Origin: Phycomyces nitens
Lineage: Eukaryota > Mucoromycota > Mucoromycetes > Mucorales > Phycomycetaceae
Assembly (NCBI GenBank): GCA_022702545.1
Contig: JAHRBC010000001.1
Location: 9,424,001-9,488,000 of the forward strand
DNA length: 64,000 nt
Reading direction: 5' to 3'
A model generated the notes under the pieces. That model was not told the origin of the DNA. It ran no database searches and saw only the letters and a list, made by a program, of their open reading frames with translations. Shown here one piece after another: positions 1-64,000 of this stretch. Position 1 is the first letter of the stretch, and each line of letters begins with the position of its first letter. A program made the position numbers and the translations under genes.

Positions 1-1364
1 GCATCTGCAACAGTGTCTACGTCCCATGGTACGTCCTCTTCCAATGGTGTAACCACCGGTCCAGGTCGTAGTTCCGTAGATCCGCCAAAAACAGTCTCGA
101 GGTGGTCGATCATGTTATTTGCGGCTGCAAGTGGTCCTTCAGTGGAGGCGAGAGAAATCGGGGAACATTGCTTCATCTTCATTCTCTTGATCGCGCTCAA
201 CATCTCGGTTGGATCCTTTCGGATCTTGTCACAGAAATCGTACCAGGATTGTCGTCGTGCCGCCCGAACTGCTGTCCGCAGATCTTTGCATGCTGCTACA
301 TATGCAGCATGGGCTCTAATGCGTTCAATGTCATTGCCTACTCGACGTCGCCAACGATAACGTTCTTGACGAAGATCAGCTAAATGTTGTAGTTCGTCTG
401 TCCAAAAACTCTTCCAAGCTTTCAGCCGAGGAGATGTACGCCCAACTGAATCATCCAAGGCTTTATAGATTGTCTCATTGAGATGCTCAGCAAAGTCTTC
501 TAATACAACAGGGCACGACGGGGGGTTGTCCTCCAGGGTTTGTTGGATCTCTCTTTGAAGTGTACCTGAATCCACTTCAAAATGTCGTTGATACTTTGTT
601 TTGACCTCTTTGATTGCTAGTCGCTGAAGTTTCCACAATCGACAGACAGAATTTGCTGTCGGGAGCTGTGATATGTACACAGGCTGAAAGGATAGCTCAC
701 AAAGGTAGTGGTCAGAGTCCAGGGATAGCTCGTCATGGATCACCATCTGCGGGTCAAAGAACTGGCCTTCTCTTGACAAGAAGAAGTCAATGATGCTTTG
801 GTGGACGGCGCCAGTCGCATAGACTCGCTCGTACGTTGGGATGCCAAAGGCCAACCGCGAATTCCACAATGTTAAATCCTGACTGCTGATCCAGTCGTTC
901 ATGATTTCACTTCGTGGTCCTCCTCGAGTGTCGCCAGCTGTTGCGCTCATTTGAGCATTAAAGTCGCCGCAGACAATCGTAAAATCATCGACAGGAATCA
1001 ATGCCAGCCGTTCTTCGACCTCTTGTTGAGACAATCGCGGTGGGAAGTATACACAATGTATAGTATAGGGATCAATCCTACATGAGACAATATGGGGGTT
1101 AATGATTGCGAGGGGGTGTACGTGATGGGGAAAGTCTGGTCTTATCAGGATCGATATGCCGTCCACTGGCTTTTCCGTTGTCAATTTAGTGGCAAAGTTG
1201 TGTATCTGGATCCAAGGGCACTGAAGAGCATAATTGCTCTCAGGCAGGAAAGTCTCTGTAACAAAGAGAATGTCAATATCATTCGTCTCACAAGCATCTA
1301 TCACATTCACCAATTTGGGCAGCAGACCGTTGGCGTTAAATACACCGATCTTTAGTCTATTCAT
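1..1364 (-). CDS. LINE ORF2, partial: endonuclease and start of reverse transcriptase
   Basis: The start codon at 1364-1362 lies inside the end of ORF1, overlapping it by 8 nt (ATGAATAG). The protein begins with the NANGL motif of apurinic-type endonucleases and carries the CGDFNA motif near 965-985. I saw no stop codon before the window edge, but I checked only part of the reading frame. By homology to L1 ORF2 it would cut target DNA and prime reverse transcription from the nick. The reverse transcriptase catalytic core lies outside the window. Confidence 0.75.
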   Translation of the reverse strand, partial: MNRLKIGVFNANGLLPKLVNVIDACETNDIDILFVTETFLPESNYALQCPWIQIHNFATKLTTEKPVDGISILIRPDFPHHVHPLAIINPHIVSCRIDPYTIHCVYFPPRLSQQEVEERLALIPVDDFTIVCGDFNAQMSATAGDTRGGPRSEIMNDWISSQDLTLWNSRLAFGIPTYERVYATGAVHQSIIDFFLSREGQFFDPQMVIHDELSLDSDHYLCELSFQPVYISQLPTANSVCRLWKLQRLAIKEVKTKYQRHFEVDSGTLQREIQQTLEDNPPSCPVVLEDFAEHLNETIYKALDDSVGRTSPRLKAWKSFWTDELQHLADLRQERYRWRRRVGNDIERIRAHAAYVAACKDLRTAVRAARRQSWYDFCDKIRKDPTEMLSAIKRMKMKQCSPISLASTEGPLAAANNMIDHLETVFGGSTELRPGPVVTPLEEDVPWDVDTVAD

Positions 1365-1586
1365 GTTGTGTGGTGGTTGGCGTGTCTTCGGTTTCTACAC
1401 CGTCCATTTCTTCATCAAAGATGAGCGGATTGGCAGTTTGGGTGTTGGGGTTGGGGTTGCCAGTCTTACGACCCTCAAGGTAGTCATCTACGGCTGACTG
1501 GGAGATCTGGATGGTAGAGGCAGGGGAGGAGAAGTGACGAATCACACTGTGGCCCTGGTGGGTTGGCATGTGGAGGCATGCTCTAA
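1357..1586 (-). CDS. LINE ORF1, C-terminal fragment
   Basis: This is the last 76 codons of the LINE ORF1 protein, almost identical to the tail of the L1 ORF1 at 10297-10526. It includes the stretch around THQGHSVIRHFSS and an acidic end. The N-terminal part, including the RRM-like region seen in L1, is missing because the copy is cut at the E1 junction. ORF1 proteins of non-LTR retrotransposons bind the element RNA. This remnant is unlikely to be functional. Confidence 0.7.
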
Positions 1587-1924
1587 CACTGGAAAAAGTA
1601 TACGATTTTATGGTGGAGAAATATCTGTAGTATTAAAGTACCATCATCGATTTATTGTTATTTCAATCTATATTTCTCCACCATACAAATATGAATGATA
1701 CTATAGGGAATGACGCCTGGTCTATCAGAGAAATAGGTCTTTAGTTCCGCTTGAAAAACCTTTGATACCCCCCAACTTTTCTGTTATTAAAGAGGTCTAG
1801 TTTATTTTATATTTCGTGTCGAGTAAGCCTATTATTTATTGTATTTTGTGCCATATAAAGCTAATCGCAATATCGCAATTTACAATCTATTCATATCCTT
1901 TACTTTTAACCTCAGTAACTCATC

Positions 1925-2068
1925 TCTTTAGGCTGAAAAGCAAAGGGAAATAGTGTCTTTAGACTGAAAAGCAAAGGGAAATAATGTCTTTAGACTGAAA
2001 AGCAAAGGGAAATAATGTCTTTTAGACTGAAAAGCAAAGGGAAATAATGTCTTTTAGACTGAAAAGCA
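1925..2068. repeat. Subterminal tandem repeat of E1, about 31 bp unit
   Basis: There are about 4.5 direct copies of a 31-32 bp unit with the core GACTGAAAAGCAAAGGGAAA, followed by TAATGTCTTT. It lies about 340 bp inside the left end of E1, downstream of the micro-exon gene. Short subterminal repeats of this sort are the binding sites for the accessory protein TnpA in plant En/Spm. Whether the E1 accessory protein binds here is inference. Confidence 0.8.
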
Positions 2069-2392
2069 CCATATCATACGTTTACATACAAGCCTCATTT
2101 GTTGATTTTTAAAAAATAAATTGTTTTTTATTTATTTTTTATTTATTTAATATATATATTTCTAGATGAATGCTCTAATCATATAATAATAATATATATG
2201 CTATTTCTAGAGTATTGTTTGATATTTTGCATCTAGCAAGACCAACAAGTTCCTACCTGATAGATATTGGGTACTGTCTTGGAGAAGAATGGTGCTATTT
2301 AATAGTAATAGGAGCAAAGATTAATTAAATAATCGTAATGGATCAAATTATTTGCTGTTGTACTTACAATGTTGATATCGTGAGTAGATGGA

Positions 2393-2960
2393 CTACTTGA
2401 TAGATTCATGAGAATATCTCAGCATATTAGCTGTCAGTTGAGATTGTCTAAGAATTGTAAAGTTATTAGTATTCTAGATATTCATATATACTATATTATC
2501 AGCGGTTTTCTTACCTGTGTGATTGTTTGTTCAGGCATGCGGATGAGATTCTTAATATATCTAATAGAGAATAGAACATAGTTATATATGTATAAGTAAA
2601 GAGATATATATAATTTGTAATAATATAATAGCTTACCATGATGTTTGATTACAAGATTGAGTGACATGCAAAGCTGTGATGACTGGAAGCATCAAGTCAT
2701 TAGTAAAGAGAAGCTTTGAGCAAATATTATTTTATGTTATTAAACCATGTAAAATGACCAAAGAGAAGAAGCTTGTTGATGATCTGTAAAGATAATGGCA
2801 AAATTATTAAGTAATTACATAAAATAATAAGAATAAAATAATTACCAGTATGTGTATAAGAGCAAGAGGCAAAAGAGAAAGAACAAAAAATAATTTGAGT
2901 TCCAAGGTGGTTTACCCCTAAAAAAAGTGCGGTCTCTAAAATCAATAATCCCAAAAACAT
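2393..2960 (-). CDS. E1 third gene: micro-exon protein with hydrophobic N-terminus, 99 aa predicted
   Basis: I do not recognise this protein. Five exons fit consensus splice sites and keep one reading frame: 2960-2846, 2783-2746, 2682-2637, 2560-2515 and 2447-2393. The first exon encodes a hydrophobic start (MFLGLLILETALFLG) resembling a signal peptide or anchor. A second hydrophobic stretch with two cysteines follows. The protein ends HESIK-stop. The gene is divergent from the accessory gene at 3175, with about 214 bp between the two starts. Exon order and phases (1, 0, 1) parallel those of the third genes of E2, E3 and E5. A secreted or membrane role is inferred only from the N-terminus. 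Spliced cDNA would settle the model. Confidence 0.5.
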
Positions 2961-3174
2961 AATATAATCGTCATTTTCATTTTACAGTTAGACGCTTTAT
3001 TTAATCAATAAAAGACACTAATTAGTTTTAAGCAAGTCATTGTAAAATATGATTATATATTGTAGAATAAACATCAGTAACAGTTCATTATACTTCTTTA
3101 CTTGTAAGAAACATTATAATATCATAAAGATAAAATATTAATAATTGTCATTTAAACATTTATTCATATAGAAA

Positions 3175-4414
3175 ATGAACAACTTTGACATCTCCAAAAT
3201 CTCTACCAGTAGTCCTATCTATGTATCTATTATGCGTAGTGCTATGGCTAATGTCCAGAACAGTGAACTTACCACTGCATCTACTTCGGCCACTGTAACA
3301 GCAGAAGAGACATCCAATTACCAGGATGATAATGAAATCTGTAGCTTGCTAAACTCGGCAAATATCAAGATGGATTCTCTTGAAAATCAAAACAAGACAA
3401 TTGCAAGTGAAGTGGGTGATTGCAAGACGTCAATTTCGCAGCTTGAGAAGGTCATTGATAGACTTGTCACTGGCCAAATCAGCATCAAGGATATTTTGTC
3501 TGGTGGAAATACTCCTGCAAGAACGATTGCAGTGGCCAGTTTGGTACCTCGGGGTGAGGAACCCTATGTTGTTGGAAAGAGATATCCAAAGATCTCAGTA
3601 AGTCTTGACTAGACATAAAATCAATAAGAAGAGTATCTAAAACCAATTTATAGAAATTAATCAATGGCTATGTCAAGTACCCAAACTTCACCAGTGACAA
3701 CCCTGTCAAGATAATGGAGAATGATGCCAAGCAAGGGTGGTCCTTGACTAGCTACTACAACAGTAGCTATAACAATGCACTGGCCATAAGGCTGATCACC
3801 TACTTGGGAAGACAAGAGGCAGGAAAGGCGATCCCTTTGAATGATCTTGTCAAAATGGTAAAAAACCATTTTGTCAACCAGGTGCGCCAGCGCCAGCGAA
3901 CCCCAGAGGCTGCAGACAGAAAAAGACTTGCATGCAGAAGACGACAGCGAACTGTTACGGTAAGTTTATATTTTAATCAATATAAAACTGTTATTTTCTT
4001 ACACACTTAATATACAGATTCTTCGTCGCCGAATCAAGGCATACAACAAGTACAGAGACCAGATTGACAGAGAGATGGGCAGAAAAAATTGCGACCATGC
4101 CCTCCAAAAGGAACCCATGTCTGAAGATGAGACTGATGGAGAAGATAAGGTAAAGACCTTTCGCCCTAGCTGGAGAAGTGATGAGGTAATTATTTTAGCA
4201 TAGTTTTTCATATTAAAATTCTATATCTTTTATTGATACACCTTATTATATTCAATAGCTCCAGACTTTTATAGATCTTGTTGATGATTTTGCTTCCCAG
4301 TCACTAAAGAAAAAGGGAAGCTCCATTTTGAAACGCGTCCGAGTAGTTCGTCAAAAGGATGTACCAAAGGATTTAGCAGTCCCATTGGCCGCGTGGACAA
4401 TAAATAATGAATAA
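3175..4414 (+). CDS. E1 accessory protein, 350 aa, four exons
   Basis: Exons are 3175-3597, 3654-3959, 4018-4185 and 4259-4414. All introns are phase 0 with GTAAGT- or GTAATT-type donors, and the frame is open to TAA. Exon 1 encodes a polar, coiled-coil-like region. Exon 2 (306 nt, 102 aa) is the conserved core, with a GWS motif, an NNALAIRLITYL helix and a basic tail. Exon 3 ends with the family signature PSWRSDE after an acidic MSEDETDGED stretch. Its stop lies 85 bp from the convergent transposase stop. By position it is the counterpart of plant TnpA, the DNA-binding partner of the transposase. That role is inference; the family is unknown to me. Confidence 0.8.
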
Positions 4415-4499
4415 ACTATCTATTTTATGTTTTATATTTTTTGGCTATCTTTTGCTGCAGATACTTTTGTGAGATAAGGATAGGTAAAGATATTTATTT

Positions 4500-7400
4500 T
4501 TAAGCATATATTTTTCTAAGAACAGGAGCAACAATCATCTTAACATTTCCTGTCTCAGTTGTATGCTCACCAATGGCAACTGACAGCAAGATTCGGTGCA
4601 CTGGCAAGATATTTTGATAATCCCCTCGGGCAAAGGCAAACTCATTCAACTCTATCCCTTCATCACTTCTTGTGTTCAGACCAGATGACCTATACCATTT
4701 GACATAAGCAAAGGTATGATTGTCAGGTTGAAGAGTCTGGGGATTCACAAGCGAGTTGACAAACAAATACTGAATCTGACCAGTAAAGGCACTTATACCA
4801 CGGTCATTGTTCTCTTGGAAGATTGCCTGTATATATGACCCGCAGCGAACTGCACCATTGCTCCCTTTGTATATCTGGCCAAGCAAGTTGATCGATGGGA
4901 ACTTCTGGATCATATTGTTGACAAAGACATTGCCGAACGAAGCTTGCTGGTAACTGCGAAGAGAATCATCGTCATAGGAGTCTCTGTAGAACTCAAGAAG
5001 ATGCTCATACTCTTCTTCTACCATTCGTTCATATTGCCCTAGGGAAAGTGGGAAGGCGGACGAAGGAAGAGGTTCATTGCCTTTGATGTTGACAGTACTG
5101 AACTGCGCGGAATCAAGAAAGACTTTTAGGTCAAACCTAGGAGAAGCAACTTGGAAATATGGGGCGGTGGTGACAGTGGTGGTTGCAGTGGACGCATAGA
5201 CAATTGGAGCAGGAGGAGGAGTAAACTCGACGAGTTCAGAAAGCAATGCAATATATGATGCATTTCCAATTACGGCCATCATTCTACAAGCAATATCAAC
5301 CTTGCAAGAGTCCTCAAGATATTTTCGCATGAACGTGGCCTCAAAGCCGTCTCTCTTGTTCGTTGTGTAGTTCTTCAGTACACCATTGTACCTCTCGAAG
5401 CTGAAAAGCCAATAGCCGTATACTGGCCCAAAGTTGACGATCGTCTCATGAAGATGCAGATGTAGATGCATGTTAGGTGAGATAAAATCTGCACCATACA
5501 AGTTCTGACATCCTTGTCCAAACAACTCCAAACAGAAATGGGCTTCGGCTAACTCGTCTTCTGATATGCTGGGCTTGGACAAGTATTGGCAGGCGTTGAC
5601 GAAGCACATCCAATTGTCAAGATTGTTCCTTGGCAACCGGTCTTTCAAGAGGACAGGCGAGTATACCAGGCACCAGGACTTCGATTCGTCGGCCTTCATG
5701 AACAGGAAGTCCTTGCCAATCTTCTTCTTGAGGGTGCTCATATCTGGGGGAAGGACCATATTGTCAGCCTCTTGTTGCATATCGGCCAAGTCTCTGTTGG
5801 TGATCAGACCAGCTGATCTCCACTTCTCCATCACTCGCTTCGAGGTTCCCAAGAAGAGGTTATGCATCGGGTCAATGATGGTGCACTCGACTACATTAAA
5901 GTACTCAAGATTGTGGAGTTCCGACCAGCGGACTCCATTCTCCTTTTCCATCCTCTTTTGGTCTGCCTCACTCAATGCACGCTTCCAGGCCAGGGCATCA
6001 CGACGATTATCTGCTTCGGTTCGAGGCACCCACTCGGAAAAGACAAAACCAGAATAATCAACACCGCCATTCCCTGGGAGATGGGAGAACTGGCGATTGC
6101 ACTTGTGGCAGGCATTGGTGCTCATGTGGGACGTGAATCCGCATGTCTTGCGAGCAGCAGGAATGTCGCAGGCAACAAGGAAAAGAGCAGCACGGACAAG
6201 AGCACCAGAAGGACAGCGCACAGTAGGGATCACCACACCCACATACAAGGATTGGAGCTCGGCAACAAGAGGACGGAGGTAGTGATCGATCTCACTGGTC
6301 TTGGCTTCTTTTGGGCCAGGCATGAGGCCAACAAAAATGGTGTTCTCCTTCTTGTATCGTTCGTCTCGTGGCAAGTTGTTTATGGACATGTAGATTGCCC
6401 CACAAGAGTAAGTAACCCCATCAAAAGGTTGAAACCAATCGATGTTTAGAGTCAACATGATTGATCGTTCATGAGCCACGAATTGCTGACCATTGCTGTC
6501 TTCCAGATTGCTCCACTTGGCACCATCATAGACATCAAACATCATGCCTGCAACTTGCTGTCTATGTCTCCAGTGATTGATACTGCTTTCGAATCCAGGG
6601 TGACAGAAGAGAACGGACAAGGCAGAAATCAAGGAGTTGTACATATACACCTTCTTTGGCAGTGCTACGTTTCTCGAAGGCTTGAAGAGATCGGTGCCAC
6701 ATATACCGCCAGAAAGTCTTCTGAAGTTGCAGCACTGGGGAACACCGTCAAACTCCATGTATGTCTTGTGGCACTCGCCACACACCACGTAGCACTGGAC
6801 ACCTTTGCAGACTTGGTTGAATCCTGTCATGGAGGAAAGACCACTCAAACTCAATGGCAGACGGAATGATTCGCCAAAGTGCGCCAAAACCTCATTGAGG
6901 AACTTGATCAAAATTGCTCCTCCAGAGTTTACAACATATTTTGATATAAAAAAGGTGGCAAAGGCAGCAATGAAAGCATGGGTGTTATCCGCTGGCATGT
7001 TGGAGGATGAGAATTGTTCTATTTGGGTTTTGTATATTAATATATGATATCTATGTTTTTCTTGTACTTTTACTAACCTTCAAATTCTTCAGCTTCATAT
7101 TCAGAGCCTTCCATTGTATCAAGCTCAATGATATCCTCATCTTCATTTTCAGCTATAAACAAAAATTGGTAACAGACACAGGTAAGTTTTCCATTGTTTT
7201 TTTTGGAGCAAAAAAGTAAATATTCAAGTGGCTGCAATTTATTATGCAATTTGAATAAAATTTTATACTTACATTCAACATGAGCATCAACATCATGGAC
7301 CTCGGCATCAATCTCCATGTTATTGTCATTCTCCATCTGAATTGCTTCAGCTGACAATGCTATATTTTTTAAAATGTTTAATTACACTTTGAAATGTGAA

Positions 7401-7568
7401 CAAATTATATATATATTACTTACAAGAAGCTGTCTGCATAAAATGTCTGACAAGATCGTTATCAGCATGTCTTCGTGCTGTTTGGGCAGATACTGCTACA
7501 AATCCTTGGACATCGAGAGAGCAGACTGAGCACTGGCATTGAACTTCGTTATTGAAAGTGTTGTACAT
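4500..7568 (-). CDS. E1 tnp2-like CACTA transposase, 941 aa, intact
   Basis: The exons are 7568-7424, 7359-7273, 7152-7078 and 7018-4500. Every junction keeps phase 1 and no stop interrupts the frame. Exon 1 encodes a Cys-rich module (CQCSVC, then RRH) that looks zinc-binding. Exons 2-3 are strongly acidic. Exon 4 is the tnp2 catalytic region: NIDWFQPFDG (Asp about 296), GLMPGPKEAK, GFTSHMSTNACHKC, IDPMHNLFLG (Asp about 485), and GPVYGYWLFSFERYNG (Glu about 644). I propose these three as the DDE triad; E4 has identical spacing of 189 and 159 residues. It would cut and join the element ends in the nucleus. Intact, so E1 may be autonomous. Confidence 0.9.
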
Positions 7569-8217
7569 ATTGTTTAAAGAGGTTATAGGATTGATATAAA
7601 GAAAAGTGGTTCAGGAACATAGTTTATTTTGCTTGTTTTATAGTTCAGGAACCATTTACATTACGTACATGCCGTTATTATAAATATTAACAAATTCACT
7701 TAATGATTGTATTTGGAAATTGACATTATTTCATTTTAAATATATGACTATATACCAAGTAGTTGTTTTGTATATACATCTTTTAATAATATGATATCAT
7801 GTCTATTTCTCCAACTCTTCATTAACCAAAGTACATCGTCATTAAAATATACTTTAACTAAATATATATTTCAAGTAGTCTCAGCTGCGCACTCTTGCCC
7901 ATATTTGATAATTTATTTTCAACATCCCCAAGAATATTAATTTCGCGACCTTCAAAAGACAGAGAAAATATCGTAGTTGAATAATCAACAAAAATAAAGA
8001 CATATTCTAATGTCCATCCAATAGAACTACCAAATATTCTTAACGCCGTCTAAAGTGAGCAATCAAGAAAAGGGCTAATCCAAGACCTATACTCCCCTCG
8101 TTTCAATTGATGTATTCAGAGTTGAAATCGGGTATTTTTTGCAGTGTAATAAGTGCATAACAATCAAATTAATCTAATAATCCCAGAAAATAGAAAGTAA
8201 CAATGCAGATTACTTAC

Positions 8218-8717
8218 AGGAAACTCCAGACCAACGAGCAAGTCTGCCACAGGAAGATCCATTCCCACAGCTTCCCAGTCTCTCCAGGACAACTGCAATC
8301 TGGAGCCTGACATCAGTTTGCCTCGACTTGCTGGTTAACTGGTAAAGGGGATGATCCCTGATCATCTCGTAAAGCTTTTTGAATGAGCCTCTGCTCATTC
8401 GAACTTCTTCCAGGAACCCCTTGTCATCAACCTTCTCCAAGAAGTCAAGCTTTTTGTGCTTTGTCACAAGCTTAAGCACTGTGTTCTGCCCCTTGTAGAG
8501 GTATTTTTTGGACTTGATGGGCTCTTGAGAGCTTCCACCCAACTCGTACTCAAGACACTGTCCATAAGCATTAAGGGTTGTCTCGACAATGTCGATGTCT
8601 TTGCCAGTGTAAATTCCTGCCATTTCCACAATAAGGCCTTCAACTGTTTCATTTGTAAAGCAGCGTCCATCCTCCAAATTCTTGATAGATTGTTGCCTTG
8701 CAGAGTATCTAGGCATG
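8218..8717 (-). CDS. Harbinger (PIF/HARBI1-like) transposase, N-terminal exon only
   Basis: The exon starts at Met 8717 (MPRYSARQQ) and ends at a clear GTAAGT donor at 8217. The C-terminal part carries RMSRGSFKKLYEMIRDHPLY and ERLGSCGNGSSCGRLARWSG. These match the N-terminal helical region of PIF/Harbinger nucleases just before the DDE domain. The rest of the gene is absent: the intron runs only about 70 bp and then meets the E1 end at 8146. An upstream in-frame Met at 8752 is possible, but the MPRYS start fits the family better. Non-functional as it stands. Confidence 0.75.
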
Positions 8718-8851
8718 TTGAAAGTAGTAATAGAAGAAGCAAAGTAAAGCATGTAATTATTTTATAAAATATTTATCTCTTTGCTGGTATTATCTTATTT
8801 GGTGGCATGGATCATTTATTATTTAAATCGACGCACCTATCAGAGAAAATT

Positions 8852-8930
8852 AGTCAATTTTTGGTCATTTCTAAAAATTTGGTCTTTCAAATTCAAGGAC
8901 CAAATTTTTAGAATGGACTAAAAGTTGACC
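8852..8930. repeat. Hairpin-forming inverted repeat
   Basis: Two arms of about 33 bp (8852-8884 and 8898-8930) face each other around a 13 bp loop. The inner 16 bp (TTCTAAAAATTTGGTC against its complement) pair perfectly, and the outer part has a few mismatches. It lies upstream of the Harbinger exon and before the L1 5' end. It could be a tiny fold-back element or the terminal repeat of the damaged Harbinger element. Nothing else in 8753-9014 is recognisable. Confidence 0.75.
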
Positions 8931-9098
8931 AAAACTGATTTGCCCAATCAGATTGGATAAAAGTGATTACGTAAATTGATTTTAGTTTTCTACTTTTACG
9001 TCTGAATACCCCTAATATACACGGTTTCACTGCTAAAGAATTTTTCCACGGATAAACCTTTAGCCGACACAAATCACATCCACCCAAAAAACAAATTC

Positions 9099-10526
9099 AT
9101 GCAATCCGAAGATAGCATCACACAAAATACACTGATCGACGCCCATCCACCCATCCAGAACCCCCATCCGCTGTCCAACACCAGCCCGATCACGATACAC
9201 CAAGAACCCGTCCAGTTCTCCGAGGATTTGTCCAATCCTCAAGTTCATTATCCCATCGCGCCTGCCAGCAAAAAGACCGAACTCCCCAGGCACCAGAACA
9301 CACTCCGCGTCCCCGCAAAGCAAGCTTTGAAAACCATCGAAGCTCACAAGTTCAAAGCAGGCACTAAAAAGCCAACAACTCGTGCAGCCACTGAAGTGCT
9401 AAAGAACATCCGCGAGAACAAGGACACTACCATGTCTGAAATCCCCACTGCCCAGGTCGAATACTCCGAGCCCATGGCCACATGTGTCGACACAGACATA
9501 GAGCTCCTCCCTACCCAGGTCGATGAAGTCGAGCCCAGGGTCACCTACGCCACCACCATGGTTGCTCAGGCTACCATCCCCCCTACCACCCACGCCATTG
9601 ATATGGCAAGATTCGCAGCACTGGAGGCAGCTTACGAGCTCGTCAAGTCCCAGCTGATCTCCTCCAAGGACACTATCAAGAGCCTTGGAGAACAGAACGA
9701 GCTGTTGAAGACTCAGGTTGAGAGTCTGCTCAACCTTGGGGTGAGCAGAAAAACCGAGGACCGATCTTTGATGTCCTCGAAGCATGCCCCTAAGAACGGA
9801 GCCACCACCCACCCCACCACCATCGCCAGCAAGCCCAGCCCCAGCAAGCCCAGCAACACCAGCAACACCACCCCCACCTACGCCAGCCAGGCCAAGAAGG
9901 CTGTAGTGGCCAAGCAGGCCAAGCAAAAGGCCAACATCCGCCGAGTCCAGGCACAGAGGCTGTTGCAGCCATCGACTGGGCCATCCCAGTACGACTTCGT
10001 GTATCTGCCCGCGCACAGATACATCAAGTTCAAAGAGATGCGCCAGATCCTGCACTTGTTCAAGATCCCCACTTCCAGAATTCTGGATATCCAGTTCCCG
10101 GCCCGAGGAATCGTGGCTCTACTGATCCACGGCGAGTTCAAGGAGGAACTTGTCCAGATGCTGGCGAAGGCCAAGGTCTTCCCAGTTGAGGATTTCTCGC
10201 CCGTCGCTGCCATGGTGATTGCCGACCCCAAGCTGCAGGACATGCAGACTGATGCCAAGGCTGTAATGGCCAAAGAACTCTTCGAGGCTCGCCTGGTTAG
10301 AGCATGCCTCCACATGCCAACCCACCAGGGCCACAGCGTGATTCGTCACTTCTCCTCCCCTGCCTCCACCATCCAGATCTCCCAGTCAGCCGTAGATGAC
10401 TACCTTGAGGGTCGTAAGACTGGCAACCCCAACCCCAACACCCAAACCACCAATCCGCTCGTCTTTGATGAAGAAATGGACGGTGTAGAAACCGAAGACA
10501 CGCCAACCACCACACAACATGAATAG
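9099..10526 (+). CDS. L1 ORF1 protein, 475 aa
   Basis: This open reading frame is uninterrupted. The N-terminal half is Pro/Thr-rich with a coiled-coil-like section around residues 160-210. The C-terminal half holds a compact RRM-like region (about 300-400: YDFVYLPAHRYIKFKEMRQI, then RILDIQFPARGIVALLIHGE) that also occurs in L2 ORF1. ORF1 proteins of LINEs coat the element RNA and help form the RNP. I see no CCHC zinc knuckle. The start ATG is the first after a short leader. Its stop overlaps the ORF2 start by 8 nt (ATGAATAG), so ORF2 is probably translated by termination-reinitiation. Confidence 0.85.
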   Translation: MQSEDSITQNTLIDAHPPIQNPHPLSNTSPITIHQEPVQFSEDLSNPQVHYPIAPASKKTELPRHQNTLRVPAKQALKTIEAHKFKAGTKKPTTRAATEVLKNIRENKDTTMSEIPTAQVEYSEPMATCVDTDIELLPTQVDEVEPRVTYATTMVAQATIPPTTHAIDMARFAALEAAYELVKSQLISSKDTIKSLGEQNELLKTQVESLLNLGVSRKTEDRSLMSSKHAPKNGATTHPTTIASKPSPSKPSNTSNTTPTYASQAKKAVVAKQAKQKANIRRVQAQRLLQPSTGPSQYDFVYLPAHRYIKFKEMRQILHLFKIPTSRILDIQFPARGIVALLIHGEFKEELVQMLAKAKVFPVEDFSPVAAMVIADPKLQDMQTDAKAVMAKELFEARLVRACLHMPTHQGHSVIRHFSSPASTIQISQSAVDDYLEGRKTGNPNPNTQTTNPLVFDEEMDGVETEDTPTTTQHE

Positions 10527-11429
10527 ACTAAAGATCGGTGTATTTAACGCCAACGGTCTGCGGCCCAAATTGGTGAATGTGATAGATGCTTGTGAGACGA
10601 ATGATATTGACATTCTCTTTGTTACAGAGACTTTCCTGCCTGAGAGCAATTATGCTCTTCAGTGCCCTTGGATCCAGATACACAACTTTGACACTAAATT
10701 GACAACGGAAAAGCCAGTGGACGGCATATCGATCCTGATAAGACCAGACTTTCCCCATCACGTACACCCCCTCGCAATCATTAACCCCCATATTGTCTCA
10801 TGTAGGATCGATCCCTATACTATACACTGCGTATACTTCCCACCGCGATTGTCTCAACAAGAGGTCGAAGACACTGGGAAAACGGTGGGCTATTCTACTG
10901 TGCACAGTTAACTGAGAACGTGGAGAAAGCTGAAGCAAATTTGCAACTCAACACGTTTTTTTGTGATCACCTTGAAAATATTGTTTTATTGTATTTAATT
11001 GGCTCGGATATAAAGAACACACTATGGCGAGAGGAGTGGGAACAGCTACTGAAACGGTAACATAACTGCCGTTTTTTCTGATTTTAGACTGCTTTTTCTC
11101 CGCAGATTGTGGTTAAAAGGTAATGTCATCTATCCCGATTCATAAAAGTTGCATGGAATCTCTTTTCCTCTGGCAATGAGGTAGTTGTAGTACTATAGAA
11201 AGGGCTCGTAAAATTTTAGGTAACGTTGTTTATCGAAATGAGCATTTTATTTGGTGTTGAAGATGTTGCGCATTCTTGAGAAAAATAATTTTTGTCCTGT
11301 GTGAACGAAACGGTAACATAACTACCGTTTTTTGAAACCAAATTTTTGTTTTTGACATTATTAGCTGCTTTATTTTATTTGGTGTCCGTATAATAATATA
11401 AAGAAGTATAGAGAGGGCATTATAAAGAA

Positions 11430-11990
11430 TGAATTATAGAATAGAGAGGCTACTCATGGTGACGCGTCAATTATTCTTGAATATGTAGTACAGTGCAATA
11501 AAATAGAATTATTTCCGTCTGGTAGGTATTGATTGAGTCGTTGATGTTGGACGTCATCTACATTAACAATTGCAAATGTCGGTTGTAGTATATAGCCCGT
11601 TGTACAAAGTACGGGCTGCTACTTTATTTCTGCTACATACAAGTCATCGTTTGCATTGCCGTGCTCCTTCATGAGTTTTTTCTAAAGTAACAAAGTATTG
11701 ACTAAAGTCTTAATCTCTATACTAAAAGTAGAGATGAACAATACTAATGAGCTGGTTTTCATTAGTTATATTGTGATTACTAGGTAAGCATGTACAAATA
11801 GCAAGTGATTCTTACTTTGTGTTTTTACTAATACTATATTTATTTTCTACAAGGACAAGGGGGTGTTGGGTGGTGATTGTTGGTGCTAATCTTGCCGATT
11901 GGGTATTTAAATGAAAAATGCAAAGTTGAATCCGTCCGATGATGGACATTAACAATGACAGTGGAAACATCAACCTCCATAGCATTCAAA
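11430..11990 (-). pseudogene. Decayed tnp2-like transposase C-terminus in X
   Basis: The reverse strand matches the end of the transposase relic of copy Y (30235-30624). The better-preserved parallel copy at 27530-27660 reads VNVDDVQHQRLNQYLPDG, against VNVDDIQHQVRLIQYPP in Y. The intron acceptor region near 11800 (ACCTAGCAATCACAATATAA on the reverse strand) also corresponds to that of Y. Multiple stops and indels make it non-coding now. Confidence 0.55.
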
Positions 11991-14389
11991 TCAGTATGTC
12001 ACAGGTAATAACTAAACAGAACTTCATTTATACTATTCTTATGCCATGTATAACATTAATATTTAAATAGAAAAATTGACTGAAAAGCTTACACAGTTGG
12101 TCACCACTTCTCCCATTGAAAATATCCCAAAAACGAGCTTTAGTATATGTATGTGGTTACAAAAGTTTAATATTATGATACATACTCATTGCTATATTGA
12201 TATAGCCGCGAATTTCAAAGTATCTAATGAGCTTATCCAGTTTACTTATAATTCTCTCTATGAATTGAGTGGAACAGCTTTGTAATGGGCCTCGGCGATT
12301 TATTATATGAAAAAAGGTGTGTCAGGTAATTTTAAATAGTTTAAAAGAGACCGAGATATAGTCTTGCTATAAACTTGTTGGGAAAGTAAGTTGCGCAGAT
12401 TCTTAAAGTGTATCTTATGGAAAAGGTAATAATCGATTGTAACAACAATAAAATACTATACTATGATTTAACTTGTGTTTTTATTTTATCTGGCAACGCA
12501 AAAGTTATATTAAGATACAAGGGCCATTCCTTTGTTCACAATGTAAAGGATATGGTTATTATCCATGCTTGGCAAGTATCGGACAGCAAGCTATTTTATT
12601 AATATTTTTACCAAAAACCTTTGCAGTCAAATGAAGATTGATCAACCCAAAGGGACATTCAAAAGTCAATAGTTTGTTAAAGTGTTTGGTTTGTATATAT
12701 TTTTCATTTATTATAAATGGATATTTGGTACAAAAAGGGATCTATTGGACAAATACCTTGATTAGCTTGGTAAGTTAGCAATTGATACAGGTGGTGGTCT
12801 CAAAGAAAAGAGTAAACTTCATTTACATAATATGCTTTATCATTAAGATCAAAAAATACGGCACAAGAGAACCCTAAAGAATAACCTTTGTTTTTGTTAA
12901 TATTTTTCTCAAACCATCCTTTGACTATGAATCGCGGCATCAACTAAAAGCATGGTCTTATATTATCAAACACTATTTAATTGACAAGAACACTATCCTA
13001 TGGCCATAAAATAATATAATGGTCTATCACAGAATCAATATAAATATTATAGAATGCTGTGCACCAAAAGACTTGGAAAAGGCTTTACAATCAATAACCA
13101 AGCTCATAAATAAATAATAGAGAATAATAAAGTAAGTTGACTCTTTAATATATGTTTTGAATACACATTATAGTTAATACAATATTATTTATCACAATAT
13201 AGCAGCAAAGTGCAAGTCGTTCTTTTCTTTTTTGAAGATGAGATGTTGCAACTTGGTGATGGCGTCGAATTAGCAATCATGACAGATGTGCAACGGGTGA
13301 TTGCTTTGTTGATCATCTATTGCTAATCTAATGCCAATATGATATTTCTACTCTTTAATATAGCTCTATACCGCCAAAAATGAGTATTGTGTAAGTGCTA
13401 AGCAATAAAACAAGGGTTTAAGATTGTTCTTTTAGGCGACTCTTATTGGCCCTGTAGCATTTTTTAGCATATGCTTAGTGTGCTTTCTTTTTTCTTTTTT
13501 TTTGCTTCTCTTGTCTTGTCTTTGCAATGACTCTTTGAATTAAAACCAAATGAGCCTCCTTCATGTAAGATCGGCACGGTTATAAACACCTGATTGACAT
13601 CCCGATTGAACCATCTTTAGCTCGATTACCTTTGATTTAGGAATGAAATGCAGCTCGCTCTTTTTTCCCGCAGAAACAAAAGAGCGAAAACTTTTTACGG
13701 CTATATTACAATACGGTTTGTCCTTTTTACACTTGGCAATCTCTGTAAGATATACACTTTTCTTTTCTAATGAGCTGATTACTCTGTTTGCTACAATGAG
13801 ATTCGAATCAGTTTTGAATCATATGATTTGAATATGCCAAAGTTGATTTTCTATGGTAAGACGATTGTCTAATAATTATATTATTCTTCAACTAATTTTT
13901 CAGTACATATTCTATTGACCTCCTATTACATATAGTGTTTATTTCTGGAGATCCCTTTCAGTATAATCATTCAAAACAAGAGGCATGGTATAGTAATTGA
14001 CAAGCATAATATATACTTGTAAGCAATACAAAATAATGTACTAGGTTTATATGATCACTTCTTTTTCTAACCACAATGAATTTTTAGCAATTGATGAATG
14101 CTAAGGATCATCTAATGTATATCAACGTAGTATTATTATGCGTGTATAGCTTATAACAAAGGTTTGTGCTATATATGTTTTATAATATTAAATAGCATTA
14201 GTTTTAAGTATTTTTCTATAATAATTGTGCACAAAATACGGTATGAATTAAATCAAGACATTCTATAATAAAGAATAAACCATTCTTTCAAAAGAATGCT
14301 CGTAAAAGAATAGCAGAACCCATTATCAAATAGAGTACTATAAAAGAGAGGTTATAGTGTATAACGGAAGAATTTTTGGTTGGATAAAA

Positions 14390-14738
14390 AAACGGTAGTT
14401 ATGTTACCAAAACGGTAGTTATCTGCCGTTTTTTTATTAGCAAAAAACGATAGCTACTACCAAACTCGCCTTACACAGGGTCATATCCACCGTTTTGCCC
14501 CACCAAACAAACGGTAGCAATGTTACCAAAACGGCAGATAACTACCGTTTTTTTAGTGAAGAAAAACAGTAGTTATGTGACCAAAACGGTAGTTATCTGC
14601 CGATTTTCGCCACTATAAAAACGGTAGCTACTACCAAATTCGCCTTACACAGGGTCATATCCACCGTTTTGCCCCACCAAAAAAACGGTAGTTATGTGAC
14701 CAAAACGGTAGATAACTGCCGATTTCTTAGCCGTAGTG
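14390..14738. repeat. Subterminal CGGTAG repeats at the right end of X
   Basis: AAAACGGTAGTTATGTGACC and close variants, in both orientations, fill this stretch. A longer unit containing TTCGCCTTACACAGGGTCAT occurs twice (about 14462 and 14639). Dense short repeats inside the termini are characteristic of CACTA elements and probably serve as transposase or accessory-protein binding sites. The same repeat block occurs inverted at 56535-56720 and in part at 27700-27880. Confidence 0.8.
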
Positions 14739-14835
14739 ACAGGAGATAATATTTTTATACTCTTATAAAACCGTAGCAAATAAAGCATATGTAACACTTG
14801 TTTCCTTTTTGTTTAAACTTCAATACACAAATACC

Positions 14836-17800
14836 ATGTCTTCTACTTCCGATGTCTACAATGAGAAGTGCTTTTGCCCTAGATGCAGTACAAGCAAGAA
14901 TGGTTACAGTCTTGTCCAGAAACTGACTGCTCAACGTCATGCAAAGAGAGCAAGATTAGAGCGTCTTGAAAATTGCGAAAGGGGCAAGTTACTTTTGTAA
15001 ACACTCTATGAATTGTATCATAATATATTTTACTAGAAATCTCCTCTCAACGCAATATGATAGATGTTGATTTTGAACGTAAGGATTATTTATTGGCATA
15101 GCAATAGAAACTAAATAACTACTATATTCTATATCTGGCTACCTTGTTCCATAAAGTTGGGTCCTCAGATGTACTTGGTGATCAGGAGAACTCGCCGTTT
15201 TTGGAAGCCAATCCTTTTGCCGATCATGGCGAAATTGGTGCTGACAATGAGGCTAATGCCGATGCCGATGCTGATGCTGATGCCGATGAGAATGAGGTGG
15301 ACGGTGGTGATGATGACGACGAGGGCGATTTGGAAGAGATCGAAGTTGAGGAGTTGGATGGTGAAGGTCAGTGTTAAATAGAGAAAAAGCCTAAAAAATT
15401 GGGTGTTAATATTTTCCATTTTAAAATAGATCCTTTTGCCTCCCCCAAATGCCTGAAAACCCAGTGCACAGGTTCATCGCCATTTCTGTTGTCCTGTTTG
15501 CATCCCGTTATGTGGTTGACAAGGGCGCCGTTGTCTTGATCGAGTTTGTCAACAAGCTCTTGACAATCTATGATCAAGATTTCCAACTGCCCACAAGCCT
15601 GCTTGGTCTGCAGCGCATGACAGGATTTTCAGCCATGTCCCAAGGAATAAGGAAATCTGCTGTGTGCCAGGATTGTCACAAGGTGTACGAGGAAGCTGGG
15701 TCTGTTCCCCTTCGGTGCGATTTCCAGAAGCCAGGAGCACGTTCCTCTTGCGATTCCCAGTTGATGAAGGTGTCATCATCAGGTGCTTTGGTAGCCAGAC
15801 GCCAATACAACTACCATTCTGTCAAGCAGGCGTTGAGAGTGTTTTTCCTCCGCCCAGATTTTGAAGCAAGAATCCGCCATTGGAACAAGGAGCTGAAGGT
15901 CGAAGACACGATGTGCGATGTGTACAACGGCGCCATGTGGAAGGAGCTCAAGGACTCTAATGGTGTTTCTTTCGTCCAAGACCCACGTTCTCTCATGCTG
16001 ACATTGAACGTTGACTGGTTCCAGCCGTTCGATGGGGTGACCTATTCCTGTGGTGCGATCTACTTGGCCGTCAGCAATCTTCCTAGGGCTGAGCGATTCA
16101 AGGCAGAGAACATCATTCTTGTTGGACTTATGCCTGGGCCCAAGGAACCAAAATCTGACAAGATCAACCACTATCTCAAGCCGTTGGTGGACGATTTGGA
16201 AGAGCTGTACGTTGGTGTGAAGATGCGAACTGCCGAGTGTTCATCAGGTGTTACCGTCCATGCTGCATTGTTTATGGTGGCGTGCGACATTCCAGCTGCC
16301 AGAAAGACGAGTGGGTTTACTTCCCACAACAGCACCCATGCATGCTTCAAGTGTAGTCGTGGTTTCTCTCGTTTGGATGGAACAAACAGCATTGACTTTC
16401 GTGGCTTCGACTCTGCACAGTGGTCCCTTCGCAGTGGTGTCGAAAATCGGTTGCATGCTGAGGTGTGGAAGAGTGCCAGTACGCCCTCAGAAAGGCATCA
16501 GCTGGAAATCGAAAATGGCGTTTGATGGTCCCAGTTGCATCGCCTTGGATACTTTGACGTTGTTCGCTGCACGATCATTGATCCCATGCACAATCTCTTC
16601 TTGGGTACGGCCAAGTGAATGGTCAAGAGGTGGATTGACGATGGCCTGATCACAGACCGTGATCTTGCTGCCATGCAAAAGACTGCCAAGTCTATGGTTC
16701 TGCCGGCCGATTATGCTGTCCTCAAAGGCAAGATCGGAAAAGGCTTTTCCTACATGAAAGCAGACGAGTGGAAGTCCTGGGTCCTCGTATACTCTCCAGT
16801 CCTGTTGAAAGGTGTGCTCCCTCCTGACAACTTCAACAACTGGATCAGCTTCGTTGATGCCTGCCGCCTTTTGGTCAAGCCAGCAATCTCGTTTTCCAAG
16901 GCAACCGATGCCCACGATTTTCTGGAAACGTTCGGTCAAAGATGTCAGTCCCTATATCCTGCGAATCTTCTCACTTGTAACATGCACCTACACCTTCATC
17001 TTCATACCATTATTCGTGATTTTGGACCAGTGTATGGTTATTGGCTGTTTTCATTTGAGAGATACAATGGATTGTTAAAAAACATCAAGACCAACAGACG
17101 AGACGGCTTTGAGTCCACCTACATGAAGAACTTTATTAATGATGCATACAAGGGCGATTATGTATCTTCTGTTCTTCAATGTCCCAGTCAAACCCCCTTC
17201 CGCCCCTTTATGTCCAAGCTTACCTCCTCCTCCTATGCCCCATCCTATGCCCCATCCCATGCCTCCTCCCATGCCTCCTCCTATGCCCCCTCCTATGCCA
17301 TGTCTCAAGGCCCTTTCCGGTTGAGAGCATTTATGCAAGCCTCTATGAATCCACTCTCTATCAAAGGCAACGAACCTCTCCCTCCTTCTGCGTTGCCACT
17401 CTCTATGAAACCGTATGAATCAATGAACAACCTTGAATATCCCTATCTCTTGGAACACTATAAGCTTGTATATGCAAAGCCAGATTTAGTGGATTACCGA
17501 CATGCCTCATCTTCGCCGTATTTTGTTGACAACCAAATATGCAAGATCGCGTCTATCGATCTCCTTGGCCAGTCATACAAAGGCAAGAAGGGTACTGTCG
17601 GTCATGGTTCTTATGTTCAAGCTCTGTTCTCTGGAAATGACGACGAAAATCCGACTGCGTACACAGGCGAGATTCAATATATGTTTGTCCATTCCCAGTC
17701 TATGCCCCCTATGTCTCATGGCCGACTAAATCGTCATCACAATAAGCAACATGTTTTCGCGTACGTTTGCTGGTTTGTCTTTGATTCCGAGCGTACAAGA

Positions 17801-17968
17801 GAACATGAAAGTGTTGACATTTGTAGGCCACAATTTTCTCCAGCCAACTACCACAGTATTGTGCCTGTACATCGCATTCTGTTAGAAGTAGCACTGGCTG
17901 AACATATGACCCAAAATAATGTAAAGAAAATACTGGTTATCCCTTTACCTAAAAAAATATATGCTTAA
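14836..17968 (+). pseudogene. E2 tnp2-like transposase, broken
   Basis: Exons fit 14836-14983 (unusual GC donor, GCAAGT), 15037-15078, 15157-15366 and 15430-17968. Exon 1 has the Cys-rich KCFCPRC...QRH module; exon 3 is a Asp/Glu-rich repeat. Exon 4 carries the family motifs NVDWFQPFDG, GLMPGPKEPK, IDPMHNLFLG and GPVYGYWLFSFERYNG. Three lesions are visible. A missing base just before the MPENP start puts exon 4 out of frame with exon 3. In-frame TGA codons replace Arg at 16523-16525 (CGA in E3) and at 16616-16618. A Ser/Ala/Pro/Tyr-rich low-complexity insert at 17220-17310 separates the catalytic part from the C-terminus. E2 would need a transposase supplied by another copy. Confidence 0.88.
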
Positions 17969-18113
17969 GTTTTAATAAAATATGTCTTTACTCATTTTTA
18001 AACAAGATTGCATACCAGAATAAAATAAACAAGTATAGGATTTGAATGAGTCTTTAGGATTGAGTGCATGAGAGGAGCAAAGATGAGGTTTTTTTTATTT
18101 TTTTTAAATTTTT

Positions 18114-19324
18114 TTAATTTCTAACGGCCCATTCAGGCGGGGGAGGGACCATTCCCTCCGGGACTGCTACTTCGTCGACGCAGCCAAACTTTCGACGAAG
18201 CATCTGACGATGTCTTGTTCCCAAGCCGGCAAGCACGTAGTCATCGACGAGTTCAAAGAAATGATTGAACTAAAATATTCATTAGTATTCTATAAAAATA
18301 ATAAACAATATTCTTTGCGAATTTATTTACCTCATCGCTTCATCAGCTTGGGCGCGCAGTGAGGATGCGACGCCCGAACGAAGCATCGCTCCCCTCATCG
18401 TCAGACTCACCCTCAGACATTGCTGCCTTTTGGATGAGATTGCTGCAGTCCCGGTCCATTTCTTGGTCAATCGCCGCCTTGTTATTGGAGTATGCCTCCC
18501 GGCGGCGAGTGAGATGCTGATGAAATATATGATTGTCAATTGAGTTAATAGGAATCCTTTTCATAATAAAAATAATAACTCACATCCGCCTGACTGCCAT
18601 TTCTTCTTGAGCGAGCATTCGCTTCTGCTCGCTTCTCAAAAGACTTCTTCTCCTGAGTCCGCCTTCCATTGAAGTTGGTGTATATATACTGGCGGAGGTC
18701 AGGGTACCTCAACCCAGACTCGAGAAACCTTGGCTGGAGATAGGCCATTATCTCGAGTACCAACTCTTTGTTGGGACTCTCGTTAAAGGCCACGTCCGTT
18801 CTCCAGCTAGGCTTTCGGTTGTTAGCCTCAACCAAGTCTGGGTTGTTGGACCTGAAGTTTTGGGTCTTCAGGTAGCATCTGATGAAGCCCTAATATATTT
18901 TTAGAAGGTATTAGACTAGCAATATATTTCAATAGTATATACTCACATATGCGCGGTTGGTTTCCTGCATTTGAGGAGCTTCAAACGCAGCAAGTGCAAC
19001 CACAGTGGGGGAGAGAGGAGCAGCAGCAACGGGAGCAGCAACAATGAGGGCAGCAACAATGGGGGCAGCAGCAACGGAAGCAGCAGCAACAGGGGCAGAA
19101 GAAGTTGCCCCAGGGACATTTCCAAAACCATCCAAGATGGCAATGGTACTGGCACCATCTTGGATGATAACACCAAGCCTGGTGTCCATAGTGGCTAGCC
19201 TGGTGCCAACAGAACGCACCTCTCCAGTCACATTGGACAAACCAGCCTCCACACTGGTCAATCTGTCCATCAATTCCCTGAACTCGTCGGTTGTTTGAGG
19301 AGCAATTGCACGTCTGTTTGCCAT
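18114..19324 (-). pseudogene. E2 accessory protein gene with two nonsense codons
   Basis: Exons are 19324-18947, 18889-18584 (306 nt), 18516-18331 and 18269-18114, all phase 0. Exon 1 encodes a polar region then an Ala/Val-rich repeat. Exon 2 has KPSWRTDVAFNESPNKELVL and a basic end. Exon 3 carries MSEGESDDEGSDASF. The signature PSWRSDE reads PS-stop-stop-SDE because two adjacent codons are TGA (about 18342-18347). Other copies have TGG and AGA there. Exon 4 is otherwise open to its TAA. It is convergent with the transposase: stops are 146 bp apart. In E2 it is non-functional unless the truncated product suffices. Confidence 0.82.
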
Positions 19325-19742
19325 AATCTACAAAATATCAAATAATAATTTTCAATTGTTAATTGTCTTTATTTCATGGGATCTCATATAAAATATGTAA
19401 TGTCTTATACATACAATTGATATTTGTTTTATTGAAAGGTTTTGGGAAGCAGAAGGGTGTGTTGTGTGTGAACAGGCCTTTGAGAATATAAAATACAGAG
19501 TATTTATAAAAAAAGAGTTTGATGAGCGGATCCAAACACTTCTTGTACACACTAATGAATGGCTCCATTTGTTTTTAGATTCTATCCATTACACCTATTC
19601 TGTCTCTGTTTCAAATTATATATCCTTGTATTCTTTTCTTTTTTGCTCTTTTTTCCTTTCCCTCGTTTCCTATATCCGGGCCCATTTTTTCTTTCTTTTT
19701 TACACCTCTTTACACTAAAAAATCGGCGGCTTCTTTATAAAC

Positions 19743-21650
19743 ATGCGCTCATTCCAATACATCCTGCCTGCATTGCTCATCCAAACAATCTGTGGTCAGT
19801 TGAATGTGCCTTTAGCATCTCGCAAATTATCCTGACTCTCTTTTTTTTTATTTTATAGACCTCCTCAACTCACACAGCTTTATTATATGGTTCAATCATC
19901 AATATTGGGCTAAAAAAATCTTTTTGTGTCAAACGATTTTCTATTCTAACGTTGCTTATTTTATTGTAGACCACACCACCAATCACCCCATCTACCTCTT
20001 CCTTCATGTACGATTGTAATCATAATGGTAATATCTTTTTTTGGTCTTTATATTTTTTATAATATTATTCTGATCCTCTCTTTTTATCTTATAGCCTTCC
20101 GCCACTCACACAGTCTATTATATTGGTATCGTCATCAGTGTCATGGTAAAAAAGAACCTTTTGGTGTCAAACTTTTTTTTTCTCTAACATTGTTTATTCT
20201 ACTTGGGTCACCCCCATCACACCCTGTCCGTCTCTTCCATCATCTACAACTGGTTATCATAATGGTAATGTCATTTCTTGGTCTATACTTTTCTATAATA
20301 TTATTGTTATTCTCTCTTTTTATTTTATAGACATATTCCGTTCACATGCCTATTATATGGTATGGTCATCAGTGGCATGGTAAAAAATCGTGTCAAATAA
20401 TTTTCCCCTTTAACGTTTCTTATTCTACTATAGACCACCGCCATCAATCACCCCATCTGGCTCCCCCATCATCCTCAACTGTTATCATAATGGTAATGCT
20501 GTCTCTTAGTCTTTCTACTTTCCATAACACTATTCTGATTCTCTCTTTTTATATTATAGATCTCCTCTACTCAAACGGTCTATTATATGGTATCGTCATT
20601 GATGGCTTGGTAAAAAATATTTTCGTGTCAAACTATTTTATCCTCTAACGTTTCTTATTCTACTATAGACCGCCGCCATCAATCACCCCATCTGGCTTCC
20701 CCATCATCCTCAACTGTTATCATAATGGTAATGCTGTCTCTTAGTCTTTATACTTTCCATAACACTATTCTGATTCTCTCTTTTTATCTTATAGACCTCC
20801 TCTACTGAAACGGTCTATTATATGGTATCGTCATTGGTGGCTTGGTAAAAAATATTTTTGTGTCAAACTATTTTATCCTCTAACGTTTCTTATTCTACTA
20901 TAGACCGCCGCCATCAATCACCCCATCTGGCTTCCCCATCATCCTCAACTGTTATCATAACGGTAATGCTGTCTCTTAGTCTTTATACTTTCCATAACAC
21001 TATTCTGATTCTCTTTTTTTATCTTATAGACCTCCTCTACTCAAACGGTCTATTATATGGTATCGTCATTGGTGGCTTGGTAAAAACTCTTCGTGTCAAA
21101 CTATTTTCTCCTTTAACGTTTCTTATTCTACTATAGACCGCCACCATCACTGTCCACCCCATCTGGCCCCTTCATCATCTACGACTGGTTATCATAATGG
21201 TAATGCCTTTTCTTGGTCTTTATCTCTTTCCATAATATTATTCTGGCTATTTACTAATATTGTTCTATACTCTTAATAAGAATCTATTGTTGGTCATCAC
21301 GTAACATCCCTCTACTTAATTGTCAACTCTGTTTCTGGTATGTAAATCAATTATTCTATTACCCAATTCACCCATACTAATTTACTTTACCCCATCTCTA
21401 GTCAATCTAATCATACAAGATGCCATGCCATGCCGCACAACTCAGCCCCACTTTGTCCATTCTTATCCATCCCTTACAATGTAAGTATAAAATACCTCGC
21501 ATCTTGAACAACACCCGCACTCTTGAATATATGTCACTAATATAACTTTTATTGTATTAGAATACTGCCGCAACCACCCAAATCGCCATCGGTCCCTATT
21601 TTCAGGTATTGTTCAGTAGTGAAGCACCCGATCCAAGTAGTATCAAGTAG
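19743..21650 (+). CDS. E2 third gene: signal-peptide exon plus tandem micro-exons
   Basis: I do not recognise the protein. A TATA-like TTTATAAAC precedes ATG 19743. Exon 1 (19743-19794) encodes MRSFQYILPALLIQTICG, a good signal peptide. Exon A (19859-19908; 50 nt) and exon B (19970-20027; 58 nt, ending DCNHNG) follow in frame. The A-intron-B-intron block then repeats about six times to 21240. Two downstream exons and a last exon ending GPYFQVLFSSEAPDPSSIK-stop complete the model, with AATAAA near 21720. The repeated copies lose the frame (59 nt B exons with TAA; one lost acceptor near 20209), so only some splice forms could be translated. Divergent from the accessory gene. Coding status uncertain. 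Confidence 0.45.
19859..21240 (+). repeat. Tandem exon-intron array, about 235 bp unit, about 6 copies
   Basis: The marker CATAATGGTAATG recurs near 20021, 20258, 20485, 20721, 20956 and 21192, a period of 227-237 bp. Each unit contains an exon-like 50 nt block, a GTAAAAA...CTATAG intron-like block of 55-60 nt, an exon-like 58-63 nt block, and a GTAATG...TTATAG intron-like block of about 70 nt. The splice signals are conserved in nearly all copies although the reading frame is not. Two copies of the same unit occur in E3 (43430-43960). Confidence 0.85.
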
Positions 21651-24600
21651 GCTGGTAGAAGCGGCAAGGATAAACAGTAATAGTATTAGAGCTTGTGTAC
21701 AGAGCCATTCTATTCTTTCCAATAAACACAAATATAAACCATAAACCTAATAAGTACGGGGTATAAAACAATGGGGGGGATCATTCTATGCTTGATTGCA
21801 CAGTAATAGTATTCGATGATTGGTTAATTGCTTGAGGATATCCTTGATACCATAGAGAAAGCCAGCTTCTCCCCAACTTTATTTGCTGTGTGTAATCGTC
21901 TTTTCAATTTATAAACACATAATCTATTACACTAAAAACATAGTTTTAAGCACAAAAATCTGGTAAACACCAAAAATCTATATGCAGAAAAAGCTAACGA
22001 ACCCTACTCTCCCAAAAGTTTTCAACTTTGCACCTGTATGAGATTTGACTTTGAGCCCAGGAGAAACCTTGCTTACTCCCATACTCGTAGTATTCTGTTC
22101 TCCCCTGAAAACCTAAACTTTTCCCCTATTTATTTCTGGTTATATACATGGTTTTACCCCACAGTTTTTGCAGTGAGAACGGCTGGCATTGATTCCTGTT
22201 GACGATTTTACGATTGTCTGCGGCGACTTTAATGCTCGAATGAGCGCAACAGCTGGCGACACTCGAGGAGGACCACGAAGTGAAATCATGAACGACTGGA
22301 TCAGCAGTCAGGATTTAACATTGTGGAATTCGCGGTTGGCCTTTGGCATCCCAACGTACGAGCAAGTCTATGCGACTGGCGCCGTCCACCAAAGCATCAT
22401 TGACTTCTTCTTGTCAAGAGAAGGCCAGTTCTTTGACCCGCAGATGGTGATCCATGACGAGCTATCCCTGGACTCTGACCACCACCTTTGTGAGCTATCC
22501 TTTCAGCCTGTGTACATATCACAGCTCCCGACAGCAAATTCTGTCTGTCGATTGTGGAAACTTCAGCGACTAGCAATCAAAGAGGTCAAAACAAAGTATC
22601 AACGACGTTTTGAAGTGGATTCAGGTACACTTCAAAGAGAGATCCAACAAACCCTGGAGGACAACCCCCCGTCGTGCCCTGTTGTATTAGAAGACTTTGC
22701 TGAGCGTCTCAATGAGACAATCTATAAAGCCTTGGATGATTCAGTTGGGCGTACATCTCCTCGGCTGAAAGCTTGGAAGAGTTTTTGGACAGACGAACTA
22801 CAACATTTAGCTGATCTTCATCAAGAACGTTATCGTTGGCGACGTCGAGTAGGCAATGACATTGAACGCATTAGAGCCCATGCTGCATATGTAGCAGCAT
22901 GCAAAGATCTGTGGACAGCAGTTCGGGCGGCACGACGACAATCCTGGTACAATTTCTGTGACAAGATCCGAAAGGATCCAACCGAGATGTTGAGCGCGAT
23001 CAAGAGAATGAAGATGAAGCGACGTTCCCCGATTTCTCTCGCCTCCACTGAAGGACCACTTGCAGCCGCAAATAACATGATCGACCACCTCGAGACTGTT
23101 TTTGGCGGATCTACGGAACTACGACCTGGACCGGTGGTTACACCATTGGAAGAGGACATACCATGGGACGTAGACACTGTCGCAGATGCTATCCATCACT
23201 TGCCTCGACAGAAAGCACCAGGCATTGACCATATCAAGGCAGAAATGCTCAAGCCTCTCGTAACAACTCTAGGTCCTATACTCCACTCGCTTTTTCAGCT
23301 GTGTTGGAGATGGTCGTGGACACCTGTAGCCTGGAGAACAGCACAGGTGGTACCTATCTACAAGAACAAAGGAGCGCACGTAGATCCCAGCAGTTATAGG
23401 CCTATTAGCTTGACCTCGGTGTTCAGGAAGCTTTTAGAGCGATGCCTAGCTGTGGAACTCCTTACGACCATGCCAGAGTTAGACATGGCCCAGGGAGGAT
23501 TCTGCGCTAGTCGAGGTACCCTAGACCAGGCCCTCTGTCTCCACGAATTGATGAGGGCGTATTCTACCCCAGACCCAGAGCAAGAGCAAGTGCTGACACC
23601 CCCAGTTGTTGTCTTCCTGGACATCAAAGCTGCATATGACAGTGTCGACCGACAGGTTATATGGGACTCGTTAAGACCCTTTGTGTCTAAACCCTTGCTA
23701 TTGCTACTTCAAAACTTGTTTAACGATATTATTGTTTGCGTAGTGCTGAAAAACGTAGCCTCCCATGGTATAACACCGAGACATGGAGTCCTACAGGGTA
23801 GTATCCTTTCCCCTTTTCTTTACTCGATTTTTATTGATACTTTACCACGTTTACTTCGGGGCATCTCCACCCAACCATACTATGTCCGCATCCCCTCTCC
23901 CTCGTTGACGAGGTCCCTTCGCTTGTCGTCCTATATGACATATTCATTTGATAACCCAAATGCAACTCCTTTGTCACTATTGGACGAGCTGCGGGAAGTC
24001 ACTTGTAATGTCTATTCTGTTCCTAGTACGGAGGGGGATGCACCAGACTTTCTTCCAATGTCACTCGCTCCAATCAACTGTCTTTTGTATGCTGATGATG
24101 TTGCCTTGATAGGGACACCTGAAGATGTGCGGAAAATGTTAGCCGTTGCAGAGACTCATTCAAATCTTCTTGGGTATAAGTGGAGTCCATCCAAATGCGA
24201 AGTCCTCAATCCCCCGCCCGATCTGCCTCTTACTCTGTATGGGAACAATCTACCTTCTTGCACTACTTTCAAATACCTGGGCATTCCTTTCTCTAGCCAT
24301 GGAATAGATCGAACGGCACTATTTGCTCACTCTCAGAAGAAGGCTGTTGCAGCGATGCGCATGCTGGGCACTCTGGGTGTTCATATGTTTGCGTTTGGTT
24401 TAACCGCAGCTATCCGGGCTTATCTTATTTTTGTTCGTCCCATTCTTGAGTACGGCCTAGCAATTATTCCCGCTGGTCGAATGGACTCTGCTCCTTTGCA
24501 AAAGTCCCAAAATGCTTGCCTCCGGGTATGTATTCGATGGTCTAATGCATCTATAGGTGTGGTTTACATTGCCGCTTTGGCTGCTCTACCCAACATGTAC

Positions 24601-25936
24601 ACCCGACTTCGGGTTCTCCAAGCCAAATTTCTTCGTCATGCACTTACACTACCCTCAGACTCCTTGCTCAACGCCGTTACCACGCAGCTGGACATTACCA
24701 AAGCCAAAAGGGAATGGGAAAAGCTTCGCCGTAGTGTACTTTGGAAACATGTCCAACATTTGGAAGAAAGCCAACCCAGGCTGAAAGACCCATTGAAAGA
24801 AGCTTATATCCAATTACGTCAAAAAGAAATCGACAGACAGCTTGCGAGCAAGAATCCCCCGATTACCGTCGCTAGAGGTCTGTGCAAACCTGTTTGGGAT
24901 CCAGTCTTACTACTGCCTTGCACTCGTCAGGAGCGTCGTCGTCTGATCAAATGGCGTTTTGCTTGGCTCCCTCCCTCCCCATCTGCAGCCTGTAAATGTG
25001 GCGCGGTAAAAGGCAACCGGGCTCATATGCTGGTCTGCCCAGATACAACTGCGATGGTACAGCATCTTCAAAGGCACTTGGACCCTCCCCCGCCACAGGA
25101 TGTCCATATCATTGACCATGCTCTCAACTGCCTCCCCAGGTCCTACAAAACGCCTGGTACGTGGTGCGATTGGTGGCCGTGCTTACTTGTTTTGCTGCGT
25201 GCTATAGATCAAACCACTTCTCAATACTCCTTCCCTCCCAAACCAAATCCTGGTCAAATCCTCATCGACCTTGCAACCGCTTACCACTCCAAAAAACTCT
25301 CATCCAAACCAAAAACTCCTCGACGACAGAGAGAGCCTGTCCCTGGTGACCCTTTCCCCTGGCTTACGTCCGAAATTTCCACTGTCCCCCATCAACCCCT
25401 CCCGTCTGCGTCCTCCCAAAGCTGTGCTTAGTATGGTCAAGATTTCCTGGCTCTGTTGTGCGATCAGATTCATAAATGGATTGTCCGAGTTTCTAAAGGG
25501 GATCCCTCTTTAGAGTTCTGATCCTTGCTGAAATCCGTTCCCAATCTTGGTGCTGTCAGTACCTAGTTACTTATTCTCGATTCTTAACGTCTCATTCTTT
25601 TTTCTTTCTCTATATATTTATTTCGCCTATATTCTTACCCGCTGTATGTATCTATTTACTTTCTTAAAAGCCATTTTCCCCCACTGGGGGTTTTTTCCGT
25701 GCTCTCTTTTCCTTCTCGCTGACATCTCTCTCTGTCATGCCGTGTCAAACACAAAAACTTTTTCTTTTCGTTCTTATACTTTATTTCTTTTCCCCCAGTA
25801 TTTAGGGGTTTCTTTTTTATTATTTATTTCTATATTTTCATTTATTCTTTTTGTTCTCATGGGTGGCCTATATGCCTACAGGCGCCAGGCCTTGACACAC
25901 CCAACAAATAAACAAAATACTTTTACCTGAATACCC

Positions 25937-27699
25937 CTATTGTATTAACTATAATGTGTATTCAAAACATATATTAGAGTCAACTTACTTTATTATTCTC
26001 TATTATTTATTTATGAGCCTGATTATTGATTGTAAAGCCTTTTCCAAGACTTGGTGCACAGCATTCTATAATATTTATATTGATTCTGTGACAGACCATT
26101 ATATTATTTTATGGCCATATGATAGTGTTCTTGTCAATTAAATAGTGTTTGATAATATAAGACCATGCTTTTAGTTGATGCCGCGATTCATAGTCAAAGC
26201 ATGGTTTGAGAAAAATATTAACATAAACAAAGATTATTCTCTATGGGTTCTCTTGTGCCGTATTTTTTGATCTTATTGATAAAGTGTATTATGTAAATGA
26301 AGTGTACTCTTTTCTTTGAGACCACCACTTGTATCAATTACTAACTTACCAAGCTAATCAAGGTATTTGTCCAATTGATCCCTTTTTATACCAAATATCT
26401 ATTTATAATAAATGAAAAATATATGCAAACCAAACACTTTAACAAACTATTGACTTTTGAATATTCCTTTGGGTTGATCAATCTTCATTTGACTGCAAAG
26501 GTTTTTGGTGAAAATATTAATAAAATAGCTTGCTGTCTGATACTTGCCAAGCATGGATAATAACCATATCCTTTAGATTGTGAACAAAGGAATGGCCCTT
26601 GTATCTTAATATAACTTTTGTGTTGCCAGATAAAATAAAAACACAAGTTAAATCATAGTATAGTATTTTATTGTTGTTACAATCGATTATTACCTTTTCC
26701 ATAAGATACACTTTGAGAATCTGCGCAACTTACTTTCCCAACAAGTTTATAGCAAGGCTATATCTCGGTCTCTTTTAAACTATTCAAAATTACCTGATAC
26801 ACCTTTTTTCATATAATAAATTGCCGAGGCCCATTACAAAGCTGCTCCACTCAATTTATAGAGAGAATTATAAGTAAACTGGATAAGCTCATTAGATACT
26901 CTGAAATCCGCAACTATATCAATATAATAATTAAGATCTATCCTAATATTAACCTTTTGCAACCACATATATATACTAAAGCTCGTTTTTGTGATATTTT
27001 CAATGGGAGAAGTGGTGACCAACTGTGTAAGCTTTTCAGTCAATTTGTCTATTTAAATAGTAATGTTATACACGGCATAATAATAGTATAAATGAAGTTC
27101 TGTTTAGTTATTACCTGTGGCATACTGATTTGAATGCTATGGAGGTTGATGTTTCCACTGTCATTGTTAATGTCCATCATTGGACGGATTTAACTTTGCA
27201 TTCTTCATTTATATACCCAAACGGCGATATTAGCACCAACAATCACCACCCAACACCCCCCTTGTCCTTGTAGAAAATAAATATAGTATTAGTAAAAACA
27301 CAAAATAAGAATCACTTGCTATTTGTACATGCTTACCTAGCAATCACAATATAACTAATGAAAACCAGCTCATTAGTATTGTTCATCTCTACTTTTAGTA
27401 TAGAGATTAAGACTTTAGTCAATATTTTGTTACTTTAGAAAAAACTCATGAAGGAGCTTGACATTACAAACAATGACTTGTATGTAGCAGAAATAAAGTA
27501 GCAGCCCGCACTTGGTACAATGGGCTATATACTACAACCGACATTTGCAGTTGTTAATGTAGATGACGTCCAACATCAACGACTCAATCAATACCTACCA
27601 GACGGAAATAATTCTATTTTATTGCACTGTACTACATATTCAAGAATAATTGACACGTCACCATGAGTAGCCTCTTTATTTTATAATTCTTTCTTTATA
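25937..27699 (+). mobile_element. X-like second-family CACTA fragment, inverted copy
   Basis: This is the reverse complement of about 11415-13180 of X, with scattered differences. It begins at the L1 target duplication, so the rest of this element is missing on the left, and it ends exactly where element Y starts at 27700. The stretch 27160-27690 holds the decayed tnp2 C-terminus in the plus orientation. No intact ORF is supported; the 69 aa ORF at 26834-27043 (-) is simply the counterpart of one in X at 12076-12285 (+). Confidence 0.8.
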
Positions 27700-28124
27700 C
27701 ACTACGGCGGAAAAAACGGTAGCTAACTACCATTTTGGTAGCATTACTACCGTTTTTTCCCACCAAAAAAAAACGGTAGTAAAGACTCTGTATAAGGCGA
27801 TTTCGGTAGCTGTTACCGTTTTTTTAGTGCAAAAAAAAAGGGTAGTTATGAGGCAGGAATAGGCACAGCTACCGTTTTTTTTATCCAACCAAAATCGTTT
27901 CTTTATATACTATAGCCTCTCTTTTATATTACTTTATATACTAGCACCCATTCTTTTTTTACTGCCATTTATTTGAAATAATAGTTTATTTTTTATTATA
28001 ATTTCGATTTATTTCAAATAATATTAAAATATATATAATAATATAGAAACATACCAAAAGCAAATACTATTTAATATTATAAAACGTATATGGTACAAAC
28101 CTTTTACTCAATCTATACATGATG

Positions 28125-28445
28125 CCAACAACATGTTGTTATGACTTGGATGGCCTTTGGTCTTCACCGATTGCTATAAAAATATTGTGGTCAGAGAATG
28201 AAGCAATCAAATAAACCGAATATATTGTTTTGGGTAGCATACCAGTATATATTGTGCTTGTTAATCAGCATGCCGAGCATCTTGTTGTGAATCACTGTCA
28301 TGACTTGGAAGGCCTTTGGTCTTCATCAATTGCTATAAAGATATCGTGGTCAGAGAATGAAGCAATCAAATAAACCAAGCATATTGTTTTGGATAGCATA
28401 CCAGTATATACTGTGCTTGTTAATCGGTATATCAAGCATCTCTTG
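28125..28445. repeat. Tandem duplication of about 160 bp in Y
   Basis: Two adjacent copies (about 28125-28284 and 28285-28445) share CATGACTTGGAAGGCCTTTG-like and AGAGAATGAAGCAATCAAAT segments. A second direct duplication of about 200 bp follows at about 28700-28900 and 28925-29120, around AAGATGTGGTATACAAGAT. Both lie in the non-coding left part of Y. Confidence 0.7.
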
Positions 28446-29214
28446 AATTAATGCCACTATATGAAACGTACAGATGTAAATACTAGATGCAGTAGAAGGA
28501 GAATAGAGAATGCGCAATATGATTAATTAAAGAGTGTAAACATATTATAATATTCTTACCATAGAAAATATATTGGTGTAAAGTCAGCTCATAAGATTTA
28601 AAACTAATTCGAATATAATGGTAGTTGGCAGAATGAGTACATCATTAAGAAAACAATATATATATTCTACAGAGATTCCCAGGTGGGGAGGTGGGGAACG
28701 ACAAACTTTGGTGTAATATAGCTGTAAAAAATTTTCACCTTTTTTTAGTGTCTGAAAAATTATGAGATGAGTGTTTCATTCCTTGATTAAAGATAGCAGA
28801 CTTGAAGATGTGGTATACAAGATTCCAATCAGATGTTTATGCCATTGACAACCTTACATAAGGGAGGGTCATTTAGTTTTACTTCAAAAAAGTAGAGCAA
28901 AGCAAAGAAAAGAAATACAAACTAACCTCTGCATAATACAGCTATAAAAAAATTTCATTTTTTTGGTGTTTGAAAAAGGGCGAGATGTGTGTTTCATTCC
29001 TAGATTAAAAACAGCAGAGCTGAAGATGTGGTATACAAGATGCCAATCGGGCATTTATTAAGGTGGCAATCTTACGTGATGGAGAGTTATTCAATTTTAT
29101 TTCAAAGGAGAGGACCAAAGCAAAGATAAAACAGCTAAAGGAAAAGAGGAAAAGAAAAAGTGCGTTAAAACATATACTAAAAATATGAGAGAACCAATAA
29201 GAGCAGCCTAAAGA

Positions 29215-29620
29215 ATATTAAAGACTTAGTCTGTTTCTCTTAGATGAAGGCTCATTGCTCATTCCTAGTGGTGTAAACCTATATCAAACAGTAGAAATAT
29301 TATATTAATATTAAATTGAGAATAGATGAGCAACAAGAAAGCTCTAACTTATAGTACATCTGTCATGATTGGGGATTCAGCCTCATCATCCGTTTGAAAT
29401 ACCTCATCTTCCGAAAGAAAAGAACTGCTTGCTCTTTCCTGCTATAACATAATAAAAATATTGTATTAATTATAATATACATTCAAATGTTTGTTAATTA
29501 ATAAACTTGCCTGGCTGTTCTCTGCTATTTTTCTCTTACAAGTCTGGTTTGCACTCTTAAAGGTGTCTTGAAGAAGATTCTTGGCACACCACATTCTTTT
29601 GCACTTGTAAATGTGGAGTG
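29215..29620 (-). pseudogene. Y accessory-gene relic (second family), C-terminal part
   Basis: The reverse strand parallels the better-preserved gene fragment at 57682-58139. It has a block ending ...AACAGCCAG followed by a GCAAGT donor near 29512. Next comes an exon encoding an acidic Ser-rich segment (SSFLSEDE...DDEAESPIM) near 29350-29450, then an intron. Frame lesions are present, and the 5' part is replaced by the transposase relic, suggesting an internal deletion that joined the two genes. Confidence 0.5.
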
Positions 29621-30624
29621 CTATTATCCTAGCCGTGCCTCACTGGCCACAATCATTGATGACAGGTACGTTGATTTTGTCATCATTGACCAAGAAGTGT
29701 CTTTGCTGCTATTGTTATTATTAGTCAAATAATCTCTTACCTATCTATGGAAAGAGTAATTGGAGTATACTCCAAGCCTATCAGGTCGAGGTTAAAGGGC
29801 AGTAGAAACGCCAGTTTGCTTGTTGAGCACTTTGCTATTCATAACTTTGTCAGTTCAGCAAATAGCTCTCAGAATTATCCTTGTACAAGTCAGCCGTCCA
29901 CATATAATGAAGCAAGTTTCTTAGATCTTCCAGATGGTGTAAGTGCTGCCCAGCTATGCGAGCCATTCAACTGACATGCCAGCTTGAATGATGATGACTT
30001 GGAAGGTGTTAGCAGCCCTGTTGTCAAAAATACTTTGGCAAAGTACTATGTGCGAAACAGTGGTATGAACAGTATTGAACTTGATGACCCGACGATTGTT
30101 GTTGCTTCTCGTCTTTGGAAAAATTCAACCGTACATTCTTCATGTATGTACCGAAGAATAAAAAACGAGACCAGACGTGGCAATCATCATGTGATGTTCA
30201 CCTGTCCATACAGAAAGTGAGTATTGGTATTAGTCAAAATACAAAATAGAGATCACTTGCATTTTTTATATTTTTATCTAGCCGTCGCAATATAACTATT
30301 CAAAGCTGGTTTGTTGGCACCATGGAATTTTATTTTGAGCATAAAGAGGTTGATGGCACACCGCACTTTCTGGCATTTGTTGAAGTGATGAAAGAGCATG
30401 GTACAGCAGCCCATGACTCATCTGTGCCAATTGTAATACAGCGGTCACACAGCTCAACTGGACAAACAACCCAGCCAAAATATGCTGTTAATGTGGATGA
30501 CATTCAGCATCAAGTTAGGCTCATCCAGTACCCTCCGAGTAGTAATCAGTTCTTTATCATTGCACCATATTACGTGTTTAATGACAATCTGCGTGTGACT
30601 ATGGGGAACCTTGCCACTTTATAA
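29600..30624 (+). pseudogene. Y transposase relic (tnp2 C-terminal region, second family)
   Basis: Recognisable segments are 29747-29971 (MERVIGVYSKPIRSRLKGSR, a tnp2 FER-type region and linker) and 29984-30218 (ending MFTCPYR). After a GTGAGT...CTAG intron, 30283-30624 follows (SWFVGTMEFYFEHKEVDGTP to the final MGNLATL). An in-frame TGA at 29972-29974 separates the first two segments. The catalytic first half, including both expected Asp motifs, is missing. The protein is clearly different from the E1-E6 transposases, supporting a separate CACTA family. Confidence 0.65.
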
Positions 30625-30659
30625 AAATTTTCTTTTTCTTTTTTCTTTCCTTATAAATA

Positions 30660-31351
30660 TCAATACCAAATAAAATAAAATAAAATGGCTAATAATATCA
30701 AAAACAAAAAAATTGTTTCAAAAAAACCATAGCATAACTACCGTTTTGTTCACACAGGCAAAAAATTATTTTTCTCAAAAATGCGCAACATCTTTAACAC
30801 CAAATAAAATGCTCATTTCAATAAACAAGGTTGTCTAAAAACTTACGAGCCCTTTCTATGGTACTACAACTACCTCATTGCCTGATGAAAAGACATTCCA
30901 TGCAACTTTTATGATTCGGGATCGATGACATTACCTTTCAACCACAATCTGCGGAGATAAAGTGCTCTAATAAATATTAATGTCATATAAAATAAAATAA
31001 AATGGCTAATAATATCAAAAACAAAAAATTGGTTTCAAAAAAACGGTAGTTATGCTACCGTTTTGTTCACACAGGCAAAAAAATATTTTTCTCAAAAATG
31101 AGCAACATCGTTAACACCAACTAAAATGCTCATTTCAATAAATAATGTTGCCTAAAAACTTACGAGCCCTTTCTATGGTACTACAACTACCTCATTGCCT
31201 GATGAAAAGACATTCCATGCGACTTTTATGATTCGGGATCGATGACATTACCTTTCAACCACAATCTGCAGAGATAAAGTGCTCTAAAATCATAAAAAAC
31301 GGTAGTTATGCTACCGTTTTTGGCACAGCTACCGGTCCTTCTGCCGTAGTG
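30660..31351. repeat. Duplicated subterminal block at the right end of Y
   Basis: A segment of about 300 bp occurs twice in direct orientation (about 30665-30965 and 30990-31290). Each copy contains AAAATGGCTAATAATATC, a CGGTAG-type motif, CAAAAATGAGCAACATC-like sequence and ATCGATGACATTACCTTTCA. A diverged inverted copy forms the left end of X (11060-11400). Confidence 0.8.
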
Positions 31352-34044
31352 ACTGCTCTTCAGAGATCAAAAAGTACAAATAAAATAAAATAGAACCAGT
31401 ATTAAACCCAACAAAAGATATGTTTTATTGATTGAAAACTGAATGTCTTTTATAGACATTCAGAATCGAAAAAGAATAACCAAAAATAATAAAATAACTA
31501 GATGGAATTGTGCCATCGCAGTCAATGTAAAACAAAGAATAAAGAAATAAGTGAATAAAATGATGCAATTCTAGACAAGTGTGATAAAGTATAGTATAAA
31601 AATATTGTAAAAATAATAAAGGTAAAAATGGAAGAAGTACATTGTACAAAGACAATTGTTTAAAGAGGTGTTAAATGGTGCAATCCTGCAAGAAGGTGTC
31701 AAGGATTCACAAAAGAAATAGAAAAGGAAATAATATAAAAAAGGAAATAAATAAATGTGATAAAATAAAAACGGGAAAAGACTAGGAAGAAAGAAAAATA
31801 TAGAAACTCGAGGATCGCCTTGCCAACATCACCTCACCGGAAACCTGCCCATCTCACTCGGCTCGGACTTCTTACTTGGGCTAGCCCGGCCTCCGACACC
31901 TCCTACGTCTATGTCCGGGCCCTTGGTCCGGCTTCATGGTCGAAACCGAACCTGCCCACAACACACGTGTCATACAAAAGGGCGCCTGTTTAGCTCAGAT
32001 TAAAGATTATTTTTTATTATAGGGATATAATGCTGGCAATCTATAGATCATATAGCATCCCAGGTGCAAAAGAGAGGAACAAAAAAGTCTAAGGAAATCA
32101 CAAAGACAAAAAAAGTAGAGGGGGAGAAGGGAAACAAATCATACTAAGCTAAAAGCCTGAACCTGCTCTCCACTTTGCAGCTGTGTAAAAAGGTGTAACA
32201 GTGAAAGGGAGGAGACAGATTTACCACTGGAAAAACGGGTCTGAATACTCATGTGTGGGCAAAGCTGTCTACCTGAGGAAAATTAGGGCAAATTTGCAGC
32301 TCAACACCTTTTTTTGTGTTCTGATTAAAAACATTCTTTTGCTTGACCCCATTGGCTTGATTAAAAAGAATAAAACAACATTGCTTTTTTACCACTATAA
32401 AATAATAATAAATAAAGTATATGTAACACTCGTTTCCTTTTTGTTTTAACATTATAAACACAAACACAATGTCATCTTCAAATACTTTTTACAACACCAA
32501 GTGCTATTGCAATAGATGCAACAACAATGGCCAAGGCTACACATTGGTAGCAAGCCGAACTGCTCAGCGTCATAGCAAGAGAGCAAGAATTGAACAGAGC
32601 AACTCAAATGAGATGGGTATGATAATTTCAGTGTTTATTTTTATGTATTGTATAATAATTTCAGCGGTATGAAACACAGACACTCAAGCAGACATGGATA
32701 TTGATATTCAATGTAAGAAAAGTTTATTTGAAAAAAAGTAGAGACTAAGAAACTATTATATTCTATAAGTGGTTATTTCTACTCAACAGTCTGGACCCTC
32801 GGATGTATTGGATGGTCAGACCAACTCACCTTTTTGGGATGCCGATGTAATGCTGGATGAGGGCGATTCAGTTGCTAATGAGGCTAATGCTGATGGCGAA
32901 CGCGATGATAAAAGCGATGATGAAGAAGATGAAGGCGAAGATGTAGTTGAGATTGCAGTTGAGGAATTTGACAGTGAAGGTGTGTGTTGAATAGCCAAAA
33001 GCAAAGAGAAAGCAGCAAAGAAAAAAGCCTGAAAAAAATTGAATATTAATTTTTTCGATTTTAAAATAGACCCTTTCCCAACCCCCAATATGCCTGAAAA
33101 TCCTGTGCACAGGTTTATTGCCATTTTTGTTGTCCTCTTTGCATCCCGCTATGTGGTCAACAAGGGTGCTGTTGTCTTGATCAAGTTCATCAACACACTC
33201 TTGACGATTTATGAGCAGGATTTCCAGCTCCCATCCAGTCTTCTTGGTCTGCAAAGAGTGACAGGATATTCTGCGATTTCCAACGGTATCAGGAGATTCG
33301 TAGCCTGTCCTGATTGCCACGCAGTTTATGAAGAAAACCAGTCTGTCCCCCCTCACTGTGTTTTCACGAAAGTTGGTGCACGTCTGACCTGCAACTGCAA
33401 GTTGACCAAGGTTACATCGTCTGGAGCATTGGTTCCCAAGCGCGTGTTCCAATACCAGTCATTGAAGCATGCCTTGAAAATTCTTTTCCTTTGCCCTGAT
33501 TTTGAAGCAAGCATTCAACATTGGAATCAGGAGCTCAAGATCATGGATACAATGTGCAACATCTTTGATGGTGTTATGTGGAAGGAGTTGAAAGACATCA
33601 GTGGTGAATCTTTTGTTGCCCATCCTCGTTCTTTGATGTTGACGTTGAACATCGATTGGTTCCAGCCCTTTGACAGGGTCACATACTCTTGTGGGGCCAT
33701 TTACTTGGTGGTTAACAACTTGCCTCGTGAGGAGCGGTTTAAGGCAGAGAATACTATCCTTGTTGGACTCATGCCTGGGCCAAAGGAGCCAACACTGCAA
33801 AAATACCCCCGATTCCCATATGTGTAGTTGATACAGTTGGTATGGGATATAAAGGTCAATTTTCTAGCTCAGGCCATTTTTTGTGAGTTAAGAGAAAAAA
33901 TCATATTTTTGATAGATTTTATTGGTTGTAGAGAATAGTGTTGCATGAAAAATAAATATTAAACTCAAATCATATCAAATAAACTGTACCTGAGTATATC
34001 TTTTTTACTGTTAAACCAAAACATTTTAAATTATTTATTAAACA

Positions 34045-37000
34045 ATGGCTCCTATCCGTAAATCTACAAGAACAAAAGAATGCAGATGTTCTATTTGCAA
34101 GAACAAAGAGGGAGGATTTGATTTTCTCACAGCTCAAACATTTAAGCATCATATGCTTAAAGAAGATGCCAAAAACAGTTTTTTTGGTGGTAGATGTAAG
34201 ATATATTTTATATTTGGATTTGTAAATTATTTAATTAATAATAAATATGTTTTTGAATTAAATAGCAATGGAAATTGTTGATGATGAAGAGCAATACTTT
34301 GAGGCCGTAGACAACGTAGAGGCCATGGATTTTGAGTCTGGTGGTAAGGATTTTTTAAAATTTTATTGTTTTTTTATTAAACCAATGTTGTTACACTTGG
34401 GCAGACTTGGAAAACGATATTGAAGGACATGAGGGGGTACAAGAACCCATTAGAAACCTACCTCTTTCTGAATCTGACGCCATTTTTGGTGCAGAGGATG
34501 AATGCAGCTCGTTTGGTGACTCTGACTCTGACTCTGATAACAAAAGTGAAGATGAGATGCTTGATAATGAAGGTTTGTGTAGTACCTGAAATGCTAATCC
34601 ACCCATCTATATAGATTGTATATTAATGAGGTGTTTTGTGTTGATATTTTTCAGAATTCAACTCAGAATTGAGTTTCATTCATGGCTTTGTGGTCAAGGC
34701 TCTTGCCCTGTTCATTTCCTTTTACGTTGTCAATGAAGGCGCAATTATCTTGATTGCAATTGTAAACAAGATCTTGGATTTTTTTGGCGATTCTTTCCGA
34801 GTCCCATCAAGTGTCTCTGGTCTAAAAAGCATGGCAGGAATGGATACATTGACAAAGGGCATCAAGAAATATGTTGCATGTGGTGAATGCCACAGTATTT
34901 ATGAGAACGATGGTGCACCTCTTTTCTGTACCTTTGACAAGTTTGGAAATAGCGCCTTGTGTGGCCATAGCTTGTTCAAGTCCAGTTCGTCCACAATCCC
35001 AAAGAAGTCGTATGTGTACCAGTCAATCAAACACTCTCTGCAAACTCTCTTTTCTCGGCCCGATTTCGAAACCCAAATCAACTCTTGGAATCGTGGTCCC
35101 AAAGTGGAAAAGACGATGTTTGATGTGTATGATGGTGCGATGTGGAACAGTGTTAAAGACATCAATGGCAACCTCTTTGTTGATGACAGCCGCTCTCTAA
35201 TGTTGACACTGAATATTGACTGGTTCCAGCCATTTGATGGTGTCTCATATTCGTGTGGTGCCATTTACTTGGCAGTAAACAATCTTCCTCGCGATGTCAG
35301 GTTTAAAAAGGAGAACGTCATCCTCGTTGGATTAATGCCAGGCCCCAAAGAAGCAAAGATGTCTGAAATCAATAACTATCTTAGACCTCTTGTTGATGAA
35401 TTGGAAGAACTGTACCAGGGAATTATACTCAAGACCCACCAATGTCCATCTGGTGTGAGAATCTGCGCTGCTCTCTTTGTTGTTGCTTGTGACATCCCTG
35501 CCGCAAGAAAAGTATGTGGGTTCACATCCCATACAAGCACAAACGCCTGTCATAAATGCAATCGTCAGTTCACTCGGTTAGCTGGCACAAGCTCTGTTGA
35601 TTATTCTGGATTTGACTTCTCAAAGTGGCTCCTTCGCACTAGAGATGATAATCGTAAGGATGCTGAGGTCTGGAGAAATGCAGCCACTCAAACTGAGAGG
35701 CAGCGCCTTGAAGTTGCCAGTGGTGTTCGCTGGTCCGAACTGCATCGTCTCCAGTACTTTGACGTTGTCCGCTGCACGATCATCGATCCAATGCATAATC
35801 TTTTCTTAGGCACTGCCAAGAGGATGATGGAGAGATGGGTTGCAGATGGAGTAATCAACGATAAGAGTTTTGTTGCCATGCAGAAGATGGTAGAGAAGAT
35901 GGTGTTGCCTGCAGACTACACAACATTAAGGACGAAGATTGGAAAGGGATTCCCCTTTATGAAAGCTGATGAGTGGAAATCGTGGTGCTTGGTGTACTCT
36001 CCCATGGTGTTAAAAAACGTGCTGCCAATGCCAAAATTCAAGAGCTGGATGTTTTTTGTCAATGCTTGCCGTTGTCTGACAAAGCCAAGTATCTCTGAGG
36101 ACGATATTGAGGAAGCGCATCATAATCTAGAGCAGTTTGGTAAAGGTTGTGAGCAACTGTATGAGCCTGACCTCCTCTCTCCAAACATGCACCTACATCT
36201 TCACCTTCGTGAAACCATTCTGGACTTTGGGCCAGTTTACAGTTACTGGCTTTTTGGTTTCGAGAGGTACAATAGTATACTCAAGAACATCAACACCAAC
36301 AGGAGAAGTGGTTTTGAGGCCACGTATATGAGAAGTTTCATTGAGGATACAAGAAAGGGAGATTTTGTTCACGGTTTCCTAGACACACCAAGTGGACAAT
36401 ACTTCTCAGACGTATTTAGCAAGTTGACCATCCATCAAGACATCACCTCAACCCAAATTCCGTACCTTGATTTGTCTGCCTTCTCATTGCCAGAATTCCT
36501 TGAATTTGCAGAGAACCCATCGTTAACAGTCCACGGTAACGAGCCTTTGCCACCATCAACTCTGCCATTGAAAAAGAAACCAATGAGCATAATGCCTAGA
36601 CTGGAATACAATTGTCTAGTGGAGTATTACCAGGTTGTCCATGGGGACAAAAACATTAACAGCTGCAAAGACACCATGGCCTCGACTGCTTTTGTCAATG
36701 ACTGGATTGAAATGCTTGCGTCAATCAACATCATGGGCCAAATATTCAAAGGAAGGAGTGGTAAACGTCGAAATGGGTCATACATCCAAGCATTATTTGT
36801 TGAGGAAAATACCAAGGCAGTGTACGCGTATGTTGGAGAGATTCAGTATCTATTTGTTCACACATTTAGTCCTGCTGTTTCTTCTTCGCATTGTGGAAAT
36901 GCCTACGACAGTCAACACACTTTTGCTTTTGTAAATTGGTTCAAGACCACATCAGACACCACCAGAGAGGCTGAAGGAATTGAGGTTCACAAGGATGAAT

Positions 37001-37134
37001 TTTCGGCTCTTGACTTTCAAAGCATTCTTCCTGTCCATCGGATTCTCCTGCCTGTTGCAATTGTGGATTATAAATCTAGTAGTAACATTAACAAAAAACT
37101 AGTTGTCCCTTTGCCTAGAAAGGTTTCCGCCTAA
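34045..37134 (+). CDS. E4 tnp2-like CACTA transposase, 958 aa, intact
   Basis: Exons are 34045-34195, 34266-34343, 34405-34572 and 34655-37134, all junctions phase 1 with GT-AG borders. There are no internal stops. Residues 1-50 hold a Cys/His module (CRCSIC...FKHH). Residues 51-132 are acidic with a SDSDSDNKSEDE run. Catalytic motifs follow: NIDWFQPFDG (Asp about 321), GLMPGPKEAK, GFTSHTSTNACHKC, IDPMHNLFLG (Asp about 510), and GPVYSYWLFGFERYNS (Glu about 669). Spacing D-189-D-159-E equals that of E1. It would act in the nucleus on CACTG ends. The leader to the left terminus is 252 bp. E4 is the best candidate, with E1, for a source of active transposase. Confidence 0.92.
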
Positions 37135-37229
37135 ATATATTTATCTTATCTCTCTTGTTCTTAATCATAACTTCATAGTTTGTTTTGCGAATCATGTGTT
37201 TAAAAAGTAAAAAAGACAAAAACAAAGAT

Positions 37230-38461
37230 TTATTCATTTTTGAATACCCAGGCAGGCAAATTCAAAGTCAGGTGACTTGGGGCAGGAATCTCCTTGATCG
37301 TTTTTTGCTGTCTGGGCATTCTTGTCTTTGTCTTTGTTGATGACCGTCTCAGGTCATCCTCTCTTGCAAGATGGTCAATGACCTCCAGAAGCCGGTTCAA
37401 CTATATTAAATTTATCAGTCTTTTCTCATCAATCAGCACATCACTCTACGAAATATTAATTACCTCATCGCTTCTCCAACTGGGATGAGCAACACAGAGA
37501 ACACGCATGCTAATACCAGGCGCAATGTCTTCCATGTCTGATTCACCATCAGACATCACATCCTTCTGGAGGACATGGAGATAGGCCATCTCATCAGGGT
37601 TTTCAGGCTTATGGCCCATCTCCTCATCGATTGCCCTCCAGTGACGTTTGTAGGCCTCCACCCTGCGCAAGTGGATCTATAAAAATTTTCAGATTAAATT
37701 AAAAATACCAAATCGTCTTTATACTAACCTTGACGAGCCTGGTATTAGCCTGAACCTTTCTCTTCTTGGCAGAAGCTTGCTCTTCACTCATGTTTGAAGT
37801 GAGATGGTAGTACTTGTAATTGTTTTTAATTTTTTACACTACCATGCCAGGCCAAAAACCAGCAGCACGAGGCTGCGAGAGAATGTAGTCTCTCAAGTAA
37901 TTGATGACCCTGACATTGTCTGGGTGATTAATCTTCTTGTCCTTATTCCATTTCTGTTTGCCTTCATTCTCGGCAATCAGAGCAGGATTGTTAGACGTGA
38001 AGTTCTTCTTCCACATCTTCTCATTAATGAATTCCTAGATATAATTTATTAGAAAATATTTTTTAACAAAATAATAATAATATTCATACCAAGACAATCG
38101 CACTCATATCACTGGTACCAAGTGAGCTGGAGGGGCCAACAGAAGGAGCCATTCCAACGGGACCAGCTTGGCCAAGAGGGAGCTGGCTCTGGACACCACT
38201 GGCATGGGCTTCCATGAACGTACTCATGGTCTGGTTGGTCTTGCCAGCGATGTCATAGACCATTCCCATTCTGGACTTGAGGAACCTCAAGTCTTCAAGG
38301 ACAGTGGCCATTTCTGTCTGTCCTTGACTACTTTCCTCACTGCGACTGGGGGCCCTTGGAAGGATTTCACGCTGGCTAATACGGCCAGCAGCAACACGGT
38401 GAATGGGAGCAGTTGGGTTTGCTCTGGCTTTGCATCCTGAGTTTCTCTGATTTGAAGACAT
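37230..38461 (-). pseudogene. E4 accessory protein gene with one stop codon
   Basis: Exons are 38461-38090, 38034-37729 (306 nt), 37676-37464 and 37400-37230, phase 0 throughout. The total is 354 codons including the stop. Exon 1 contains a predicted coiled-coil segment (TVLEDLRFLKSRMGMVYDIA) and a Gly/Ser-rich end. Exon 2 carries a single in-frame TAA at 37836-37834, after which the frame continues normally. Exon 3 ends HPSWRSDE after MSDGESDMED. Exon 4 is basic and ends WVFKNE. With only one lesion, decay is very recent, or the stop is read through. Convergent with the transposase, stops 95 bp apart. Confidence 0.8.
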
Positions 38462-38737
38462 TTTCTAAATATTTTTTTTAAATAAAATAAAATAATAAGC
38501 ATAAATAAATCCATATATATTAACATATATTTCTTTGAATACATAAACATACATTATAATTTGCAGTATAAGGTATAGTGTCAAATAAGAACAATAGTAT
38601 TATATATATATATAAAAGACTGTATTTATATCTTTAAAAAATATATCTGGAGTACAGTAAAAAAAAAGAGTCTTGGGTACACAGTTTTCATAATCCCTTT
38701 ATTCTCATAATTTATTAGGGCTTACTATAATCTAAAA

Positions 38738-39179
38738 ATGCATATGGATTCTTTTTTCCCGATTTTCTCTTTTTCTCTCTCTTTTTACTTTTTGCTTCCT
38801 TTATACTCTCTGGTAAGTACTTGAAAATTTTTCACGCAATTAAAGATAATCTTTAACATCTTTTCAATTATCTAAAAGGTGTCCTATAGTCACTTTTATT
38901 CAAGCTTGCACAAGAAAAAGGTAAATGGGCGCACTATTTTTTATTGCTGTTGCTAATCAGTAATCTTCATCTTGTAGATTCAAAACAACTCCTTTCAATC
39001 GCAATGGCCAAAGATGACAATGATGAAGTCGAATGGACGGAATGTACTTGGTATGTTCGAATATTTTATCACTATTAATACTAATATATTCTGTCTTTAC
39101 TATCAGCCTTTTTATCAAAGAAAATTGCCACGTTTTAACAAAGACATGGAATATCCAACAAACCAGTTTGTCTTGGTAA
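38738..39179 (+). CDS. E4 third gene: small secreted-type protein, 83 aa
   Basis: Exons are 38738-38812, 38890-38920, 38978-39050 and 39107-39179, with good GT-AG borders and a continuous frame. Exon 1 is almost exactly a signal peptide: MHMDSFFPIFSFSLSFYFLL, then PLYSL. The mature part is short and acidic in the middle (AKDDNDEVEWTECTC), then contains another Cys (KENCHVL), and ends QQTSLSW. Three cysteines in a small secreted-type protein suggest an extracellular role, but I recognise no family. It starts 276 bp from the divergent accessory start. The last TAA overlaps a potential GTAAGT donor, so a longer splice form is possible. Part of exon 3 plus exon 4 recurs in the fragment 58140-59054. 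Confidence 0.5.
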
Positions 39180-39957
39180 GTAATCAGTCATTCCTATTGC
39201 TTTTCTAACAGAAAAATATAGATATCTTTTCTATTACGCGTACACCTTTTTTGATTGTTATATCATTATCTATCTTGAGATACTGTTTGGTATACCTGAA
39301 AATTCGGTCTCAAAGTCTTAGTTGTCTAATCTGTTTGAGCAACTACTTTTCCAGTTATTCAAGATGATAGTCAATGAATCAGTCATTCTCTCTACCCGTG
39401 TTTCAAAAGGTAAAAAAAAATTAGTATCAATATAGCTATAGCCATGAATCTAGACCAAATTACTAGGCTGTATATTATGAGAAAAATATTTTATCAATAA
39501 AAATCTATTCGTAAACTATTTTCCATGGCCTATTTATAAAGAAGTATAAAATAAACCCCCAATTGAAAGTGTTTAAAGTGTCAAACGGATTAAACAACCA
39601 ATAAATATACGTCCTTTAGAAAATAGGTGAATAGTTTGCAGAAAATAGTCGAAAAGTTTGCATCTTGATCTATTAAAAAATAGATTTTTTTATTGATATT
39701 GAAAAAATAATTCATGTAACGTTTGACTAAAAAGAAATAAGATAACACTTTCAGTTATAGTTCTGTACACTCTTGAGTTTAACAAGCCTACACGTCCAAA
39801 AGCAGAGCTTTATATCCACCGAATTACTTCATTATCTTATATGTGTTGTTTTTTATATATGCAAGATAACATTTCAATTTAATTCTAGAATTTGTTTTTT
39901 ATTTCACTCGGAATTTTACATACTATCACATATGGGAATCGGGGGTATTTTTGCAGT
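39180..39957. other. Right subterminal region of E4, no gene recognised
   Basis: This AT-rich stretch runs from the third gene to the right terminus. It holds direct and inverted TTTGACTAAAAAG / CAAACTATTTTCCATGG-like words, but no ORF or motif I can name. Its inverted twin at 58140-58900 is nearly identical, so it moves with the element. Confidence 0.6.
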
Positions 39958-41840
39958 CCAAAGTCCAAATAGATTAACCATTATCTCAAGCCTTTGGTTG
40001 ATGAGTTGGAACAACTGTACGTAGGAATGCCTATCCCAACCTTTGAATGCATTTCTGGAGCAACCGTCCATGCAGCTTTGTTCATGGTAGCATGTGACAT
40101 CCCTGCAGCCAGAAAGACAAGTGGATTCACGTCCCATAACAGCACAAACGCCTGTTACAAGTGTTGCCGCAAATTTTCTCGTCTTCCTGGGACAAGCAGT
40201 GTGGACTTCCGTGGGTTTAATGAGTCTGGGTGGCGTCGTCGTCGTGGTGTGGAGAACCGTTTGCATGCTGAGGTGTGGAAGAGTGCAAGTACGCCTTCAG
40301 AAAGGCATGAGTTGGAGGTCGAAAATGGTGTTCGATGGTCGCAACTGCATCGCCTTGGATACTTTGATCTAGTACGTGGAACGATCATTGATCCCATGCA
40401 TAACCTATTCTTGGGTACAGCCAAGAGGATGGTCGAGACGTGGACTACTAGTGGTCTAATCACGGATAGGAAGCTGGCTTCTATGCAAGTAATGGCCGAA
40501 TCGATGGTGGTGCCAACTGACTACACCATTTTGAAGACGAAGATCAGTAGAGGATTTCCATATATGAAGGCCGATGAATGGAAATCCTGGGTGTTGGTGT
40601 ATTCTCCTGTGCTGCTCAGAGACGTTCTTCCTCTGGATAAGTTCAAGAATTGGATCGACTTTGTTGATGCTTGCCGTCTCCTTGCAACACCAACAATCAC
40701 GTTTGATGACCTTGACGACGCCCATACCCATTTGGAAAGATTCTGTCAGAAATGTGAAGAATTGTATCCTGCTCCCACTCTCACCTGTAACATGCACCTG
40801 CACATCCATCTTCGCGAGACCATTCGTGATTTTGGACCTGTGTATGGCTATTGGCTGTTTGGGTTTGAGAGGTATAATGGCCTGTTGAAGAAGATCGACA
40901 CCAATAGAAGGGATGGATTTGAGTCCACGTTCATGAAAAGTTTTGTTGAAGACATGTACAAGGGCGACTACGTACAAAAAATTCTCTCCTGTCCAAACCA
41001 AGCTCCTTTCCGTCCTCTTCTGTCAAAACTCACGTCATCATCCACAACTGCCACCTCCTCCTCTGCCCCTCTTTCACACACGCCATTTATACTTCAGCTA
41101 TTTGTGCGTGCATCTTTAAAGCCTGAATTTCCGATAAAGGGAAATGAGCCCCTTCCTCCCTCTGCCTTCCCTCTCTTGGTGAGAAAGCCATTTGTAATGG
41201 ATGATACTGATTATCTCCAGTTGTTGGAATACTATCGGCTATCATACAATATATCCAGTCTTCAGCACTATCATCAGGCAACATCGTCAGGTATCTTTGT
41301 TGATAATCATATCACAAAGATAAAATCCATCAATCTTCTTGGCCAGATGTATAAAGGCAAAAATGGTTCCGTAGACCGTGGGTCTTTCATTCAAGCACTC
41401 TTCCTAGGTAGAGTCGGTGATCCTCCACGAGCATACACAGGACAAATTCAGTACTTGTTCCTTCACAAGCTCGGTCAGCCATCAATCGGAAATAATTCCA
41501 CTCATGTCTTTGCTTTCGTGAGATGGTTTGTCAACATGCCAAGTAGAATGCGTGAATATGAAGGAGTTGAGGTCTGCTTGCCAAGTTTCTCTCCAGATAA
41601 TTATCATTGTATATTGCCAGTACATCGTATTCTTTTGGAAGTCACAACTGCTGAGCTGGTGTCTGGTGTTAATGTAAAGATGCTGGTCATTCCTTTACCA
41701 AAAAAGATGTATGCTTAAAGCATTAATAAATAAATACTTGTTTCTTTTAAAAAAGAGCAAAACAAAACATTCATTGCCTTTAAACATGTCTTTGGGATTA
41801 AATATGTAAGCAAGAGTAAAATAAAACAATTGTTTTTTAT

Positions 41841-42953
41841 TTAATTTCTTATGGCCCAAGGAGGCAGATGGGTGGCCAAGTCACCAGGGACTGCTAAGTC
41901 TCTGACTCCTGCAAGTTCTCTTGACAGCATCTGATGAGCATTCATCCCCAAGTCAAGAGAAACGAATGAGTCAACGATTTCAATAAACCGGTTGAACTAA
42001 ATAGCATTTGTTAATATTTCAAAAATATTATCTTAATACATATAATTATATATTGTTTACAGAATAATTTACCTCATCGCTTCTCCAGCTTGGGCGATAA
42101 ACAGAGATCCGACGCCTGCCAAGAGTCTTTGAAGTATCGTTGTCTGATTCTCCTTCAGACATTGCTTCTTTCTGAAGCAGACCAGAGCAGACTTGCCCCA
42201 TTACCTGCTCAATGGCCTCCTTATGTTCGAGAAAGGCAGCCATGCGACGTTTTAAATGCTAACAAATATCCAAAATGTATTCATTAATATTTGTCTCTAG
42301 TTTGAATAGTATACAACCTACATCTTTTTCATGGTTTGCCCTTCTTGAACGAGCGTTGGAGACTGCCTTCTTCTCAGAAGGCTTCGTCTGCTCCTGATGA
42401 CGGCTACAGAAGTTCCTGTAGACCTTCTCTCGAATGTCGCTTCTTCTCAAGGGTGAGCCAACAAAATTTGGCCCAAGGTAAGCCAGTAGACGTTCTACCA
42501 GCTCCTTGTTGGGACTCTCGTCAAAGTGAGCATGGACATCCCACCTTGGCTTGTTGTTATTTGCCTGGATGTCAACCAACGCCCTTGACCTCAACTTTGG
42601 CTGCCACAAATATCCACGAATATCTCTCTGTTTGATCAAAATAAGAATTTAGTTGATAGGATATTATATCTAGTGACACCTACAAATACACGTTTCTTTG
42701 CATCAGACATTGATTCATTTGTGGCTTCGGCAGTTGGGGCAGCAACAGAGGCAAGAGCAGGTACTGGAGCCACAACACTTGTAGCAGCAATGACGGTGAG
42801 GTTGGACTCAATAAGAGTCCCCATTCTCCTGTTCATCGTGGTCATGTCGCTTCTAATTGAGGCAAGATCCTCTTGGAGATTGGTGATGACCGTCTGCATA
42901 TTGACATCATCGTCAGCAGGTCGTAGAGCAATATTTCTTCTTTGGTTTGACAT
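41841..42953 (-). CDS. E3 accessory protein, 305 aa, intact
   Basis: Exons are 42953-42684, 42627-42322 (306 nt), 42258-42073 and 41996-41841, all phase 0 and open. Exon 1 encodes MSNQRRNIALRP, a coiled-coil segment (QTVITNLQEDLASIRSDM) and an Ala/Val-rich linker. Exon 2 has FDESPNKELVERLLAYLGPN and ends with a basic KKAVSNARSRRAN segment. Exon 3 has MSEGESDNDTSK and ends PSWRSDE. Exon 4 ends LPPWAIRN. It is convergent with the transposase, stops 122 bp apart. As in the other copies I infer a TnpA-like DNA-binding role. The intact gene sits in an element whose transposase is dead, so it could act in trans or as a regulator. Confidence 0.8.
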
Positions 42954-43376
42954 TTTCTATTATAAATTATATAAAAAATACCCAATATTTAATACTCGTT
43001 TGCTACTTTAAGTTTAAACATATCTTTTACTTAAAACGCACAAGAGACAGATAGATAGAAAAATCGGATTTGAGTGGGAAGAGTGAACAAGTTGGTCAAA
43101 AGGATTTAATAATATAAAATACAGAGTATATATTAGTAAAGACAGCTTTATTTATAAATCCAAAAAGACTTCTTGTACACATTAATGAACGGCACCATTA
43201 TTGCTTTTGGATTCTATCCATTACACCTATTCTGTCTCTGTTTCAAATTATATATCCTTGTATTTTTTTTTCTTTTTAGCCTTTTTTCCTTTCTCTTGTT
43301 TCCTTATATCCGCGCCTATTTTCTCTTTCTTTTTTTACACCTCTTTAGACTAAAAAATTGACGGCTTCTTTATAAA

Positions 43377-44360
43377 CACACTCTCATTCCAATACATCCT
43401 GCCTGCATTGCTCCTCCAAACTAATCATGGTCAGTTAAATGTGCCGGTGCCATCTTGCAAATTATTCTGATTCTCTCTTTCTATTTTATAGACCTCTTCC
43501 ACTTTCATAGCCTATTATATGATAACGTCATCAGTCCCAGTGTAAAAAAATATTTTTGTGTCAAACTTTTTTCTCTAATGCTTCTTATTCTCCTATAGGC
43601 CGCCGCCATCAATCACCCTATACCCCATCTGCGTCTTCTGTCATCTACAACTGTCATCATAATGATAATGCTGTCTTTTAGCCTTTATACTTTTTTATAT
43701 TATTATTCTGACTATCTCTTTTGATCTTATAGACCTCCTCTACTGGCATGGTTTATTATATGGTATCGTCATTGGTGCTATGGTAAAAAAAATCTTTTTG
43801 TGTCAAAAAAATAATAATTTTCTTTTCTAACGTTTCTTATTCTACAATAGGCCACCACCATCACTGTCTACCCCATCTGCCTCCCTCATCATCTACAACT
43901 GGTTATCATAATGGTAATGACGTTTCTTGGTCTTTGTGCTTTTCCATAATATTATTCTGGCTATTTACTAATAATTTTTTATACTCTTAATAAGAAGCTA
44001 TTGTTGGCCGCCATATACCATCCCTCTACTTTAATTGCCAACTCTGCTTCTGGTATGTAAATTAATTATTTTATCAATCAATTCACCCATATTAATTTAT
44101 TTTACCCCATCTCTAGTCAATCTAATCATACAAGATGCCATGCCGCACAACTCAGCCCCTCTTTGTCCATTCTTGTCCATCCCTTACAATGTAAGTATAA
44201 TATACCTCGCATCTTGAACAATACCCGCACTCTTGAATATATGTCACTAATACTACCTTTATTATATAAGAACACTGCCGCAACCACCCAAACTGCTGCC
44301 GGACCCTATTTTCAGGTATTGTTCAGTAGTGAAGCACCCGATCCAAGTAGTATCAAGTAG
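43377..44360 (+). pseudogene. E3 third gene, start codon lost
   Basis: It is homologous to the E2 third gene. Exon 1 (about 43377-43429) matches the E2 signal-peptide exon, but the ATG position reads ACA or ACT. Two A/B micro-exon units follow (43430-43920). The downstream exons are in one frame: an exon ending LIANSASG, an exon encoding LCPFLSIPYN, and the last exon ending GPYFQVLFSSEAPDPSSIK-stop at 44360. The donor after the first B exon is mutated to ATAATG. Conservation of the last exon between E2 and E3, with the same stop, argues for a real coding origin. Confidence 0.5.
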
Positions 44361-46083
44361 GCCGGTAGAAGCGGCAAGGATAGACAGTAATAGTATTAGA
44401 GCTTGTGTATAGAACCATTCTATTCTTTCCAATAAACACAAATATAAACCATAAACAACCTAATAAGTACGGGATATAAAATAATGGGGGAGCATTCAAT
44501 GCTTGATTACACAGTAATAGCCTTCAAATATTGGTTAAAAATTAAGAAAGCCTTCAATCTACCTGAGTATAATTGGATTTTAATCATGTCAAGAAGTTCC
44601 TTTGCTTTCAACTTTCCTCTTATATAAAGAGTGTACAACAATGAAACTTGGTTTCAAATAGACTTTTATTCTGTACATCAGGTCAAATTAATGACCCGCT
44701 CATACTAACAACCCCCACTTGGTCAGCCCATGAAGTAAATACTTATGCAGAAACCAGGTCATAACTCATTGTGTAAAACTTGGCTTTGGCCCATACAGAA
44801 ACCCATACAGCGTATCTAATAAATCTTAATTTTACTCCTTAGTAACCGCACTTTTACACATGAGTATTCAAACCCATTTTTCCAGTGTACAGAACAAGAA
44901 ACATTTCAGAAAGAGTGGAAAGAAAGAAAAGAAATCTAGCTAAACTAATGCCAAGAAAGGCCATGATCAGTCTCATGGGCATAGTCTCCATCTGGGTTAC
45001 AGAGGATGTCAATATGCCAGAGGATGGTAAGGAGGGCAGTCCAGTAGGAGGGGCGTGTGGTAGCAGTGGTAGGCAGGGAAGTGAGGGCATAGTCAATGGT
45101 GTTGATATCAGGAGTGGGAGGAGGAGGAAGAATGGCAAGGAGGTGAGAACGAATGGCAGTGCAGGTTTGGAGATGGCGTCTTGAAGTATGGTCCTGTTGG
45201 CAAGTGCACTCTCTAGGCTTACCAGGAAGCCAGCCCATTCTCCAACGAACTAAACGGCCACGTTCAATGCGAGTTGCAGGCAGAAACAACACAGGATCCA
45301 CTTCCAGAAGAGGGTGGCAGGCAAGGAGCAGGATTTGGCTTGTGGACCCCCTGAATTGGTCAAACTTTTGTTGTCTAAAAGACTCAAAGTGGCGTGACAA
45401 GGCATTGGCAGAATGAACATTCAGATCAAGTGGGATGCTGAGAAGCAGTGGGTTCTGACAAAGGGAGGCGAGAGATGAGGATTGGGGATGGTGAAGATGA
45501 AGGAGAGACAATAAACAGCCAGAAGGAAGGTAATGAGCATGGATACAGAACTTGGTGATGAGGATATCAGCACGAAATCGCATGGAGGGTAGGTTACATA
45601 CACTGGAAAAACGGGCTTGATTACCAGTGTGGAAAGATAAGTAAACAATAGTGTAATTACCTGAATTATGATAGACTCTACATATAATTCTGCTTGAGAA
45701 CAACCTGGTCTTAGCTGCTAGCAGTATGTCGTGATAATTGCTAGCATAATTATTGAAAGAGGTGCTGCAGCTGAGGTCCAGTAGCACTTTCGGCGGGTAT
45801 ATCTAATTAGGTTATGGGGGGATTAAGCATTTAAATGTGCGGTTCCGTTTTGAAAGAATCTATTTTGAGAGAATAACACTGTAGTATTTTACATCTTTAC
45901 TACACTTTTTTCATCCTCATAGTGTAGTATTTAATCTTCTTTATTCTTCTTGACCAATAATATATCACCCATTATTTGATTTCCCGTTTATAATTGATTG
46001 GTAATGTTTTACGTTTTTATTTTTATTAGAAAGAATAGAATGTTTCTAGGTTTAGGGTCTACTATTACGCCTATTCCTATGGC

Positions 46084-46982
46084 CTAGCCGTTTCTACCCA
46101 GTTGCCTGCTGCTATTTGGATGGAATATTTTTCTACATAAAAAATACCTGCAAAAATATGAATATCCAGTGATTTTTTGGGCTGCGGGAGTGTTCTGTAA
46201 AAGATAAAGAAGTGTTATTGATATGGGGTACAAAGAGAAAATTTTTGTGTGTCAAAAGATACTTACATTGCAAGAGATGGGCAAGAGTGCGCAAAGGGGA
46301 CTTGAATTTTAAGGCTGGATGGGCTGTGTGGCGGGTTTTACTATAAAAAAGGGAATAAAAATTAATATGGGTGAACAGAGTGATGATATATTTAATTTAC
46401 ATACCAGGAGCCGAATGGGTTATCAAAGTAGGGGGTATGGTGTGCAAAGGAAGACCAAGTGAGTCTATAAAGCACATAATAATAATTATTAATAAATAGT
46501 CTGAATAATATTTTGGATAAGCAAAAGAGATTTATAAAGAATATTACCTTTATGATTACAATCACGAATGATGGAGGAGGCCGATGGCGTGAATAGAAAG
46601 GGCAGTCTACAATGGAATAGAGTCAGAGAGGGAACAAGTATGATTGAAAGAAAAATTTTTACCTGGTGCCGATGACATCCTTACATAAGTTGTTTGGCCA
46701 ATCTAAGAGAGAAAGTGAAAATAATTTTTATCAAGATGATGATACCAGTGAATGCGGCCAGTGAGTATTTGTCTAGATGGCCATTGTGGAAATGATGAGT
46801 TGCAATGGGAGCGCACATCTATGAAAAAGAGATTAATTTGTGTGTATAAAGAGGTATAAAAAATGTCTTACCAGAGAAAGGCGCCAATATCAAAAAAGCA
46901 AGGAAAAGGAAAAATAAAGGGAACCAAAAAAAGGAGAGAGTCTGAAAAAATTTTCACCTTTGAAGCATGCTGCGGAAAGCAT
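46084..46982 (-). pseudogene. E5 third gene, probably decayed
   Basis: Reading leftwards there is a hydrophobic exon ending at 46872 (PLFFLFLAFLILAPFSG in one frame), then exons with good borders. One ends FTPSASSIIRDCNHKG, matching ITPSTSSFMYDCNHNG of the E2 B exon. A later one ends LITHSAPG (LIANSASG in E3), then NSSPLCALLPISCN (NSAPLCPFLSIPYN in E3), then a last exon with NTPAAQKITGYSYF. The hydrophobic exon lacks an in-frame Met and one TAA interrupts the NSSPLC exon. The gene is divergent from the accessory gene at 47249. The cross-element matches are the best evidence that the third gene was once protein-coding. Confidence 0.5.
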
Positions 46983-47112
46983 GATGGATTGAGCCCAAAA
47001 ACAATATCAAGGCCGATTTGCATCTCAGTGCTTCAAGACAATAGAGGAACATCTTTATAGTCATTCAAAATGCCTATATATAATGACCTTTTTGATATTC
47101 AACCTCTCTTAC

Positions 47113-47152
47113 CTTTACACACACACACACACACACTTACTCACTCACTCAC
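47113..47152. repeat. Simple repeat (AC)n then (TCAC)n
   Basis: An (AC) dinucleotide run of about 11 units is followed by TTACTCACTCACTCAC. It lies just upstream of the E5 accessory gene and has no coding potential. Confidence 0.9.
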
Positions 47153-47248
47153 CCAAACAGTTTTTGTATGTATATGGTATTTATTTTTATTTCAATTGAA
47201 CAAAAACTAATAATTATAATCGAAATATACTTTACCATATTCTAGAAA

Positions 47249-48420
47249 ATGGTTAACCAAAGAAGAACAATTGCTCCTCGTCCCACTCCTGCTGGTCCTG
47301 CTCCTGCTCCTGCTCCTGCTCCTGACATGGAACAGATTATGGCAAAGCTTTCTGAGATGGAAGGCAAAATGACAAACGTCGAAGTGCAAGTGGGGTCTGT
47401 AAAGGCTCAACTCAACGTTGTTGTGGCTGGTAATGCTTCAGCCATTAGAGCAATCGGTGCATTGGGTAGTGCCCATAACACTGCTCTTGTCAACTCTCCT
47501 GCCATTCCTGTTGCACTTGTTGCTCTTCTACCAGTTGTGCCAACCAAGCAGACAAACAACGATGTCTATGTAAGTAGCAAATTATATAGTATGTTATCAA
47601 TTCATTATCTCATATACTGTGTCAGACGGCAATTCGCAAATTTATGTGGAAGCCAAAGTTTTCGTCAAGAATAGCTGCAGAGATGTTGGCAAACAATAAT
47701 AAGCCAAAGTGGAATACAAACGTTCCTTTCAACCAAAGTCCAAACAAGGAGTTAGTTGTTAGGATCCTCAACTACTTGGAGCCCAAGTTTGAGAGCAAGG
47801 GAATGAGGAGAAGCGATCTGTACAAGAATCTTCACACCAACTTCAGGAGCCAAAGTTCCAGAGACAAGAAGTCTTCTTCGGAGAAAGCTGCCGTGAACAC
47901 TCGTTCAAGAAGGGCAAACCGTGCAGGTGAGGTAAGATATACTTTAAATAACTAATAAATATTTAATATCAAAGAAGCAGTATTAACTGAGAATTTTAGA
48001 GCCTTTCTCGGCGCTTGAATGCTTACCTTGACAATGAGGACACAATCAATGAGATGATGGGCAAAGATTGTGCCAACATGATAATAAAGGAGGCAATGTC
48101 CAAGGGTGAATCTGACATAGAGACATCTGAAAGTGGTACCAAACGTGTCATCCGTACTGTTCGCCCAGGATGGAGAAGTGATGAGGTAAATAATAATAAG
48201 GCAATAACTGGGTTACGTGTCTGAATTGTTATATAAAATATTAATACTTGTATTTCAGTTTAATAGACTCATCACTATTGTTGACTCTCATGTCCTTGAT
48301 GGAATGGGTTTGCATTCCCATCAATTCTTGCCTCGGGTTTTTAAGAGTGTGTCAAACTCAGCGGCCCCAAATGACGTGGTTTCCCGCCTCCCACAGTGGG
48401 CTTTTAGAAACGATGTATAA
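47249..48420 (+). CDS. E5 accessory protein, 324 aa, intact
   Basis: Exons are 47249-47569, 47626-47931 (306 nt), 48000-48185 and 48259-48420, phase 0 and open to TAA. Exon 1 has a Pro-Ala repeat (GPAPAPAPAPAPD) and a coiled-coil segment (QIMAKLSEMEGKMTNVEVQV). Exon 2 has NQSPNKELVVRILNYLEPKF and GMRRSDLYKNLHTNF, suggesting helices, then basic KAAVNTRSRRANR. Exon 3 has MSKGESDIETSE and ends PGWRSDE. Exon 4 ends LPQWAFRNDV. It is convergent with the transposase, stops 129 bp apart. A TnpA-like role is inferred from position and the basic, helical core. Confidence 0.82.
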
Positions 48421-48549
48421 ATAAAGTTGTTGTTTATATTTTCTCACCCACTTCCCCAAGAACGTAATACCGTCAATATATATAAAGTATATTTTTTGGT
48501 GCCTTAATTTTGGTTATCTTTAAAAGAAGAAGATATTTTTTATTTTATA

Positions 48550-51500
48550 TTAGGCGCAGATTTTTTTGGGAAGAGGGATGACGAGCATTGTTTTCCTATT
48601 AGTTCGAGTGATTTGCTGTCCAATGGCAACTTCTAACAAAATCCTATGCACTGGAAGAATACTGTTCAAGTCATCTGGAGAATGCCTTGGGAGATACACC
48701 TCAACACCTTCATTCTCTCGCGTTCTATCACAGGTTGTGACAAACCATTTAACAAATGCGAAAACATGTTGATTGTCATGAACCATGCGAGTCAGGTGGA
48801 GATCATCAACTGGTGGTGGCACGAACTTGTGTGTAAAGAGATACTGAATCTGGCCTGTATATGCATTTACAACGTCCTCATTGCTGCCAACAAACAGTGC
48901 TTGTATAAACGACCCTCCATTTCCTTGTCTGTTTGAACCGCGATATACTTGGCCAAGTAAGTTGATGGACTTCAACTTTGTGATCTCATTATCAACAAAG
49001 GAAAACGGGGAGAAGGCGTGCTGATAGCTGGTAAGACTGGGAAGGTCATAAGCATGCTTATAATAATCCAGCAAATGTGGATAATCGATATCACCAATTA
49101 ATGTTTTCATTCCAACTTGCAGAGGAAAAGCCGAAGGAGGAAGAGGCTCGTTACCCTTTGCAGAATCCATTGTGGTCAGAGAAGCATTTACAAAATCTTG
49201 CAAGTTGAACTGAGGATGATTGATTGGCAAAGTTGTGGCTGGAAGTGTGGGTGTAGATACGAGCTTGGCAAAGACAGAAGAGAATGGGATCTTACTGGAG
49301 TATCCAAGGACTGCTTGCACATAATCGGCCTTGTATGCTTCTTCTACGAAATTCCTCATGTAAGTTGCCTCAAAACTATCCTTTCTGTTAGTGCTCACGT
49401 TCTTTAGCAAACCGTTGTATCGCTCGAACCCAAAGAGCCAATAGCCATACACTGGTCCAAAATCACGAATGGTCTCGCGAAGATGGAGGTGCAGATGCAT
49501 ATTGCAGGTGAGGACACTAGGAGGGTAAAGACGCTCGCACTTTTGACAGAATTTTTCAAGGTAGTCATGGGCATCGTCAAGTTCTTCAAATGATAGGGAT
49601 GGCTTTACAAGGAGACGGCAGGCATCGACAAAGTCCATCCAGTTTCTGAACTTGTCATCATTGAGAACATCTTTCAACAAGACGGGAGAGTACACCAGCA
49701 CCCAGGACTTCCATTCGTCAGCTTTCATAAATGAAAATCCCTTTCCAATTTTCGCTGTTAATGAAGTGTATGAAGCTGGCAGGATCATTGTCTTGGCGAT
49801 TTGCTCCATGTCATTAAGTTGTCCATTATTAATATCGCCACCAGCGATCCACTTGTCCACCATCCTCTTCGCCGTACCCAAGAATAAGTTGTGCATGGGA
49901 TCAATGATCGTTCCACGTACTAGATCAAAGTATCCAAGGCGATGCAACTGCGACCATCGAACACCATTTTCGACCTCCAGCTGATGCCTTTCTGAGGGCG
50001 TACTTGCACTCTTCCACTCCTCAGCATGCACCCTGTTTTCCACACCATTACGAATAGACCACTGCAAATAGTCGAAACCACGGAAATCCACACTGCTTGT
50101 CCCAGCAAGACGACTGAATTGACGGCTGCATTTGTAGCAGGCGTTAGTGCTATTGTGGGACGTAAATCCGCTTGTTTTTCTGGCTGCTGGAATATCACAT
50201 GCCACCATAAGGAGCGCAGCACGGACAGTTGTTCCAGATCCACATTCAAAGGTTGGAATCGTCATTCCAACGTACAACTGCTCAAGGTCATCCACCAACG
50301 GCTTGAGATAGTTGTTGATCTCATAAGATTTGGGTTCCTTTGGTCCAGGCATTAACCCAACCAAGACGACGTTCTCTGGTTTGAATCTTTCATCTCTGGG
50401 CAAGTTGTTGATTGCCAAATATATAGCACCAGAGGAGTGTGTTACACCATCGAACGGCTGAAACCAGTCGATGTTTAGAGTCAACAGAAGAGAACGAGGG
50501 CGGGCAACAAATGAAAGACCATCACTGTCTTTCAACTCCTTCCACATCTTGCCATCGTAAATGTCGCACATGGTGTCTGTCACCTTCAGCTCGTCGTTCC
50601 AGACGCCGATCTTCTGCTCAAAACCAGGACGAAGAAAGAGAACCTTGAGTGCATCTTTGATGGACTGATACACAAAGATTTTCTTTGGCACCATGGCACC
50701 AGACGTCGACTTCTTTGTCAGCTCACAGTTACAAGTTATATTTGCGCCTATTTTCACAGAGCTGCAGAGAGGGGGAACGGAAATAGATTCTTCGTATATT
50801 TGATGACAATCTGGACATGACACGAATCGTTTGATATCTTTGGTGATATCACTAAAACCCGTCATCTTCTGAAGACCAGCAAGACTTGTTGGGAGCTGAA
50901 AGTCTTGTCCGTAGACTGTCAAGAGCTCATTGACAAACTGGATCAATACAACGGCGCCCTTGTTGACTGCATAACGGGATGCAAAAAGAACAACGAAAAT
51001 GGCAATGGCCCTGTGCACTGGATTTTCGGGCATACCAGGAGCACCAAAGGGTTCTGTTTTAAAAAAGGAAAATTATTAACACTCAATTTTGGCATGCTTC
51101 TTTATGATAGTTATTCAATACTGACCTTCGCCGTTGAACTCCTCAACATCAATCTCCTCGACATCACTCTCCACATTGTCGCCATTGTTGCTGTCATTGA
51201 CAATCTCGGTGTCATCGCAATTGACCTCATTGTCAACCAAATCATCGTCAGACATCGGGACGGAATCCAAAAAAGGTAGGTTAGCCTAACCGCCCATTGT
51301 TTCCATAGATTCAGATTCAAACATCGGGATTGCTACAAATATGGAATAGATTAGTTTATTGCCCTTAAACTAGTTTTCAAATAAATATTTTTTACCCTCA
51401 ACATCAACATCCATAATGACACTTTGTGTGCCTGAGGTTCAATTAAAGAATAATGGTTATTATTGCGCAGTAAATATAAAATTAATACATACTACTCTCA

Positions 51501-51637
51501 GTTCGTCCAGCCTCTTCAATTCTTGCTCTTTTGGCATGACGCTGATAATTGCGTCTGGATACCATAGAGAACCCTTCTTGGTTACCATTGCATTTGTTAC
51601 AGTAACAGGCAGTGTTGTTTTGGGAAGCAGAAGACAT
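48550..51637 (-). CDS. E5 tnp2-like transposase, one stop in an acidic exon
   Basis: Exons are 51637-51493, 51431-51396, 51332-51126 and 51053-48550, phase 1 at each junction. Exon 1 has ACYCNKC...YQRH. The catalytic exon 4 is fully open: NIDWFQPFDG, GLMPGPKEPK, GFTSHNSTNACYKC, IDPMHNLFLG and GPVYGYWLFGFERYNG are all present. An in-frame TAG at about 51286-51284 interrupts exon 3 before its acidic part. Either this is a recent nonsense mutation or translation begins later (Met in MSDDDL, or MPENP at 51033). A start at MPENP would lose the Cys-rich module but keep the nuclease. Confidence 0.85.
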
Positions 51638-54543
51638 ATTTTGTGTGATTCGATTGTAAGATAAAAAAGGAAACAAGTGCTTCATATGTTTTATTTGCTG
51701 TCAATTTATAGACAAAAAAAAACTATTGTATTTTACTTGTTTGCCCGAACCAATAGGATCTGTTAAAAAGTCTTTTTTTATTTGAATAAAAAAAATCTTC
51801 TGAGTTGAAAAAAAGGCCTATATTTCCTACACCTTCAAGTACTCTTGGTGCACTAGTAATCCAGCCCATTTTTCCAGTGATATGTGTTTGAGGACAGCTG
51901 TTGAGGAAGTAGCATGCCCACCAACTATCATGCGCAAGAATTTGTCCTGGATCTTTTCAAGCTGGGTAAGATCCTTTTGTAATAGATGTGAGATAGCAAG
52001 GCCATACTCAAATTTGGGGCGAACAAAAGTGCGATAGAGTCTTGAGCTCAAAAGGAGGGAAAAGCCAGATCTGCAGGCCCCAACAGCATTGAGGGTAGCC
52101 ATGGTAGCCAACGTTCCAGAACGGCGATGTGTGACAATAGAGGGGCCAAAAATACCCTTATTACAAAAGGGCATACCAAGGTAGATGAACTCATCTACTG
52201 CAGGGAGTAACTCACCATACAGAGAGAGATTGGGATGGGGAAGAGAATGGGAAGGAGGGTAAAGGATGGCACATTTTGAGGGACTCCAACGATAGCCAAG
52301 TGCATATGAATGTTGGGCAGCAAGGTTGAGCATACTCTGGACATTAGCAGCAGAACCAAAGATTGCTACATCGTCAGCAAAAAGGAGCGAGTTTATGGGG
52401 GTGGGGGCAACAGGATGGTCAAAACCATTGGCACCAGGTGGGCCAAGGAGGGACTGGTAAGACTCCAAGGAGGAGGGGGACTTGGAGGGGACATAGGTGG
52501 AGGAGAGGGGGGAGGCAACTGTGCGCAGGAGAGGAGGTAAGGAGTTGACATAGATGGAGTACAGATGGGGGCTGAGAACTGAACCCTGGAGAGCACCGGT
52601 AACAGGGGCAAAGGAGTGTGAAGAGAAGTTTCCAAGGAGAACAGAAATGGAGACATTGTCAAAGAGGTTGACCAGAAGACCAAGAAGAGCAGGGGGAGTG
52701 GATCGTTTGGCCAGAGCATCCCAGATGACACGTCAATCTACAGTGTCATAAGCAGCTTTGATATCCAGAAAAGCAACAACTGGGTAATGGTTATGACGGT
52801 GGAAATAAGCTTTCATAAGGTCATGAAGGCAGAGAGCTTGATCCATTGCACCACGTCTAGGGCGAAATCCACCCTGGGCAACGTCAAGAGGGGGAGAGAA
52901 CTGGTGTAGGAGGGGAGAGAGGCACATTTCAAGCAGTTTTCTTAGGACAGAAGTGAGTGAAATTGGCCTATAGTTGGCAGCCTGAGTAGGATCTCCCTTT
53001 TTGTAGATAGGGAACACCTGGGCTTGACGCCAAAGGAGAGGGACATAGGACCATTGCCAGCATAGGGTGAAAAGGAGTGCAAGGATAGGGGCAATATGGG
53101 GACGAAGGGGCTTAAGCATTTCAGCACGTATATGATCTGGACCAGGGACTTTGCGGTTAGGCATGAATCGCATGCATCCCTCCACCATTGAAGAATCAAG
53201 TGGGGAGTCAGCAGAGGCAAAAGGCAGAGCAGTAGAGGATGAAGGAGGGGGTGGGCGCGAAACAGGAAGAAGATGTCCACTATAGACAGAGGCAAGGTGG
53301 TCACACATGATAGAAGCTGCATGGGCTGCACCATCATCATGTTGGAAAATGTGCTGGGGTTGGCGCCTACGTTTCAGTTGCTTGATCTTTGATGTGGCCT
53401 TGGCAAAATCACGTTCCATTGATCTGCAAAAGGCATGCCAGGATTGACGTTTGGCAGTTTGGACTTGGGAGCGAAATTCAGTCTGGGCCTTAGTGTGCTT
53501 ATCCCACCAAGGGATCTTGTCAATACCACTGGCACACCACCACTTCTTATAACAGAAATTGCGATGGTCAGCAGCTTGTTGCAAGGAGGGGTTCCAGAAG
53601 GCTTTCCAGTGCTTAGGACGTGAGGGATGCTTGCCAACTGAACTGGTCAGGGAGTCATAAAGGAGAGAATTGAACTGATCAGTGAGGAGATCAATTGGAA
53701 GACAGGTAGTTGGAGGGTCTTGAGTGAGTGTAAGGAGAGTGTGCTTGAAGTCAGTAGACATGGTCATAAAAGTATTGGCATAGAGTTGGCTGACATCAGG
53801 TTCTTGGAGGCGTGAGAGGTTCCATGTTTGCCTCAAGGGGGGTGGAGAGGAGGGGGAGGGGGAGTCAAAATCATATTGGAAAGAGAGGCATAGTAGGCGG
53901 TGGTCAGAGTTAAGGGAGAGGTCAATGTGGATATCAAGAGAGGCGTTTTGGAGGGTCATATTGGTCAAGAATAGGTCAACAATGCTGCTGATTTCAACAT
54001 TGAGGCGGAAGGAGAGGTAAGTGGGGATAGAAGGAGCCAGGTCACCATTGACAACATGAAGCTGGCGCTCTTCAATCCATTGGCATAAGGCAAGACCACG
54101 TGAATTGGTTGCATAGTCACCTGTGAGAGAACCCAAGCGTGCATTCAGATCACCACAGATAATAGTATCATGTGTCAAAGGAAGGGAGGATAGAATGGCA
54201 AGAGCATCAGGTGTAGACATAGTGGGGGGGAGGTATAGGCATATAATACGGAGTGAGCCAATTTTGACAGCAAGGGCATATTTGGAGGGCATAGGGACTT
54301 GGGTAACTGGGTAAGGACAGGAAGGGGAGATGAGAACTGAGACTCCCATGGAACCACGATATGAGCCAGCAACTGGAGAACCATAAAGATGGATTTGAGA
54401 CCAGGAAGTAGGAATGAGAGAAGGAGAGAGAAGCCAATTTTCTGTAATAAAAAGCATATGTAAGAACTGACAGTGTTGAAGAACATCATGAATAGCACGG
54501 CGTTGAAGCCCATTAGCATTCCAAAGTCCTAATGAGATGTCAC

Positions 54544-55431
54544 TCATTCAGACATGCTAACAGAACCACTGTGAGATCTTTTGAGGGAGTTGTCCAGCAA
54601 GCCAGAACCAGGAGCAACACGGGTGGGGACATCTTCAGGAGCAATCCACCCTTCATTACAGGAAAAGTGGGCAACTGGGATAGCAACATGGGGACGCAAG
54701 TACTTGAGAGCATGGAGACAGCGGTTATGATGAAGCTGGGCAGCAGTATGAGCACGGTCATGAATTGACAACCCAGCATATTTGGGATCAGCAATATGAC
54801 TTGGATCCAGGGGATCAAAGTCATCTAACCACTTGATAGAGGCAGAAGACAACTGGGCTTGGAACTCAGAGAGATACTGGAGGTGCACAAGGATGCCAAC
54901 AACACCACGAGCAGGAAAAGTAATGTCCAAAAGGCGCGAGGATTCCACACCAAGGGTTCTGAGAGATTGGCGGACTTCCCGATGGGTAAGGCGGCGAGAA
55001 CGTGGAATGTACACATACTTATATCCAGTAGGACCAGAAGGAAGGACAAACATACGAGTAGAAGCAGCTACTCAGCGGGCAGAAGGAGCAAGTCTTTGCT
55101 TGGCAGGGCGGTTAGAACTCACTGTTTGAGCCCAAGTTGAAGCTTCAGTGCCTGGCTCTTTATTTTGCAGAGGGGGCTGAGGCGCGCCGGCGGGGTTCGA
55201 AATGGCAGGAAAATTTTTTCCAGCCAACATTGCATTCTCAGCTTGGAGATCGGCAATCATCATCTTGGCATTCTCTAATTCCGAGGTCAATCGGGCATTG
55301 GCAGCAGCAAGAGTCTTCAACTGGGCTGTTCGGCTCTGGAGTTCAGTGAATTGAACATGCATGTTGCTCAGGAATGCAGCAAGTGCATCAGGTAATCCCT
55401 GCAATGCAGATGGGGGCAACGATGTTGACAT
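54544..55431 (-). pseudogene. L2 ORF1 protein, one nonsense codon
   Basis: The start MSTSLPPSALQG at 55431 is chosen because upstream codons run into the antisense of the tRNA gene. The N-terminal part has a coiled coil (ELQSRTAQLKTLAAANARLT, then ELENAKMMIADLQAENAML). A TGA at 55074-55072 follows APSAR. The frame then resumes with the RRM-like region YKYVYIPRSRRLTHREVRQS and ITFPARGVVGILVHLQYL, parallel to L1 ORF1. The protein ends SMSE, and its TGA overlaps the ORF2 ATG (ATGA). Confidence 0.82.
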
Positions 55432-55661
55432 CGGAGATCGCAAAAACAAAAAGTTGTCTGAAAGCTCTGAAAAAATTTTCTGAGGTACCTGAGAGATGGA
55501 TGGATGCAGTTGGGGGTTGATGGACGATGGATGCAACGATTTCGTCAATGGATGCGTCGTTTTAGAGTGTTGTTTGGATGGATGGATATCGATTTTGAAT
55601 GGATGCGGCAATAATAAAAATTGCCAACTGGTCAAAATAAATGTTAAAGTGAAAGAGCAGT

Positions 55662-55734
55662 GCCCGTTTAGCTCAGTGGTAGTAGCGCTTGTCTTGTAAA
55701 CAAGAGGTCGGTTGTTCAATCCAGCCATCGGGCA
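55662..55734 (+). tRNA. tRNA-Thr (anticodon UGU)
   Basis: The 73 nt fold as a cloverleaf. The acceptor GCCCGTT pairs with ATCGGGC with one mismatch. The D arm contains TAGCTCAGTGGT (A box) with one extra loop base. The anticodon stem CTTGT/ACAAG encloses CTTGTAA, giving anticodon TGT. The T arm is GGTTG/CAGCC with loop TTCAATC. A TTTTT run follows at once as a pol III terminator. CCA is not encoded, as expected in a eukaryote. It is the only host gene seen, and lies 231 bp from the L2 ORF1 start. Confidence 0.88.
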
Positions 55735-55747
55735 TTTTTGTTATTAC

Positions 55748-56519
55748 TGTCGTTCCTGATCTGGGATGGTCTTTCTTTTTGTCGTGCCTGAATTAATGTC
55801 AGCCAATCAGGATGACAATTGTTGGACATTATTTTGATGAATCCGTAAAATCTGAAGATGTGTCAGAGTTGACATCGGTGACCAAAATCGGCTCTTAATA
55901 GGTAACCAGTAATGGTTGACCTTGTTGGGTAAACACTCAGACCTTGCCGATTGGTCTTCTTGCATATGTTTTGGAAAATGTCTCAAATGTCTCAAATGTC
56001 TTAGATTGCGAATATCTTGTCAGTATATCCTACTGGACAATCATCATCTAAGACATATTAACGTAGCTATACATTTAGCCTTAAATCCGATTATATTTTG
56101 TATAAATAGTAAAAGGATTTGTATCAATAAAAAGCATCTATCTATTACCTAAAAACTATTCTCTAAACTTGACGATCCCCAGTGGTATTGATTCTGCGAC
56201 TTAGTTACAAGTGCCAGAAAAGAAATACCAGATCGAGACTTGACAGATGATTAACTGCAGTACTTCTTTACGTGCAGTAACATCGTCCTGAGCATTAACC
56301 GCAGTACAATGTCTCTTCTTTTATAAAAATATTATATAATAACTACTGCGGATAATGCGCAGTATTAGTTAGAAAACTATATAAGATAACCAAAGTCATA
56401 ACAATAAAAAGTATCTTTTATCCTCTCTTTGATTTTACGTATACTCCTGTTTCCTCAGTGGGATTGACCTTTTGGCTTTGTTATAGTAAAAGGAAGACCA
56501 TCCCAAATCAGGAACGACA
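55748..56519. mobile_element. 772 bp inverted-repeat (MITE-like) element
   Basis: The left end TGTCGTTCCTGATCTGGGAT is repeated inverted at 56490-56519, with about 28 bp matching with two mismatches. The interior has no ORF of note. It contains repeated CTCAAATGT and GCAGTA words, and an AATAAAAAG near 56404. I see no clean target duplication. It fits a non-autonomous DNA element of unknown superfamily lying between the tRNA and the second-family CACTA copy at 56535. Confidence 0.65.
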
Positions 56520-56534
56520 CAATTACACAGAGTT

Positions 56535-58139
56535 CACTACGGCTAAGAAATCGGCAGTTATCTACCGTTTTGGTCACATAACTACCGTTTTTTTGGTGGG
56601 GCAAAACGGTGGATATGACCCTGTGTAAGGCGAATTTGGTAGTAGCTACCGTTTTTTGCTAATAAAAAAACGGCAGATAACTACCGTTTTGGTAACATAA
56701 CTACCGTTTTTTTTATCCAACCAAAAATGCTTCCATTATACACTATAACCTCTCTTTTATAGTACTCTATTTGATAATGGGTTCTGCTATTCTTTTACGA
56801 CCATTCTTTTGAAAGAATGGTTTATTCTTTATTATAGAATGTCTTGATTTAATTCATACCGTATTTTGCGCACAATTATTATAGAAAAATACTTAAAACT
56901 AATGCTATTTAATATTATAAAACATATATAGTACAAACCTTTGTTATAAGCTATACACGCATGATAATACTACGTTGATATACATTAGATGATCCTTAAC
57001 ATTCATTAATTGCTAAAAATTCATTGTAGTCAGAAAAATAAACAATTATATAAACCTAGTACATTATTTTGTACTGCTTACAAGTATATATTATGCTTGT
57101 CAATTACTATACCATGCCTCTTGTATTGAATGATTATACTGAAAGGGATCTCCAGATATAAACACTATATGTAATAGGAGGTGAATAGGATATGCGCGGT
57201 AAAATTAGTTGAAGAAGAATATAATTATTAGACAATCATCTTACCATAGAAAATCAACTTTGGCATATTCAAATCATATGATTCAAGACTGATTCGAATC
57301 TCATTGTAGCAAACAGAGTAATCAGCTCATTAGAAAAGAAAAGTGTATATCTTACAGAGATTTCCAAGTGTAAAAAGGACAAACCGTATTGTAATATAGC
57401 CGTAAAAAGTTTTCGCTCTTTTGTTTCTGGGGGAAAAAAGAGCGAGCTGCATTTCATTCCTAAATCAAAGGTAATCGAGCTAAAGATGGTTCAATCGGGA
57501 TGTCAATCAGGTGTTTATAACCGTGCTGATCTTACATGAAGGAGGCTCATTTGATTTTATTTCAAAGAGTCAATACAAAGACAAGACAAGAGAAGCAAAA
57601 AAAAAAAAGAAAAAAAAAAGCACACTAAGCATATGCTAAAAAATGCAACGGGGCCAATAAGAGTCGGCTAAACAAAAAATCTTAAACCCTTGTTCTCTTT
57701 CTCTTTCGTACTGGCTCAACACTTGGCCTTGGTGGTGTAGAGCTATATCAAACAGTAGAAATATTATGTTAGCATTGGATTAGCAACAGATGAGCAACAA
57801 CAAAAACAACTTACAGCTCATCTGCCATGATCGGTGATTCAGCGCCATTGTCAGTCTGACCTGCCTCATCTGATATAGAAGAAGTGCTTGCTCCGTCCTG
57901 TTATAGCATAATAAAAATATCGTGTTAATTATAAATTATTCAAACGGTTGTTAATTAATAAACTTGCCTGGCTGTTGTCTACCATTCTTCTCTTGTGAGT
58001 TTGGCTGTCGCTTTTGAAGGTGTCACGAAGAAGATTCTTCGCACACCACATTCTTTTGCACTTAAAGATGTCAAGGCCACTGTCCTTGGCAAGTTTTTCC
58101 AGATGCATCATATAATATTCCCTTTGATGCTCTGGAATA
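56535..58139. mobile_element. Second-family CACTA element, left part, truncated by insertion
   Basis: It begins CACTACGGCTAAGAAATCGG and for about 1.2 kb is the near-identical inverse of the right part of X (13490-14738). It includes the CGGTAG repeat block (56535-56720) and a 22 bp class word containing GGGTCATATCCACCG in reverse. It then carries an accessory-gene end. At 58140 it is cut by a CACTGC terminus, so its other end is not visible. Non-coding between 56720 and 57680. Confidence 0.82.
57682..58139 (-). pseudogene. Second-family accessory protein, C-terminal part
   Basis: The minus strand is open from the truncation point: HQREYYMMHLEKLAKDSGLD, then CKRMWCAKNLLRDTFKSDSQ, ending ...MVDNSQ at about 57967 before a GCAAGT donor. 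The next exon encodes an acidic Ser-rich segment (DGASTSSISDEAGQTDNG). After a GTAAGT intron comes the last exon STPPRPSVEPVRKRKRTRV-stop. The RKRKR tail looks like a nuclear localisation signal. The 5' part was lost to the insertion at 58140. The parallel copy in Y is more decayed. I do not recognise the family; it is distinct from the E-type accessory proteins. Confidence 0.6.
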
Positions 58140-59054
58140 CACTGCAAAAATACCCCCGATTCCCATATGTGATAGTATGTAAAATTCCGAGTGAAATAAA
58201 AAACAAATTCTAGAATTAAATTGAAATGTTATCTTGCATATATAAAAAACAACACATATAAGATAATGAAGTAATTCGGTGGATATAAAGCTCTGCTTTT
58301 GGACGTGTAGGCTTGTTAAACTCAAGAGTGTACAGAACTATAACTGAAAGTGTTATCTTATTTCTTTTTAGTCAAACGTTACATGAATTATTTTTTCAAT
58401 ATCAATAAAAAAATCTATTTTTTAATAGATCAAGATGCAAACTTTTTGACTATTTTCTGCAAACTATTCACTTATTTTCTAAAGGACGTATATTTATTGG
58501 TTGTTTAATCCGTTTGACACTTTAAACACTTTCAATTGGGGGTTTATTTTATACTTCTTTATAAATAGGCCATGGAAAATAGTTTACGAATAGATTTTTA
58601 TTGATAAAATATTTTTCTTATAATATACAGCCTAGTAATTTGGTCTAGATTCATGGCTATAGCTATATTGATACTAATTTTTTTTTACCTTTTGAAACAC
58701 GGGTAGAGAGAATGACTGATTCATTGACTATCATCTTGAATAACTGGAAAAGTAGTTGCTCAAACAGATTAGACAACTAAGACTTTGAGACCGAATTTTC
58801 AGGTATACCAAACAGTATCTCAAGATAGATAATGATATAACAATCAAAAAAGATGTACGCGTAATAGAAAAGATATCTATATTTTTCTGTTAGAAAAGCA
58901 ATAGGAATGACTGATTACTTACCAAGACAAACTGGTTTGTTGGATATTCCATGTCTTTGTTAAAACGCGGCAATTTTCTTTGATAAAAAGGCTGATAGTA
59001 AAGACAGAATATATTAGTATTAATAGTGATAAAATATTCGAACATACCAAGTAC
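58140..59054. mobile_element. E4-like terminal fragment, interrupted by E6
   Basis: It begins CACTGCAAAAATACCCCCGA and is nearly identical to the reverse complement of 39044-39958 of E4. It ends exactly where E6 starts, inside exon 3 of the third gene (sequence ...CCAAGTAC). It therefore represents an E4-subfamily copy inserted in the second-family element and later hit by E6. The remaining part should lie beyond the right window edge. It contains exon 4 and the end of exon 3 of the small secreted-type gene on the minus strand. Confidence 0.85.
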
Positions 59055-59639
59055 CACTACAAAAATTAAGTGGTTTCATTTATAGCAAACTACTATATTA
59101 TCTTACCATTAGTAGACTGAAGTTAAACATAATAAACTTTTTTATTTTTGACGGCGATTATAATATTCAATATGTTCTATTGGATAGAATAATAAAGTAG
59201 AGTCTTTTAGGCATGATATTCGTTTGTAATTCATTTATACTCCTTGTAACTATGTCGCAGAATCAATTAGAATAGTGATTTTTATAAGCAAACAAGATTT
59301 TTTACAAGATAGCATCTAGTTTATTATTGTAAAACCCCTTTTGAAATAATTAATAGCTTAAAGAGTATATATTTCTCTTTTCGATTTATTATAAGTGATG
59401 TCAGTTCTGTAAGAGAGATATAATGACGTATATTATAAAAGGCATATAAACAAACACATGTTCACAATCCTGTAACCAGGAATGAGACAACTATTTCTGC
59501 TTATAGACAAATCCCAGTTTTGGGTGTCAATGCTAGCTATGTCATTTTGGCAGTTGATATTCTAAAAATGATATATATTAAAATATGTTCCTGAGCCATT
59601 TGCCTTTCTTGTCAATTAAAAAGACTATTAAAAATCAAT

Positions 59640-62600
59640 ATGTCCAGCTACTCAAACAATCAAGTCGAATGCAAGTGTGCTATCTGCTCTTTTAATAGCA
59701 GAGGCTTTGTCATGGTATCAACTCAAACATACCAAAGACATATCACCAATGATATTGTAAGAAGCTTTCAAGCTAGAAGTTCTTGTAAGTATATGCCGTA
59801 AATTATTATTTTTTGTCATAATTAACCGTTTTCTTTAAAATATATAATCGTATTCTAAAGCTTCTCTGATGGTGAATGAGAATGACATGGAGATTGACAT
59901 TGAAGTCAATGATGCCGAAGAGAATGTTGAATGTAAGTATATAATTTTATTTATACAATATAATAAATTGTAATGACTTGCAAGGATATTCTTTATGTAA
60001 CAGAATACGAATACTTACCTTTTGCTCTTGCTACATTATTATTTTTAGTTGAAAGTGAAGATGCCGATGACAATGAGTTGAATGGTTCGAACGATTCTGA
60101 AGATGAGGTTGAAGAACTTGAAGGTTAGTACAAAATAAATAAGCATATATCATATATTAATACGAAAACCAAACAGAGCAATTTGAGACGTCTATGCCTG
60201 CAGACCCTCTTCATGCCTTTGTTGCTGCCTTTGCTGCTTTCTTCATCTCGAAATATGTCGTCAATTCGGGTGGTTCGATCTTGATCAAGTTTCTGAACGA
60301 GGTCCTGTCTCACTTTGGCCAATCATTCCGCCTTCCATCTAGCTTGAGCGGCCTCAACTCAATGGCTGGCATGACAGCTTTATCCAAGAGTATCCAGCGT
60401 TTTGTGGCATGCGGCGATTGTCACAAGACATACTTGGAGTCTGAAGGTGTTCCCCAATGCTGCGATTTCGAAAGGCTCTCTGGAAATACTTGTGGAAGCC
60501 AGCTCTTCCAGGCTCCTCCAAAAACACGTCCTTGCCTAACAAGGTATACATGTACAGCCCAATCATCAGTGCATTGTCAGTCCTCTTTCGCCGCCCTGGA
60601 TTCGAGGAATCCATCAACCATTGGAGAGCAAGACACCAAGTTCCTGGAATGATGTTCGACATCTATGATGGTGCCAAGTGGAGTGAGTTGAAAGATGGCA
60701 ATGATAGGCAATTCGTGGATCATGAGCGATCTCTCATGCTCACTATGAACATCGATTGGTTCCAGCCTTTCGATGGGGTTACATACTCTTGCGGAGCCAT
60801 CTATCTCTCTGTCAACAATTTGCCAAGGGCCGAACGTTACAAGAAGGAAAATGTTCTCCTTGTCGGTCTAATGCCTGGACCAAAGGAAGCCAAGACAAGC
60901 GAGATCAACCACTACCTCCGTCCCCTTGTTGCCGAGCTCAAGTCCTTGTATGTGGGTGTGGTGATGCCAACGGCGCAGTGTCCTTCTGGTGCCTTGGTTC
61001 GTGCCGCCCTTCTTCTTGTCGCCTGTGACATCCCTGCCGCCAGGAAAACATGTGGATTCACGTCCCATGCAAGTACTAATGCATGTCACAAGTGCAACCG
61101 CCAGTTCTCTCGCCTCCCAGGCAATGGTGGTGTTGACTATTCTGGGTTTGTCTTCTCCGAGTGGGTGGCTCGCACTGATCAAGAGAATCACCGTGATGCT
61201 GTGGCCTGGAAGAACGCGTCCAGTGAGGTAGAAAGAAAGAGGATGGAAAAGGAGAATGGAGTCCGCTGGTCGGAACTCCACAATCTTGAGTACTTTAATG
61301 CAGTGGAATGCACTATAATAGATCCAATGCATAACCTCTTTCTGGGAACCGCCAAAAGAATGATGGAGAAGTGGAGATCGACTGGTTTGATCACAAACAG
61401 AGACCTGGCCGCCATGCAAAAGGATTCTGAGAAGATGGTCCTCCCTCCTGATTACACACCATTGAGAAAGAAGATTGGCAAGGATTTTCCATTCATGAAG
61501 GCAGATGAATGGAAGTCCTGGTGCTTGGTGTACTCTCCTGTTCTCCTGCGCGGCCGTTTGCCCAATGTCCACCTTGGCAACTGGATATCGTTTGTCAATG
61601 CCTGTCAGTACCTTGTTAAGCCAAGCATTTCCATGGCCGAGCTGGAGGAAGTGCATAGCTCTCTTGAGGCATTTTGCAGACAGTGCCAAGTATTGTATGA
61701 TGCCCAATTGATTTCGCCAAACATGCACCTCCATTTGCATCTTCAAGACACCGTCAGCAATTTTGGACCGGTTTATGGATACTGGCTCTTCAGCTTTGAG
61801 AGATTCAACGGCATTCTCAAGAATTTCTTGACAAACCAGAGAGATGGCTTTGAGGCCACATATATGAAGAGGTACCATCAAGACGCGTACAAAGGAGACC
61901 TCCTGCGTATACTTGCACCAGTTCTTGTGCCTTCACATGCCAACATCCTTGCTGAGCTCACTGCCATCACTGCCACCACTGCCACCACCATTTCCACCTT
62001 GCCATTTGATCTGAACGCATTTCTTGCTGCTGCAGAGACAGACTTTGACATTGTGAAGGGCAACGAGCCATTGCCACCATCTGCGCTTCCTTTGTCTTTG
62101 AAGGAAGAGGTATCGATGAAGGAGAGCGAGTACCAGTACCTTTTGGAGTACTATCGTGAGGTGTATGACAATGAGCAACTTGTTCATTATCGCCAGGCCA
62201 GTCCCTCACAAACCATTGTCAACAACCGCATCCAAAAATTCCCATCGATCAATCTTCTTGGCCAGGTGTATAAAGGGAGTAATGGAACCCTGCAACGTGG
62301 TTCATTCATCCAGGCACTGTTCAAGACAAGCAATGATCAGTATACAAATGCATACACCGGCCAGATTCAGTACCTCTTTGTGAATACTGCCACAAACTCA
62401 TTTGCTGGTCAATCGAGTCGGCATGTGTTTGCATATGTACATTGGTATAGAGAGGCTAATCTGCAACCCAGGAGTGATGAGGGCGTGGAGGTGAATGAGC
62501 TGGAGTTTGAACCGAGTAGTCTTCAAAATATTCTTCCTGTACATAGGATTTTGTTGTCTGTAGCTATAGGTGAACACATAGGTGATGGAGGTCGAGTGAT

Positions 62601-62640
62601 GATGTGTGTTGTTCCCTTGTTACGTAAGATCTATATATAA
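59640..62640 (+). pseudogene. E6 tnp2-like transposase with one frameshift
   Basis: Exons are 59640-59784, 59861-59932, 60049-60123 and 60177-62640, phase 1 junctions. Exon 1 has CKCAIC...YQRH; exons 2-3 are acidic. Exon 4 starts in frame with MPADPLHAFVAAFAAFFISK. It then changes frame between about 60457 and 60540: the first frame ends shortly after QLFQ, and the second carries SLPNKVYMYSPIISALSVLF onward. The rest is open, with NIDWFQPFDG, GLMPGPKEAK, IDPMHNLFLG and GPVYGYWLFSFERFNG. A single small indel makes this copy inactive; the reading frame is otherwise complete. Confidence 0.88.
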
Positions 62641-62831
62641 TATTCCAAAATAAAATAACGTCAATAAAGACTTACAATTAAATATCATTAAATATTTCTA
62701 TATTATTTAATGTATATTTCACATATAGTATAACTTTGATTATTTTATATATTTGCCTGTAATGCATCCATCAAAAAGTGCATACGTATACAAGAAGCTA
62801 TTAAATTCTTAGTTAAAATTTTTTTATTTAT

Positions 62832-63996
62832 TTATTCAGTAGAAATACACCACTCTGGTAACGTGACTGACATATGCTGAGAGACACTCATTTCCTTTAC
62901 AAAACGAACACGCTTCAATAAGCTGTTGGATTTCTTTTGCAACCTTTTGACAGAAAATTTGTCAACCACATTGATAAACTCTTGGAGCTATTTTTTAAAC
63001 AAATGTTAGTTAGTGAACTTAAAGCTAATATAAATTTTAGTTATATAGTACATTACCTTATCACTTCTCCAACTGGGACGGTGTGCCCAAACTTCATTCT
63101 CAGTGTCAGATTCATCGTCAGACATCACCTCTAATACAAGAACATTGCTGCAATCCAAGCCTCGCATCAATCTTGTAATCTCCTTGGTGTATTTCTGATA
63201 CGTAACAGTGCGACGTTTGAGAAGCTAGACATAAATACTATATTAGAATATATAATAAAACATTAGCCTATTTATTTTTATTCTTACAGAGATCTTTCGA
63301 TTGCGTCTTCGTGATGTTCTTTGCCGAGCTACAATCTTATCAGGTGATGTTTTGTAATGTCGAACCTGGTTCCTGTAGTGATTCTTCACTATTCTTGCAA
63401 TATCATTTGTTGAAACACCAATTGCACTTTGCTGTTGTCGCAAGTACGAAATCACGGCCATTGCAAGGGCTTGGTTATAGCCTTCCTTGAAGGTGCCATT
63501 GGTTGACCATCCTGGCTTCTCATTGTTCTCGGCAACTTTTAATGGATCTGTGTCCGTGAGGTTTGGGTTCTTCATGTATTTATTGAGTGCATGCTAATAT
63601 ATGTCTGTTAGATATATTGGTAATTATATTTACTATCATTGATTTACTTACAGAGATGCCGACGTGCCGTTTTCCAGGAGTATACCCTTCCTCCATCAAA
63701 GACGAAAAGCTTGCTTTTATCGCAGAATCTGCCTCAGAAATTCCATTCTCGGTGGACTTGCTGAGCTTGTCCTGGGCAGCCATGATCTCTTTGATCATTT
63801 TCTTGAGATAAATATTAATCTCGTTGGTGAGATTAATACCATTTTCTACACCACTCATTCTCTTTGACATCTCAGCCATTTCTTTTGCCAGTGTTACAAA
63901 GTTTCCATTGTTGGCAGTCAACAGAGCAAGCATTCTCTCAGTCGCATCCATATCTTGAGGAATGCTTGGTGCCGTGACTGTAGTGGTGTCTGACAT
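62832..63996 (-). CDS. E6 accessory protein, 324 aa, intact
   Basis: Exons are 63996-63652, 63593-63288 (306 nt), 63224-63057 and 62987-62832, phase 0 and open. Exon 1 has a long amphipathic stretch (FVTLAKEMAEMSKRMSGVEN) likely to form a coiled coil. Exon 2 has KPGWSTNGTFKEGYNQALAM, STNDIARIVKNHYRNQVRHY and a basic RTSRRRNRK tail; the first half is closest to E1. Exon 3 has MSDDESDTEN and ends PSWRSDK (Lys instead of Glu). Exon 4 ends LPEWCISTE. It is convergent with the transposase, stops 191 bp apart. A DNA-binding partner of the transposase is inferred. Confidence 0.82.
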
Positions 63997-64000
63997 TTGT

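Follow-up and report, generated by a model that had tools for sequence, protein, structure and literature searches.

Six CACTA (EnSpm) elements, E1 to E6, lie in the stretch of Phycomyces nitens DNA analyzed here (the window, 64,000 nucleotides, C1:9424001-9488000), and they are built on one layout: a tnp2 transposase gene, an accessory gene that converges on it in all six elements, and a third, intron-rich unit that lies beyond the accessory gene and points away from it in E1 to E5 and, past the window, in E6. Searches of the whole genome (49 Mb, 11 contigs) confirmed the three-unit layout and showed that it recurs. Taken as a whole, the element belongs to a known kind, of which it is a variant; the surprising part is the unequal divergence of its third unit between families. 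We give roughly even chances to the whole reading, that is, cut-and-paste CACTA elements carrying tnp2, a TnpA-like helper, and a non-coding third unit that has been exchanged.

The ends of E1, E2, E3, and E5 came from a scan for CACT(A/G) termini paired with matching 3-bp flanks (Table 1). All six elements have inverted repeats beginning CACTA or CACTG and a 3-bp target site duplication, and the sequence-only reading was right that ends and duplications could be read from the letters. Its description of paired CACTG ends does not fit E6, which begins CACTA at 59055 (CACTACAAAA). E4 is inserted into the tnp2 gene of E3; its final base is C, in contrast to the G of the ten other copies examined, and its flanks then read CAA. 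E6 sits inside a copy of the E4 family; that copy begins at 58140 and picks up again in L029, the extension of E6. In 9 of 10 E4-family copies with both ends, the 3-bp duplications match. Counts of 9-mers common to both 400-bp ends in inverted order were 6, 4, 2, 9, and 0 in E1 to E5, with shuffled means of 1.9, 1.0, 1.3, 3.0, and 1.6, a weak signal with no dominant motif among the 9-mers common to the 400-bp ends of these five elements. The ends of E3 have 8 such 9-mers in direct order and are closer to the ends of E5 than to those of E2.

Table 1. Units of the six CACTA elements, in positions of the window
Feature	Positions	Strand	Remarks
E1, CACTA element	1587..8146	tnp2 on -	TIR pair, duplication TAA, paired-end scan
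E1 tnp2 main exon	4500..7079	-	open frame; small 5' exons to about 7570 by eye
E1 accessory gene	3175..4414	+	exons 3175-3597, 3654-3959, 4018-4185, 4259-4414
E1 third unit	2200..2960, approximate	-	
E2, CACTA element	10872..22175	+	duplication AGA, paired-end scan
E2 tnp2 main exon	15425..17968	+	open frame, in-frame stops
E2 accessory gene	18114..19324	-	four exons; two adjacent stops in frame
E2 third unit	19680..21760, approximate	+	exon pairs in six tandem units of 235 bp
E3, CACTA element, host of E4	32225..44887	+	duplication TAC, paired-end scan
E3 tnp2, split by E4	33033-33792 + 39959-41718	+	open frames
E3 accessory gene	41841..42953	-	four exons, spliced by pattern of E1/E5
E3 third unit	43330..44500, approximate	+	two exon-pair units
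E4, CACTA element nested within E3	33793..39958	+	duplication CAA
E4 tnp2 main exon	34645..37134	+	open frame
E4 accessory gene	37230..38461	-	split or degraded after exon 2
E4 third unit	38740..39420, approximate	+	
E5, CACTA element	45601..51879	tnp2 on -	duplication ATA, paired-end scan
E5 tnp2 main exon	48550..51072	-	open frame, PF02992
E5 accessory gene	47249..48420	+	exons 47249-47569, 47626-47931, 48000-48185, 48259-48420
E5 third unit	45970..47060, approximate	-	
E6, CACTA element	59055..64000 in window, runs on to 65605	+	duplication TAC
E6 tnp2, frame-shifted	60161..62640	+	open frame
E6 accessory gene	62832..64000	-	four exons, spliced from ATG at 63996
E6 third unit	about 64300-65100		outside window

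Copies of a second family, which has CACTACGG ends and numerous subterminal repeats of the AACGGTAG type, lie at 27700-31351, from 56535, and, inverted, at about 11421-14738 in the left part of E2; another copy starts at about position 550 of L038, where it lies in the accessory gene. The window copies of this second family have no tnp2 frame of 150 or more residues. Frames of non-LTR retrotransposons were recognized by eye at about 1-1586, 9006-10871, 22176-25431, 44945-45600, and 51880-55740, and E2 and E5 seem to lie inside copies of such retrotransposons. A tRNA gene (55662-55734) overlaps the upstream end of a minus-strand retrotransposon frame (55072-55740), which could reflect tRNA-targeted insertion. 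Just outside E1, at 8210-8761, there is a 183-residue frame on the minus strand.

The open-reading-frame list has tnp2 frames in all six elements, and the frame of E3 carries a stop in addition to the E4 insertion. Against Pfam, the 840-residue frame of E5 matches Transposase_21 (PF02992, E 6.1e-18); the frames of E1 to E4 and E6 align with it. By this homology, tnp2 is the transposase of these elements. In the E4 family, transposase variation at third, first, and second codon positions stands at 313:143:102, which served as a control for the coding tests below.

The accessory gene had been described as a four-exon gene in all six elements, and this holds for E1, E2, E3, E5, and E6, with the proviso that the frame of E2 has two adjacent stops; the E4 copy is split or degraded beyond its second exon. 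GT-AG junctions were traced for the exons of E1 and E5, and E2, E3, and E6 were spliced by the same pattern. Exons 2 and 3 measure 306 and 186 nt in E2, E3, E5, and L039, and in E6 an in-frame ATG is also found past the window, at about 64090. At about 37790-37850, exon 2 of E4 is followed by additional sequence that recurs in the E4-family copy of L029, which suggests an extra intron or a lesion common to copies. A search with the E5 protein returned seven homologues (P0001 to P0007, 37 to 94% identity). The closest is INT47_005588 of Mucor saturninus, 94% identical over its whole length; the other six, one from M. saturninus and five from Phycomyces blakesleeanus, are 37 to 47% identical. 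A WRSDE motif near the end of the protein is invariant in the seven homologues, and P0002 has a truncated UniRef label starting with "Homeodoma." No Pfam domain scored above cut-off in the accessory proteins of E1, E5, and E6, and an AlphaFold2 model of P0001 from seven sequences was poor (pLDDT 50). Accessory-gene variation in the E4 family is mildly skewed toward third positions (third:first:second, 75:63:43). From its position and a predicted N-terminal helix, the accessory protein may be an analogue of TnpA.

In the third unit, exon limits are predictions made in this analysis. Each of the 235-bp tandem units of E2 has one exon of 49 to 51 nt and one of 57 to 63 nt, and copies of the E2 lineage that are 96 to 99% identical carry six, five (L036), or four (L035) of these exon pairs, compared with two in E3, L039, and L040 (exons of 48 to 50 and 59 to 66 nt). 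Across E2, E3, L039, L040, and E5, the order of the donors (GGTATGTAAAT, AATGTAAGTAT), the acceptors, and AATAAA with its flanks is kept, even though the third unit of E5 is only 63 to 68% identical to those of E2, E3, and L039. Some sites are lost: AT replaces GT after the first 66-nt exon of E3, AG is missing ahead of the second exon in the second unit of E2, and L039 and L040 have no donor for the hydrophobic reading of E2. A scan for the donor/branch-point/acceptor pattern counted 8 in the third unit of E2 (shuffle mean 1.33; 0 of 300 shuffles reached 8) and found no excess in the other five third units, where 67 to 157 of 300 shuffles reached the count. None of the six accessory genes beat p 0.05 in the same scan either, so it has little power outside E2, and a splice-site weight matrix that drew on 18 introns of accessory genes proved too narrow for use. 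Outside E2, the micro-exon structure is predicted from splice sites that copies and families have in common.

The limits of homology between third units add to this picture. Homology blocks start about 145 nt (E2-E3) and 245 nt (E2-L039) upstream of the accessory start of E2 and stop 50 to 110 nt past AATAAA in every pair; between E3 and E5, homology comprises two blocks, one of 81 nt close to the first exon and one of 641 nt farther along. These limits, together with the ordered splice and poly-A signals, suggest the anatomy of a transcription unit whose promoter region would also serve the accessory gene. Rfam at its gathering threshold matched only the tRNA in the whole window, and at E 1 it gave no match in the E2 third unit, L029, L042, L046, or L048. 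Between the third unit of E1 and the right end of that element lies a 31-bp tandem repeat of 4.6 copies (1925-2068).

How general is the plan? The genome has 785 candidate tnp2 matches, of which the best 150 were scored, and 12 copies (L030 to L041) were picked among these 150 with varied frame lengths and blind to the third unit. Accessory exons are present in all 12 (13 of 13 counting E6), and the third unit in 11 (partial in L030 and L037); in L038 the accessory gene is interrupted by the second-family element, and the region beyond is out of reach. All 11 third units are E2/E3-related, so this sample says little on other lineages. For E4, the third unit itself was used to select copies: of 87 candidate places the best 40 were scored and 20 fetched, and 10 of the 20 have both ends with the third unit between them. 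At least 14 of the 40 are co-located with listed tnp2 matches, a lower bound because 150 of the 785 tnp2 candidates were listed. The third units of E1, E5, and E6 have 91, 417, and 162 candidate places (best 40 scored for each). Among the best 40 scored per family, many third-unit copies at different places are 99 to 100% identical, so the families look young. The sequence-only reading had claimed the fixed plan for E1 to E5 and the first two units for E6; both parts are borne out, and the third unit of E6 was found past the window. It had also stated that the plan would fall if the third unit were mostly missing or lay outside the ends; the 11 of 12 tnp2-selected copies and the ten E4-family copies show the opposite.

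The same reading had called the third unit a divergent micro-exon gene with a third, possibly secreted product. A divergent, intron-rich unit is there, with the scan significant only in E2 and some splice sites lost, but the tests made do not support it as a protein gene. In a micro-exon gene for a secreted protein, the exons that come after the signal peptide preserve the frame. Here, the exon pair of 50 + 59 nt does not divide evenly into codons, which means that the reading frame shifts with the number of units, and this number varies among copies; the start codon of E2 is absent in E3, L039, and L040; and single-base indels inside exons separate the E4 subfamilies. The T-rich first exons do translate as hydrophobic stretches. 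Thirteen open frames, each 25 or more residues long (E1, E4, E5, E6), gave no clear protein-level selection: nonsynonymous changes outnumber synonymous ones in each (for example, 11 to 3, 16 to 7, and 27 to 10), 5 of the 13 gain stops in some copy, and two lean to third positions on small counts (third:first:second, 8:5:4 in E6 and 12:6:7 in E4). No candidate homologue was found for the one 71-residue E2 reading that was searched. Over four families, and excluding their first exons, 119 of 1,175 exon sites and 64 of 1,051 intron sites are variable (odds ratio 1.74, p 0.0006); the direction is the same in each family, with E1 (p 0.43) and E5 (p 0.14) not significant alone. Part of this exon excess is base composition, because the difference has p 0.39 within G/C sites (p 0.015 within A/T sites). 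These tests thus give no clear sign of a conserved third-unit product.

What sets the third unit apart is how differently it has diverged from the rest of the element. In E2, E3, and L039 its last ~600 nt are 88 to 93% identical, introns included (distances of 0.07 to 0.12 in exons and 0.11 to 0.13 in introns), whereas accessory exons 2 and 3 of the same elements have dS of 1.6 to 1.8 with 48 to 49% identical residues and the transposases are 60 to 63% identical over 384 common columns. The longer third-unit blocks are less alike, at 79% and 85% (E2-E3), 82 to 83% (E3 with L039/L040), and 70 to 82% (E2 with L039/L040). E5, with a transposase 56 to 59% identical to those of E2, E3, and L039, is 0.43 to 0.51 distant over the same 600 nt. 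The pair E1 and E6 provides the counterpart: by transposase, at 61% identity, they are no further apart than E2 and E3, yet the likeness of their third units amounts to one stretch of 114 nt (68% identical, E 6e-4) and two scraps with an E value of 0.32. Their accessory proteins, however, are further apart too (36% identical, versus 41% for E2-E3), which tells against the exchange reading. In the transposase tree, E2 does not group with E3 and L039, but support is low (0.60; row L001 disregarded) and the tree is given no weight.

Constraint of the same strength on every family fails to yield this pattern, and exchange between the ancestors of E2, E3, and L039 does yield it. The third unit thus probably passed between these families, by gene conversion or recombination, once their transposases had diverged; the exchange would exclude the ends, because those of E3 resemble E5 more than E2. 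The main alternative is strong constraint limited to the E2/E3/L039 lineage and to the 3' part of the unit. Since the 88 to 93% covers this 3' part and whole blocks are lower, strong local constraint could explain it, and blocks that end 50 to 110 nt past AATAAA in each pair are what a functional boundary would give. We rank constraint alone second because E1 and E6, at equal transposase divergence, show little likeness. An internal identity of ~90% against transposases at 60% points to internal recombination among the CACTA families of one genome; if so, element phylogenies built from one gene may mislead.

In the mechanism that we propose, tnp2 would act as the transposase in cut-and-paste transposition, and the convergent helper would probably do the job of plant TnpA by binding the element ends. 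The third unit would most likely be a multi-intron, polyadenylated, non-protein-coding transcription unit, as its splice and poly-A signals indicate, presumably fired from the promoter region common with the helper gene, and it may control the element as RNA or as regulatory DNA. The strongest version of this proposal, a functional spliced non-coding RNA gene carried beside transposase and helper and traded as a cassette between families, is tentative and, taken by itself, somewhat unlikely. If true, such a traded cassette would add a third kind of component to the CACTA superfamily, and a working non-coding RNA would be a self-encoded RNA component with possible roles in transposition or in evasion of RNAi, a defence known in Mucor.

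Other accounts of the third unit draw on the same observations. It could be a passive by-product, in which a bidirectional helper promoter fires outward and the functionless RNA is spliced and terminated as the sequence permits. Exons no better conserved than introns, the lack of a conserved open frame or Rfam family in the units tested, and units of E1, E4, and E6 without extended match to E2 or E5 all fit that account, but a by-product would hardly keep the same place in all six window families and in 11 of 12 further copies, nor its splice sites at 63 to 68% overall identity, nor, in E2, E3, and L039, a 3' part whose likeness far exceeds that of the accessory gene (and, in the pair E2-E3, also exceeds that of tnp2); we consider it rather unlikely. 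Introns conserved as well as exons or better would also suit regulatory DNA, for example, helper-binding sites by the right end with an incidental intron-like pattern. The third unit occupies the right subterminal part, and plant CACTA elements have their TnpA sites in the subterminal part. The inverted 9-mers between ends show no dominant motif, however (this count covered the 400-bp ends and not the unit itself), and it would be difficult to account for ordered donor, acceptor, and poly-A signals if the unit were not transcribed, which leaves regulatory DNA with a low probability. A fast-evolving gene for a small, perhaps secreted, micro-exon peptide would turn the exon excess into positive selection: exons do change faster than introns, the first exons give hydrophobic stretches, and two open frames lean to third-position change. 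But the frame is not kept across repeat units, copies, or families, the start codon is limited to the E2 lineage, stops arise in some copy in 5 of 13 open frames, and the one reading searched has no homologue, so that we hold the peptide gene to be the least probable of these accounts.

Known systems close in design include the plant CACTA/En-Spm elements, such as maize Spm, which likewise have CACT(A/G) ends, a Transposase_21 transposase, and a second, non-transposase protein; the 3-bp duplication is also a feature of Spm. Among the titles and abstract openings listed from the open-licence literature, none describes a CACTA third unit of this kind, a weak negative. The homologues of the E5 accessory protein in M. 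saturninus (two) and P. blakesleeanus (five) are hypothetical proteins whose labels name no transposon helper. EnSpm elements of Mucorales, of the same superfamily and fungal order as E1 to E6, appear as copy numbers without a gene plan in the portion of the report available (PMC7928374). According to the accessible part of another source, SmTRC1 of Schistosoma mansoni and the animal and fungal TRC elements, including those of Rhizopus oryzae, have a Transposase_21 gene and a fast-evolving second protein, proposed as a TnpA analogue (PMC1636069), and in both components they are like the elements described here. SmTRC1 differs in that its TIRs begin CCC and its second protein arises by alternative splicing, and that part of the source does not describe the divergent third unit present here (PMC1636069). 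In Spm, as the same part relates, one transcription unit yields tnpA-tnpD by alternative splicing (PMC1636069). Rather than one alternatively spliced unit giving TnpA and the transposase, the P. nitens elements have the helper as a separate convergent gene, on the opposite strand and with four exons of its own, plus a divergent third unit.
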